From Methylocapsa sp. S129 (lineage in GTDB: Bacteria; Pseudomonadota; Alphaproteobacteria; Rhizobiales; Beijerinckiaceae), in the NCBI RefSeq assembly GCF_009765995.1, contig NZ_LMUI01000007.1, positions 1 to 48,181 on the forward strand: a stretch of DNA of 48,181 nucleotides, read 5' to 3'. The position numbers and the translations under genes were made by a program. Below, piece after piece: positions 1-48,181 of the stretch. The notes below the pieces were generated by a model. The model made no database searches, had not been told where the DNA came from, and saw nothing but the letters and a program-made list of their open reading frames with translations. Every line of letters starts with the position of its first letter. Position 1 is the first letter of the stretch.

Positions 1-212
1 TTGCGCTTCGCTAGTGCTTCACCTCCATCAGGTTGCACAGGGGACTTTCACCCCCAAGACGCCGGCCATGCCCGGCACACAGGATCGCCTTTCAGGCGAC
101 CGCCTGCGGCGGCGGCCCTTCGGGCCGTCCTTGAGTTCACCTTCCTCTCGCGCATAATCGCCTCCATGCCATCAATGGATAGGCGACGCTGAGACCAACG
201 CTTGTCTCACAC
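1..212 (-). mobile_element. Probable 5' part of a group II intron (ribozyme domain I), cut by the window edge
   Basis: Read on the minus strand, the segment starts at 212 with GTGTG, which fits the group II intron 5' consensus GUGYG. It then carries a series of short hairpins and a GGGGGTGAAAGTCCCC segment, and near the edge CACTAGCGAAGCGCAA, which resembles the conserved CUAGC...GCAAGGG stretch of bacterial group II intron domain I. No reverse transcriptase is visible because the element continues beyond base 1. A second GTGTG at 80 is an alternative 5' end, but it would leave the related hairpins outside the element. A short hairpin (215-228) lies in the flanking DNA 2 nt upstream of the proposed 5' end. 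The 63-codon plus-strand reading frame here looks like an antisense artefact. The call rests on remembered motif resemblance, not on a fold. Confidence 0.55.
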
Positions 213-214
213 GG

Positions 215-228
215 GTCCGAACCCGGAC
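215..228 (-). repeat. Small hairpin next to the proposed intron 5' end
   Basis: GTCCG and CGGAC form a 5-bp stem around a 4-nt loop, ending 2 nt from the proposed intron start. Group IIC introns characteristically insert just after terminator-like stem-loops, so this could be part of the target site. The stem is short, so this is only suggestive. Confidence 0.35.
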
Positions 229-311
229 AGAGCGGAAACTAATCTAGTCCGGTGATCGACGCGGTGCCAAAGACGAAAAGCGTCGCGGCTTTCGACGTCT
301 CAGTTTAGCCT

Positions 312-350
312 CGTCCCGTAAAGCCTTGCGTCCAGCACTGGGGGAAACTC
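312..350 (+). promoter_or_regulatory. Leader of copy 1, duplicated before copy 2
   Basis: The string CGTCCCGTAA lies 39 bp before the ATG here (312-321) and at the same distance before copy 2 (1771-1780). The duplication therefore included the immediate leader, which implies that both genes keep similar 5' signals. Confidence 0.5.
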
Positions 351-1658
351 ATGGCCTGCGTCGTCGTCAGCGCAATTCTGCTGCCCCTCGTCGTCCTGGG
401 CGCATCGATCGCGCCGGCCTTCGCAGACGCCACTTGGGACGCGTGCCTGAAGGCGCCGAAGCGCGCCTGCGTGTTCGACCAAGCGCTACGCGCGGCGCAG
501 ACAGTTGCGGACGGCGCGCCTCGCGCCGGGGCGCTCGCAAACCTCGCGCGGTGGGAATCCGCCGCGGGTTTCGCGGACGCCGCCGCCGTTCGGCAACGCG
601 CGGCGCAGGCGGCCCGATCGCTGGAAAACGAGAGCGATCGGGAGGATGCGCTGGCGGGGGTCGCGGAGGCGGCGGGGGCCGCCGGCGCGCCTTCGGGGGC
701 GATGCAAATCGCTCAATCGATCAGGGACGCCCGCGCACGCAGCGAAGCGCTCGCCGCCGCTGCGGCGGGGCTGAATAAATTGGGGCTCGTCAAGGAAGCG
801 GGCGAAACTTTTGCGATGGCGATCGCGGCGGCGCGGTCGCTCGAGTCGGAGACGGATCGCCTCTTGGCCTTGCTTTGGATCGCCCGGGAGCAAGGGCGTG
901 GGGGCTTCGCCAACGAGGCGCGGACAACTCTCCAATCCGCGTTGCAGATCGCACAATCCGAGGAACCGCGATTCGCGCGGCCGAACGATCTCGCGAACAT
1001 CGCCAGCGCGCAACTTGCCGTCGGCGATATCGACGAGGCTCTGCGGATCGCGGGCGCCATCGATGATGCGCGCAGGCGCGCGCAGGAGCTTGGCGCCGTC
1101 GCCGAGGCGCTGGCCAGAGCCGGCAGGCTCCCGCAGGCGCTCGAAGTCGCAAGCGCTCTTGAAATGGGCAGGCCGCGCGCGACAGCGTTGGCGACCATCG
1201 CCGAGGCGCAGTTCAAGGCCGGGTCGGCCAAGGAGGCGACCGGCCATTTGGAGCAAGCCCATCAAGCCGCGCTAGCGGCGCCGACGCCGCTGGATCGCGC
1301 CTGGGCGATGTCGCGTATCGCCGCGGCGCTGGCGCGCGCTGGCCTTGCAAAACAATCGGCGGCGGAATTCACGATGGCGCGCGAAAGCGCGCAGGCGATG
1401 GACCCCGGGAGTTTGCGCGACCTCGCCCTGTCTCTGGTCTCCGGCAATCTGGCTGAATCGGGTGAGGTGACGGAGGCGACCAAGCTCGTGCTGTCGATCA
1501 GCGATGCGATGGGCCGCGCCCGGGCGCTTGAGACGATCGGCTTCGCACAGGTCAAGGCGGGCGAGGCGCCCGAAGGGCTGCGGACGACACAGGCCATCGA
1601 AGACGTCGGCGTTCGCGTCGGAGCGCTCGCCCGCATCGCCGAGGCGCTGCCGAACTGA
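351..1658 (+). CDS. Secreted helical-repeat (TPR-like) protein, copy 1 of a tandem pair
   Basis: A 435-residue protein of unknown function. Residues 1-25 form a signal peptide ending ..APAFADA, so export to the periplasm is expected. The rest is almost wholly Ala-rich helical repeats of about 35-40 residues with recurring patterns such as A..IA.AQ..AG...EA, typical of TPR-like alpha-solenoids that act as protein-binding scaffolds. The start is supported by GGGGGA 6-7 nt upstream and by exact co-linearity with the neighbouring paralogue (1810-3120). Two Cys residues near the N-terminus (ACLKAP..ACVFDQ) are conserved in both copies. No enzymatic motif is visible. Confidence 0.8.
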   Translation: MACVVVSAILLPLVVLGASIAPAFADATWDACLKAPKRACVFDQALRAAQTVADGAPRAGALANLARWESAAGFADAAAVRQRAAQAARSLENESDREDALAGVAEAAGAAGAPSGAMQIAQSIRDARARSEALAAAAAGLNKLGLVKEAGETFAMAIAAARSLESETDRLLALLWIAREQGRGGFANEARTTLQSALQIAQSEEPRFARPNDLANIASAQLAVGDIDEALRIAGAIDDARRRAQELGAVAEALARAGRLPQALEVASALEMGRPRATALATIAEAQFKAGSAKEATGHLEQAHQAALAAPTPLDRAWAMSRIAAALARAGLAKQSAAEFTMARESAQAMDPGSLRDLALSLVSGNLAESGEVTEATKLVLSISDAMGRARALETIGFAQVKAGEAPEGLRTTQAIEDVGVRVGALARIAEALPN

Positions 1659-1809
1659 CGGCTGGGCGGAGTCGGCGATGCGCATCGTGCAAGATCGTAC
1701 ACGTGATCCCGCATCGCCTGAAGTATAAGAAGTTTTCGCAGCAAGGGTTTCTCCCGGCCGGCGTTGCGCTCGTCCCGTAAGCCGCAGGGGTTACGCCGAG
1801 GAGAACAGC

Positions 1810-3120
1810 ATGACCCGTATTGTCGTCAGCGCAGTTCTGCTGCCCCTCGTGCTCCTGGGCGCATCGATCGCGCCGGCGTTCGCGGACGCGGCCTGGGACG
1901 CGTGTCTGAAAGCGCCGCAGCGCGTCTGCATATTCGACGAAGCGCTGCGCATGGCGCAGACCATCAACGGCGACAATTCTCGCGTCGAGGCGCTCGTGAT
2001 CATCGCGGCGGGCGAGTTCAGGGCGGGATTGACGGACGAGTCCGCGACCAATCGGCGCCTCGCCATGCAGGCGGCCCAATCCGTGAAAAACGAGAGCGAT
2101 CGCGAGGCGGCGCTGGCCCGCGTCGCGTTCGCGGATGGAGTGGCCGGCGCGTCTACGGAGGCGCTGCAGATCGCGCAGTCGATCAACGGCGCCCGCGACC
2201 GCAGCCTGGCGCTCGCGGCCGCCGCGGTGGCACAGAAAAAAGTGGGGCTCGTCAAGGAAGCGGCCGAGACTTTTGCAACCGCGATCGCCGCGGCGGGGGC
2301 GGTCGAGCCCGAGACCCGCCGCCTCTGGGCTTTGCTTCGGATCGCCGGCAAACAAGCAGACGAAGGCTTCGCCAAGGAAGCGCGGACGACTCTCGAATCG
2401 GCGTTGCAGATCGCGCAATCCGAAGAACCCGGATTCGGGCGCGCGCTCGCTCTGGCGGACGTTACTTATAAGCAGCTCGCCGTCGGCGACATCGACGGGG
2501 CTTTGCGGATCGCGCGCACGATCGATGACGCGACCAACCGCGATTTCGAGATCGGCGCCGTCGCCGAGGCGCTGGCCGGCGCCGGCAGGCTGCCGGAAGC
2601 GCTCGAAGTCGCAGGCGCCCTTGAAATGGTGAGGCCACGCGCGATCGCTCTGGCCGCCATCGCCGAGGCGCAGGCCAAAGCCGGGCTCGCCAAGGAGGCG
2701 GCCGCCGATTTCGAGCAGGCCCATCAAGCCGCGTTGACAGCGCCAGAGCAACAGGATCGCGCCTGGGCGCTGTCGAGCATCGCCACGGCGCTCGCCGGCG
2801 CTGGTCTTGCGCAGCAATCGGCCGCAGAATTCACAACAGCTCGCCAAGCAGCAAAGGCAGTCGACTTTGAGAGTTCGCGCAATCTCGCTCTATCCATCGT
2901 CACGAGAAATCTGGCGGAAGCGGGCGCGGCGCCGGAGGCGACCGAGCTGGCCCTCGCAATCAGCGACGCGATGAGTCGCGCGCAGGTGTTGGCGTCCATC
3001 GCCGTTCAACAGGCCAAAGCGGGCAAAGCGTCCGACGCGCTGCGGACGACGCAGGCCATCGACGACCCCGGCGTACGCGTCGGCGCGCTCGACGGAATCG
3101 CCGAATTGCTGCCGGATTGA
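1810..3120 (+). CDS. Secreted helical-repeat (TPR-like) protein, copy 2 of a tandem pair
   Basis: A 436-residue paralogue of the upstream gene, alignable end to end with almost no gaps and clearly more than half identical by eye. It has the same signal peptide (ending ..APAFADA), the same paired Cys and the same helical repeats. The ATG follows GAGGAGA, a good ribosome binding site. Its start lies exactly 1459 bp after that of copy 1, and a similar GGCTGGGCGGAG string follows both stop codons, so the duplicated unit covers leader, gene and 3' flank. Divergence is spread along the length, so the duplication is not recent. Function unknown; a periplasmic protein-interaction scaffold is the most that can be inferred. 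Confidence 0.8.
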   Translation: MTRIVVSAVLLPLVLLGASIAPAFADAAWDACLKAPQRVCIFDEALRMAQTINGDNSRVEALVIIAAGEFRAGLTDESATNRRLAMQAAQSVKNESDREAALARVAFADGVAGASTEALQIAQSINGARDRSLALAAAAVAQKKVGLVKEAAETFATAIAAAGAVEPETRRLWALLRIAGKQADEGFAKEARTTLESALQIAQSEEPGFGRALALADVTYKQLAVGDIDGALRIARTIDDATNRDFEIGAVAEALAGAGRLPEALEVAGALEMVRPRAIALAAIAEAQAKAGLAKEAAADFEQAHQAALTAPEQQDRAWALSSIATALAGAGLAQQSAAEFTTARQAAKAVDFESSRNLALSIVTRNLAEAGAAPEATELALAISDAMSRAQVLASIAVQQAKAGKASDALRTTQAIDDPGVRVGALDGIAELLPD

Positions 3121-3399
3121 GGGCTGGGCGGAGCGCATAGCGCAAGGCCTTCGTCTCATCGAGGCGGCGGGGGTTCTGGACCTCTTGGGGGCGCCCCGCC
3201 TGATAACGAGAGATCGACCGAGCGTCATCCGTTCATTCAAGGGCTGCTTAAGATGCTTCCTGAGCCCGGAACCAATGGGGTCGTCGAAGGGCGCGCGAAG
3301 TGGCTATAAGCCGCCGCGAATGTCTTCGATTTGATGTATAAGCGAAACGGAGTGGTTCATATCACAGCGAAGGCTGAACCGTCACTAGAGTGAACATTA

Positions 3400-3567
3400 G
3401 TGCCAGCCAAGACAGTCACGTTAACCGAAGCCCATCGCGCCGAGAACATGCGCAAGCTAGCTCGCGAGGTCGAAGCCGAGAACGACCCGGCAATCCTAGA
3501 CGGCGCGCTTAAGAAGATCATCCAGCATCGACCAGAGCCGGCCAAGCCGATTGTGGGTGAGAAATGA
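3400..3567 (+). CDS. Small hypothetical protein (55 aa)
   Basis: A 55-codon frame starting with GTG (an internal ATG at 3448 would give 39 residues). The product is hydrophilic and Glu/Lys/Arg-rich, with a helical centre (..AREVEAENDPAILDGALKK..) and a Pro-rich end, and looks like a small cytosolic helical protein. Its stop overlaps the next gene's start in the arrangement ATGA (3564-3567), typical of translationally coupled genes and the main reason to believe both are real. The local DNA is less GC-rich than its surroundings. No family recognised. Confidence 0.5.
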   Translation: MPAKTVTLTEAHRAENMRKLAREVEAENDPAILDGALKKIIQHRPEPAKPIVGEK

Positions 3568-3785
3568 AGCGGTGGCGGTGGCCATGGCCCCCTCCCACGC
3601 GCAACGACGTTACGGGAATAGCCGCCGCGATAATTATAGCAATCGCTGTGATTGTCGCTTCGATTTTCGGCCCAGAAATATCCCGAAGAATCAACTACGG
3701 CTTCGGGTCGGAATGGGATTGCCTCAACCCTGGCAAGCTCGCCGGGCTCTCATGTATCAAGAAACCGGTTCCCCAAAAGCCCTGA
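3564..3785 (+). CDS. Small single-pass membrane protein (73 aa)
   Basis: The ATG overlaps the stop of the 55-codon gene. The product has a Trp/Pro/Arg-rich N-terminus, one strong hydrophobic segment at about residues 17-38 (ITGIAAA-type, rich in Ile/Ala/Val) and a short exported tail containing SEWDCLNPGK and a second Cys close to the end. Small proteins with one membrane span and a WDC..GK..C tail recur as uncharacterised genes in Rhizobiales, as far as I remember. The two tail Cys could form a disulfide on the outer side. Function unknown. Confidence 0.6.
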   Translation: MKRWRWPWPPPTRNDVTGIAAAIIIAIAVIVASIFGPEISRRINYGFGSEWDCLNPGKLAGLSCIKKPVPQKP

Positions 3786-3833
3786 CGAGCAGACGACGCA
3801 AAGGCAACTGAGGCCAAGAAACAGGGGTCAAAC

Positions 3834-4208
3834 ATGCCGATAGAACTGGAATGTTCTGAAGGGTACGATTTCGACGCCACCTTTCAAGAACAATTGCCAG
3901 CCCTTGAAAAGACGATGATTGAGCAAGGACTAGATCCTTCCGCATTCACGTTCACCAAAGGCCCCAACAACTCCTATCGGCCATACAAGGGAGTAGGCCT
4001 TTATTACGACTATATTGTTGATGCTGGTGAAGATTCTTTCACGGTTACCTATGCGACCGATGCCGCGTTTTTAGAGTATTTTCTGCACGCGTGCCTCTCT
4101 CCCGATGAGAGCGGCGATTCCAACGAACACGTTGAAGAGAAGAAACAGCGAAAAACGAACGCTTCTCTCCTTGGCAGATTGAAGCAATGGATTCATCCTA
4201 GCCGCTAG
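3834..4208 (+). CDS. Hypothetical protein (124 aa)
   Basis: An acidic 124-residue protein with a basic tail (KKQRKTNASLLGRLKQWIHPSR). It lacks a signal peptide and membrane span. The centre has alternating hydrophobic residues and many aromatics (SYRPYKGVGLYYDYIVDAG), suggesting a beta-rich fold. A short GGGG stretch precedes the ATG by about 7 nt. Codon use is visibly less GC-biased than in neighbouring core genes, and it lies with the two preceding small genes in what looks like an accessory cassette. I do not recognise a family. Confidence 0.6.
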   Translation: MPIELECSEGYDFDATFQEQLPALEKTMIEQGLDPSAFTFTKGPNNSYRPYKGVGLYYDYIVDAGEDSFTVTYATDAAFLEYFLHACLSPDESGDSNEHVEEKKQRKTNASLLGRLKQWIHPSR

Positions 4209-4232
4209 CTACCCTTATGGCTGGTCCCGTCA

Positions 4233-4243
4233 GGTATAATACC
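4233..4243. repeat. Short inverted repeat GGTATAATACC
   Basis: A perfect inverted repeat of five bases either side of a central A, containing TATAAT. It lies between the converging small-gene cassette and the glutaminase gene. It could be a -10 element by chance; no convincing -35 partner is visible. Confidence 0.25.
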
Positions 4244-4328
4244 CCTATCAGAAAACAGGACATAACAAGAACGTACTATCGAAGAAATGTACGCTTGGAT
4301 GGGGGCGAGATTGACAGCAGCGTGGCTT

Positions 4329-4348
4329 GATTGGGCGGCCGCTCAATC
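4329..4348 (-). terminator. Possible terminator hairpin after glsA
   Basis: GATTG and CAATC flank the self-complementary GCGGCCGC, with one G/T mismatch on the way. It lies about 50 bp past the glutaminase stop. No T-tract follows on the minus strand, so an intrinsic terminator is unproven. Confidence 0.3.
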
Positions 4349-4396
4349 CCGCGCAGCCCGTCCGCGTCATCGCGCGGCAGGCGCCCGAGCGCGCTC

Positions 4397-5326
4397 TCAC
4401 GCCCCAAAGATCGACCAGCCCATTCGTTTGGCCAGCATTTCCAGCGCGATCCTTCCCAGATGCGAATTGCCGTTGGAATCGAGGCCGGGCGACCAGACGG
4501 CGATCGAGGCCTTGCCGGGCGCGACCGCCAGAATGCCGCCGCCGACGCCGCTCTTGCCCGGCAGGCCGACGCGATAGGCGAATTCGCCCGAGCCGTCATA
4601 ATGGCCGCAGGTGAGCATCAGCGCGTTGATGCGCCGCGCCCGCTGCGCCGAGACGACCGACAGGCCCGTCGACGGATCACGCCCGGAATAGGCGAGATAG
4701 CGCCCGGCCATCGCGAGCTGGCGGCAGGACATCGCGATGGCGCATTGATGGAAATAAACGCCGAGCGTGAAATCGACGGGATTGTCGAGCACGCCGAAGG
4801 ATTGCATGTAATTGGCGAGCGCGACGTTGCGAAAGCCCGTGCGCTTCTCCGATTGCGCCACCGCCTCGTCGATGAAGATCGAATGGTCCTGCGCGACAAA
4901 TTGCATGAAGCGCAGGATTGAACCGATCGCCTCGCGCGGCTGGTGGCCGGAAAGGATCACGTCGGTCACCGCGATCGCGCCCGCGTTGATGAAAGGATTG
5001 CGCGGCACGCCGCGCTCGCGTTCGAGCTGCACGATCGAGTTGAACGGATTGCCCGAGGGTTCGCGCCCGACGCGCCGCCAGAGCCGGTCGCCGACCATGC
5101 CCAGCGCCAGCGTCAACGTGAAGACCTTCGAAACGCTCTGGATCGAGAACGGAACCTCGCCGTCGCCGGCGACGATCGCGCGCCCGTCCGCGTCGATCAC
5201 GGCGATGCCAAACGCGCCGGCATCGACACGTGCAAGTTCCGGTATGTAGCTCGCAACTTCGCCGCGATCGGTCCGCGCCTTCATTTCGGCGGCGATTTCG
5301 CGCACGGCGGCGTCAAGATCGGTCAA
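4397..5326 (-). CDS. glsA: Glutaminase A (L-glutamine amidohydrolase)
   Basis: Hydrolyses L-glutamine to glutamate and ammonia in the cytosol. It belongs to the serine-dependent beta-lactamase-like glutaminase family: the SxxK motif is S64-V-S-K67, and downstream are family strings such as [54 protein letters not shown] (split by function) and GLDSNGNS. The frame is open to an ATG at 5482, but the first 52 residues of that version look untranslated and would run into the divergent gene at 5476. A TTG at 5326 gives 309 residues, matching the usual length of about 308, so I chose it. The start remains uncertain. Confidence 0.9.
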
Positions 5327-5475
5327 AGCTTTTCTCGCTTCCGCGGGACGGGATCGACAGCCTCTTATCGCATCGGCGGCGCGGCATGAAGTCCTCGCAC
5401 CGAGGCGCGCTGGCGATAAAACAGGCAGGCCGATAGGATGAAAGCGGGTTGAGGAGCGCGTTGGAGGAGGGTCTC

Positions 5476-5802
5476 GTGGCAAGCAGCGACGATCTGAGGC
5501 GCATCGCGCTTTCGCTCGAAGGCACGAGCGAAGCGCCCCATTTCGACCGCGCGGCGTTCAAGGTCGCACGCATTTACGCCACGCTTGCGGCGGACCGCCA
5601 GACCGCCAATTTCATGTTCACGCCGGAGGAGCAGGAGTTCAAATGCCTGCTCGCGCCGGAGGCGTTTCGCCCCGTCGCCGGCGGTTGGGGGCGCAACGGC
5701 GCGACGACCGCCATTCTCGCCGCGCTGAGCGAGGACGAATTGCGCGCGGCGCTGGAGACCGCTTGGCGCCGCGCGCTGCCCGCCAAGCGCAAACGGAAAT
5801 GA
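5476..5802 (+). CDS. MmcQ/YjbR family protein
   Basis: A 108-residue protein of the MmcQ/YjbR (CyaY-like fold) family, recognised from [17 protein letters not shown] near the N-terminus, followed by F.V....YATL and the C-terminal pattern [12 protein letters not shown]. Members are small putative DNA-binding proteins without an assigned biochemical role. The GTG start follows GGAGGAGG at good spacing; the frame extends to 5449, but without a site there. It is transcribed divergently from glsA. The basic KRKRK tail is conspicuous. Confidence 0.75.
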
Positions 5803-5891
5803 TCCGCTTGAATTCGCCGTCATGCCGCCCTACCCATTGCGAACGATATTGATCCGCGCAAATGGCGCGTTCCCCTGCACGAGAGCCTTTG

Positions 5892-6920
5892 ATGAGCAAG
5901 CCGCTGATTGTCGTCGACCCGCAGCCAAGGGGCCTCAACGAGATTTTCGACGCGCCGACGCGCGCGAGATTCGAACGGCTCGGCGAACTCGTCGTCCATG
6001 CCGGCGCGGGACGGATGCCCGCCGATCTTATCGAGCGCCATCTGCCGGACATGACGCTGTTGATCGGCCAGACCGACATGCCCAAACAGCGGCTCGACCG
6101 CGCCGGCAAGCTGCGCGCGATCATCAATGTCGAGACCAACTTTCTGCAGAACATCGATTATGAAGCCTGTTTCCAACGCGGCATTCATGTGCTGGCGCCG
6201 AGCTCGGCTTTCGCGCACCCGGTGGCGGAGATCGCGCTCGGCATGGCGATCGATCTTTGCCGCGGCGTCACAACCGCCGATCGCGCTTTCCGGGCGGGCT
6301 CCGAGAAATGGCTGCTGGACGGCGCCGAGGGATGCTTTTCGCTCTATGGCGCCGCCATCGGCCTGATCGGCTTTGGCGATCTCGCCCGCGCCTTCGCGCC
6401 GCTGACGGTCCCGTTCGGCTGTCCCATCAAGGCTTACGACCCCTGGGTGTCGGACCATTTCATGAAAGGATTTGGCGTGACCGCAGCCTCGCTCGACGAG
6501 GTCCTGTCGACGTCGCGCGTGATATTCATCTTCGCGGGCGTGACCAGCGAAAACCAGGGATTTCTTGGCCGGCGCGAGTTCGAACTGATCAAGCCGGGCT
6601 CGGTCGTTCTGTTGATGAGCCGGGCCGGCGTCGTGGACTTTCCCGAATTCCTGCGCCAGATCGAAAGCGGGCGCTTCCGCGCCGCCAGCGATGTCTATCC
6701 GATCGAGCCGGCCCCCGCCGACGATCCCGCGCGCAGGGTCGAAGGCCTGCTGCTGTCGCCTCATCGCGCCGGCGCGCTCCCCGATTCCCTGTTCGAGATC
6801 GGCCGTCAGACGGTGGCGGACGCCGAATTGATCCTGCGCGGCCTGCCGCCGCTGTCGTGCCGGCGCGCGCAGCGCGAGACGGTCGGGCTCTCGCGCAGCA
6901 AGCCGATCGAAGCGCGCTGA
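5892..6920 (+). CDS. D-isomer-specific 2-hydroxyacid dehydrogenase family protein
   Basis: A 342-residue NAD(P)-dependent oxidoreductase of the phosphoglycerate/D-lactate dehydrogenase superfamily, interconverting a D-2-hydroxyacid and a 2-oxoacid. The nucleotide-binding glycine motif is GLIGFGDLAR (157-166). The catalytic triad is in the expected order: R244 (LMSRAG), E272 (YPIEPAP) and H291 (SPHRAG). The centre carries S..AHPVAEIALG, the usual helix of the family. The start at 5892 (MSKPLIVV) was preferred over the ATG at 5862 because family proteins begin with the first beta-strand. The substrate cannot be told from sequence. It converges on the gene at 6932. Confidence 0.85.
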   Translation: MSKPLIVVDPQPRGLNEIFDAPTRARFERLGELVVHAGAGRMPADLIERHLPDMTLLIGQTDMPKQRLDRAGKLRAIINVETNFLQNIDYEACFQRGIHVLAPSSAFAHPVAEIALGMAIDLCRGVTTADRAFRAGSEKWLLDGAEGCFSLYGAAIGLIGFGDLARAFAPLTVPFGCPIKAYDPWVSDHFMKGFGVTAASLDEVLSTSRVIFIFAGVTSENQGFLGRREFELIKPGSVVLLMSRAGVVDFPEFLRQIESGRFRAASDVYPIEPAPADDPARRVEGLLLSPHRAGALPDSLFEIGRQTVADAELILRGLPPLSCRRAQRETVGLSRSKPIEAR

Positions 6921-6923
6921 CGG

Positions 6924-6942
6924 CGCGCCTCCTATCGGCGCG
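6924..6942. terminator. Possible shared hairpin between converging genes
   Basis: CGCGCC (6924-6929) and GGCGCG (6937-6942) form a 6-bp GC stem exactly between the two converging stop codons. No T-tract is present, so the terminator role is a guess. Confidence 0.3.
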
Positions 6943-7354
6943 TGAAAGCCGCCAGGCTCGCAAGCGCCTCGGCGGGCAGTTCCCATTGGCGCGCGGCCGC
7001 AATCACGGCCTGAAGATAGTCTGTGCGCACGACGCCAGGACCCACATTCGCGCCGAAATAGACGAGGGCTTGTTTGGCGCCGGCCTCCGTGACGACGGCT
7101 TGCAGAATCTTGACATAAAGCCCTTCGCGCACGCCTTCAAAGCGATCAAGCGCCGCGACATCGGCGAGCGCCACGTCCCACAGGATTCCATGCACCGTCG
7201 CGCGCGCATCGCGCGTGACATTCAGCCAGCCCTCGCGCATCGCCACAAGACGATGGCGCATTAGGCGCGCAACGCCGAGCGGCTTCGAGCGGGGGCAGCG
7301 CAGCGCCATCGCCGCGACATCCATATTGGCTCCATAGGAGAAGGTGAGCGGCAT
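6932..7354 (-). CDS. Gamma-glutamylcyclotransferase-like (GGCT/AIG2 fold) protein
   Basis: A 140-residue protein with the hallmark N-terminal YGANM motif (7-11; usually YGSNM) that binds the gamma-glutamyl group, and an acidic residue at the catalytic position (E73 in LDRFEGV). Family enzymes convert gamma-glutamyl amino acids to 5-oxoproline plus the free amino acid. The string VHGILWDVA is the usual GxLW core. It starts 8 bp after the stop of rsh, so it is almost certainly in the same transcript. True substrate unknown. Confidence 0.8.
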   Translation of the reverse strand: MPLTFSYGANMDVAAMALRCPRSKPLGVARLMRHRLVAMREGWLNVTRDARATVHGILWDVALADVAALDRFEGVREGLYVKILQAVVTEAGAKQALVYFGANVGPGVVRTDYLQAVIAAARQWELPAEALASLAAFTRR

Positions 7355-7362
7355 TCAGGACT

Positions 7363-9561
7363 TCATTCGCTCACGCGCTCGACCTTGCTGACGACGCTCT
7401 TGGCCCGCAACTGCGACAGGATCGCATTGAGATGTTTGATGTCCCACACTTCCAGGTCGATCAGCATTTCGCGAAAGTCCGTCGCATGCGGCACGAAGGC
7501 TATATTGTCGATATTGCCGCCGGTCTCGCCGATCGTCGTTGCGACGATCCCAAGCGCGCCGGGCTCATTGAGCGCGGTGACGACGATCTGCGTGGGGTAG
7601 AGCTCCTTGCGCGCGTTGTCGATATCCCAGCGGACGTCGAGCCAGAGTTCGGGCCTGTCGTCAAAGGCGGTCAAGGCGGGCGAATGGATGGGATAGATCG
7701 TAATGCCCTCGCCCGGCGTCATGATGCCGATAATGCGCTCGCCCGGCACGGCGCCCCCCTTGGGAGCAAAGCGCACAGGCAGATCGCCGCGCGCGCCGCG
7801 GATCGGAATCGAGCCTTCCGCATCACCCGGCCCCGGCACTTTGAAGATGAGGTTCGCCACCTTGTTCAGGCCGAACCAGCCGCTTTCGCTTTTGGCTGGG
7901 GCGGGACCGGACGCGCGCTCTTCCTTGAAATCGGGATGGATGGCGCGAACGACATCGCCCGAGAACATTTCGCCGCGGCCCACCGCCACGAACACATCGT
8001 CGAGCGAGGCGCGCGCCAGGCGCGGCAAAGCCGCCTTGAGCTTGTCCTCGACAAAACTGCGCCCGGCGCGTTTGAAAGCGCGCTCAATGATCTGGCGCCC
8101 GAGGCCCCCATATTGCGCCTTGACCGCTTCGCGCGTCGCGCGGCGTATGGCGGCGCGCGCGCGTCCGGTGACGACAACGGATTCCCACGCGGCGGGCGGC
8201 GTCTGCGTGTCGGAGCGCGCGATCACAACCTCGTCGCCATTGTGCAGCTCTGAGATCAGCGGCGCGATCCGGCCGTTGATCTTGGCGCCGACCGCCGAAT
8301 TGCCGACATCCGTATGGACGGCATAGGCGAAATCGATCGCCGTCGCCCCGCGCGGCAAAGCGATCAGCCTCCCCTTGGGCGTGAAACAGAAAACCTGGTC
8401 CTGAAACAATTCGAGCTTGGTGTGTTCGAGAAACTTCTCGGAATCATCGCCCGACAGCGCCTCGATTGTCCGCCGCAATCCGCGATAAGCGCGGCTCTCG
8501 CCGGTGCGTGAGCCATCGGGCGCGCCCGCAACGTCTTTGTAGAGCGCATGCGCCGCGATGCCATATTCGGCGATTTCATGCATCTCCTGCGTGCGAATCT
8601 GCAATTCGACGCGCTGGCTGCCCGGCCCGATCACCGTGGTGTGGATCGAGCGATAATCATTCTGTTTGGGCGTCGAAATATAATCCTTGAAGCGGCCCGG
8701 CACTGACGGCCAGGTCGTATGCGCGACGCCGACGGCGGCGTAACAATCCTCGACCGAATCCACGATGATGCGAAAGCCGTAGATGTCGGAAAGCTGTTCG
8801 AAGGCGATCGAGCGGCGCTCCATCTTGCGCCATACGGAATAGGCCTGCTTTTGCCGCCCCTTGACCAGAACCTTGATGCCGCGCTTGGCGAATTGATCGG
8901 TCAGCTCCTTTTCGATCCGCGCAATGATCGCGCCATTCTTGGCCTTGAGCTCCTCAAGCCTGGCTAGAATCATCGCATGGGCTTCCGGCATCAGGTGCCG
9001 GAAGGAAAGCTCCTCAAGTTCGCCGCGCAGGCCCTGCATGCCCATGCGCCCGGCCAGCGGGCCATAAATATCGAGCGTTTCCTGCGCGATGCGCGCCCGC
9101 TTTTCGGCCGGCATGAAATTCAAGGTGCGCATATTGTGCAGCCGATCGGCCAGCTTGACGAGCAGAACGCGCACGTCGTCGGCGATGGCGAGCAATAATT
9201 TGCGGAAATTCTCGGCCTGCTGGGCCGGTTTGGTGACGAGATCGAGCTTCTTGAGCTTGGTCAGGCCTTCGACCAGGGCGCCGATCTCCTTACCGAAGAC
9301 GTTGTCGATCTCCTCGCGCGTGGCGGCGGTATCCTCGATCGTGTCGTGCAGAACGGCGGCGACGATCGTCGCGTCATCGAGCTTGAGATCGGTCAGAATC
9401 GCGGCGACTTCGAGCGGATGCGAGAAGAAAGGATCGCCAGACGCGCGCTTTTGCGCGCCATGCGCCTTCATCGCATAGACATAGGCGCGATTGAGCAAAT
9501 CCTCGTCGGCATTCGGATTGTACTGACGCACGCGATCGACAAGTTCGTATTGTCGCATCAT
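7363..9561 (-). CDS. rsh: Bifunctional (p)ppGpp synthetase/hydrolase, Rsh
   Basis: Makes and destroys the stringent-response alarmone (p)ppGpp; a single Rsh enzyme is the norm in Rhizobiales. The HD hydrolase domain is intact: H48, H72-D73 in HDTIED and KLADRLHNMRT near residue 140. The synthetase domain follows, with KGRQKQAYSVWRKM near 240 and RFKD at 290-293; RxKD (rather than ExDD) is associated with bifunctional enzymes. A TGS domain (about 390-450) and a C-terminal ACT domain (about 655-730) complete the usual architecture at 732 residues. Two consecutive ATGs (9561 and 9558) are possible starts. The GGCT-like gene follows 8 bp downstream. Confidence 0.95.
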   Translation of the reverse strand: MMRQYELVDRVRQYNPNADEDLLNRAYVYAMKAHGAQKRASGDPFFSHPLEVAAILTDLKLDDATIVAAVLHDTIEDTAATREEIDNVFGKEIGALVEGLTKLKKLDLVTKPAQQAENFRKLLLAIADDVRVLLVKLADRLHNMRTLNFMPAEKRARIAQETLDIYGPLAGRMGMQGLRGELEELSFRHLMPEAHAMILARLEELKAKNGAIIARIEKELTDQFAKRGIKVLVKGRQKQAYSVWRKMERRSIAFEQLSDIYGFRIIVDSVEDCYAAVGVAHTTWPSVPGRFKDYISTPKQNDYRSIHTTVIGPGSQRVELQIRTQEMHEIAEYGIAAHALYKDVAGAPDGSRTGESRAYRGLRRTIEALSGDDSEKFLEHTKLELFQDQVFCFTPKGRLIALPRGATAIDFAYAVHTDVGNSAVGAKINGRIAPLISELHNGDEVVIARSDTQTPPAAWESVVVTGRARAAIRRATREAVKAQYGGLGRQIIERAFKRAGRSFVEDKLKAALPRLARASLDDVFVAVGRGEMFSGDVVRAIHPDFKEERASGPAPAKSESGWFGLNKVANLIFKVPGPGDAEGSIPIRGARGDLPVRFAPKGGAVPGERIIGIMTPGEGITIYPIHSPALTAFDDRPELWLDVRWDIDNARKELYPTQIVVTALNEPGALGIVATTIGETGGNIDNIAFVPHATDFREMLIDLEVWDIKHLNAILSQLRAKSVVSKVERVSE

Positions 9562-9663
9562 ATCCTGGGCGGACCTCGCTGGCGCTCGGGCCAGGCGGCC
9601 TCGATCGCCCTAGTATCAGGGCTCCGCGAAGTCCACGCAAGCTGGGCGTCGCCGGCGCAATAA

Positions 9664-9694
9664 AAAACCCCGAGGCGCGAGCCCCGGGGTTCTT
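9664..9694 (-). terminator. Rho-independent terminator of the porin gene
   Basis: On the minus strand AACCCCG...CGGGGTT forms a strong stem, with an inner GGC-GCGA-GCC-like GNRA-loop extension and then TTTTTTA. It begins about 20 bp after the porin stop codon. The best intrinsic terminator in the window. Confidence 0.9.
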
Positions 9695-9714
9695 ATTTCT
9701 CAAATCAGCCGCGA

Positions 9715-11142
9715 TCAGAAGTTGCGGGTGATGTAGAAGCGGCCGGCGAAGCCGTCTTGGTTGTTCTTGAAGCTCGAAACGACGCCATCGATCGTTCCGG
9801 TCGTGCCCCAGTTGAGGGGGGTCGACTGATGGGTGTTCTGGTACATCAACTCGAAAGCGAAATCGAGAAGCGGGACCGGATCCCAGTGCGCCACGGCGCC
9901 GACGATCCAGCTCTCCGAGTTGGACGAAAGCTCGCCAAGCGAACCGCTCCAATGCAATTGCGCATAAGAGACCTGCGGATCGATCGAGAAGACCGGCGAG
10001 AAGTGATGCTCGAGAGTTGCGCCGATCGACCAAGCGGTCGGCGTCGCCCACACAGCTTGTCCGGCGGCGTTGAGGCCGGCGAAATAGGTGTCGCCGACCG
10101 TCATGGCGAGACCATTGCCATTGACCGCGCCGTTTTCACCCCACATGCCGTCCGGAATACCCGAATACCAGATGGCGTTCTTGGTATAGACGCCCTGGAG
10201 CTGGACGTTGTCGCCCGCGCCAAACGACGGAAGGTTGAACTTCACGCCGCCGTCGATACCCCAGCCCCACTTGTTCTCGCTGAAGGTGGCGACGCCCGGA
10301 CCAGGCGTAACGCCCGCTTCGTAGACATGCACCTGATGGACGACGCCCGACAATTGCGCCGAACCCCAGCTCTGGTCGACGCGGACGTTGGCGACGAAAT
10401 CGGGAGCCGACTGGCCGTAGTTGGTCGTGTCGACGTTGAGGTTCGTGCCGCCGCCGCTGGCGCCGTTATTCGTAAGACCGGTCGCGGCGAAAGAATTCGC
10501 GCCCGCGCTCTGGATGGCGATCGTCGCCGAGAATCCGCCGCCGAACGTAGCGGTATAGGCCAACACGTCAGGCTGGTTGAAGCCCTGCTGATCGGGCGAG
10601 AAAATGTTCGCCCAGCCTTCGCCGCCGCCAAAGAAGGAGAAGAACGAAGGAGCCTTACCAGCCGTGATGCCCGCCCATTGAACGTAGGCAAGGTTGATGT
10701 AAGCGCCCGAACCGGTGGTGTCGAAGCCGTTGCCGTTTTCGAACTGCAGTTCCGCATAGCCGCGCAACACGCCATAAGCCGTATTCTGGCGGGCGTCGAA
10801 CGAGATGTTGGCGCGGGTCGTGAAGCCGAAGTCGGAACGCAGGCTGGCTGGCGTCGAAACCAGCGCAGTGCCGGTCCTGCCGCCAGCGGGACCCACGGCA
10901 AGCGGAGCCCAAGTATAACCCTTGGTCGTGTTGCCCGCTTCGATCTGTCCGGTGATGTAACCGCCGATCTTCAAGCAGGTGTCGCTGCCCGGGATGATGA
11001 AGCCGGCCATGCCGCCGACGTTGCAAATCTTGACGTATTCGGCAGGAGCGGCCTTCCTTGTGGGAAGATCGGCAGCCTGGGCGCTGGCCACCGCCACAAT
11101 ACCGGCGGCAGAACCGAGCAGAATGCTCTTCATGAGCGTCAT
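9715..11142 (-). CDS. Outer-membrane porin, Rhizobiales type (Porin_2 family)
   Basis: A 475-residue general porin forming a beta-barrel channel in the outer membrane. It has a Sec signal peptide ending ..ASAQA, then ADLPTRKAAPAEYVKIC, a start typical of the RopA/Omp2 porins of Rhizobiales, and a conserved GSDTCLKIGGYITGQ segment. The body is rich in Gly, aromatic and alternating residues, and the chain ends in Phe (YITRNF), the outer-membrane insertion signature. GGAGG precedes the ATG by 6-7 nt; a second ATG three codons in is possible. The gene has its own terminator and an unusually long upstream region with a CtrA-like site. Confidence 0.95.
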   Translation of the reverse strand: MTLMKSILLGSAAGIVAVASAQAADLPTRKAAPAEYVKICNVGGMAGFIIPGSDTCLKIGGYITGQIEAGNTTKGYTWAPLAVGPAGGRTGTALVSTPASLRSDFGFTTRANISFDARQNTAYGVLRGYAELQFENGNGFDTTGSGAYINLAYVQWAGITAGKAPSFFSFFGGGEGWANIFSPDQQGFNQPDVLAYTATFGGGFSATIAIQSAGANSFAATGLTNNGASGGGTNLNVDTTNYGQSAPDFVANVRVDQSWGSAQLSGVVHQVHVYEAGVTPGPGVATFSENKWGWGIDGGVKFNLPSFGAGDNVQLQGVYTKNAIWYSGIPDGMWGENGAVNGNGLAMTVGDTYFAGLNAAGQAVWATPTAWSIGATLEHHFSPVFSIDPQVSYAQLHWSGSLGELSSNSESWIVGAVAHWDPVPLLDFAFELMYQNTHQSTPLNWGTTGTIDGVVSSFKNNQDGFAGRFYITRNF

Positions 11143-11712
11143 TATAGACCTCCAATGATTGACCCGATGGGAGTTGGTTTAGACTTTACACCCGAAGCTC
11201 GCTGGACCTCGATGACCCACCGCAGAATCTGGTTTTTAGCGCCCCTATTCCCGTTGATCCGGACTTCGTCGCTCCGCCCCGGTTTCCCCCAGCTAGAAGC
11301 GCTTCGATCCGACTCGCGGCCGGGAATCTCCCGTTCGCGCCAAATCACCATACCCATAAGCGGCCGCGCTACAAACCAACAAATGTCCAAAATCCGCCTG
11401 AAATCGCCTTTCTCGAAACCATGTTGCATAAAGGTCACGAAAGCGACCGCACCGACGGGGGCAGGACCGTTGTTTTCGCCCATCGACTCGCTCGTTAATA
11501 CTCTGTTAATACAGATGAATATCCGATAGCACGATGCGCCTTCCCGATAGCGGACATCGCCAATCCGGCGCCCCTCCGCCGGCCTTTAAAGGCGCTCGTT
11601 TCACGGCTTGTCCGCCTTATTGTCGGCCTAGCCGCAATCGTCGATCGGAGGCGAACTATTTCGCGGGGCCCTTTTCACGCGCCGCGGCGCGGTTTTATCC
11701 CGTCATCTGAGA
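11143..11712. other. 570-bp intergenic leader region of the porin gene
   Basis: No convincing gene. A 113-codon minus-strand frame (11142-11483) is open, but it lacks recognisable features. The region holds the CtrA-like site (11495-11509), a perfect palindrome GCCTTTAAAGGC (11582-11593), and presumably the porin promoter and a long 5' leader, whose exact position I cannot fix. Confidence 0.6.
11495..11509 (-). promoter_or_regulatory. Candidate CtrA-binding site upstream of the porin
   Basis: TTAA-N7-TTAA on both strands (minus strand: TTAACAGAGTATTAAC), matching the full alphaproteobacterial CtrA consensus TTAA-N7-TTAAC. The same bases form a direct repeat GTTAATAC with an 11-bp period. It lies about 350 bp before the porin start codon, so either the leader is long or the site acts at a distance. 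Confidence 0.5.
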
Positions 11713-11726
11713 TCAGGGATGACGGG
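11699..11726. repeat. Stem-loop overlapping the sulfotransferase stop codon
   Basis: CCCGTCATC (11699-11707) and GATGACGGG (11718-11726) form a perfect 9-bp stem with a 10-nt loop holding the stop codon of the TPR-sulfotransferase gene. There is no T-tract; it may stabilise or end the message. Confidence 0.45.
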
Positions 11727-13797
11727 GGGCCGGAGAGGGCCCGAGTTCGGCGAGCAACGGCCCGAGAAACGGCTCATAGGCGCGCCAACGCCCCACGGAA
11801 CTGTTGTAGATGGGCTGGCGCACCTGGGTCGCACTGGACGTGCGCACCGGCCGCGCCGTTTTATGGAAATCGAGGCAACGGGCGTCCCATTCGAGGCCGC
11901 AATGAGCGACGATCCGGCGGGCCTGCCCTTCAAGATCGGCGACCACCTCCTCGTATTGCACTTCAAGCATAACGCCTTGTGGCAGGACGGCGCGCCAATG
12001 CGCCATCAACGCCTCATAGCCGCGATAATAGCGGCCCAGCTCTGCAAGATCATAGGCGTATCCGAGATTTCCCGCGAACAGGGTCGAGAAGCAGGACAGG
12101 CAGGTGTCGACGGGATCGCGGCGCGTATGGATGATCCGCGCATTCGGCAGCGCCAGGTGGATGAGGCCGGCCAGGCGGAAGTTATCCGGCATTTTGTTGG
12201 CGATTCGCTCCGCCACCGCCGGCGCACCGCTTCTGATACGGCCAAGATAGGCCGCGCCGAGTTGATGAAATTGATCGCCCGACATCAGCGGAACCGCTTC
12301 GGGATAATTGCCGAGCAGCGCCGTCGCCGCCCTGCCGAAGTCGTCGATCTCCCCGGCGCCAAAGACCTTGGGATGGCTGGCCAGGATCTGCTCGGCCAGG
12401 GTTGTGCCGGACCGCGGCATGCCGACAATGAAAATCGGAACGGAGGAAGACTCGCCCACCCCGGCGCGCGCGCGCGTCAATTCGCCGGTGAAAATCGCCC
12501 GAATGCGCTCGAAAGTGTCCAGACTAGCCTTTTCATCGTAGCTGATTTGGCGCCGTTTCAAGGAATTGCCTTCAAGCAGGCGCGCAAATGACATGTCGCG
12601 ATCCCCCGCATCGGCGAACGCCTTGCCCAGGGCGAAATTCAACTCGACCTGTTCATCGGCGGCGAGCGAGGGCATGTCTCGCGCCAATTCCTCCATCGCC
12701 CGGACATGAGGTTCGCCTGGAGTCAGCCGCCGCGACATCGCCAGATTATGGTAGAAACGGATTCTTCGCGGGGTGAGCTTGATCGCCTTCTCGAATTCAT
12801 TGCTCGCAGCGTCGAGACGGCCGAGTTCGAACAGCGCCCTTCCCTTTCGGTCATGAGCCTCCGCGAAATCTGGTTTGAGCGCGAGCGCCTTCTCATAATT
12901 CGTTAGCGCCTCGTCGGGGCGCGTGCGATCGAGAAAGACATGGCCGCGACCAAGCCAGGCCTCCGCAAGGCGGGGGTTCAGGGCAAGCGCCTTGTCGTAG
13001 CTCGCGAGCGCCTCTTCGTAGCGCTCGCATTCCCGAAACGCATTGCCGCGACCCAGCCAGGCCTCCGCAAGACCGGGATTATGCGTCAACGCCTTGTCAT
13101 AAGCGGCGAACGCTTGGTCGTAACGCTCAAGTTCGCGAAGGCCATTGCCGCAACCGAGCCAGGCGTTGGCAAGGTCAGGTTTGATGGCGAGCGCCTTTTC
13201 ATAGGCGACGAGAGCCTCTTCATAACGCCTGAGCGCGCTATAAATATTGCCTTTGTTGAGATGCGCGTCGACGTATCCGCGGTCAAGGCTCAACGCCTTG
13301 TCGATACTCGCCAGCGCGGCGTCATATCGCTCCATTTGCGCAAGAACATACCCCCGCTCATTATGGGCCACAACGTAATCGGGTTTGAGCACAAGGAGTT
13401 TGTCAAACTCTATAAGCGAGTCTTGAAATCTATCGAGCCTCAGCAACGAAACCGCGTTGATATAAGATAAAGAAACGCTGCTATTTGTAAGTTTACGACC
13501 ATCGCGACACACATGCAAAGCAGATTTATAGTCCCCCGTCTGGTATAATATTGTCGCATAATTTTCCATGAACTGAATATTGGGAGGTCGTATCGACAAC
13601 GAGCGCGCCATGAGAAGCTTGGCCTGAGCGACATTTCCAACGTTTGCCTCGACCAGCCCTAGAAAATGGAGGGCGTGGAAATTGTTGGGGTTTTTCTCGA
13701 TGAGCTCACGGTACGATTGAGCGGCCTGGCTGAAAGCGCCCCTTTGATGCAGGGCGAACGCCGCTTGCAATTTCCGCTGATCCTCAGCACTCGACAT
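11713..13797 (-). CDS. TPR-repeat protein with C-terminal sulfotransferase domain
   Basis: A 694-residue fusion. Roughly residues 5-380 are about ten TPR units, several nearly identical (Y..AL..YDKALALNP.LAEAWLGRG). From about 455 onward there is a PAPS-type sulfotransferase: the 5'-phosphosulfate loop is IFIVGMPRSGTTLAEQIL and the 3'-phosphate motif is RIIHTRRDPVDTCLS. Such proteins are thought to transfer sulfate from PAPS to a carbohydrate or protein acceptor recognised via the TPRs. The acceptor is unknown, and no surface-polysaccharide genes are nearby. The start follows GAAGAGAG at fair spacing. The gene appears monocistronic. Confidence 0.9.
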   Translation of the reverse strand: MSSAEDQRKLQAAFALHQRGAFSQAAQSYRELIEKNPNNFHALHFLGLVEANVGNVAQAKLLMARSLSIRPPNIQFMENYATILYQTGDYKSALHVCRDGRKLTNSSVSLSYINAVSLLRLDRFQDSLIEFDKLLVLKPDYVVAHNERGYVLAQMERYDAALASIDKALSLDRGYVDAHLNKGNIYSALRRYEEALVAYEKALAIKPDLANAWLGCGNGLRELERYDQAFAAYDKALTHNPGLAEAWLGRGNAFRECERYEEALASYDKALALNPRLAEAWLGRGHVFLDRTRPDEALTNYEKALALKPDFAEAHDRKGRALFELGRLDAASNEFEKAIKLTPRRIRFYHNLAMSRRLTPGEPHVRAMEELARDMPSLAADEQVELNFALGKAFADAGDRDMSFARLLEGNSLKRRQISYDEKASLDTFERIRAIFTGELTRARAGVGESSSVPIFIVGMPRSGTTLAEQILASHPKVFGAGEIDDFGRAATALLGNYPEAVPLMSGDQFHQLGAAYLGRIRSGAPAVAERIANKMPDNFRLAGLIHLALPNARIIHTRRDPVDTCLSCFSTLFAGNLGYAYDLAELGRYYRGYEALMAHWRAVLPQGVMLEVQYEEVVADLEGQARRIVAHCGLEWDARCLDFHKTARPVRTSSATQVRQPIYNSSVGRWRAYEPFLGPLLAELGPSPAPRHP

Positions 13798-14095
13798 AGA
13801 AAACTCTCTTCAACGTCAAACTGGCCCGCCAATTTCGGCGCAAGCGCGCCTCGCGTTCCCCTGACAGCCGCCCGTTTCGCGGTCAATCCGCTTTGGCCAA
13901 TCCCGGGGCCTGAATTCCTAACCGGAGGCGATGATTGCGACGATCCCGCCAATCATGCGACTATTCCAGCCACAAGGCCTATCGCGCGAAAGCACGGCTG
14001 CGGCTTCGCAAACTGGCGCTCGCCGAGCTAAAAGCAATCCCGCTTCATCAATCGCCTCCCGACCGAGCCCTCAACCCTCTGCGAAAGCGCCCGCG
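13798..14095. other. Intergenic region between divergent genes
   Basis: About 300 bp separating the leftward sulfotransferase gene from the rightward PH-domain gene. The rightward frame is open from 13931, but that stretch reads as untranslated sequence. It must contain both promoters; I see no clear operator or repeat. Confidence 0.4.
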
Positions 14096-14554
14096 ATGAC
14101 CTATGTCGACAGCATCCTCGAGCCCGGCGAAACGGTCCGCTACCACACCACCGTCAGTTGGACGATTTATACGCCGGCGATTCTGCTGGCGATTTGCGCG
14201 CTGGCGTCGCTGCTCGCTGGCGTGAACTATGCCGATATGGTGAATATAGGCTGGTTCGCCGCGATCGTCTTCGCCCTCGCCGCCATCGTCGCGGCCATTC
14301 CCGCATGGTTTCGCCGCTGGACGACGGAAATCGCCGTCACCGATCGCCGCATCATCCTCAAACGCGGCCTGATCCGCCGGCACACGGTCGAAATGAATAT
14401 GCAGAAGGTGGAAAGCGTCGACGTCGATCAAACGCTGATCGGGCGGCTGTTCAACTACGGCAACGTCACGATCCGCGGCACGGGCAGTAGTTTCGAGAAA
14501 CTCAACATGATCGACGCCCCGCTGAAACTGCGCACGACGGTGACCGCCGGCTGA
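14096..14554 (+). CDS. PH domain-containing (bPH2) membrane protein
   Basis: A 152-residue protein with two membrane spans (about 22-42 and 50-72), followed by a bacterial PH-like domain: TTEIAVTDRRIILKRGLI, then HTVEMNMQKVESVDVDQTLIGRLFNYGNVTIRGTG (two adjacent signature blocks of this family). These proteins sit in the inner membrane with the PH domain in the cytosol, and their role is largely unknown. The start was chosen at MTYVDSILEPGE, since family proteins begin just before the L.PGE motif; the upstream 55 open codons are not typical of protein. Confidence 0.85.
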   Translation: MTYVDSILEPGETVRYHTTVSWTIYTPAILLAICALASLLAGVNYADMVNIGWFAAIVFALAAIVAAIPAWFRRWTTEIAVTDRRIILKRGLIRRHTVEMNMQKVESVDVDQTLIGRLFNYGNVTIRGTGSSFEKLNMIDAPLKLRTTVTAG

Positions 14555-14616
14555 CGTTGAGGCCTGGCGCGGAACGCAATTCGCGGAGCGCCCTACGTGG
14601 CGCTGGAGGGAGCAAG

Positions 14617-15087
14617 ATGAGCCAAGAGATGACGCGACGCTCGGGCGCTCCCCGGCGCGAGGATTACGCGATCGTCGAGGGCTCGCGCGGGCCGCGCCGC
14701 GATTTCAGGATCACGGTCGGCCTGCGCGAGGGTTGGGACGCCGAGGGGCGGGTTTTCGATGTTTCAGAGGCAGTGCGCACAGCGCGCGCCTGGATGGGTC
14801 GCCGGGTCGGCGCGAGCCAGCCCGCCCTGTCGGGCATGTTCACCCGCGCCGAGGTGACCTATGCGTGGCCGCGCTCCGACGGCTCGGTCGGCTCCGACCG
14901 CGAGCCTGTGGCCATCTTCACTGGCGAGGCGGTCCATGCCTATCTCGGCCATCTGCCCGATCAGGAAATCGAGGCGCTGCTGAATGAACTGGCGGTCGAG
15001 CTTGGCGCCGCGCTGGGGCAGGAACGCCTCTATGTCGCCTTCTGCGACCGGACCTGGATTCTCGACGCCGGCGCCCGCAAAAGCTAG
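14617..15087 (+). CDS. Conserved-looking protein of unknown function (156 aa)
   Basis: The ATG follows GGAGGGAGCAAG, a strong ribosome binding site, and coding bias is good throughout, so the gene is likely real. The product is soluble with no signal peptide. It has an N-terminal basic part, a central segment with ITVGLREGWDAEGRVFDVSE and a C-terminal acidic helix (PDQEIEALLNELAVELGAAL) ending in a beta pair, QERLYVAFCDRTWIL. The layout (beta, two helices, beta, ending with a strand carrying the single Cys) resembles small alpha/beta ferredoxin-like folds, but I do not recognise a family. It follows the PH-domain gene by 62 bp on the same strand. Confidence 0.6.
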   Translation: MSQEMTRRSGAPRREDYAIVEGSRGPRRDFRITVGLREGWDAEGRVFDVSEAVRTARAWMGRRVGASQPALSGMFTRAEVTYAWPRSDGSVGSDREPVAIFTGEAVHAYLGHLPDQEIEALLNELAVELGAALGQERLYVAFCDRTWILDAGARKS

Positions 15088-15241
15088 CGCCCGCGCGGCG
15101 CCGATCTCGCGGCCCGCTACTGGACATCCCGGCGGCAGCGTGCGAACTAACCTCTTGTCAATTGGGAGCGGATCGCCCGGCTAAAACCGATGTGTTTCGC
15201 TGTCGTCGCAATAAGGCGCCTTGCTGGGGCAGGTTAGCATC

Positions 15242-16033
15242 ATGGTCGACAATCCACTCTTCTATCAGTCCATCGTTCCCCTTAATCGCGAACGGCACCG
15301 CAGCCTACGCTTGAAGCACGATGGGCAGCAATTCGCCTTCGCCGCCAAGACGCATATTATTCCCGCGGTGATCGACGAGTTTCCGGCTGCCTCGCGGCAC
15401 CTGCCGATCGTGTTTGTGCCGGCCTCGCCGCTGCCAACCTCCGTTTTTCTCGTCGGTTTGCGCCCCGGTCAAAATGTTTTCGTCGACGGCGACGGCAAGT
15501 GGACGGAAGGCTATATTCCGGCGTTCGCGCGACGCTATCCGTTCATGCTCGGCGAGATGGAGCAAGGCGGCCCTGTCGCGTGCATCGATGAGAAATATGA
15601 CGGGTTCGGCGCCAAGACGGGCGAGCGGCTGTTTGGCGACGACGGCGGCGACTCGCCGTTTCTGCAGGAGCGCATCAAGCTCACGACCGACTATTTCGCC
15701 GCCGCTAAAAGGACCGATGCGTTTCTGCGTACGCTCAATGACTTGCAGTTGATGCGGCAGGTGACCATCGAATCCAAGGCCGAACTCGGCTCCAGCGCCA
15801 TTTTGCATGGCTTCCTGACCATCGATGAGGCCAAGCTCAACGCCCTGTCGGATGAGGATTTCCTGCGTCTGCGAAAAGAGGGCCTGTTGCCGGCCATCTA
15901 TGCGCATCTTCTGAGTCTTGCCTCCATCGATCGGCTGCAACGCGCGTCCGCCGCCAGTGACGCCGAAGCCAAAGCGCTTGGCGAACTGGCGAAGGCAAGC
16001 CCGGCGCCCAAGAAAGCGCTGCAACTGCAATGA
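15242..16033 (+). CDS. SapC family protein
   Basis: A 263-residue protein of the SapC family, recognised from the opening NPLFYQSIVPLNRERH, the FAAKTHIIPAVIDEFPAA block, the PIVFVP.. strand and the later YIPAFARRYPFMLGE. SapC-like proteins were first linked to S-layer protein secretion in Campylobacter, but in alphaproteobacteria their function is not settled. No signal peptide or membrane span. The second half is helical, ending in a Lys/Ala-rich tail. The start at 15242 (MVDNP) is preferred to an upstream TTG at 15221. No S-layer or type I secretion gene is visible nearby. Confidence 0.85.
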   Translation: MVDNPLFYQSIVPLNRERHRSLRLKHDGQQFAFAAKTHIIPAVIDEFPAASRHLPIVFVPASPLPTSVFLVGLRPGQNVFVDGDGKWTEGYIPAFARRYPFMLGEMEQGGPVACIDEKYDGFGAKTGERLFGDDGGDSPFLQERIKLTTDYFAAAKRTDAFLRTLNDLQLMRQVTIESKAELGSSAILHGFLTIDEAKLNALSDEDFLRLRKEGLLPAIYAHLLSLASIDRLQRASAASDAEAKALGELAKASPAPKKALQLQ

Positions 16034-16161
16034 AGCGCGGCGCCTGATTTCCCGCGCGTCTTTTGATTGCAGATACGCTCGTCGAGGCGTGCGCGGACTT
16101 TCGAGCCTGGCGATAGAGTAGCGGCGCGCAAGTGTGAGGCTACGAACCTTGCCTCGCCTTA

Positions 16162-16800
16162 TCAGGCCTCGGCGCTGTGAAGCCAATTGGCGCGCAGACC
16201 GACATAATCGTCGCCGCTCGGCTTGTCAGCCACGACCTGGAGGGCCCGGCGCGACTCGGCGAACGCGACAACCTGCGCGCCGACGAGCGCGAGTTGCGCC
16301 TTGAGGTCGGGATTGACGCAGACGCCCTGGTCGAATGCCGCTTCCGAACTATTGAGACTGACGCCAAAAGGCGTCGGCCAACCGCGCAACGCATGCACGA
16401 TCGACCGCAAAGCCGCGAGCGTCGAGCCCGTCGCTTGCCAACCCGCCGCGCAGGCGATGCAGCCGACGGCGCGTCCGTCAAAATACGGCTGCGGATCGTT
16501 GCGCATATCTTCGGTGTAATCCAACGCGTTCTTGATCAATCCGGAAATCGAACCGTGATAGCCGGGCGAACTGATGATCACGCCGTCGGCTCTGCGAAGA
16601 CTGGCGATGAGGGCGAGAGCTTCCCCGCTGCGTTCGGGGCGTTCAGGCGCGAACAGAGGCAGCAGCAGACTCTGGCCGGCGAAGATTTGCGTTCGTGCGC
16701 CGAGAGCCTCGGCCCCCGCCAACGCGATCCGCAGGGCGGTTTCCGAAGACGATCCGGGGCGGGTGGCGCCGCCGATCCCGACAATCAACAGATCGCGCAC
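16162..16800 (-). CDS. NAD(P)H-dependent FMN reductase
   Basis: A 212-residue flavodoxin-like reductase that uses NAD(P)H to reduce FMN. Signature parts are VGIGGATRPGSSSETALR at the start (phosphate-binding loop) and SPGYHGSISGLIKNALDY in the middle (flavin-binding loop; family form SPxYxGSxxGxLKNAxDW). The GTG at 16800 follows GGAGAGG; the frame extends to 16854, but those residues are Arg-rich and atypical. It lies 197 bp past the double-SDR gene with an inverted repeat in between, so it has its own promoter. It is a plausible source of reduced FMN for the luciferase-like monooxygenase encoded at 24390-25703. Confidence 0.85.
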   Translation of the reverse strand: MRDLLIVGIGGATRPGSSSETALRIALAGAEALGARTQIFAGQSLLLPLFAPERPERSGEALALIASLRRADGVIISSPGYHGSISGLIKNALDYTEDMRNDPQPYFDGRAVGCIACAAGWQATGSTLAALRSIVHALRGWPTPFGVSLNSSEAAFDQGVCVNPDLKAQLALVGAQVVAFAESRRALQVVADKPSGDDYVGLRANWLHSAEA

Positions 16801-16946
16801 TTTCCCTCTCCTTCGTCTCAAGACTATGAGGCTCAATCGCTTGCGAGCCGCCAAAACGGTCTTCGTGGCTCTTCCGCTTGATCGAAGTTCGCCATCGAGC
16901 GTCGATGACGAGAGAGAGTATTCGCTATCGATTGTCGCGCATATCC

Positions 16947-16974
16947 GTGATGCAAACTATCACATCTGTAAATT
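16947..16974 (-). promoter_or_regulatory. Candidate operator upstream of the FMN reductase gene
   Basis: GTGAT (16947-16951) and ATCAC (16959-16963) form an inverted repeat with a 7-bp spacer. The right half continues as TCACATCTGTAAATT, resembling the sites at 25797 and 26677. A role for the cluster's IclR-type regulator is inferred. Confidence 0.4.
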
Positions 16975-16997
16975 CGTGGCGGGTGGGCCTGGAAAGA

Positions 16998-18563
16998 CTA
17001 TCCTTCCGAGGCGTCGCCGACGGCGCCGAACGCTGTCCATCCGCCATCGACAAAAAGAGTGGTCCCCGCGATATAGGACGCCGCGTCCGATGCGAGAAAG
17101 GCGATCGCATCCGCAATATCCTCCGGGCGCCCGAAATCGCCCATCGGAATCCGCTTGCGGATCGCGATGGCGTCGATCTTGCCCGAGGTTTCAAGCGCGG
17201 CGACGCCGGGGGTTTTGATATAGCCGGGCGCGACCGCCACGACGCGGATATTGTCCGACGCGAGTTCGGCCGCCATGCATCCGGTCAGATTGATGAGAGC
17301 CGCCTTCGACGCGCTATAGGCGTTGCGTGGCGACAACGGCAGGCTCCCGGCGATCGAAGCCAGATTGACGATCACGCCGCCGCGCCCGGCCATCGCCTTG
17401 ACCGCCTCACGGGCGCACAGCATCGCGCCTGTGAGATTGACGTCGATGACACGGTCGAACTCGGCCTTGCTCTGGTCGAGCGTCGGTTTGAAACTGTCGG
17501 CGATGGCGGCATTGTTGACGAGGAGATCGATCGCGCCGAAATCCCGCGCAACCGCCGCGAAGGTCGAGACGACGGCGGCTTCGTCCGTGACGTCGACTTG
17601 GTAATCCCTGTGTCCATCGCCCAGATCTCGGGCGGCCGCCGCCACGCCCGCCGCGTCCTGGTCCGCCAGGGCGAGCTGATAGCCCTCCTTCGCGAGGCGC
17701 GCCGCGACGGCGCGGCCGATGCCGCGCGCAGCGCCCGTCACGAGCGCCACGCGTCGGAACGGCCGATGCGAAGGCAGCGCCAACTCTTCCGGCGGGATTG
17801 TCGCCGCGTCGGAAGCGGCGCCAGCGGCGTTGAAAGCCTGCCAACCGCCGTCTACGACAAGTGTCGCGCCGGTGACATAGCGTGCGCGATCGGACGCGAG
17901 AAAGCGGATCGCATTGGCGATCTCGTCCGGCCGGCCGATGCGTCCCATGGGGATTCGGCGGCGCACCGCCATGAGGTCCGCCAGTCCTTGGCGCTCGAGA
18001 TCGGCGACCATGGGAGTGCGGACATAGCCCGGCGCGACCGCGCAAACGCGAACGCCAAAACGCGCCCATTCAACAGCCAGCGCGCGCGTCAACGAAATCA
18101 CGCCGGCCTTTGAGGCGGCATAAGCGTTGCGCTTCGGATTGGGAAGAATGCCGGCGAGGGACGCCGTGTTGACGATGATTCCGCCGCCATGGCGCGTCAT
18201 GAAGCGGGCCGCCTCGCGCGCCATAAGGAAGGGGCCGCCGAGATTGACCGCGAGAGTCCGGCGGATCAACGCCGCCGACATCGCCGCCGTCGCGGTCATC
18301 GTCGGCCCCAGCGCGGCATTGTTGACGACGACATCCAGGCGGCCAAATTCGGCTGTCACCTTTTCCATCAACCCGACGACCGCTTCTTCCGACGCAATGT
18401 CGCAGCCAAGACCGCGATGGGCGTCGCCGAGGTCCGACGCGAGCGCTTCGACCGCCGCCCGATCAAGATCGATCGCAATGACGCGATCGCCCGCTCGCGC
18501 GAATGCGTCGCAAATCGCGCGGCCGATGCCGCCGGCGGCGCCGGTCACAAGGATGATGCGCAT
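16998..18563 (-). CDS. Double short-chain dehydrogenase/reductase (two SDR domains in one chain)
   Basis: A 521-residue protein made of two complete classical SDR domains. Domain 1 (1-250) has TGAAGGIG from T7, Ser135, Tyr148 and Lys152 (YAASK). Domain 2 (270-521) has TGAARGIG from T276, Ser403, Tyr416 and Lys420 (YSASK). Both keep NNA and the PGY..TP segment, so both look catalytically competent NAD(P)-dependent alcohol/ketone oxidoreductases. A linker of about 20 residues joins them. The ATG follows AAAGGAAATCGA. It is the last gene of the leftward operon, 43 bp after the SnoaL-like gene. It may perform two successive oxidations or stereochemical inversion of an alcohol; the substrate is unknown. 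Confidence 0.9.
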   Translation of the reverse strand: MRIILVTGAAGGIGRAICDAFARAGDRVIAIDLDRAAVEALASDLGDAHRGLGCDIASEEAVVGLMEKVTAEFGRLDVVVNNAALGPTMTATAAMSAALIRRTLAVNLGGPFLMAREAARFMTRHGGGIIVNTASLAGILPNPKRNAYAASKAGVISLTRALAVEWARFGVRVCAVAPGYVRTPMVADLERQGLADLMAVRRRIPMGRIGRPDEIANAIRFLASDRARYVTGATLVVDGGWQAFNAAGAASDAATIPPEELALPSHRPFRRVALVTGAARGIGRAVAARLAKEGYQLALADQDAAGVAAAARDLGDGHRDYQVDVTDEAAVVSTFAAVARDFGAIDLLVNNAAIADSFKPTLDQSKAEFDRVIDVNLTGAMLCAREAVKAMAGRGGVIVNLASIAGSLPLSPRNAYSASKAALINLTGCMAAELASDNIRVVAVAPGYIKTPGVAALETSGKIDAIAIRKRIPMGDFGRPEDIADAIAFLASDAASYIAGTTLFVDGGWTAFGAVGDASEG

Positions 18564-18606
18564 TCGATTTCCTTTCCGGGCGCGCGCCGCAAAGCCGCGC
18601 CGCGCC

Positions 18607-19140
18607 TCAGCGCTGGGCGGTCATCTGCGCGAGCAAGTCGTAATAAGGATCGTGAGGTTTGGCCCCGCCTTGCGGCTTGCGCACGCCGAAACGCTCGCTT
18701 TCTTCGCTTTTTGGAGCGCCAGACTCATGAATCCAGTCGTAGACGACGGTGCGCGCAGCGACTCGCCACTCATCGCCGCGCTTCTCGAATCGGTCGACAT
18801 AGCGGCCGGCTAGAAACACTTCGATGTTCCTCCCCGAGGCGTCCGGGCCGCGCTGCAACGCCGAGAAATAGGATTCGACCGCGGCGACCGATCCCGACAG
18901 CGCGATTGCGATGTTGCCGATCATATGAACGCTGCGTTCGCTCTTCTTCAGCGCCGCCAGCGCCCAGGCGATGAAACCTTCCGCGGAGCCGCTGTAGGGG
19001 CCGTGCCGGTCGGTCGCGTCAGGCCAATAGGACGCGCGCAGCGCCTCTTCGTCCTGACGGTCGATTCCCCGGCAATAACGGAACAGGCACTCGCGTATCG
19101 CATCCTTGTCGAGAAGGGCTTGAACGGCAGGATCGGTCAT
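18607..19140 (-). CDS. SnoaL/NTF2-fold protein (SnoaL_4-like)
   Basis: A 177-residue protein with the NTF2-like cone fold: the N-terminal helix block DKDAIRECLFRYCRGIDRQDEEALRASY is typical of SnoaL_4 proteins, followed by SVHMIGN.AI and a C-terminal strand pair (RYVDRFEKRGDEWRVAARTVVYDW). The fold includes ketosteroid isomerase, limonene-epoxide hydrolase, LinA-type dehydratases and the small subunits of ring-hydroxylating dioxygenases. The residues shown do not settle which activity applies. It sits 30 bp after the ADP-forming acyl-CoA synthetase gene in the leftward operon, suggesting isomerisation, dehydration or hydration of a pathway intermediate. Confidence 0.8.
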   Translation of the reverse strand: MTDPAVQALLDKDAIRECLFRYCRGIDRQDEEALRASYWPDATDRHGPYSGSAEGFIAWALAALKKSERSVHMIGNIAIALSGSVAAVESYFSALQRGPDASGRNIEVFLAGRYVDRFEKRGDEWRVAARTVVYDWIHESGAPKSEESERFGVRKPQGGAKPHDPYYDLLAQMTAQR

Positions 19141-19170
19141 GTCGATAATCCCTCGAGGAATGAGCAGTGT

Positions 19171-21318
19171 TCACACGCCGGACAAAAGGCTGGGCGTCGA
19201 GTCAAGCGGAGCGGTCACAATGAGCGCGTCGAGCGCGACGACTCCCTCGCCCCGGGACCGCACGAGAACAGGATTGAGATCGACGCTCAACACGTCGTCG
19301 CGATGGGCGGCCGCGAAGCGGGAAAGCGCTGCAAGCGCATCGGCCAGCGCGTCAATGTCCGATGGCGGCATGCCGCGCACGCCTTCCAGCAAGCGGTAGC
19401 CCCTGATGTCCCGGATCATGCGATGGGCTTCGGCCTTATCGAATGGGGCGACGCGGAAGACGACGTCCTTGAGCGCCTCGACGAAGATTCCGCCAAGGCC
19501 GAACATCACCACCGGGCCGAATACCGGATCCCGGCTCGTCCCGATGATCGTTTCGACGCCGTCTTTCAGCATGGGCGCAACGAGGACGCCATCGATGACG
19601 GCGTCTGGCCGCGCACGCCTGGCGCGATCGAGAATTAAAACGGCCCCGGCGCGCACTTCATCCTCGCCGCCAAGGTCGAGCAGCACGCCGCCGATTTCTG
19701 TTTTATGTGGGATGTCGGCGGAGGCGATTTTCAGCGCGACTGGCCAGCCGATTTCGCTGGCGAATTGAGCCGCTTCCTCGGGCGTCTTCGCCAGCGCCTC
19801 TCGCGGGAACGGGACGCCGGACTCGGCAAGCACGATCTTGGCTTCGCTCTCGCCGAAGCGCCGGCCTCGCAGACTCGCCGCCGCGCGTTCGATGACGGGA
19901 TATTCGGACTCAGCGACATCAAAGCCTTGGCCGATCTGGATGAGCGCGGCGAGGGCGTTGACCGCACTATGCCCGTCCTCGAAGATCAGAAAGCCTTTCT
20001 CTTCATAAGAACGAACGACGTCGCGGGGCGCCGATATCGTGAGGACGAGAAGACGATCGGAAAAGCCGGCGATCGCCGCTTCGAGCGCGCCGCGCAGAGG
20101 CGCTGAGAATGTCGGGCTGGCGGGGGTGCTGCCGAAAATGCCGACGATCGCGTCATAGCCGCCCCTTTCCAGCATCATCGTGAGATAGCGGCTCATAAGC
20201 TTCAGATCGGTGAGCGCCTGCGCCGTGGCATCGACCGGGTTTCTCGGCGATGCGTAGGGCAACAACGCTTTCAGCTCCGCCTGCGCTTCCTCAGACATCG
20301 GCGCGACATCCAGACCCGCATCGGCGGCGGCGTCGGCCATCTGGATGCCGAAACCTCCCGAAAGCGTAAAGATGCCGAGCCGGTTGTGTTTGGGATAGAC
20401 GCCTCGCGCGCAGGCATAGGCGATGTCGATCTGTTCGGCCGTCGTGCGCGCGCGATAAACATTGAACTGTCGAAATACGGCGTCATAGACATTGTCCGAG
20501 CCCGTCAGCGCCGCGGTATGCGACTCCGCCGCCTTGGCGCCGACCGCCGAGCGGCCGACTTTCATGAAGATCACCGCTTTGCGGTTCCGCCGCGCGAGCG
20601 ACAGCGCTTCGAGAAAGATTGCCGGTTGCTTGATCCCTTCGGCATAGGCGAGGATGACGCTGACATCGGGCCTCCCGGCCAACCAGAGCAAGCCTTCCGC
20701 GACATTGACGTCGGCTTCATTGCCGGTCGTCAGGAAATAGCGGATGCCAAGCCCGCGTTCGCCCGCGAGATGCGCGACATGCGAGCCATAGGCGCCGCTT
20801 TGCGAGACGATCGCCACCGGTCCGGGCTTCGGCAGGCCGCCGTCGAGAATTTGCGAGAACGTGCCATAGAAGCCGGTCTCCGCATTGAAGGCCCCGAGGC
20901 AATTGGGGCCGAGCAGCCGCACGCCATATCCGCTGGCGACGTCTGACAGCCGCTTCTGCAAGGCGATTCCCTCTTCGCCCGTCTCGGCAAAGCCTGCGGA
21001 AAATATGATCGCCGCCTTGGCGCCGCGTTCACCGCAAGCTTGCAAAGCGCCGAGAACATGGGCGGAGGGCACGGCGATCAATGCGATGTCGGGCGCCTCC
21101 GGAAGATCCCTGACGCTCGCATAGGCCTTCAGCCCCTGCGCTTCGGCGCGGTTGGGATTGACCGGATAGATCGCGCCGCGAAAGCCGCTTTCCCGGAGAT
21201 AGCGCAGCGGCCGGCCGCCGATCCGCGCCGGATCGTCCGAAGCGCCGACGATCGCCACGGAGCCCGGCAGAAAGAAACTGTCGAGACTTGCCGGCGAGCG
21301 CGGGTAAGGGGCGTTCAT
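19171..21318 (-). CDS. ADP-forming acyl-CoA synthetase (acetate-CoA ligase family)
   Basis: A 715-residue NDP-forming acyl-CoA ligase with both subunits fused. An N-terminal CoA-binding domain (PGSVAIVGASDDPARIG) is followed by a succinyl-CoA-ligase-like domain carrying the phosphorylated His (H267 in ESHTAALTGSD) and a C-terminal ATP-grasp domain from about 490 (GWPVALKIASADIPHKTEIGG). It would activate a carboxylic acid to its CoA thioester with formation of ADP and phosphate. The start at 21318 forms ATGA with the SMP-30 stop, so translation is coupled. The frame is open to 21591, but that overlaps the neighbour. Sitting next to a lactonase, it may activate the released hydroxy acid. Confidence 0.9.
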   Translation of the reverse strand: MNAPYPRSPASLDSFFLPGSVAIVGASDDPARIGGRPLRYLRESGFRGAIYPVNPNRAEAQGLKAYASVRDLPEAPDIALIAVPSAHVLGALQACGERGAKAAIIFSAGFAETGEEGIALQKRLSDVASGYGVRLLGPNCLGAFNAETGFYGTFSQILDGGLPKPGPVAIVSQSGAYGSHVAHLAGERGLGIRYFLTTGNEADVNVAEGLLWLAGRPDVSVILAYAEGIKQPAIFLEALSLARRNRKAVIFMKVGRSAVGAKAAESHTAALTGSDNVYDAVFRQFNVYRARTTAEQIDIAYACARGVYPKHNRLGIFTLSGGFGIQMADAAADAGLDVAPMSEEAQAELKALLPYASPRNPVDATAQALTDLKLMSRYLTMMLERGGYDAIVGIFGSTPASPTFSAPLRGALEAAIAGFSDRLLVLTISAPRDVVRSYEEKGFLIFEDGHSAVNALAALIQIGQGFDVAESEYPVIERAAASLRGRRFGESEAKIVLAESGVPFPREALAKTPEEAAQFASEIGWPVALKIASADIPHKTEIGGVLLDLGGEDEVRAGAVLILDRARRARPDAVIDGVLVAPMLKDGVETIIGTSRDPVFGPVVMFGLGGIFVEALKDVVFRVAPFDKAEAHRMIRDIRGYRLLEGVRGMPPSDIDALADALAALSRFAAAHRDDVLSVDLNPVLVRSRGEGVVALDALIVTAPLDSTPSLLSGV

Positions 21319-22205
21319 GTCGATTCCTTGAGCGAGGCGAAGCGCAGTCGCGCTTCCGGCAATCCGCATACGCCGAGCCCTTCGATCGCGAGAAGCGCGC
21401 CGCCGTCCGGGACTTGCGAGACTGCGCGCCCTGAGCCGGAATCCTTGATCGAGGTGACATAGAGAACGTCCAGATCGCCGCCGCCAAAGGCCGGGCATGA
21501 CGGCAGATCGACAGGCAGGTCGATCAAGGCCTCGACGGTCCCCCGCGGCGAGACGCGCGCCAACCGGCCAACCTGCACAAGCGCCACCCACAGGAAACCC
21601 TCCGCGTCGACGGTTGCGCCATCCGGACCCGATCCGAGCGGCTCCGTATCGAGGAAGACGCGAGGGGGACCCACCCGTTCGCCGGCGGGCTCATAGTCGA
21701 AGGCCAGAATCTGTCGGCTCAGGCTGTCGGCAAAATACATCACATCGCCGGCGGGACTGAAGCACAGACTATTGGCGATGCGGACGCCTTCCACCAGACG
21801 ATCCGTCCCGCCCTCCGGGCGGAGGCGATGAAGAACGCCGAGCGGCTCGGCATGGAGGCCCATGCTGCCGCAGAGGAATCGCCCGGAACGATCCATCTTG
21901 CCGTCGTTGAAGCGAATGCGCGCGTCTGGAGGTTCAGCGCGCCACAGCAGGGTGATCTCCGCGCTGGCCAGGTCGAGGAGATGAAAGCCGTCCCGCAGCG
22001 CGAGAATCAGCCGGCCTTTGTCAGCAAGGCCGATGGAGCCGACCCAGCTTGGCGTCGACCACGAATGCTCGACTCCCGACGCCGGGTGATAGGAACGCAC
22101 CATCGACCGCACCGTGTCGACCCAGAACAGCGTCGCGGCGTCCGGATCCCATAGCGGGCTTTCGCCCAATAGAGACGGGCCGAGGTCGAGCTTGCTGATC
22201 TGCAC
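21315..22205 (-). CDS. SMP-30/gluconolactonase/LRE family protein (probable lactonase)
   Basis: A six-bladed beta-propeller hydrolase. Metal-binding residues of the family are present in order: Glu in LLGESPLWD, Asn in RFNDGKMD, Asn in IANSLCFSP and Asp in GPDGATVDAEG. Characterised members hydrolyse sugar and other lactones. The GTG at 22205 gives 296 residues, the usual length, starting just before the first strand; an ATG at 22262 would add 19 poorly conserved residues. The stop overlaps the next gene's ATG. In this operon it would open a lactone made by the upstream monooxygenase, which is inference from context. Confidence 0.85.
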   Translation of the reverse strand: MQISKLDLGPSLLGESPLWDPDAATLFWVDTVRSMVRSYHPASGVEHSWSTPSWVGSIGLADKGRLILALRDGFHLLDLASAEITLLWRAEPPDARIRFNDGKMDRSGRFLCGSMGLHAEPLGVLHRLRPEGGTDRLVEGVRIANSLCFSPAGDVMYFADSLSRQILAFDYEPAGERVGPPRVFLDTEPLGSGPDGATVDAEGFLWVALVQVGRLARVSPRGTVEALIDLPVDLPSCPAFGGGDLDVLYVTSIKDSGSGRAVSQVPDGGALLAIEGLGVCGLPEARLRFASLKEST

Positions 22206-22302
22206 GTGGGTGTTCCGGAGGTTTTGGCTAGAGGATGGATCGTCGCCGGTGCAGGCGGTCATTCCCGAAAGAAAGCGCCTGTCGGCACGGCGAAGAATTC
22301 GT

Positions 22303-23544
22303 TCAAATCCGTTTCAGCAATGGGCAGACGCTTTCACTCGCCGGCCGCCAGGCCTCTTCGGCCGGGATCGTGCTTTTGATCGCGTAATAATCGTAGGGGT
22401 ATTTTGAATCTTCCTTCGCCTTCACCTCGGCCAGATACATCGGCCGCATCACCTGGCCATCCTCGCGAATGCGCACGTCCTTCATCGAGAAATCGTTGAT
22501 CGGCAATTCATGCATCTTCGCGACGACCGCCGGGCCGTCCGTGCCGCCCGCCGCCTCGACCGCTTTCAAATAATGCGTGACCGCGCTGTAAGTCCCCGCC
22601 TGCGCCTCGTTGGGAACTCGGCCGTTAAAGGCCGCCATGAAGCGCTTGGCGAAAGCGCGCGTCCCCTCATTCTGATCCCAATAGAACGGCGTCGTCAGTG
22701 TCAGACCTTTCGCCATATCCAGGCCCAGCGCATGCACCTGGTTGATGTAGAGCCCGAGAGGCGCGAGCGTCTGTCCGCCCTGCGTGATCCCGAATTCATG
22801 CGCCTGCTTCACGGCATTGTTGAAATCAGCCCCGGAATTGGCGAGCGCGATGACTTTGGCGCCGCTGTTCTGCGCCATGAGCAGAAAGGACGAGAAATCG
22901 GCCGTGTTGAGCGGATGGCGCACCGAACCGACGACGCGCCCGCCGGCCTGGCTGATAAACCGCGTCGTGTCGGCTTCCCATTGCTTGCCGAAAGCGTAAT
23001 CCACCGTGACGAAGAACCACGTGTCCTTGCCTTGCTTCACCAAGGTCTGCGCCGTCGCCTTCGGAAGCGAATAGGTGTCGATGACCCATTGCTGTCCCAT
23101 CGGAGAGCAGGCGCTGTTCGTCAGTTCGGAACTCGCCGTTCCCGCGAGCAGGTAGGGCTTGCTATGCTGCTTCATCAAATCCTGAGTCGCCAGCGCGATG
23201 GAAGAGGCCGAGCCGCCGACGATCACATCGACGCCGTCCGCGTCGAGCCAACGCCGCGCGGCCGCCACGCCTATATCAGGCTTGTTCTGATCGTCAGCCA
23301 CCAGCAGTTGGATCGCCTTGCCGAGCACGACGCCGCCACGGTCCTCGATCGCCATACGGGCCGCGAGCGCGGAGCCGGGGCCGCCGTTGTCGGCGTAGGG
23401 GCCTGACTGGTCGGCGATGACGCCAATCTTGACGACGCTTGAGGCCGTCTGCGCCAAGGCCCTGGGCATGGCCGCCGCCACGAGCGCAGAGCCGCCTAAA
23501 GCGAGAAGGCCGCGCCGGTGAAGCATTGCAAAGTCGAAATTCAT
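22303..23544 (-). CDS. Branched-chain amino acid-type ABC transporter substrate-binding protein
   Basis: A 413-residue periplasmic ligand-binding protein of the LivJ-like (Peripla_BP_6) class. The N-terminus has HRRGLLALGG and a hydrophobic stretch ending ALAQ, so it is exported, possibly by Tat because of the twin Arg. Family strings include KIGVIADQSGPYADNGG, LLVADDQNKPD and WFFVTVDYAFGKQWEAD. GGAGGAGGAAACA precedes the ATG, a very strong site. No permease or ATPase genes are in the window, so it either serves a transporter encoded elsewhere or acts as a sensor. Its place inside the catabolic operon suggests that it binds the pathway substrate. Confidence 0.9.
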   Translation of the reverse strand: MNFDFAMLHRRGLLALGGSALVAAAMPRALAQTASSVVKIGVIADQSGPYADNGGPGSALAARMAIEDRGGVVLGKAIQLLVADDQNKPDIGVAAARRWLDADGVDVIVGGSASSIALATQDLMKQHSKPYLLAGTASSELTNSACSPMGQQWVIDTYSLPKATAQTLVKQGKDTWFFVTVDYAFGKQWEADTTRFISQAGGRVVGSVRHPLNTADFSSFLLMAQNSGAKVIALANSGADFNNAVKQAHEFGITQGGQTLAPLGLYINQVHALGLDMAKGLTLTTPFYWDQNEGTRAFAKRFMAAFNGRVPNEAQAGTYSAVTHYLKAVEAAGGTDGPAVVAKMHELPINDFSMKDVRIREDGQVMRPMYLAEVKAKEDSKYPYDYYAIKSTIPAEEAWRPASESVCPLLKRI

Positions 23545-23624
23545 TGTTTCCTCCTCCAGGATTTTCCGGCAGATCTTCGCCGCCTTTTTGTCGATCAGAG
23601 ATGTCCGGCGCGCTCAGCCGCATG

Positions 23625-24383
23625 TCATGAGAATGCGTAGGTGATGCCTCCATCGACGAACATCATGTCGCCGGTGACGAACGAGCTCTCGTCGCTGGCG
23701 AGGAAAACCGCGGCGTTGGCGATGTCGGCGACAGTGCCCAACCGGCCGAGCGGCGTGCGGGCGCGCCGCCTCTCCCAGGCGGCTTCGCTGACGACGAGAT
23801 TGGCGCCCTCGGTCGCGGTCGGTCCGGGCGCGATGGCGTTGACGCGAATGCCGCTCGGACCAAATTCCGCCGCCGAAGCGCGCGTCACGCCCAATACGCC
23901 AGCCTTAACGCCGCAATACATGACGCCGTTCGCCATCGCGAGCACTGCCGAGGGCGAACCGATATTGATGATCGAGCCGCCGCCCTTTTCGCGCATGTCC
24001 GGCGCAATCGCCTGAATGGCCCAGATCACGCCCTTGAAGCCGACGTCGATCATGCGGGAGACCATCTCTTCGGTCGCTTCCTCCAATGGGCCGTAGCGGT
24101 TCCACATGGCGTTGTTGACGAGAATGTCGATTGGGCCATAGGCGGCGCGCAGAGCCTCCGCCGCGGCGAAGACCTCCGCGCGCTTGCCGACATTGGCGAC
24201 GATCGCGACGGCGTCGCCGCCCGCCTCCCGGATCTCTGCGACCGCCTGGTCCGCGACCTCGCGCTTGATGTCGAGGACGCCGACCCGGGCCCCTTCGCGC
24301 GCGAAGGCGTCGCAGATGGCGCGCCCTATCCCGCGGCCGCCGCCGGTGACCAGCGCCACGCGCCCTTTCAGTCGTTCAGCCAC
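23625..24383 (-). CDS. Short-chain dehydrogenase/reductase (SDR)
   Basis: A 252-residue classical SDR: TGGGRGIG (13-20) for the cofactor, NNA at 90-92, Ser143, and Tyr156-x3-Lys160 (YCGVK). Asp38 after the second strand (VLDIK) suggests a preference for NAD(H). The C-terminus FVTGDMMFVDGG is typical. It would interconvert an alcohol and a ketone. The GTG start lies 6 bp after the stop of the luciferase-like gene, so both are in one transcript. It could make the ketone that the monooxygenase oxidises. Confidence 0.88.
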   Translation of the reverse strand: MAERLKGRVALVTGGGRGIGRAICDAFAREGARVGVLDIKREVADQAVAEIREAGGDAVAIVANVGKRAEVFAAAEALRAAYGPIDILVNNAMWNRYGPLEEATEEMVSRMIDVGFKGVIWAIQAIAPDMREKGGGSIINIGSPSAVLAMANGVMYCGVKAGVLGVTRASAAEFGPSGIRVNAIAPGPTATEGANLVVSEAAWERRRARTPLGRLGTVADIANAAVFLASDESSFVTGDMMFVDGGITYAFS

Positions 24384-24389
24384 AGCCGG

Positions 24390-25703
24390 TCATCCGACTT
24401 TGGCGGCTTTGGCGAAGGTCTCGCGATTGGCCATCGGAATGGCGCCGCCGCGAGTCGGATCGGCGTAGACGCCGCCGGCGGAGGCGTAATCCTTGCCGGC
24501 GCGACGTTCGAGAACGATGCCGATCGCTTCGACATTCGGAATCTCGCTCTCTTTCAGCGGGGCCATGCGGGTCTTGCGGGCGAGCGCGGCTTCCACGAAA
24601 GGCGCAAGCTCCTCCGCTTTTTTCTTCTCGCGCTCGGCCTCCCGCTCCTTGAGCCCGGGCATGACCTCGCGCGAGAACAATTCCATCGCCTCGCAGATAT
24701 GTTCATGACGATTCATCCCCGATTGCTGGATGAAGATCATCTGGTCGACGCCGACATCGGCATAGCTCTTGAGATGTTCGAAGACGCTCCTGGGCGTGCC
24801 GATGCTGCCTGAGCCCGGCGTCTCCTTCATGTCGCCCTTGATCGCCTGGAAACGCTGCCAAAGATTGGTCGCGCCGGGCCTGTGCTCGCCATAGACGGCG
24901 TAATGCGCGATCGAGAACCCGAAGAATTTGAATCCGTCGAGACCGCGGCGCGCCGCCTCGTCGCCGTCGCGATGAACCATCATCCCGTTCAGCGTCGCAA
25001 AATTGGCGTTGACGGTGTGGCCGATGGGGACGCATTCGGCCGATTTGATGATCTGATAATATTCGTCGCGCCAGATCTTCGCCTGCGTGGCGTCGACGAA
25101 GCCGAAAACCAGAGCGCCGACCCCGTTGCGCGCCGCGCGCAAAATGCTCTCGCGGCGCGAGCAGGCCATCCAGATCGGCGGATGCGCCTTCTGCACGGGC
25201 TTGGGCACGACATTGCGCGTCGGCATTGAGAAGAACTGGCCTTTGTAGCCGGGGTAAGGCTTCATCGTCATCATATTGGCGGCCTGTTCGACGCCCTCGC
25301 GCCACGCCGCCGTCTTCTGCTCGGGCTCGAGGCCAAAGCCATGCATTTCGATCAGCGAGCCCGACTCGCCGGTGCCCCATTCGACGCGGCCGTTCGATAC
25401 GAGGTCGAGCGTTGAGATGCGTTCGGCGACGCGAGCGGGATGATTGTAATTGGGCGGCGCGAGGCAGATGCCGTGACCGAGCCGAATATTTTTTGTGCGC
25501 TGCGAACATGCGCCGAGAAACACTTCCGGCGCCGATGAGTGCGAATATTCTTCGAGAAAATGATGTTCGACTTCCCAAGCGGTGTCGAAGCCGAGACGGT
25601 CTGCAAGCTCGACCTGATCGAGGGCGTTTTGAAATAAAGTGAGTTCGGCGCCTTCGCCCCAGGGCTGCGGCAATTGATGCTCGTAGAATATGCCCAATTT
25701 CAT
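24390..25703 (-). CDS. Luciferase-like (LLM class) flavin-dependent monooxygenase
   Basis: A 437-residue TIM-barrel protein of the bacterial luciferase family, which uses reduced FMN from a separate reductase. Diagnostic segments are FDTAWEVEHHFLEEYS near residue 40, IRLGHGICLAPPNYNHPARVAERISTLDLVSNGR, and GTGESGS. The C-terminal 90 or so residues are an unusual extension: a charged helix (KEREAEREKKKAEELAPF) followed by a basic, Gly-rich tail. Family reactions include Baeyer-Villiger oxidation (type II), desulfonation and aldehyde oxidation. It is the first gene of the leftward operon, divergent from the IclR regulator. The presence of lactonase and SDR genes favours a Baeyer-Villiger role, as inference. 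Confidence 0.88.
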   Translation of the reverse strand: MKLGIFYEHQLPQPWGEGAELTLFQNALDQVELADRLGFDTAWEVEHHFLEEYSHSSAPEVFLGACSQRTKNIRLGHGICLAPPNYNHPARVAERISTLDLVSNGRVEWGTGESGSLIEMHGFGLEPEQKTAAWREGVEQAANMMTMKPYPGYKGQFFSMPTRNVVPKPVQKAHPPIWMACSRRESILRAARNGVGALVFGFVDATQAKIWRDEYYQIIKSAECVPIGHTVNANFATLNGMMVHRDGDEAARRGLDGFKFFGFSIAHYAVYGEHRPGATNLWQRFQAIKGDMKETPGSGSIGTPRSVFEHLKSYADVGVDQMIFIQQSGMNRHEHICEAMELFSREVMPGLKEREAEREKKKAEELAPFVEAALARKTRMAPLKESEIPNVEAIGIVLERRAGKDYASAGGVYADPTRGGAIPMANRETFAKAAKVG

Positions 25704-25789
25704 GCGTTTTCCTCTGAGGTCTCATTCTTGTTTCGGAGGGAAACTGCCACCCGGGCGACTTGCGCGGCAACGAATTTTTATGGATGGAT

Positions 25790-25830
25790 GTGATTATCAC
25801 GTATGTGGATATTCCTTTCGCGGAAGAATC
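25790..25830. promoter_or_regulatory. Candidate operators between the monooxygenase and IclR genes
   Basis: GTGATTATCAC (25790-25800) is a perfect inverted repeat around a central T. It runs into TCACGTATGTGGATATT, similar to the sites at 16960 and 26677. GGATATTCC and GGAAGAATCC form a second, imperfect inverted repeat just beyond. The position between divergent genes suits autoregulation by the IclR-type protein. Confidence 0.45.
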
Positions 25831-25853
25831 CGAACCGGCGGAGTTGGGCGTCC

Positions 25854-26630
25854 ATGGGAATTCTGGCGGTTAAATCGGCCGCGCGCGCAATCGAGGTCCT
25901 CGAATGTTTCGGCGCGGCGCGTGAGCCGAAATCGTTGAAGAGCATTTGCGAGATGCTGCGCTATCCCCAGTCCAGCACGAGCGTGTTGTTGAAGACGCTG
26001 ACGGTGATGGGTTATCTGAACTACGATCGCCGGCGGCGCGTCTATTTCCCCACCCTGAAGGTCACGGCGCTCGGCGACTGGGTGCCGCAGGCCTTGTTCG
26101 GCAACGGCCGCGCGCTGGAGGCGATGCGCGACGTTCACAGCGCCACGGGCGAGACGGTCTCGATCGCCGTCAAGAACGACATCTATTTTCAATATATCAA
26201 GGTCATCCAGTCGATGCATGCGCTGCGGTTCCATGTCAGCGAGGGTACGATGCGTCCGTTGACCCAGTCGGCGGTCGGTTGGCTGCTGATGTCGACGTTG
26301 AAGGGCGACGATCTCGACAATGTCATTCGCAGGGCCAATATCGCAGCGGGCAAAGCGGAGGCAGTGAAAGTCCCGGCGATGGTCGCGACGGTGGCGCAAG
26401 CGCGGCGGCAGGGTTACGCTTCAGCGGAGAACGTGCCGTTCCTGGGCGGCGCCACGCTCTGCGTGCTGCTGCCCATGACCATCCAGGGCCAGCCGGTTGC
26501 GCTGGGCCTAGGTGGTTCGCTGGAGCGCATCCGCGCCAACCGCACGCGTTATCTCGCCGCCTTGAAGCGCTGCGCCAGAGAACTGCGCGGGATCGGCGGG
26601 GGCGAGTTGGGATTCGACATCGAATTTTAG
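25854..26630 (+). CDS. IclR family transcriptional regulator
   Basis: A 258-residue regulator with an N-terminal winged helix-turn-helix (VKSAARAIEVLECF..KSLKSICEMLRYPQSSTSVLLKTL) and a C-terminal effector-binding IclR domain (..GETVSIAVKNDIYFQYI.., ..AVGWLLMS..). Members bind pathway metabolites and repress or activate nearby catabolic operons. The ATG at 25854 opens directly before the helix-turn-helix; 25803 is possible, but it lacks a ribosome binding site and overlaps the operator-like repeats. It lies between the two arms of the cluster, divergent from one and in line with the other, and is the natural candidate to control both. Confidence 0.88.
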   Translation: MGILAVKSAARAIEVLECFGAAREPKSLKSICEMLRYPQSSTSVLLKTLTVMGYLNYDRRRRVYFPTLKVTALGDWVPQALFGNGRALEAMRDVHSATGETVSIAVKNDIYFQYIKVIQSMHALRFHVSEGTMRPLTQSAVGWLLMSTLKGDDLDNVIRRANIAAGKAEAVKVPAMVATVAQARRQGYASAENVPFLGGATLCVLLPMTIQGQPVALGLGGSLERIRANRTRYLAALKRCARELRGIGGGELGFDIEF

Positions 26631-26676
26631 GCCGCAGACGGCTCGCGCGCCCTCCCTCGCAATCGCCCTGACGAAT

Positions 26677-26692
26677 TCACATATGAAATATT
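26677..26692 (+). promoter_or_regulatory. Candidate operator before the acyl-CoA synthetase operon
   Basis: TCACATATGAAATATT resembles the sequences at 25797 and 16960 (shared core TCAC(A/G)T(A/C)TG followed by an AT-rich run). It lies 73 bp before the synthetase start. Common control by the IclR regulator is inferred. Confidence 0.4.
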
Positions 26693-26764
26693 GTCCATCA
26701 CGGGTTTACGCCGACGGGGCTGCCGATGGAATGTCCCCGCCGATAAGCAAAAAAGGGAGGAAGC

Positions 26765-28432
26765 GTGCTTGGATTGATGCAGCAACGGCCGCTTCTGGTT
26801 TCGTCTTTGCTCACCTATGCGGAGACCTATCATTCCGACACGGAGATCGTTTCGCAGACCGCCGAAGGCGCTCTTCACCGCTACGATTATCGCGCGCTCG
26901 GCCTGCGGGCGCGCCGTCTCGCCAACGCCCTGATCGGGCTCGGCGTGAAGCCCGGCGACCGGGTCGCGACGCTCGCCTGGAACGGCCACCGGCATCTCGA
27001 ACTCTATTTCGCGATTTCCGGCATTGGCGCGGTTCTGCATACGATCAATCCGCGCCTGTTCGGCGACCAGATCGAATATATCGTCAACCATGCGGAAGAC
27101 AGCGTCATCTTCTTCGATCCCTCGTTCGCCCCGCTTCTGGAAGGCCTAGCGCCAGACCTGCGCGGTGTGAAGGGCTATGTGGCGCTCACGGACGCCGATC
27201 ATATGCCGGCGACCGCTTTTGGCCCGCTCCACTGCTATGAAGAATTAGTCGCAGCCGCGTCCGACATCTATCAATGGCCGAGCTTCGACGAAAATACCGC
27301 TTCGTCGCTTTGCTACACATCCGGCACCACCGGCAATCCCAAAGGCGTTCTCTACAGCCACCGCTCGACCGTGCTGCACGCCTTTTGCGCCTGCGCGCGC
27401 GATGGCTTGAGCCTGTCGAGCCGCGACAGCGTCATGCTGATCGTGCCGCTGTTCCATGTGAACGCCTGGGGCATTCCCTACGCCGCGGCGATGTGCGGCG
27501 CCAAGCTCGTGCTGCCCGGCCAGGCGCTCGACGGCAAGAGCGTGTTCGACCTGATGGTCGCCGAGGGCTGCAATTTCTCGCTCGGCGTGCCGACCGTCTG
27601 GTTGAACTTCTTCCGCTATGTCGAGGAAACGCCGGGCCTGCCTTTGAACGACGTGCGTCTCGATCGGGTGGTCATCGGCGGTTCGGCGGCGCCGCGCGCG
27701 GTGATCGAAAAATTCCACAGGCTGTTCGGCGTCTTCGTCATCCATGCCTGGGGCATGAGCGAGACGAGCCCTCTGGCCACCATCGGCAACCTCCTGCCCA
27801 GGCACCGCGATCTCTCGACGGCTGAAACCGTCGACATCCAGGTCAAGCAGGGGCGCGCGATCTATGGCGTCGAACTCAAGATCGTCGACGCCGGCGGCGC
27901 CAAACTCGCCCACGACGAGGCCGAATCCGGCGATCTCCTGGTTCGCGGACCCTGGGTGACCGCCGGCTATTTTCGCGACGAGGGCGGCGACATCCTCGAT
28001 CAGGACGGATGGTTTGCGACCGGCGATGTTGCGAAGATCGACAGCGACGGCTTTGTTCGCATCACCGACCGTTCCAAGGACGTCATCAAATCGGGCGGCG
28101 AATGGATTTCATCCATCGATCTCGAAAACGTCGCGGTCGGCTGTCCGGGCGTCGCGGAGGCGGCCGTCATCGGGATGAAGCACGACAAGTGGCAGGAACG
28201 CCCGCTGCTGATCGTCGTTCGCAAGCCAGACGCCGAAGCCGACAAAGCGGCGATCCTCGCCTTTCTCGCCGGCAAGATACCGAAATGGTGGATGCCGGAC
28301 GATGTCGTCTTCGTCGACGAATTGCCGCACACAGCCACCGGCAAACTGCAAAAAATGAAGCTGCGCCAGCTTTTCGCCGACTATTCCCTGCCGCAAACGC
28401 GTGACCAGACCCGCGCAACGGCGACTGGCTGA
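26765..28432 (+). CDS. AMP-forming acyl-CoA synthetase (fatty-acid--CoA ligase type)
   Basis: A 555-residue adenylate-forming enzyme activating a carboxylic acid through an acyl-AMP intermediate. The phosphate-binding motif [11 protein letters not shown] starts at Tyr184; further core motifs are [35 protein letters not shown] and the catalytic Lys in HTATGKLQK. It resembles medium/long-chain FadD or AlkK-type ligases. The GTG start has a textbook AGGGAGGAAGC site. It heads the rightward operon with two acyl-CoA dehydrogenase genes and an enoyl-CoA hydratase-family gene. Together with the ADP-forming ligase of the other arm, the cluster has two activating enzymes of different chemistry. Confidence 0.9.
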
Positions 28433-28499
28433 GCGGCGATAGGCGGCCGCCGCGCCGCGCGGTCGCCCATCCTGCGCGCCACAGAATTCGGAGGATCGA

Positions 28500-29630
28500 A
28501 TGCCCCAGGTTGCGTTGCGTGACGAGGATGGCGCGCTCGCCATTTTGCGCGATAGCGTCGCCGCCTTCGCCAGACAGAACCCGGGGCCGGCTCGGCTGCG
28601 TCTTCTGCGCGGCAAGGGCGGCATGAACCAAGCCGTCTGGCGAAAGATCGCCGAAGCCGGCTGGATCGGGCTTCTCGTGTCCGAAGAGGCCGGCGGACCC
28701 GGCCTCTCCGTCCGGGAGCAGGTTGTGGTTTCAGAGTCGCTGGGCGGCGAACTCGCGCCCGAGCCCTATGCGATGCTCTCCGTCTTCGCGCCGGCTGTCC
28801 TTAGTGCTTGCCCAGCCTCGCCGCGGCGGGAGCTTTTGCTCACGGGCGCGATATCAGGCGAGCGCCTTGTCTCGGTCGCGTGGCAGGACAGGCGCGGCGG
28901 GCGTGAAATGACGGCGAAAGAGGACGCTTCGGGCGAATGGATCCTCGACGGCGAGAAAGCTTTCGTCGAGGCGGCCGGCGACGCGACAGACTTGCTCGTC
29001 GTCGCCTCGCATGGCGCGCAGACTTGTCTATTCGCCGTCGACCCATCCTCTCCAGGCGTCACAATCACACAGCGCGCCGGCGTAGACGGCGGCGCGCTAT
29101 CCAACATCGCGTTCCACGATGTCAGAATCGGACAAGATCGGAAGCTTGCCGTCGCGCCATCGGCCGGCGCCCTGCTCGACCAGGCGCTTGCGCGGACCCG
29201 CCTGGCGATCGCCGCCGAGCTTGCCGGGCTCGCGAACAAAGCCCTCGAAATCACCGTCGAATATACCCGGCAGCGCGTGCAGTTCGGCAAACCGATCGCC
29301 AGTTTTCAGGTCATCCAGCATCGCCTCGTCGATATGTGGATGCAGGCCGAGCTCGCAAGCGCCGCGGTGCGCAATGCGGCCGAGCTCTGCGTCGGAAATA
29401 GCGAAGCGGCGGCCGCTAGCACAGCGATTCTGGCGGCCAAGGCGCGCGCCAGCGACGCCGCCTCGATGATTTGCCGCAACGCGATCCATCTGCACGGGGC
29501 GATGGGCTACACCGACGAATGCGACATCGGCCTCTATCTCAAGCGGGCGATCAATCTTGGGGCGCTGCTCGGCAATGCCGACGCGATGCGCCGCCTTTTC
29601 ATCGAAAACAATTCTCATCCGCGTCACTGA
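28500..29630 (+). CDS. Acyl-CoA dehydrogenase, probable non-catalytic-type subunit of a pair
   Basis: A 376-residue acyl-CoA dehydrogenase-fold flavoprotein: N-terminal helical part, a middle beta domain (SVAWQDRRGG..) and a C-terminal helical bundle with TRQRVQFGKPIASFQVIQHRLVDM and HLHGAMGYTDE. The usual terminal EGT or GGTNEIQR segment is replaced by LGALLGNADAMRR. Its best explanation is one half of a heteromeric (alpha2-beta2) dehydrogenase with the product of 30416-31573, as known for steroid-degrading FadE pairs in actinobacteria. GGAGGATCGA precedes the ATG. It would introduce a double bond next to the CoA ester. Confidence 0.85.
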   Translation: MPQVALRDEDGALAILRDSVAAFARQNPGPARLRLLRGKGGMNQAVWRKIAEAGWIGLLVSEEAGGPGLSVREQVVVSESLGGELAPEPYAMLSVFAPAVLSACPASPRRELLLTGAISGERLVSVAWQDRRGGREMTAKEDASGEWILDGEKAFVEAAGDATDLLVVASHGAQTCLFAVDPSSPGVTITQRAGVDGGALSNIAFHDVRIGQDRKLAVAPSAGALLDQALARTRLAIAAELAGLANKALEITVEYTRQRVQFGKPIASFQVIQHRLVDMWMQAELASAAVRNAAELCVGNSEAAAASTAILAAKARASDAASMICRNAIHLHGAMGYTDECDIGLYLKRAINLGALLGNADAMRRLFIENNSHPRH

Positions 29631-29642
29631 ATCGGGAAAGCC

Positions 29643-30413
29643 ATGGAACAGCTCATCAAACGTGAAATCGTCGACGGCGTCGCCATCGTCACGATGGACG
29701 CGCCGCCGGTCAACGCCCAATCGCGGCCCTTCATGGAACAATTGACGACCTGCTTTGACGAGATCAACGACCTGCGCGAGGCGCGCGTCGTCGTGCTCAC
29801 CGGCAAGGGAAAAATCTTCTCCGCCGGCGCCGACATCAAGGCGCGGATGCAAGGCCATCCCAATCCCGGCGACACTTACGCCCACATGCGCCGCGTGCGG
29901 GAATCGTCGAACAGCATCATGGAATGCAACAAGCCGGTCATCGCGGCGATAAATGGGCCCGCGCTCGGAGCGGGACTAGGCCTCGCAATCGCCTCGGACA
30001 TTCTCATCGCCTCGGAGAACGCCACGGTCGGCCTTCCCGAAATCGATGTCGGCCTGATGGGCGGAGCGCGCCATGTCATGCGGCTGTTCCCGCATTCCAT
30101 CGCGCGCGAAATGATCCTGACGGGTCGGCGCATTTCCGGCCCCGAACTCTACCGTCTCGGCATCGTGTCGGCCTGCGTGCCGCTGGAGGAGCTGATGAAC
30201 GCCGCCATGGCGATGGCGCGCAATATGGCGCGCAAGAGCCCGGTCGCCTTGCGCCTCGCCAAACGCGCCATCAACACGGTGGAGACGATGGGATTGCGCG
30301 AGGGCTATCGCTTCGAACAGAATCTCACCGCCGAAATCACCAAGCACGAGGATTCCAAGGAGGCGATGCGCGCCTTCGTCGAGAAGCGCGAACCCGTCTT
30401 CAAGGACCTCTAG
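29643..30413 (+). CDS. Enoyl-CoA hydratase/isomerase family protein
   Basis: A 256-residue crotonase-fold protein. The oxyanion-hole segments FSAGADIK (59-66) and NGPALGAGLGLA (104-115) are present. The first catalytic Glu of classical hydratases is Gly113 here, while the second is kept (E133 in GLPEIDVGLMGG). That pattern suggests an isomerase, a C-C bond hydrolase or lyase, or another crotonase reaction rather than standard hydration. The ATG lies 12 bp after the first dehydrogenase stop; the stop is 2 bp before the next start, so the genes are cotranscribed. The substrate is presumably the enoyl-CoA made by the flanking dehydrogenases. Confidence 0.88.
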   Translation: MEQLIKREIVDGVAIVTMDAPPVNAQSRPFMEQLTTCFDEINDLREARVVVLTGKGKIFSAGADIKARMQGHPNPGDTYAHMRRVRESSNSIMECNKPVIAAINGPALGAGLGLAIASDILIASENATVGLPEIDVGLMGGARHVMRLFPHSIAREMILTGRRISGPELYRLGIVSACVPLEELMNAAMAMARNMARKSPVALRLAKRAINTVETMGLREGYRFEQNLTAEITKHEDSKEAMRAFVEKREPVFKDL

Positions 30414-30415
30414 GG

Positions 30416-31573
30416 ATGGCCGAGGACCTCAACGATCTCACCGACGAGGAATTTCGTCGCGTGTTCGTCGCATGGGTGGACGCCAATTGTCCGCCGGCGT
30501 TGCGGCGCCTGCGCAAGCAACGCCCGCTGTTCGACGAAGTGAAGGACTGGTATCTCGCATTGTCCCGGAAGGGATGGCTGGCGCCGACTTGGCCGCGCGA
30601 ATATGGCGGCATGGGCCTCTCCCCCGCCAAGCACATGGTCTATGTCGAGGAATGGGGCCGGCTCGGTTGCCCGCGCATTCCCGATCACGGCGTCGGCCTC
30701 GTCGGGCCGCTACTGATCCGGTTCGGAACGGTCGAACAGAAGGCCGCCTATCTCCCGCGGATCCTCACTGGCGAACACGTCTGGTGCCAGGGCTATTCCG
30801 AACCCAACGCCGGCTCCGATCTCGCCAGCCTGCGCACGGAGGCTTTGCTCGACGAGGACGGTTTCGTCGTGACCGGGCAGAAAATATGGACCACGCTCGC
30901 CAATTGCGCGAACTGGATTTTTGTTCTGGTACGGACCGACAAGATCGCCAAATCCCGCCAGCAAGGCATCAGCGTGCTTCTCGTCGACATGACCTCGCCC
31001 GGCGTGCATGTGCGCCCGATCCCCAACATTCGCGGCGAGGAGGAGTTTTGCGAAGTCTTCTTCGATCAAGTGCGGGTTCCGCGCGAGAATCTGGTGGGGG
31101 CGCTCAACGATGGCTGGACGCTGGCCAAATCGGTCCTCGGCCACGAGCGTATTTTCCTCGGCGCCCCGACCCGCGCGGAATATGCGTTGAGCCGGCTCGA
31201 GACCCTGGCGCGCGAACTCGGCGCATTCGGCCAAGCCGATTTCGACGCGCGCTATGCGCAACTCCGGTTGGACATCTATGACCTTGCCTCGGCCTTCGAG
31301 CGCTTCGCGGATGTGGTGCGGTCGGGCGGCGAACTCGGCCCCGATGTCTCGATGCTCAAAATCTTCGCCACAGAGCTTTATCAGCGGATCACCGAGGAGA
31401 TGATCCGGATCGCCGGCGACGAAGCGCGCTTCTTCGAAGACATCGTCATCGGCGGCGAGGCGATCGACGCCATGAATCTATTCCTCGATTCGCGCGCGCC
31501 GGCGATTTTTGGCGGGTCCAACGAAATCCAGCGCAATATTCTCGCCAGGGCGGTGCTGCGCCTCCCCGGCTAG
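30416..31573 (+). CDS. Acyl-CoA dehydrogenase, FadE-like
   Basis: A 385-residue FAD-dependent acyl-CoA dehydrogenase. It has WPREYGGMGLSP near residue 60, the flavin/substrate segment CQGYSEPNAGSDLASL (124-139) and the C-terminal FGGSNEIQRN. The Glu of the medium-chain enzymes (YEGT) is Gly here, but E244 in LGHERIFLGA falls where isovaleryl-CoA and long-chain enzymes place their base, so it is the candidate catalytic residue. It starts 2 bp after the hydratase-family stop. With the gene at 28500 it probably forms a heteromer, which suits bulky or branched acyl-CoA substrates. Confidence 0.9.
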   Translation: MAEDLNDLTDEEFRRVFVAWVDANCPPALRRLRKQRPLFDEVKDWYLALSRKGWLAPTWPREYGGMGLSPAKHMVYVEEWGRLGCPRIPDHGVGLVGPLLIRFGTVEQKAAYLPRILTGEHVWCQGYSEPNAGSDLASLRTEALLDEDGFVVTGQKIWTTLANCANWIFVLVRTDKIAKSRQQGISVLLVDMTSPGVHVRPIPNIRGEEEFCEVFFDQVRVPRENLVGALNDGWTLAKSVLGHERIFLGAPTRAEYALSRLETLARELGAFGQADFDARYAQLRLDIYDLASAFERFADVVRSGGELGPDVSMLKIFATELYQRITEEMIRIAGDEARFFEDIVIGGEAIDAMNLFLDSRAPAIFGGSNEIQRNILARAVLRLPG

Positions 31574-31665
31574 CGGACTCGACGACGCGTTGAGGGGAAA
31601 GCCGGATGCGCAACAGAATCACAGACAGAAGAATTGTGACATTTCAATAATTTAGGAAAAAGAAC

Positions 31666-31759
31666 TGGCGGAGACGGAGGGATTCGAACCCTCGATAGGG
31701 CTTTACAACCCTATAACGGTTTAGCAAACCGCCGCCTTCAGCCTCTCGGCCACATCTCC
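31666..31759 (-). tRNA. tRNA-Ser (GCU anticodon)
   Basis: Reading from 31759 leftward: the acceptor arms GGAGATG and CGTCTCC pair fully (one G-U), the anticodon stem-loop CGGTTTGCTAAACCG exposes GCT, a long variable arm (TATAGGG/CCCTATC-like pairing) marks a class II tRNA, the T arm is GAGGGTTCGAATCCCTC, and CCA is encoded (31666-31668). It reads AGC/AGU serine codons. Its 3' end faces the catabolic cluster. Confidence 0.97.
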
Positions 31760-31945
31760 GCGCGCGCTTGAGCAACGCCCAATGCGCGACATATGCCCGA
31801 CGGGCCGCGCCTTTGCAAGACCGCGCCGCGCGCCACCCTATAAACGATCCGCCATCGCCTTGCCCCGCCGTCCGTCGCGCCATAATTTGGGGCCGGAGAG
31901 ATCTGATTGCTCCTTCGCTTGAAAAGGCGAGATTGGGAGGCCGCC

Positions 31946-32434
31946 ATGCGCGCAGCGAAGATCGTTCGAACCACATGTCTCCTAGCGGCGCTCGGCCCTG
32001 GAATGATCCCGCCCGCGACATCGGCCACCGCTCCGCCCCAGAGCGCGGGCATCAACGGCGTCTGGATGACGGAGCATGCCGACGCGAAAATTCGCATCGC
32101 CGCCTGCGGAAAGACTCTATGCGGAACGATTGTGTGGCTTGCGGAGCCCAACGATGCAAGCGGGCAGCCAAAGACCGATGTCAACAATAGCGATGAAGCC
32201 AAACGCGCGCGTCCGCTCATGGGGTTGATCATTTTCACGGCTCTAACGCCCGACGGCCAGGAGTGGCGCGGGCGCGTCTATAATTCCGAGAATGGAAGAG
32301 ACTATGATGTCGAAATCGGGTTTCTCGACGAGCAACACGCATTCGTGAAAGGCTGCGTTCTTGGCGGGCTCATTTGCGGCAGCGAAACCTGGACGCGAAC
32401 GGAACCGCCCGAAGGCCGTTTGAAAGGGAAATAA
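31946..32434 (+). CDS. Exported DUF2147 family protein
   Basis: A 162-residue protein with a signal peptide (hydrophobic TTCLLAALGPGMIPPATSA) and a DUF2147 domain: INGVWMTEHADAKIRIAACGKTLCGTIVWLA, then PLMGLIIFTAL, WRGRVYNSENGRDYDVEI and a final Cys-containing strand, GLICGSETWTR. The family forms small periplasmic beta-barrels of unknown function, common in alphaproteobacteria. GGGAGG precedes the ATG at 31946, so the 13 codons open upstream are not used. The stop is directly followed by the TTG of lipB. Confidence 0.85.
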   Translation: MRAAKIVRTTCLLAALGPGMIPPATSATAPPQSAGINGVWMTEHADAKIRIAACGKTLCGTIVWLAEPNDASGQPKTDVNNSDEAKRARPLMGLIIFTALTPDGQEWRGRVYNSENGRDYDVEIGFLDEQHAFVKGCVLGGLICGSETWTRTEPPEGRLKGK

Positions 32435-33151
32435 TTGCTGGAACGTTCGTCGATTTCAACTTCCATGCACGCTTCCGGGCGCGCGCGCCCGATCGAATGG
32501 ATCGTCGCGCCCGGGGTCGTTGGCTATGCGGAAGCGGTCGCCGAAATGGAGGCCCGCGTGGCGGCGATCGCCGATGGCGAAGCCGCCGAGCGGGTCTGGC
32601 TCGTCGAGCATCCCGCGCTTTACACGGCAGGGACGAGCGCGCGCGAGGGCGATCTTCTCGATGCGCGCTTTCCCGTGCATCGCACCGGGCGCGGCGGACA
32701 ATTCACCTATCACGGGCCGGGGCAGCGGGTCGCCTATGTCATGCTCGATCTCAAGCGTCGGCGCCCCGATGTGCGCGCCTTCGTCGCGGCGCTGGAGGCC
32801 TGGTTGATCGAGACGCTGGCGGCGTTCGACATAACGGGCGAGCGGCGCGAGGATCGCGTCGGCGTCTGGGTTCCCCGCCCCGACAAGCCGGCGGGAATCG
32901 ACGGCGCCCCCGCCGAAGACAAGATCGCCGCTTTGGGCATTCGCGTGCGCCGCTGGGTGTCCTTCCACGGCGTCGCGCTCAATGTGGCGCCCGATCTCGC
33001 GCATTTTTCCGGCATCGTGCCCTGCGGCATCGCGCAGGCCCATTACGGCGTGACGAGCCTGCGCGATCTCGGGCTGAAGGCGACAATGAGCGACGCCGAC
33101 CGCGCTTTACGCGCGACCTTTGAAGCGCGGTTTGGCGAGACGACCGGCTGA
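32435..33151 (+). CDS. lipB: Octanoyltransferase (lipoate biosynthesis)
   Basis: Transfers octanoyl groups from acyl carrier protein to lipoyl domains, the first step of protein lipoylation. At 238 residues it carries all LipB hallmarks: [26 protein letters not shown], the catalytic Lys163 ([11 protein letters not shown]), SFHGVALNV and the catalytic Cys197 (IVPCGI). The TTG at 32435 directly follows the stop of the DUF2147 gene and uses its AAAGGGAAA as a ribosome binding site; an ATG at 32465 is the alternative. It converges on ald with a 28-bp gap. Confidence 0.93.
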
Positions 33152-33179
33152 AGCAACGGAAAAAGCCGCCGCCCTTCCC

Positions 33180-34295
33180 TTAGCCCAGGAACCCCGCCGC
33201 CGGCGTATAAGCGAGCCCATGCGCATCGGCGACCGGCTTGCACGCAATCTTGCCGTCGTGGACGTTGAGGCCGGCGCGCAGATAAAGATCGTCCTTCAGC
33301 GCCTGCTTCCAGCCTTTGTCGGCCAAAGCCAGCGCGAAAGGCAAAGTGGCGTTGTTGAGCGCGAAGGTGGAGGTGCGCGCGACCGCGCCCGGCATGTTGG
33401 CGACGCAATAATGCACGATGCCGTCGACGACATAAGTCGGGTTGGAATGGGTCGTCGCCTTCGACGTCTCACAGCAGCCGCCCTGATCGATCGCGACGTC
33501 GACGATGACGGCGCCGGGCTTCATCGTCGCCAGCATCGCGCGGGTGACGAGCTTGGGCGCGGCGGCCCCGGGAACCAGGACGGTGCCGATCAAAAGGTCA
33601 GCGCGCTTGACCAATTCCTCGATAGCCGCGCGCGTCGAAAAGATCGTGCGAACGCCCGTGCCGAACTGCGCGGACAGGCGGCGCAAGGCTTCGGCGGAAC
33701 GATCGACCACCACGACATTGGCGCCCATGCCGAGCGCGATCGTCGCGGCATGGGTGCCCGAGACGCCGCCGCCCAGGATGATGACTTCGGCGGCCGGCAC
33801 GCCGGGCACGCCGCCAAGCAGGATGCCTCGCCCGCCCGCCGCCTTCTCCAGCGCATGCGCGCCGACCTGCGGCGCGAGGCGCCCCGCGACTTCCGACATC
33901 GGGGTCAGCAGCGGCAAGCCGCCATAGGGCGAGGTGACTGTCTCATAGGCGATGCAGGTCGCGCCCGAAGCGACGAGATCCTCGGTCTGGGCGAGGTCGG
34001 GCGCGAGATGCAAATAGGTGAACAGGATCTGGCCGGGGCGGAGCTGCTTGCGCTCGGCGGCGAGCGGCTCCTTGACCTTCACCACCATTTCGGCGCGCGA
34101 GAAGATTTCGGCGGGGCCTTCGACGATCGTCGCTCCAGCCTGGACATATTCGGCGTCCGACAGGCCGGAGCCGATTCCCGCCGCCTTTTCGACGAGAACC
34201 TGATGGCCGTGATGCACGAGTTCGGCGGCCGATGACGGCGTCAAGCCGACGCGAAACTCATTGTCCTTGATTTCCTTGGGAACCCCGACCAGCAT
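33180..34295 (-). CDS. ald: Alanine dehydrogenase
   Basis: NAD-dependent interconversion of L-alanine and pyruvate plus ammonia. At exactly 371 residues, the standard length, it starts MLVGVPKEIKDNEFRVGLTP, with the substrate residues Arg15, Lys75 (VKVKEPL) and His96 (YLHLAPD), the NAD loop ILGGGVSGTHAA, and DVAIDQGGCCETSKATTH. GGAGGCGAAA precedes the ATG; the longer open frame to 34493 runs into the divergent regulator and is rejected. The Lrp/AsnC gene reads away from it across a 124-bp gap, a classical arrangement for alanine-responsive control. Confidence 0.95.
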   Translation of the reverse strand: MLVGVPKEIKDNEFRVGLTPSSAAELVHHGHQVLVEKAAGIGSGLSDAEYVQAGATIVEGPAEIFSRAEMVVKVKEPLAAERKQLRPGQILFTYLHLAPDLAQTEDLVASGATCIAYETVTSPYGGLPLLTPMSEVAGRLAPQVGAHALEKAAGGRGILLGGVPGVPAAEVIILGGGVSGTHAATIALGMGANVVVVDRSAEALRRLSAQFGTGVRTIFSTRAAIEELVKRADLLIGTVLVPGAAAPKLVTRAMLATMKPGAVIVDVAIDQGGCCETSKATTHSNPTYVVDGIVHYCVANMPGAVARTSTFALNNATLPFALALADKGWKQALKDDLYLRAGLNVHDGKIACKPVADAHGLAYTPAAGFLG

Positions 34296-34419
34296 TTTCG
34301 CCTCCACGACAGAATATGACGATAATCCCCGCTTCCACGCGCAATGTCCCACGATTTTCGAGACAAAACCCTCATTGGATGGCAGATTATGCGGCGGAAG
34401 ACGTAAATAGAGAAATTTT
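34296..34419. promoter_or_regulatory. Divergent promoter region ald / Lrp-type regulator
   Basis: A comparatively AT-rich 124-bp stretch between divergent start codons, including an A/T-rich run next to the regulator start (GTAAATAGAGAAATTTTATG). Lrp/AsnC proteins favour such sites, but no clear repeated operator can be defined by eye. Confidence 0.45.
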
Positions 34420-34887
34420 ATGCGTATAGAAGATATCGACGACCGCGACCGCGCCATCCTGCGCGAATTGATGCGCGAGGGGCGGCTGACCAATGCCGAG
34501 CTCGCCGAGCGCGTTCACCTGTCGCCTTCGGCCTGTCTGCGCCGCGTGCGCATGCTGGAGGAAAGCGGACTGATCGCCGGCTATGTCATGGTGCTCGATC
34601 CGGCCGCCGCCGGCCTGCCCGGCGCCGCCTTCGTGTTCGTGACGCTCGACCAGCAGGGCCGCGCCATGCTCGATCGCTTCGAGGCCGACGTGCGCCGGCA
34701 CGCCGAGATCATCGAATGCTACCTACTCGCCGGCTCGGCCGATTACCTCCTGCGCATCGCCTATCGCGACGCGCGCGATTTCGAGCGCATCCATACCGAC
34801 ATCCTGACCCAGCTCCCCGGCGTCTCGCGCGTGCAATCGACGCTGGCGCTGCGGACCGTAAAGAAGACGACGGCATTGCCGGTTTGA
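34420..34887 (+). CDS. Lrp/AsnC family transcriptional regulator
   Basis: A 155-residue regulator with an N-terminal helix-turn-helix (DDRDRAILRELMREGRLTNAELAERVHLSPSACLRRVRML; two adjacent helices of the family) and a C-terminal RAM ligand-binding domain (AFVFVTLD.., ..IIECYLLAGSADYLLRI..). Its divergence from ald makes it the probable alanine-responsive regulator of that gene, comparable to AldR. The ATG lies in an AT-rich leader with no strong purine-rich site except AGAGAAA. Ends in a short basic tail. Confidence 0.9.
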   Translation: MRIEDIDDRDRAILRELMREGRLTNAELAERVHLSPSACLRRVRMLEESGLIAGYVMVLDPAAAGLPGAAFVFVTLDQQGRAMLDRFEADVRRHAEIIECYLLAGSADYLLRIAYRDARDFERIHTDILTQLPGVSRVQSTLALRTVKKTTALPV

Positions 34888-34987
34888 AGCGGCGCCAGGC
34901 GACCGATTGCGCAGGCGGCGCGACAAGCGCTTAAGATGAGCCGCGCCATGCGCCGGCGCAACGTGGTTGTTGGGGGACGAGACCGAA

Positions 34988-37831
34988 ATGGACGATTTCA
35001 TTCTGCTCGGCCTGATCGGCATTGTTTTCCTGCTGCTCGGCCCTATCGGCTTCTTCCTGACGCTCGGCGCCCGTTCCCGCCTGAGAAATGTCGAAGCCCA
35101 ATTGGCGACGCTTCTCGCGCGCGCCCCGGCTCAAGAGCTCGTCAAGAGCGATAGAGTCTCGCGCGAAAGCGCTGGCGCCGTCCCCCTCGCGCCGACCCTG
35201 CCCCTGCCGCCCAAGCCGGACAGCACGATCGAGACGATGGAGCAAATACGGCTGGCGCTCACGAAGAGTGACCCGCAGCCGGCTTCGGCTTCAGAGGGGG
35301 CCTCTACAGATGGAGCGTCTGTCGATGAAGCCGCGACGACGCCCGCACCCGCCGCTTCTGAGCCCGTCGACCAGGCCGTGCGGCTTCCCGCGGCGCCGGT
35401 CAGGAAAATCGGCATCGAGGAAAGGCTTGGCGCGCATTGGGCGGTGATCGTCGGCGGCGTCGCGCTGGCGTTTGGCGCTCTGCTGCTGGTCAAATATTCG
35501 ATCGAACAAGGATTTTTCGGCCCCGGCCTGCGCGTCGCCGGCGGACTTCTGCTGGCCCTCGCCTTAGTGGCGGCGGGCGAATATTTGCGCCGTAAGGAGC
35601 GGCCGGGCGAAGAAGCGGCCCAGGCCGCGCCGATCCCCTCTGTGCTGACGGGCGCCGGCACAGTCGCCGCCTTCGGCTCGCTTTACGCCGCCCACGCGCT
35701 TTATGGCTTCATCGGCCCCGGCCCCGCCTTCTTGCTGATGGGCGTCGTCGGCGTTGCGACCATGTTCGCAGCGGCGCTGCATGGCCCGGCGCTCGCCGGC
35801 CTCGGACTGATCGGCGCGCTCGGCGCGCCCTTGCTGGTGACGTCGACGGAGCCCAATCCCTGGCCGGTCGTGCCCTATGTCGCCATCGTCTGCGCGGCGG
35901 CCTATGGCCTGGCGCGCATCCGGCGCTGGCTCTGGCTGGCGATCGCGGCCGCCATCGGCGCGGCGATCTGGCAGGGCCTGTTTTTGCTGAATCTCAACGG
36001 GATCAACAGCATCGACTTCACCCTCGCCAGCTTCGCCCATCTGGTTATCGAGACAGCGCTCGTCATCGTGGTTTTCGCGCTCACGCCGCATTGGATGGTC
36101 CCGCAAGGCGAACAGCGCACCGACTCGATCGCTTCGGAGGCGATGCTCGGCTGCGCCGCAATTGCGTGCCTCGTCCTTGGCGTCGCGTCGCAATATGCCG
36201 GCTCCGGTCCGGGCTGGATCGTCGCCGCCGCGCTTGTCGCTGCGATGCTGGGCCTGACCGGAACGCGCCTGCCCGCCGTCGCCGCCGCTAGCGCCGCCGC
36301 CGGCCTCGTCATTCTGGCGGCATTGGCGAGTTGGGGTACTTACAGCGGGCTGGTCGTCGATCCCTATTCCTTCTTCGCGCAATGGCCGACGATGGACGCC
36401 GAGCGCCTGTTCGTCAGCTTCGGCCTGATCGCCTCGATCGCCCTCAGCGCGCTGAGCTTCTGGCGGCTGCTCAGCCCGACGCCCTTGTCCTTCGCCAAAT
36501 CGGCGATCTATGCGGGCGCCGGGGCGCTGACGCCGCTCGCGGCGGTGTCGATCCTTTATCTCAGACTGACGCATTTCGAGGCGAGCGCGCCGCTCGCCGC
36601 CGTCGCCGCTGGAATCGCCGCGGCGATGGCGGTCGGCGCCGCAATCTTCATGCAGCGCAGAACCGAGCGCGCGTCGCCGGCGATCGAGCTCGGCCTCGGC
36701 GCGCTTGCCGCCGGCGCCATCGCGGCGCTGTCGCTCGGCTTCGTTTTCGAATTGTCGGAGGGCACGCTGACCGTCGCGCTGGCGCTCGCCGCATTAGGTT
36801 GCGCGCTGGTCGCGGATCGGCTCGCCATTCCCGCCTTGCGCTGGTGCGTGCTGGGCCTCGGGCTCGCCGTCGCCGGACGCTTTCTCTACGAGCCGCGCAT
36901 CGTCGGCGACGCGCTCGGCAAGACGATTATCTTCAATTGGCTGCTGTTCGGCTATGGCGTTCCCGCCCTCGCCTTCGGACTGGCCGCGCGGATCATGCGT
37001 CGTTCCGCCGAGGACGCGCCAATGCGCGTCGCGCAGGCTCTGTCGATCCTGTGCAGCGCGCTGCTGGTCTCGTTTGAAATCCGTCATGCGCTGAACAGCG
37101 GCGATCCCTTCGCGCCGACCAGCGGCCTGATCGAACAAGGGCTGTTCGCGATCGTCGGCATTCTCTTTTCCGCGATCCTGATGGAGCTCAATGCGCGGCG
37201 CGCCGACCCGCTCTATTTCTATGCATCGCTTGGCTTCGGCGCGCTGACGCTGGCGCAGGCGCTCGCTGGCCTGTTGCTGTGGCAAAATCCTTACATTTCG
37301 GGCGAACCGGTCGAAGGCGGCGGCGTATTCAACGGTCTCGTTCTCGGTTATTTGCTGCCGGCCGCCGCCGCCGCGATTCTCGCCATCCGCGCGCGCGGTC
37401 GTCCGCCCGAATGGCGGCGCATGGCGGCGGCGGCCGCGGCGATCCTCTTGCTGTTCGCCTATGTCAATCTGGAGCTGCGGCGGCTGTTTCAGGGCGGCCC
37501 GGCGATCGGCTATGATTTGTCGACCAGCGACGGCGAATTCTACGCCTATTCGGCACTGTGGCTCGGGCTCGGCATCCTCCTGCTCGCCTATGGAATCGTC
37601 ACCCATTCGAAGCCGGCGCGGCTCGCCTCCGCGGCGCTGGTGTCGCTGACGGTGGTCAAGGTCTTCCTGCTCGATCTGGCCGGCCTTGAAGGCGTCTTGC
37701 GCGCGCTGTCCTTCCTCGGCCTTGGCGCCGCGCTGATCGGCATCGGCCTCGTTTACCAGAAGCTCGTCTTCGCGCACCGCCCCGAGGAGGACGCCGAGGC
37801 GAAGACGGCTGCGCCGCCCGCCGAGATATGA
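34988..37831 (+). CDS. Large polytopic membrane protein, DUF2339 family
   Basis: A 947-residue inner-membrane protein. After one N-terminal span ([20 protein letters not shown]) comes a soluble, Pro/Ala-rich stretch with coiled-coil character (about 30-145), then [30 protein letters not shown] (family signature; two blocks), followed by more than twenty further hydrophobic segments to the C-terminus. DUF2339 proteins are predicted membrane proteins with no proven activity. The ATG at 34988 is preferred to a TTG at 34967. It lies upstream of xseB by 34 bp, possibly cotranscribed. Confidence 0.85.
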
Positions 37832-37865
37832 TAGGAGGGCGCGACTCCATGTAAAAGGCCGCCCT

Positions 37866-38114
37866 GTGACCGACACGCCCGCCGATATCGCCAAACTGCC
37901 CTTCGAAGCGGCGCTCGCCGAACTCGAGGCCATCGTCGAAAAGCTTGAGAAAGGCGCTGTGGCGCTTGAGGAATCGATCAAGATCTATGAGCGCGGCGAA
38001 GCGCTGAAAGCCCATTGCGATAAATTGCTGAAGAATGCTGAGATGCGGATCGAAAAGATTACGCTCAGCGCCGACGGCAAGCCGAAAGGAACTGAGCCGT
38101 TGGATGCGGGCTAG
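37866..38114 (+). CDS. xseB: Exodeoxyribonuclease VII small subunit
   Basis: An 82-residue helical protein, the small subunit that binds the XseA catalytic chain of exonuclease VII, which degrades single-stranded DNA in repair. The family core is intact: [41 protein letters not shown] and AEMRIEKI. The start is GTG. xseA is not in the window; separation of the two subunit genes is common. Confidence 0.93.
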
Positions 38115-38291
38115 AGGAGACGCCAGAAGACTTTGCGATGCTCCGCCGGCCGAGAACGTTTGCTTTCAACACAATCCACCCGACGCGGATTCTCGCACGC
38201 GACGCATCCTTCGCCTCGACCCTGAACAGTCCGGTCACCCCGCGCGTCGGCGCCTCCGCGATCGACGCGCTGTTTTCACACTCGCGCGGCT

Positions 38292-38963
38292 TTATTGGCT
38301 ATATGCGCAACTGCAGACCTTGCGAATATGGCGATAGACCGTGGTCGGCACCTGCTCGGTCCGTTGATAGGTCTGATAGGTCGTCACCGGAACCTGGACC
38401 TGGGTCGTGACCGCCCGATAGCTCATCACGGGCACATAATGGGTCTGTTCCTCGGTGCGGTAGGAGCGCACCGGAACCGTATATTCCCTTGTCACCGGAC
38501 GGTAGACAGTGGTCGGAACCGTATAAGTGTGGGAATACGTCTGCGGCGCGTAGGAATAAGCCTGCGATTCATTGGAATAGGTCTGCGGCGCGGCGGCATA
38601 GGTCGGGGCCGCATAACCTTCCGAATAAGCCGGCGCGGCCTGCTGCGTTTCATAACCTCCGGCATATCCATTGTCGGAATAAGACGTCGCGGCGCCGTAG
38701 AGCGCTCCCCCGGCGAGATAGCCGGCGCCATTGTAACCATAGCGGGATTCGCGTTCATGATAATAGCGTAGCCCGCCAACGGGGCGATAATCGCCGCCCA
38801 TCCGTCGATAGCCGCCGGCGGCGTAACCGCCATGGCCGTAGCCGGGCGAGGCGTAAGAATGGCCGTGGCCGGGGAGCCAACCGGCCTCGGCGTCGATGGC
38901 GAGCGTCAGAGAAGATAGGAGAGCGAGCGCGCCGATCCCTGCGAGTCTGTAAATGGGACGCAT
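38292..38963 (-). CDS. Exported Tyr/Gly-rich protein with repeated VPVxxYR motifs
   Basis: A 223-residue protein, unknown family. Residues 1-27 are a signal peptide (..TLAIDAEA). The next 70 residues are Gly/Tyr/His-rich (GHGHSYASPGYGHGGYAAGG), then an Ala/Tyr/Ser segment with repeats of APQTYS. The last 90 residues hold about six short repeats of the type (T/V)VP(V/T)..YR.VT. A CSC motif is near the end. The composition suggests an unfolded or beta-rich surface or cell-wall-like structural protein with cross-linkable Tyr. The ATG at 38963 opens the signal peptide. It converges on xseB with 177 bp between, in which I see nothing. Confidence 0.65.
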   Translation of the reverse strand: MRPIYRLAGIGALALLSSLTLAIDAEAGWLPGHGHSYASPGYGHGGYAAGGYRRMGGDYRPVGGLRYYHERESRYGYNGAGYLAGGALYGAATSYSDNGYAGGYETQQAAPAYSEGYAAPTYAAAPQTYSNESQAYSYAPQTYSHTYTVPTTVYRPVTREYTVPVRSYRTEEQTHYVPVMSYRAVTTQVQVPVTTYQTYQRTEQVPTTVYRHIRKVCSCAYSQ

Positions 38964-39095
38964 GAGAGAACCCCTGTCGCGATTTAGGTCGTCGAAACCG
39001 GCGCCGCCGGGCTCTCCGTCCAATTCTGAGACGCGCGATGGCGTCGACGTCAGGATGTTGCAAACCTCGTTCCGGACATAGCCGCGCCGGCGGCG

Positions 39096-40097
39096 TCAGT
39101 CGGCGCCAGCCGCCTGCGCGTCTGTGGAGCGTACGGGATCGCTCGTCGCATACCGCCGCGCCAACGCAGCGCAGACCATCAATTGGATCTGATGGAACAG
39201 CATCAGCGGCAGCACGATCATGCCGACTTGGGCGAGCGGAAAGAGGACGCCCGCCATCGGCACGCCGCTCGCAAGACTCTTCTTCGAGCCGCAGAAGACG
39301 ATGACGATCTCGTCGGCGCGGTTGAAGCCGAGTCGCCGCGCGACGATGACGGTCGCCAGCAGGACGATTGCGAGAAGAACCGCGCAAACGATCAGCAGTT
39401 TGATCAGATCGCCCGCCCCGAGCACATGCCACAGCCCGTTGGCGACAGCCTCGGAGAAGGCGAGATAGACGACGAGCAGGATCGAGCCGCGATCGACAAA
39501 GCCGAGCGCGGCGCGATGGCGCGCGACAAAGGCGCCGATCCAAGGGCGCAAGAAGTGGCCGGCGAGGAACGGCAACAGCAATTGCAGGATGATCGCGCCG
39601 ACCGCGTCGAGCGAAACGCCGCCCTTGAGATTCATCAAAAGCGCGACCAGCGCCGGCGTCAGGAAAATGCCGACGAAATTGGACAGCGAGGCGCTGCATA
39701 CGGCGGCCGCGACATTGCCATGCGCGATCGAGGTGAAGGCGATCGAGGATTGCACCGTCGATGGCAGCAGGCACAGAAACAACAGGCCGACGAGCAAAGA
39801 TTCCGGCAGCACGCCGCCCAGCGCATGGCGTAAGCCAAGCCCGAGCAGCGGAAACAGCACAAAAGTCGCCGCGAGCACGATTAGATGCAGGCGCCAGTGC
39901 AGCGCCCCCGCCAGCGCCGCCTCGCGCGATAGACGTGCGCCGTGCAGGAAAAACAGCAGCGCGATCGCGAAAATGGTCAGGATATGCACGGCTGCCGCCG
40001 CCGAGCCGACTGCCGGAAGAAGGCTCGCGACGACGACCGTCGCCACGATGGCGAGCGTGAAATTATCCGGCCTAAACGCCGCAAGCGAACGCAGCAA
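39096..40097 (-). CDS. Bile acid:sodium symporter (SBF-like, YfeH type) transporter
   Basis: A 333-residue inner-membrane protein with nine to ten hydrophobic spans. Family segments include FFLHGARLSREA, LFLCLLPSTVQSSIAFTSIAHGN (the characteristic SS..T region split over two blocks) and IVFCGSKKSLASGVPMA. YfeH-like members are predicted sodium-coupled carriers of organic anions, mostly without known substrates. The TTG start follows GAGAGG. It is the last gene of the thrS-DUF429 unit, 65 bp behind the DUF429 gene. Confidence 0.88.
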   Translation of the reverse strand: MLRSLAAFRPDNFTLAIVATVVVASLLPAVGSAAAAVHILTIFAIALLFFLHGARLSREAALAGALHWRLHLIVLAATFVLFPLLGLGLRHALGGVLPESLLVGLLFLCLLPSTVQSSIAFTSIAHGNVAAAVCSASLSNFVGIFLTPALVALLMNLKGGVSLDAVGAIILQLLLPFLAGHFLRPWIGAFVARHRAALGFVDRGSILLVVYLAFSEAVANGLWHVLGAGDLIKLLIVCAVLLAIVLLATVIVARRLGFNRADEIVIVFCGSKKSLASGVPMAGVLFPLAQVGMIVLPLMLFHQIQLMVCAALARRYATSDPVRSTDAQAAGAD

Positions 40098-40162
40098 AGG
40101 AACCTCTCAATCTCCAGCCCGCGCTCTTTGCATCCGATCCGTTTCGGATGCGTCTGCGAGGC

Positions 40163-40957
40163 TCAATGAACGTTCGCCCAAGTTTCCTTGGGAACCCAGA
40201 TCGCCGAATCCTCGTCGCCGAACGCTTCGGCGGCATTCTCGAGGATTGTCGTTCCAACCCAGGCGGCGACAATCGCGTCGATCATATCTTCGACGGGCTT
40301 CAAAGCGCTGAAAGTCGCGGGCCGTTCGACATCGACGGTATCGAGAACGCCTGCGACGACCTCGTCAAGCCGTTGCGCAATCTTTCGCAACTCGCCGCGG
40401 ACGTTCGAAAGCCTCTCTCCCGGCGAGGCGCCGCGCCAATAGATACTTGTCTTCGCCACTTTGTATTTGACGCGCATAGGGACGGCCATCAGTCGCAGCA
40501 GAGCCGGATGGGGATAGATTTCCGCGAGCGTCCATGGATGAGCCGGAGACGTCAAGGTCTTGAGCCGATAGCCCCGGGCCTTGCAATGCTCATGAAGCTG
40601 ATCGCTCACTTTGCCCGGGCGAACCGCCGATGGCGAATGGGTCGCGCATTTGGCGGCGCCAAAGCGGCTCGACACCTTGATGTCCGAAGCGCGGCGGCCT
40701 GTAATCGGATGGCGCGACAGCGGCATGTCGACCGCGATGAGATCGGGCAAACGGCCGCCAAGCATGCGCTCGGCGCAGACGATGGCGAAATCGAGACCGG
40801 ACTCCTTCGCCGCCTCCAGGCTGGACGCGCACGCAAAATCCTGAATATTCGATGCCGCGGCCCCCAGCCGCCAATGCGCGCCGACCTTTTCGATCAGCGC
40901 GAATCCGCTCGGATTGTGTCTCGTCCACGCCGCGTCGATTCCCAGCACGGCGACCAT
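40163..40957 (-). CDS. DUF429 domain protein (RNase H-like fold)
   Basis: A 264-residue protein beginning MVAVLGIDAAWTRHNPSGFAL, with an Asp at the position typical of RNase H-like/actin-like folds. It continues with LIAVDMPLSRHPITGRRASD, a signature of DUF429, and YPHPALLRL, and ends in helices. Acidic residues in the first strand and in VDMPL would form a metal site in a nuclease-like fold, but no activity is established. It starts 6 bp after the thrS stop and is therefore cotranscribed with it. Confidence 0.82.
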   Translation of the reverse strand: MVAVLGIDAAWTRHNPSGFALIEKVGAHWRLGAAASNIQDFACASSLEAAKESGLDFAIVCAERMLGGRLPDLIAVDMPLSRHPITGRRASDIKVSSRFGAAKCATHSPSAVRPGKVSDQLHEHCKARGYRLKTLTSPAHPWTLAEIYPHPALLRLMAVPMRVKYKVAKTSIYWRGASPGERLSNVRGELRKIAQRLDEVVAGVLDTVDVERPATFSALKPVEDMIDAIVAAWVGTTILENAAEAFGDEDSAIWVPKETWANVH

Positions 40958-40963
40958 GGCGCC

Positions 40964-42964
40964 TTAAGCCGCCCTATCCGCCGCCTGTTCCGCCTTGATG
41001 TCGGGCGGCATCGCTTCTTCGATCAGCGCCGCAAGCGCCTCATCAAGCGTCGATGCGCGCTGCTCGTTGGAACCAAGCCGGCGTATCGAGACGGTGCGTT
41101 CCGTCGCCTCCTTGCGGCCGACGACGACCAGCGCCGGAACCTTGGCCAGCGAATGTTCGCGCACCTTGTAGCTGATCTTCTCGTTGCGCAGATCGCCCTC
41201 GACTCTCAGGCCACGCTTGCGCGCTTTGGCGATGATCTCCATCGCGTAATCGTCGGCTTCCTGCGTGATCGTGCAGACGACGATCTGCAGGGGCGCGAGC
41301 CAGAGCGGCAGAAGGCCCGCATGGTGCTCAAGCAATATGCCGATGAAGCGCTCCAGCGAGCCGCAGATCGCGCGGTGCACCATCACCGGCGTTGTCTTCT
41401 CGCTGGCCGCCGAAATGTAGAAGGCGCCGAAACGTTCGGGCAGGTTGAAGTCGACCTGGGTCGTGCCGCATTGCCAGTCGCGGCCGATCGCGTCGCGCAG
41501 CACATATTCGAATTTCGGCCCGTAGAAGGCGCCCTCGCCCGGATTGAGCATCGTCGTCACGACATTGCCGTGCCGCGCCTTGATCTCCTCAAGAACGCGC
41601 AGCATCACCGCCTCGGCGTGATCCCACGCCGCATCCGTGCCGACGCGCTTTTCAGGCCGCGTCGAAAGCTTCACGATGATCTTGTCGAAGCCGAAATCGT
41701 GATAGACCGACAGGATCAGCTCGTTGATCTTATGGCATTCGGCGGCAAGCTGTTCTTCGGTGCAGAAGATATGCGCGTCGTCCTGCGTGAAGGCGCGCAC
41801 CCGCATCACGCCATGCAGCGCGCCCGAGGGCTCGTAGCGATGGACCATGCCAAATTCTGCGAAGCGCAGCGGCAATTCGCGATAAGAGCGCAAACCGTTT
41901 TTGAATATCTGCACATGGCCCGGGCAGTTCATGGGTTTCAACGCATAGATGCGCTCGTCCTCGGTCTCGGCATCGTCGCCGGCCGGCCGCGCCATGAACA
42001 TGTTCTCGCGGTACCACTGCCAGTGGCCGGAGATTTCCCACATATGCTTGTCGAGCACCTGCGGCGCGTTGACTTCCTGATAGTCGGCAGCAAGGCGCCG
42101 CCGCATATAGGCGATCAACGTCTGGAATAAAGTCCAGCCCTTCGGATGCCAGAAAATGGCGCCCGGGCCCTCTTCCTGGAAGTGGAACAGGTCCATTTCC
42201 CGCGCCAGCTTGCGATGGTCGCGTTTCTCGGCTTCCTCGATCTGCTTGAGATAGGCGTCGAGATCGGGTTTGCTCGCGAAAGCCGTCGCATAGATGCGCG
42301 ACAGCATCGGCTTGGTGGAATCGCCGCGCCAATAGGCGCCCGCCACTTTCATCAGCTTAAACGCGTCGCCGATCTTGCCCGTCGAGGTCATATGCGGGCC
42401 GCGGCAGAGGTCGAGCCAGTCGCCCTGAGCGTAGATTTTCAAGCTTTGGTCGGCGGGAATCGCGTCGATCAGCTCGATCTTGAACGCCTCGCCCTTCTTC
42501 TCGAAGAAATTCTTGGCCTCGTCGCGGCTCCATACCTGTTTGGTGAACGGCTTGTCGCGCGCGATAATCTCGCGCATGCGTTTCTCGATCGCCGGAAAGT
42601 CTTCGGGCGTGAAGGGCGTTGCGCGGAAAAAGTCGTAATAGAAGCCGTTCTCGATCACCGGCCCGATCGTCACCTGCGTATCCGGCCACAAAGACTGCAC
42701 CGCTTCGGCCAGAACATGCGCGGAATCGTGGCGGATGAGTTCAAGCGAACGCGGGTCTTCGCGCGTGACGAACTCGATCGTAGCGTCCCTGTCGACCGGA
42801 TCGGAAAGGTCGCTCAAGACCCCGTCGAGCACCATCGCGACGGTGCGTTTGGCGAGCGAGGGCGAAATGGATTTGGCGATATCGAGGCCGGAAATCCCCG
42901 CCTCAAAGGCGCGCTTCGCGCCATCCTTGAAAGTCACGTCGATCAAAGCATCCTCCTTGCTCAC
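40964..42964 (-). CDS. thrS: Threonine--tRNA ligase
   Basis: Charges tRNA-Thr with threonine. The 666-residue protein has an N-terminal TGS domain (1-65), an editing domain with the HxxxH motif H79-D-S-A-H83, the class II catalytic core with [28 protein letters not shown] (motif 2) and the motif 3 region near [17 protein letters not shown], and a C-terminal anticodon-binding domain with VVVGRKEA. Length and architecture are standard. It heads the operon with the DUF429 and SBF-like genes. Confidence 0.97.
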
Positions 42965-43095
42965 TCGCCGATACCAATCGGCGTAAGCGTGGTGTGGAGG
43001 AGCGATATAAACGCGGCGCGCGGCGAGGGCAATGGGTTTGCGGGACCTCAGGGCCGCGCTTTGCGGTCGATCTTCTCAAGCTCCTCGCAATCCAG

Positions 43096-43118
43096 GACGG
43101 ACCCCCGGGGGATCCGTC
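43096..43118. repeat. GC-rich inverted repeat upstream of thrS
   Basis: GACGGA-CCCCC followed directly by GGGGG-(A)-TCCGTC pairs over 11 bp with one bulged A and no loop. It lies about 130 bp before the thrS start, in the gap behind the GST gene. It may be a terminator of unseen transcripts or a leader structure of thrS; no T-tract is present. Confidence 0.4.
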
Positions 43119-43190
43119 TTGAACCGGTTTTCTCCCTTCTTTGGAATCTCCGAAGGCGGTCCCGCGCACCGCCCTGCTTCATCCCGCTCT

Positions 43191-43865
43191 CTATGAGGCG
43201 TTTTGGGGGAACATGGCGCGGCGGGCTTGCTCATCGAGTTCGGACTTGAACGTGTGCCGCTCCTTGAGTTGAAGTGCGCGCGAAACGGCGGGCCGCGCGT
43301 TCATCGTCTCCATGAACCGCTTCACGTTGGGATAGTCGTCGAGGCCCTTCGCGCCGAGAATATAACCGGCGGAGGCCGCCCAACCGAACAGCGCCATATC
43401 GGCGATCGTGTATTCGTCGCCCGCCAGGAAATGCGACGCAGCGAAGCGCTCATCGAGAATACGATAATGTCTCTCGACCTCTTTGACGTAGCGATTTTTG
43501 GCGTACGGAATGTCTTCCGGCGCGTAGTGCAGGAAGTGAACCGCCTGCCCCGAGAAGGGCGACAGGCCCGTCGCGACGAATTCCAGCCACGAGAGCGTCG
43601 CGGCCCGCGCGGGCCTGCCCGTCGGCAGAAATTTGCCGTGCTTTTCGGCGAGGTAAAGCAGGATGGCGTGGGAATCGAAGACCGCCACGCCGTCGTCGAC
43701 GATCGCCGGGACCTTCGCGTTCGGATTGATCTTGCGAAAATCGGCGGCATGCTGCTCGCCTTTGAAGATATCGACGCCGACGACGTCGAACGGCTCCTGT
43801 AGCTCTTCGAGAAGTACGGCGACTTTCATCGAATTCGGGGTGGCGTGAAAATACAGTTTTAGCAT
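43191..43865 (-). CDS. Glutathione S-transferase family protein
   Basis: A 224-residue cytosolic GST-fold protein. The N-terminal thioredoxin-like domain has LYFHATPNSMKVAVLLEEL, INPNAKVPAIVDDG with the cis-Pro, and FDSHAILLYLAEK with the glutathione-binding Asp-Ser. The helical domain has IADMALFGWA. It resembles YfcG/Nu-class enzymes, which act as disulfide reductases or conjugating enzymes. The ATG at 43865 has AAGGACA upstream; 43883 is also possible. It lies downstream of, and in line with, the LysR regulator gene. Confidence 0.88.
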   Translation of the reverse strand: MLKLYFHATPNSMKVAVLLEELQEPFDVVGVDIFKGEQHAADFRKINPNAKVPAIVDDGVAVFDSHAILLYLAEKHGKFLPTGRPARAATLSWLEFVATGLSPFSGQAVHFLHYAPEDIPYAKNRYVKEVERHYRILDERFAASHFLAGDEYTIADMALFGWAASAGYILGAKGLDDYPNVKRFMETMNARPAVSRALQLKERHTFKSELDEQARRAMFPQNAS

Positions 43866-43998
43866 TGGCTTGTCCTTAGGCATGGCAGATTGACCTGACG
43901 CAAAACGTATGCGCGATCCCTGCCATGCCGACTAACAAGACTCGTCGATGCGACCCATGTCTCTCTTTGCTGTCTCTCGAGGCGCCAGCGCCTTTTCC

Positions 43999-44919
43999 TC
44001 ACGAACGGGGCGTGCGGGCGCTCTGGATGACGTGCTTGCGCAGCCACACATGCGCGGGGTCGCTTCGCATTCGCGGATGCCAGAACAAGTTCATCTGGAA
44101 CGGCGCCAAGGACAACGGCGGCGCAAAGAGATCGAGAACGTTCGTGAAGCGTTCCAGGAAGCGTCTCGGCAGGGTGCAGATGCAGTCGGTGGCCGTCAGC
44201 ACCAGCGGGGCCAGAGCATAGCTCTGGATCGACACCGACACGTTGCGCTCCCGTCCGACTTCGGCAAGCGCATTGTCGATCATGCCGCTGAAATGGCCGC
44301 CGCTCGTGGAGATCAAGAGATGATCGAGCAAGCAGAATTCGTCGAGCGTCAACGCCGCTTGGCCTCGCGGATGGCCGATGCGCTGCGCGGTGACGAACTC
44401 CTCATTGAACAGGGTTTTGGCGATCAGCCCGCCCGCTCCGTCCTCGGCCGCGCCTACAAACAAATCGACGTCGCCCTGTTCCAGATGCGCGGCGATCTGA
44501 GCTTTATCAGGCAGCGTAAAGGCGATTCGCACGTTCGGCGCCTGCGACTTGATCAGCGGGATGAGCTCCGGCGCGAGTATCGCCGCGGGATTGTCGGTCG
44601 CGGCGATGCGGAAGACCCGCTTGCTTGTCCGCGGGTCGAAGAAATGCGCGGTCTGCACGAAATCGTTCAGACGCTCGATCAACTTCGTCAACTCCGGCTG
44701 AAGAGCGGCTGCATGAGCTGTGGGAATCATCCCCCGGCCCGATGCCGCGGGAATGAACAACGGATCGTTCAGGAGCTGGCGAAGCCGGGTCAGCCGCGCG
44801 GAAAGAGCCGATTGCGTGATGTTGAGACGGGCCGCCGCGTGTGTGACGTTCTGGTCTCTGAAAAGGGCGGCCAACGTCAGCAGGAGGTTGGTGTCAAAAT
44901 CCGAAAAGCCTTGGGACAA
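43999..44919 (-). CDS. LysR family transcriptional regulator
   Basis: A 306-residue LysR regulator: N-terminal helix-turn-helix (LLTLAALFRDQNVTHAAARL, then NITQSALSARLTRLRQLLNDPLF) and a C-terminal effector domain of the NodD-like subgroup (VFRIAATDNPAAILAPEL..). Such proteins usually control a neighbouring gene in response to a small molecule. The GST gene is 115-133 bp downstream in the same direction, so it could be a target or simply cotranscribed; no divergent partner exists. Confidence 0.9.
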   Translation of the reverse strand: MSQGFSDFDTNLLLTLAALFRDQNVTHAAARLNITQSALSARLTRLRQLLNDPLFIPAASGRGMIPTAHAAALQPELTKLIERLNDFVQTAHFFDPRTSKRVFRIAATDNPAAILAPELIPLIKSQAPNVRIAFTLPDKAQIAAHLEQGDVDLFVGAAEDGAGGLIAKTLFNEEFVTAQRIGHPRGQAALTLDEFCLLDHLLISTSGGHFSGMIDNALAEVGRERNVSVSIQSYALAPLVLTATDCICTLPRRFLERFTNVLDLFAPPLSLAPFQMNLFWHPRMRSDPAHVWLRKHVIQSARTPRS

Positions 44920-44990
44920 TTACAGTCTCCGTCGATCCCGCCGATTGAAGCGTCTGTTGCGCGCAATCTACAGGAAAAAGACGCGTCTCC

Positions 44991-45290
44991 TCACTTCGCC
45001 CGGAACCGCCAGCGCCCATAGCGCCACGGCTGGGTCCAGGACGCGCCTTCCGGCTTCTTCTCCGGCGGCGGATCGTAGCCGGAGCCGCCATAGGGATGGC
45101 AGCGGCAGACCCGGGCGGCCCCCATCCAGCCGCCGGCCCACAGGCCATGGCGGGCGATCGCCTCGTCCACATAATCCGAGCAGGTGGGGAGGTAGCGGCA
45201 CTGGCGCCCGATGACAGACGAGAGCGTCAATTGGTAGAACCGGATCAGCCCATGCGCCGCGCGCCGCGGAGCGAGGGCGAGCGCCCTCAT
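44991..45290 (-). CDS. yidD: Membrane protein insertion efficiency factor
   Basis: A 99-residue member of the YidD family, which assists membrane insertion of proteins with the YidC pathway. The family core is present: LIRFYQLTLSSVIGRQCRYLPTCSDYVDEAIARHG and RVCRCHPYGGSGYDP, with three conserved Cys. The ATG overlaps the stop of the preceding IscU-like gene (ATGA), so the longer open frame to 45425 is rejected. Its usual neighbours rpmH/rnpA/yidC are absent; the pairing with an IscU-like gene is common in Rhizobiales, to my knowledge. Confidence 0.92.
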   Translation of the reverse strand: MRALALAPRRAAHGLIRFYQLTLSSVIGRQCRYLPTCSDYVDEAIARHGLWAGGWMGAARVCRCHPYGGSGYDPPPEKKPEGASWTQPWRYGRWRFRAK

Positions 45291-45739
45291 CGCGCGGGCG
45301 CCAACGCCGCCCTGTCGGCTTCGATCTGGGCGAGCGCATCGGCTACGGCGTCGAAAGTGAGCAACGTCGAGGCATGGCGCGGCTTGTAGTCGCGCACGGG
45401 CTCGAGCGCCGCGAAATCCGCCCATTTCCCTGACGGCGGCGGGCCGTTGTCCTTCAACATGCGGTGCATCGTCTCGCGCAGTGCGACGAGTTCGGCCGGC
45501 GTCGCGCCGATCACATGGCGGGCCATCAGGGACGACGAAGCCTGCCCCAGCGCGCAGGCTTTCACATCATGAGCGAAATCGCTGACGCGGCCGTCCTGTA
45601 ACAAAAGATCGACCACAACCGTAGAACCACAGAGGCGGGAATGGGCCTTCGCGCTGGCGTCGGGCGCCGCCAGCCGGCCAAGACGGGGGATGTCGGCGGC
45701 TAATTCCAGAATGCGCTTGTTGTAGATGTCGTTCAGCAT
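45287..45739 (-). CDS. IscU/NifU-like iron-sulfur scaffold family protein, third Cys missing
   Basis: A 150-residue protein of the IscU/SufU N-terminal fold: ILELAADIPRLGRL, then C37 in RLCGSTVVVDLLL and C62 in KACALGQASSS. The third cluster Cys of scaffolds (before the last helix, LHCSIL in IscU) is Ala123 here (KPRHASTLL). It may therefore not hold a standard Fe-S cluster by itself. No iscS, hscA or suf genes are nearby. Translationally coupled to yidD and divergent from folE. Confidence 0.85.
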   Translation of the reverse strand: MLNDIYNKRILELAADIPRLGRLAAPDASAKAHSRLCGSTVVVDLLLQDGRVSDFAHDVKACALGQASSSLMARHVIGATPAELVALRETMHRMLKDNGPPPSGKWADFAALEPVRDYKPRHASTLLTFDAVADALAQIEADRAALAPAR

Positions 45740-45870
45740 GGGGACGCGGGGCCTCAGGCCCCCGGGTGGCGCGGGGGCGCTTGGCTCCTATATAGGATGG
45801 CGAAACGGCAATGAAGAGGGCGCGGTCGGGGGCATGGCCCTGAAATCGCCGGCCTGCTATGAGGCGATTG

Positions 45871-46491
45871 ATGAATGACTTTGTGAAGCCCCCCGCCCTT
45901 GACGGCGCGGAACTGCGCGCCAAGCCGAGCCGCGAGGAGGCTGAGGCCGCCGTGCGCACGCTCATCGCCTGGGCGGGCGACAACCCTACGCGCGAGGGCC
46001 TGGCCGACACGCCCCGGCGGGTCGTCAAGGCCTACGAGGAATTGTTCAGCGGCTATGGCGAGGATCCCGGCATCGCTCTGTCGAGGGTTTTCTCACAGGT
46101 CGACGGCTATGCCGACATTGTCGTCGTTCGCGACATTCCGTTCTTTTCGCATTGCGAGCACCATATGGTGCCCTTCTTCGGCAAAGCACATATCGGCTAT
46201 TATCCGAGCCACGGCGTCGTCGGCCTTTCCAAGCTGGCGCGCATCGTCGACACTTTCGCGCGCCGGCTGCAGACGCAGGAGGCGATGTCCGCACAAATCG
46301 TCGAGGCGGTCGACGCCGCCCTGCATACGCGCGGCGTCGCCGTGATGATCGAAGCCGAGCACATGTGCATGTCGATGCGCGGCGTGAAAAAGCATGGCGT
46401 TTCGACGGTGACGACCCAATTCTCCGGCGTGTTTCGTCAGGACGCCAATGAACAGGTCCGTTTCCTCACGCTTTTGCGCGCAGCCCAATGA
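45871..46491 (+). CDS. folE: GTP cyclohydrolase I
   Basis: Catalyses GTP to dihydroneopterin triphosphate, the first step of folate/pterin synthesis. The 206-residue chain holds the zinc and active-site motif [40 protein letters not shown] and [15 protein letters not shown] with the second zinc Cys. ATG 45871 follows GAGGCG; an ATG four codons earlier (45859) is possible. hisI starts 6 bp after the stop, making a two-gene operon. Confidence 0.96.
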
Positions 46492-46497
46492 TCGATC

Positions 46498-46887
46498 ATG
46501 AGTCTCGATAAAAAAACCCTGGAGGAAGGCGCGCTGTTTGCGCCGCGTTTTTCCAGCGACGGGCTGATCGCCTGCATCACGGTCGACGCTTCCTCGGGCG
46601 ACGTTCTGATGCTCGCCCACATGAACCAGGAGGCGTTGGACAAGACGCTGGCGAGCGGAATCATGCACTATTGGTCGCGCTCGCGCGGAACCTTGTGGCG
46701 CAAGGGCGATACGTCCGGCCAGATTCAGAACCTCGTTGAATTGCGCGTCGATTGCGATCAGGACGCTTTGCTGGCCCGGGTCCATGTCGGGGGCGATGGC
46801 GGCGCCTGCCATACGGGCCGACGCTCCTGCTTTTATCGCCGGGTGGAGGACGCCGATGCTGGCCCCAGCCTCGTCCCGGCGGTCTGA
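46498..46887 (+). CDS. hisI: Phosphoribosyl-AMP cyclohydrolase (histidine biosynthesis)
   Basis: Opens the adenine ring of phosphoribosyl-AMP, the third step of histidine biosynthesis. The 129-residue protein has [29 protein letters not shown], the metal-binding VDCDQDALL and [11 protein letters not shown]. It is the monofunctional form without the HisE domain, as usual in alphaproteobacteria. It follows folE by 6 bp. Confidence 0.96.
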
Positions 46888-46897
46888 ACATTTCGTG

Positions 46898-46918
46898 AGC
46901 GGCCCGATTTTGGCCGCT
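46898..46918 (+). terminator. Probable terminator of the folE-hisI operon
   Basis: AGCGGCC (46898-46904) and GGCCGCT (46912-46918) form a 7-bp stem around CGATTTT, 10 bp after the hisI stop, followed by only TTTAG. A weak intrinsic terminator. Confidence 0.55.
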
Positions 46919-47047
46919 TTAGACAGGCTTAACCCTTTTTCAGTTTTGGTCCTATCGTTAACGGGCTGGCGATATCAGCGGTCTAATTTGTCAGAAATTC
47001 GCTCGCATCCTCGTGCGGGCGACCTGTAAACTGCGTCAGGCATTGCA

Positions 47048-48076
47048 ATGTTTGGCTATCCCACACGCAAGGCGGCCGAAGATCCGGTCGGGGGCAATAT
47101 GAAGCGCCGCCGCCCCTCCATTGGAATCGTCCTTGGCGCCGGCGCCGCGCGCGGCTGGTCGCATATCGGGGCGCTTCAAGAACTCGTCGCCATGGGCGTC
47201 GTTCCCAACATCGTAGTCGGCGCATCCGCCGGCGCGGTGGTCGGCGGTTGTTTCGCGGCGGGCCGTTTGGAACAGCTTGAGGCCTTCACCCGCTCTCTCA
47301 CCAAGCGCCGCGTCTTCGGATTGATGGACGTTTCCTTTAGCGGCGGCGGTTTGATCGGCGGCGCCAAACTGCGCACGCGGCTGGAAGAATCGCTCGGCGG
47401 CATCAATATCGAGGACCTGCCCATCCGCTTCGCTTCGGTGGCGACGGAAGTGGGCACGGGCCATGAGATATGGCTGAAGAACGGCCCGCTGATCGACGCG
47501 ATCTGCGCTTCCTATGCGCTCCCCGGCATATTTGCGCCGGTGCGCTGGGGCGGACGCTGGCTGATGGACGGCGCGCTCGTCAATCCTGTGCCGATCAATG
47601 TCGCGCGCGCGCTCGGCGCCGATAAAGTCATCGCCATCAATATATCCTCCGACGTCCTGACGCGAGGCACCGCGATCCAGGATCCCCTGTATTTCGCCGA
47701 AAAAGCGGAAACCGGAGTAGAGGCCGGAAAAAAGAGCGGAATCATGGGGAGCCTGAGCCGCGGCGCGCGGCTGTTCCATCGTCCGTTCGCCGGCGGCGAG
47801 GACGGCGTGCCCGGCATCGCCTCGGTGATGGCCGACGCCTTCAACATCACACAGGATCGGATCATGCGCTCGCGTCTGGCCGGCGATCCGCCCGACGTTC
47901 TCATCACCGCGCGTATGACCAAGATCGGACTGTTCGAGTTTCATCGCGCGGATGAGTTGATCGCGCTCGGCCGCGAAGCCGCGCGCAAGGCCATCGACGA
48001 GATCCGCGAACACATCGATTTGGACCCGCCGGCGAGCGCTTCGCTCCCCGCGCCATCGGCGGTCGCGGCGCGCTGA
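47048..48076 (+). CDS. Patatin-like phospholipase family protein
   Basis: A 342-residue serine acyl hydrolase of the RssA/NTE-related group. The oxyanion loop is VLGAGAARGWSHIG, the nucleophile is Ser60 in GASAG, and the partner Asp is D174 in LMDGALVNPVP, giving the patatin Ser-Asp dyad. No signal peptide; a basic segment (MKRRRP) precedes the first strand. The ATG at 47048 has a weak CAGG site; 47102 is an alternative just before the core. It likely hydrolyses lysophospholipids or other lipid esters. The last 105 bp of the window after it hold no feature I can support. Confidence 0.9.
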   Translation: MFGYPTRKAAEDPVGGNMKRRRPSIGIVLGAGAARGWSHIGALQELVAMGVVPNIVVGASAGAVVGGCFAAGRLEQLEAFTRSLTKRRVFGLMDVSFSGGGLIGGAKLRTRLEESLGGINIEDLPIRFASVATEVGTGHEIWLKNGPLIDAICASYALPGIFAPVRWGGRWLMDGALVNPVPINVARALGADKVIAINISSDVLTRGTAIQDPLYFAEKAETGVEAGKKSGIMGSLSRGARLFHRPFAGGEDGVPGIASVMADAFNITQDRIMRSRLAGDPPDVLITARMTKIGLFEFHRADELIALGREAARKAIDEIREHIDLDPPASASLPAPSAVAAR

Positions 48077-48181
48077 GAGAGTCTTTCCTTCTCCCGCTTC
48101 TCGCTACGGGATTCACACGAGTGATTTGCGTTGAGCGATTGCATATCCTTCGATCAAGTCGGCCAATCGTCGCCATCCCTC

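Follow-up and report, generated by a model that had tools for sequence, protein, structure and literature searches.

The locus of Methylocapsa sp. S129 discussed here raises the question of whether the genes that flank an IclR gene on both sides, as two divergent arms, form a single catabolic system and, if so, what kind of compound that system would degrade. We consider it reasonably probable that they constitute an IclR-controlled catabolic regulon in which a luciferase-like monooxygenase, LLM1, would catalyze a Baeyer-Villiger-type step on a ring-like substrate. In the window (i.e., the whole stretch of DNA analysed, 48,181 nucleotides long), a frame check combined with Pfam/NCBIfam searches found 13 open frames without internal stops (Table 1); the two-arm gene set of the preliminary description is thus intact for all 13 genes, with families as stated there. 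The ATGA coupling that it reported is also present, the stop of the SMP-30 gene overlapping the start of the ADP-forming ligase at 21318-21315 on the minus strand. Of the gene starts, that of the ADP-forming ligase was corrected to 21318 (715 aa) from the upstream GTG at 21591 and that of ACAD2 to 30416; the gene caller also suggests possible starts at 16800 for the FMN reductase (instead of TTG 16854) and at 25854 for IclR (instead of 25803). The gene models in the loci of relatives derive from the gene caller with a pooled model.

Table 1. Genes and operator-like sites of the cluster (positions in the window).
Feature	Position	Strand	Evidence or location
NAD(P)H:FMN reductase	16162..16854	-	PF03358 FMN_red 1.1e-23
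Operator-like site 3, TTTACAGATGTGATAGT, 3 mismatches	16956..16972	-	double SDR/FMN reductase gap
Double short-chain dehydrogenase (double SDR)	16998..18563	-	NCBIfam PRK06484 674.1 bits (below 713 cut-off); both YxxxK sites
SnoaL_4/NTF2-fold protein, dehydratase- or isomerase-like	18607..19140	-	Pfam; fold matches
ADP-forming acyl-CoA ligase	19171..21318	-	Pfam; PDB 8wzu 1.7e-110; ESHTA at residue 265
SMP-30/gluconolactonase-family lactonase	21315..22262	-	Pfam SGL 3.3e-72; GESPLW, RFNDGK, SGPDG motifs
Periplasmic binding protein, Liv-type ABC importer	22303..23544	-	Peripla_BP_6 1.2e-101
Short-chain dehydrogenase (SDR)	23625..24383	-	Pfam
LLM1, luciferase-like FMN monooxygenase, 437 aa	24390..25703	-	PF00296 2.7e-45
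Operator-like site 1, TCCACATACGTGATAAT, 1 mismatch	25793..25809	-	IclR/LLM1 divergent promoter
IclR-family regulator	25803..26630	+	Pfam IclR_C and HTH_IclR
Operator-like site 2, TTCACATATGAAATATT, 3 mismatches	26676..26692	+	IclR/AMP-ligase gap
AMP-forming acyl-CoA ligase	26765..28432	+	NCBIfam PRK07008 824.5 bits (cut-off 822); PDB 6ihk 3.8e-179
ACAD1, acyl-CoA dehydrogenase subunit lacking Glu at the presumed catalytic position	28500..29630	+	nearest chain 6wy8_A (Tcur3481)
Enoyl-CoA hydratase/isomerase family protein (crotonase)	29643..30413	+	NCBIfam PRK06495 391.7 bits (cut-off 296)
ACAD2, acyl-CoA dehydrogenase subunit in which the GHER Glu is conserved	30416..31573	+	nearest chains 4x28_A, 6wy9_A

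That the cluster is one system under IclR, as had been claimed, is supported by a 17-bp operator-like motif that occurs three times in the window against 0.02 expected, a count reached in 0 of 100 shuffles. The three sites fall exactly in the three promoter gaps of the cluster, including that of the FMN reductase, so that a predicted shared operator is found at 3/3 target promoter gaps of the proposed IclR regulon. The pattern was partly defined from site 1; sites 2 and 3 played no part in defining it. It has eight matches in the 6.87 Mb of the genome, three of them in the cluster, against one for the backward-read control, and control loci gave two matches in 1,182,750 bases. Related gaps in three relatives (L023, L024, and L025, see below) also carry it: the gap before the AMP-forming ligase in L024 (one mismatch) and L025 (three mismatches) and, as a weaker match with four mismatches (15805-15821), the double SDR/FMN reductase gap of L023. 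With up to four mismatches allowed, it was not found in the IclR/LLM1 gap of L024 or in L158, L159, L161, and L162. The 13 genes are probably switched on together, and regulation by the cluster's own IclR seems plausible. The transcription units would be three: LLM1 to double SDR, FMN reductase, and AMP-forming ligase to ACAD2.

The preliminary description proposed a search for the same gene order in other genomes. A scan of genome contigs with the luciferase-like protein gave 584 matching stretches that encode a relative, of which 80 (58-95% identical) were kept, and in 3 of these 80 loci (L023, L024, and L025), i.e., in three other Alphaproteobacteria, the genes from LLM1 through to the double SDR stand in the same succession beside a divergent IclR gene. 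L023 has a relative of the FMN reductase (77% identical) at the equivalent place and its right arm is exchanged for unrelated ligase/crotonase genes. In L024 and L025 a PF01613 flavin reductase, non-homologous to the PF03358 FMN reductase of the window, lies between the SnoaL and double SDR genes (the L025 copy is 70% identical to that of L024). Elsewhere the LLM1 family occurs in quite different gene contexts; Bradyrhizobium homologues that are 77-81% identical have no cluster genes adjoining them (neighbours viewed in L027). The LLM alignment comprised 42 of the 80 scanned loci, six further genome-search loci, and the window, and excluded L035 (in-frame stop), L100, L103-L105, and the second LLM proteins of L024 and L057; one L076 protein was left out of the family scan. 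A second luciferase-like protein, LLM2, is present in L024, L025, and L163 (a plasmid version discussed below), and an LLM2-like protein is the sole luciferase-like match in a Variovorax paradoxus stretch (L162). No LLM2 orthologue was found in the genomes of the window and L023, where other LLM genes exist (best full-length matches 30 and 28%). Where LLM2 is present, the Baeyer-Villiger role may belong to it.

Luciferase-like monooxygenases are very numerous and their reaction is mostly unassigned. LLM1 belongs to this family (PF00296, 155.5 bits against a cut-off of 27.9), and its AlphaFold model (pLDDT 87.3) matches RslO1 and luciferase chains in Foldseek. The nearest solved structure in both PDB profile and Foldseek ranks is RslO1 (7bip), a proposed epoxidase (PMC8093152). 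Diketocamphane monooxygenase (4uwm) follows only with E = 1e-5, as 28th of 35 PDB matches and at Foldseek rank 44, and SsuD/SfnG/NtaA-type chains score far below RslO1 and luciferases in the PDB profile. Judged from these profile ranks, LLM1 is not a close relative of type II Baeyer-Villiger monooxygenases of the diketocamphane type. The luciferase-like family given earlier for LLM1 stands; the preliminary description had named a phylogenetic placement with non-Baeyer-Villiger enzymes as evidence against itself, and profile and fold ranks come near to this, with RslO1 and luciferases being closest. Genomic linkage provides a candidate flavin reductase partner for LLM1, namely the PF03358 gene, which has an operator-like site of its own; in L024 and L025 the PF01613 gene would take this place.

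The strongest argument for a Baeyer-Villiger step is the apparent exchange of LLM1 for type I Baeyer-Villiger monooxygenase (BVMO)-like proteins. A Pseudosulfitobacter plasmid carries a collinear, IclR-linked version (L163) with the order ECH-ACAD2-LivFGHM, divergent IclR (52%), SDR-PBP-SMP30-ADPlig-SnoaL-flavin reductase. Neither LLM1 nor the double SDR occurs in this 22.2-kb stretch, which encodes a 543-aa protein with the type I BVMO fingerprint GGVWYWNRYPG; the BVMO could, therefore, stand for either or both of them. Related sets on two betaproteobacterial plasmids (Comamonas, L159, and Variovorax, L161) likewise have a type I BVMO-like protein and no LLM1, the three BVMO-like proteins being 66-79% identical. 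We take FxGxxxHxxxWP and [AG]GxWxxxx[FY]P[GM]xxxD to be the fingerprints of type I BVMOs. The Variovorax SRS16 protein possesses both, with the canonical FKGRLIHAARWP (Pfam FMO-like 6.8e-15), while those of Comamonas and Pseudosulfitobacter (2/3 BVMOs) have the second and carry Arg for His in the first; the best NCBIfam model for the Comamonas protein is PtlE, at 286.6 bits below the cut-off of 1100. LLM1 is absent from four whole plasmid records (plasmids only), which have either no luciferase-like match or one that reaches at best 26-33% identity. Conversely, no close relative of the exchanged BVMO was found in the genomes of the window (best 28%) and L023 (best 32%). The L024 genome contains, outside the cluster, a BVMO that is 67% identical to the Variovorax and 77% to the L163 protein, and further relatives of 37 and 39% occur in the L024 and L025 genomes. 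Because related sets carry a type I BVMO-like protein without LLM1, the Baeyer-Villiger step is supported, and the earlier succession from alcohol via ketone, lactone, and hydroxy acid to acyl-CoA gains some comparative support. In related bacteria the same ring cut seems to be the work of an altogether different enzyme, and such a natural exchange in a conserved set offers a direct way to assign the reaction of a luciferase-like subfamily; Aquibium carbonis, Pseudosulfitobacter pseudonitzschiae, and Variovorax are named strains in which the proposal can be tested. In two sequence searches, Variovorax PBL-E5 appeared as a near copy of SRS16. Bradyrhizobium plasmids encode a binding protein of 66% identity, and the one viewed has no cluster around this gene. 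A stretch of Novosphingobium RL4 matches the ADP-forming ligase, SDR, and crotonase, with no match for SMP-30, the binding protein, or SnoaL.

Among the other enzymes, the SMP-30 protein retains the motifs GESP, RFNDGK, and SGPDG, which we take to be metal-site residues, and the Asn of its IANSLCF stretch, identical in 4/4 aligned sequences. In the acyl-CoA dehydrogenase alignment, ACAD2 has GHER in 3/3 sequences, and ACAD1 lacks Glu in 3/3 at the column presumed to hold the catalytic Glu. Since the nearest structures of the two proteins include both partner chains of 6wy8 and of 4x28, ACAD1 and ACAD2 are predicted to form a heteromeric acyl-CoA dehydrogenase, of the kind that accepts bulky substrates. 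The ADP-forming ligase (ATP-grasp_5 1.5e-71) carries ESHTA, presumably the phosphohistidine motif, and resembles a DMSP lyase (7cm9) as well; 6ihk, matched by the AMP-forming ligase, is assumed to be a 3-(methylthio)propionyl-CoA ligase. The fold of the SnoaL protein (model pLDDT 74.3, built from four sequences) matches LinA, bile-acid 7-alpha dehydratase, and scytalone dehydratase.

These data also bear on other readings. It is rather unlikely that, within the same regulon, the reaction of LLM1 is a different oxygenation, i.e., an epoxidation or hydroxylation of the type suggested for RslO1 and MsnO8; the lactone would then arise elsewhere in the pathway, or a sugar- or ester-like bond would be the target of the SMP-30 protein. 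The proximity to RslO1 would fit this, as would the dehydratases and dehydrochlorinases in the SnoaL fold search and the joint presence of LLM1 and LLM2 in L024 and L025, which means that two different oxygenations may exist; the type I BVMO-like genes in sets without LLM1, however, speak against it, as do the window and L023 genomes, which have LLM1 without an LLM2 orthologue. A non-ring substrate, with LLM1 turning an acyclic ketone into an ester or cleaving a C-S or C-N bond like SsuD, SfnG, and NtaA, appears improbable: such enzymes do belong to the LLM superfamily and both ligases have relatives in methylthiopropionate or DMSP metabolism, but their chains rank far below RslO1 and luciferases, 0/13 genes are of a sulfur- or amine-handling family, and a lactonase-family gene lies inside the operon. 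It seems more improbable still that broad-range catabolic genes became neighbours by chance and do not form one pathway. The exchanged right arm of L023 and the multi-copy families in the genome (19 LLM and 35 LivM-type matches) would allow for it, yet the order is kept in four genomes and in L163, and both the coupling of two genes by ATGA and the agreement of the three operator-like sites indicate a unit.

Other candidate functions were rejected. A mycofactocin-coupled dehydrogenase beside an LLM family in Alphaproteobacteria, hinted at by a Streptomyces plasmid, is not supported by the SDR (125 bits, the cut-off being 300), and mycofactocin models gave no match at E <= 1e-25 among the other genes tested. 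For N-heterocycle ring cleavage, a molybdenum hydroxylase subunit adjoins LLM homologues that are 58-72% identical and in other contexts, with none in the window cluster. Regarding DMSP or methylthiopropionate use, the AMP-forming ligase is barely above the PRK07008 cut-off and no other gene of that pathway was recognised in the cluster.

For the IclR-controlled regulon with a Baeyer-Villiger-type step, we infer the following substrate class, order of steps, and reactions. The substrate would be a carboxylated compound, probably alicyclic or terpenoid-like, which the periplasmic protein would capture and a Liv-type permease encoded elsewhere in the genome would bring into the cell; no permease genes adjoin the binding-protein gene in the cluster, and LivFGHM relatives occur elsewhere in the same genome (L120). 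SDRs may oxidize a secondary alcohol to a ketone, after which LLM1, supplied with FMNH2 by the FMN reductase, would insert oxygen beside the carbonyl to yield a lactone that the SMP-30 protein could open. The product might then be reshaped by the double SDR together with the SnoaL-fold protein, the latter as a dehydratase or isomerase; one or both ligases would activate it with CoA, and the heteromeric acyl-CoA dehydrogenase and crotonase would shorten it via beta-oxidation.

Searches of the open-licence literature for the gene set and for its parts yielded no described pathway that has this combination of genes, in agreement with the earlier statement that none could be named. The cyclohexanol/cyclohexanone route (chnABCDE) shares the logic of SDR, Baeyer-Villiger monooxygenase, and lactonase, and uses a type I BVMO and a lactonase of other families where the window has a luciferase-like enzyme and an SMP-30 protein. 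Camphor degradation encoded by the CAM plasmid of Pseudomonas putida follows the same logic as proposed here, i.e., a dehydrogenase producing a ketone, an FMN-dependent two-component luciferase-like monooxygenase, ring opening, and CoA activation (PMC6352141). LLM1 is, however, remote from diketocamphane monooxygenase, and the window cluster differs in lacking a P450 and in carrying genes for a lactonase, an ADP-forming ligase, a Liv-type binding protein, and IclR, to which the FMN reductase gene is linked. For luciferase-like FMN/F420-dependent monooxygenases of SAR202, a role as type II BVMOs acting on alicyclic compounds was proposed (PMC5395668); that proposal concerns families of paralogues and derives from genome annotation, whereas here a defined regulon and an exchange pattern with type I BVMOs are at hand.

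The SnoaL and double SDR pair is also common to an operon of rhizobial symbiotic plasmids with the order P450-ferredoxin-NTF2-double SDR-LLM. Its SnoaL/NTF2 protein is 53-56% identical to that of the window over six symbiotic rows, its double SDR 50 and 55% (L106 and L107), and its LLM2 is homologous to LLM2 of L024 and L025. In contrast to the window, where both YxxxK sites are present, the second SDR site is degenerate in 5/7 rhizobial proteins, and the seven stretches viewed contain no lactonase, ligase, or beta-oxidation genes. What appears to be the same operon in Mesorhizobium loti R7A (msi332-331) is NifA2-dependent at its head, with a reported NifA/RpoN promoter (PMC3538637) where the window cluster has IclR. 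No published function for the symbiotic operon genes was found in the literature searched, and the link to the window cluster provides a chemical hypothesis for them. Speculatively, and with a likelihood that we consider low, the pathway could serve a plant or algal ring-bearing keto acid (e.g., a jasmonate-type cyclopentanone oxylipin or a terpenoid keto acid), the place of ring cutting being taken by a luciferase-like enzyme plus reductase or by a type I BVMO, while rhizobia would have recruited its SnoaL-double SDR-LLM module to symbiotic operons under NifA, where it would modify the same kind of molecule in nodules.

A tRNA-Ser gene (31666-31759) lies just past the right end of the cluster; no 15-mer of this region is repeated in the window, as might mark an island boundary. 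A tRNA-Leu gene occurs near lipB in 6/6 relatives examined, out of 12 genomes (other or own) with a lipB match.

All 13 genes of the cluster are present on the strands claimed, lack internal stops and belong to the families given in the preliminary description (Pfam/NCBIfam), and the ATGA junction between the genes for the SMP-30 lactonase (SMP30) and the ADP-forming ligase (ADPlig) is indeed found in the sequence. The leftward operon, running from the luciferase-like FMN monooxygenase (LLM1) through an SDR, a periplasmic binding protein (PBP), SMP30, ADPlig and a SnoaL-fold protein to a double SDR, has short intergenic distances (6, 80, 40, -4, 30, and 43 bases), with the FMN reductase set off from the double SDR by 143 bases, while the rightward genes for the AMP-forming ligase (AMPlig), the acyl-CoA dehydrogenases ACAD1 and ACAD2 and, between these, the crotonase-family protein (ECH) are spaced by 67, 12, and 2 bases. 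A tRNA-Ser(GCT) (31666-31759) sits at the cluster's right edge, not far from lipB, whereas tRNA-Leu(GAG) is found near lipB in the six same-family relatives examined.

The gene-order search proposed earlier was successful. A scan of genome contigs confirmed at least 584 relatives of LLM1 and 80 loci were kept, several with short flanks; three of the 80 (see table) possess the complete leftward order and a divergent IclR gene. Two of these, from Mesorhizobium (L024) and Aquibium carbonis (L025), also carry AMPlig-ACAD1-ECH-ACAD2, followed by four ABC-transporter genes (two of the four Pfam-checked, in L024) and IclR, a flavin reductase of HpaC type flanked by SnoaL and double SDR (PF01613 in L024; a 70% relative in L025), and a second luciferase-like protein (LLM2). 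The Hyphomicrobiales locus (L023) has kept the FMN reductase (77%); its other arm consists of an unrelated ligase and crotonase. The system is rare: of 385 sampled Alphaproteobacteria genomes, the window's own was the only one with a hit for the double SDR at E <= 1e-110, and also the only one for the SMP-30 protein at E <= 1e-75. Since relatives of the Liv-type permease LivFGHM (64, 63, 62, and 49%) occur with two binding proteins on another contig of the window genome, we infer that the window's binding protein may share this permease.

Table. Related loci and operator-like sites.
Feature	Source or location	Position	LLM1 identity
Leftward block, L023	Hyphomicrobiales MAG		95%
Leftward block, L024	Mesorhizobium MAG		84%
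Leftward block, L025	Aquibium carbonis		84%
P450-(ferredoxin)-NTF2-double SDR-LLM operon, L106	Rhizobial symbiotic plasmid, beside nif/nod genes	9851-15083	
Same operon, L107	Rhizobial symbiotic plasmid, beside nif/nod genes	7446-13053	
Same operon, L115	Rhizobial symbiotic plasmid, beside nif/nod genes	4995-9768	
Operator-like site 1	Window, IclR/LLM1 gap	25793-25809	
Operator-like site 2	Window, IclR/AMPlig gap	26676-26692	
Operator-like site 3	Window, double SDR/FMN reductase gap	16956-16972	

Homologues of LLM1 also occur in other settings. Those of Bradyrhizobium species (L026-L036; 77-81%) lie outside any such cluster; one (L027) is flanked on one side by nucleotide-sugar epimerase/dehydratase genes and another (L035) has an in-frame stop. 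In 15 of 79 loci (e.g., L047:4858-11257) an LLM1-family gene is located <6 kb from a member of a ~779-aa family; the two members scanned are molybdenum hydroxylase subunits. Frequent companions are a TetR-type gene, an SDR and a ~342-aa protein that had no match in Pfam (1e-8) or NCBIfam (1e-25). A ~256-aa protein of a single family directly follows the LLM1 homologue in six loci (e.g., L038:9983-12070, L040:10001-12081, L043:2716-4796); Pfam assigns the L040 member to carboxymuconolactone decarboxylase. A haloarchaeal plasmid (Halomarina sp. BCD28, L103:12001-13218) encodes a 57% homologue, with genes of the AMP-binding and acyl-CoA dehydrogenase families close by.

When SnoaL and PBP were traced in plasmids, versions of the cluster with a different oxygenase came to light. 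Pseudosulfitobacter pseudonitzschiae H46 (L163) has ECH (64%), ACAD2 (61%), LivFGHM (63-73% to L024) and a divergent IclR (52%), and on the other side of IclR an SDR (67%), PBP (55%), SMP30 (50%), ADPlig (58%), SnoaL (53%) and flavin reductase (51% to L024), followed by a 543-aa FAD/NAD(P) protein and, on the opposite strand, LLM2 (61%) and a flavin reductase. Its ECH-to-LivG part, at the record start, may be a broken copy, because no gene is listed there and the LivF match is split into three pieces. The same families as in the window were found in Variovorax SRS16 (L158, L161) and Comamonas antarctica (L159), with identities of 65/61% (SnoaL), 60/53% (PBP), 65/62% (AMPlig), 57/53% (SDR), 48/49% (SMP30) and 44/43% (ADPlig), respectively; no IclR is among the annotated regulators in the stretches seen. 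The FAD proteins of these three organisms are 66-79% identical to one another, and all contain the fingerprints GGVWYWNRYPGxRxD and FxGxxx[HR]xxxWP, the latter with Arg at the variable position in Comamonas and L163 and with His in Variovorax. Both members scanned are FMO-like by Pfam, and for the Comamonas protein the top NCBIfam model is PtlE (pentalenolactone D synthase), a type I Baeyer-Villiger monooxygenase (BVMO), with 286.6 bits against a cut-off of 1100; we refer to the three FAD proteins as BVMO-like, or BVMO for short. LLM1 was not found in four whole plasmid records, where the top luciferase-like matches were 32, 33, and 26%, with none in Comamonas. The 30.5-kb stretch of Variovorax paradoxus SPNA7 (L162) matched SMP30, LLM2 (48%), flavin reductase (27%), ACAD2, ACAD1, ECH, ADPlig, SDR and SnoaL; BVMO, PBP and AMPlig gave no hit there.

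Among the stretches examined, which are a sample and no census, four of the eight versions found have LLM1 without the BVMO, three have the BVMO without LLM1 and one has LLM2 only. However, this is not a clean rule of exchange: BVMO and LLM2 co-occur in L163, as do LLM1 and LLM2 in L024 and L025, and in L163 the double SDR is missing along with LLM1. Furthermore, the L024 genome encodes a BVMO outside the cluster (67%; 77% to the L163 protein), with no cluster genes beside it in 19.5 kb, only two weak LivF-like matches; further relatives occur in the L024 (37%) and L025 (39%) genomes. The interpretation in the preliminary description was partly upheld. LLM1 gives a good structural model (pLDDT 87.3). 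In the profile search its best solved match is RslO1 (7bip, 5e-39), with luciferases next; diketocamphane monooxygenase (4uwm) is 28th of 35 (1e-5) by profile and 44th by Foldseek. We therefore do not class LLM1 among the diketocamphane enzymes, and the case for a Baeyer-Villiger step is built on the lactonase together with the exchange pattern. RslO1 is a proposed epoxidase partnered by a flavin reductase (PMC8093152).

A motif in the IclR/LLM1 gap of the window recurs beside the IclR-LLM1 pairs of L023, L037, and L057. The consensus TTCACATAYGTGATAAT, for which the window site and those of L037 and L057 were used, matched the window three times at <=3 mismatches (0.02 expected; none of 100 shuffles reached three); site 1 helped to define the pattern, whereas sites 2 and 3 are independent of it. 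The whole genome contains eight matches, three of these in the cluster, compared with one for the pattern read backwards, and control loci gave two per 1,182,750 bases. Matches also occur in the corresponding gaps of L023 (6606, two mismatches; 15805, four mismatches), ahead of AMPlig in L024 (616, one mismatch) and in L025 (596 and 9840, three mismatches each). None was found in the IclR/LLM1 gap of L024 at <=4 mismatches or in L158, L159, L161 and L162, and L163 has a single weak match (four mismatches) adjoining IclR. From these sites we read the three units, including that of the FMN reductase, as one predicted IclR regulon. In L057 (Sterolibacteriaceae MAG) one of the pattern-defining sites lies between IclR and the LLM1 homologue (70%), and nearby are genes for a second LLM, an SMP-30 protein, an amidohydrolase and two proteins of which one is AtuA-like and the other has a CoA-ligase domain.

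The double SDR also has relatives in rhizobia: 19 plasmid records (13 Rhizobium, 6 Sinorhizobium) matched at E <= 1e-100, and 66 with the Mesorhizobium amorphae protein as query. All seven regions examined that have a full double SDR (L106, L107, L115-L119) combine it with the SnoaL-fold protein NTF2 and LLM2, and a full P450 is present in five (a fragment in L117) and ferredoxin in three; in an eighth (L160, S. meliloti M270) NTF2 is annotated along with two pieces of SDR. Nearby are nif genes (L107, L115, L119), rpoN (L107, L116, L118) or nodD2 (L106), none of which was found around L117. For the P450 fusion msi332::lacZ of M. loti R7A, PMC3538637 reports 446.6, 273.5, and 14.6 units in three columns that we take for the wild type and the nifA1 and nifA2 mutants, and it lists TTGGCACGACTTTTGAA as the promoter; as listed there, it is identical to the promoter ahead of the operon in L118. 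With the expression used, a sigma-54-like site directly precedes the P450 gene unit in L118 only; L115 and L119 have one before nifQ, upstream of transporter and P450 genes, L119 has an extra one between P450 and NTF2, and none was found ahead of the unit in L106, L107, L116, and L117. In the double-SDR tree, which has a distant outgroup and an uncertain root, L024 and L025 group with the symbiotic copies (94/92) and the window with L023 (98/97). In five of the seven symbiotic copies (L106, L115, L117, L118, L119) the Tyr-x-x-x-Lys pair is missing from the second SDR site, and the four catabolic clusters keep it in both domains. Searches of open-licence papers turned up no function for the symbiotic operon.

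The SMP-30 motifs are kept in four of four cases, and the acyl-CoA dehydrogenase pair has a one-active-subunit pattern in three of three; its closest PDB chains include partners of heteromeric enzymes that act on steroid side chains. For SnoaL, a model of moderate confidence (pLDDT 74.3) matches LinA, scytalone dehydratase and bile-acid 7-alpha dehydratase, in agreement with a dehydratase or isomerase. As suggested earlier, no description of the pathway was found when the open-licence literature was searched for this gene set, its parts, the symbiotic operon and SAR202 enzymes. We regard the regulon as genuine; in its logic it resembles a degradation route from ketone to lactone to CoA ester, with an unusual oxygenase. 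The window genome has a wide catabolic repertoire; it contains 19 luciferase-like and 35 LivM-type matches.
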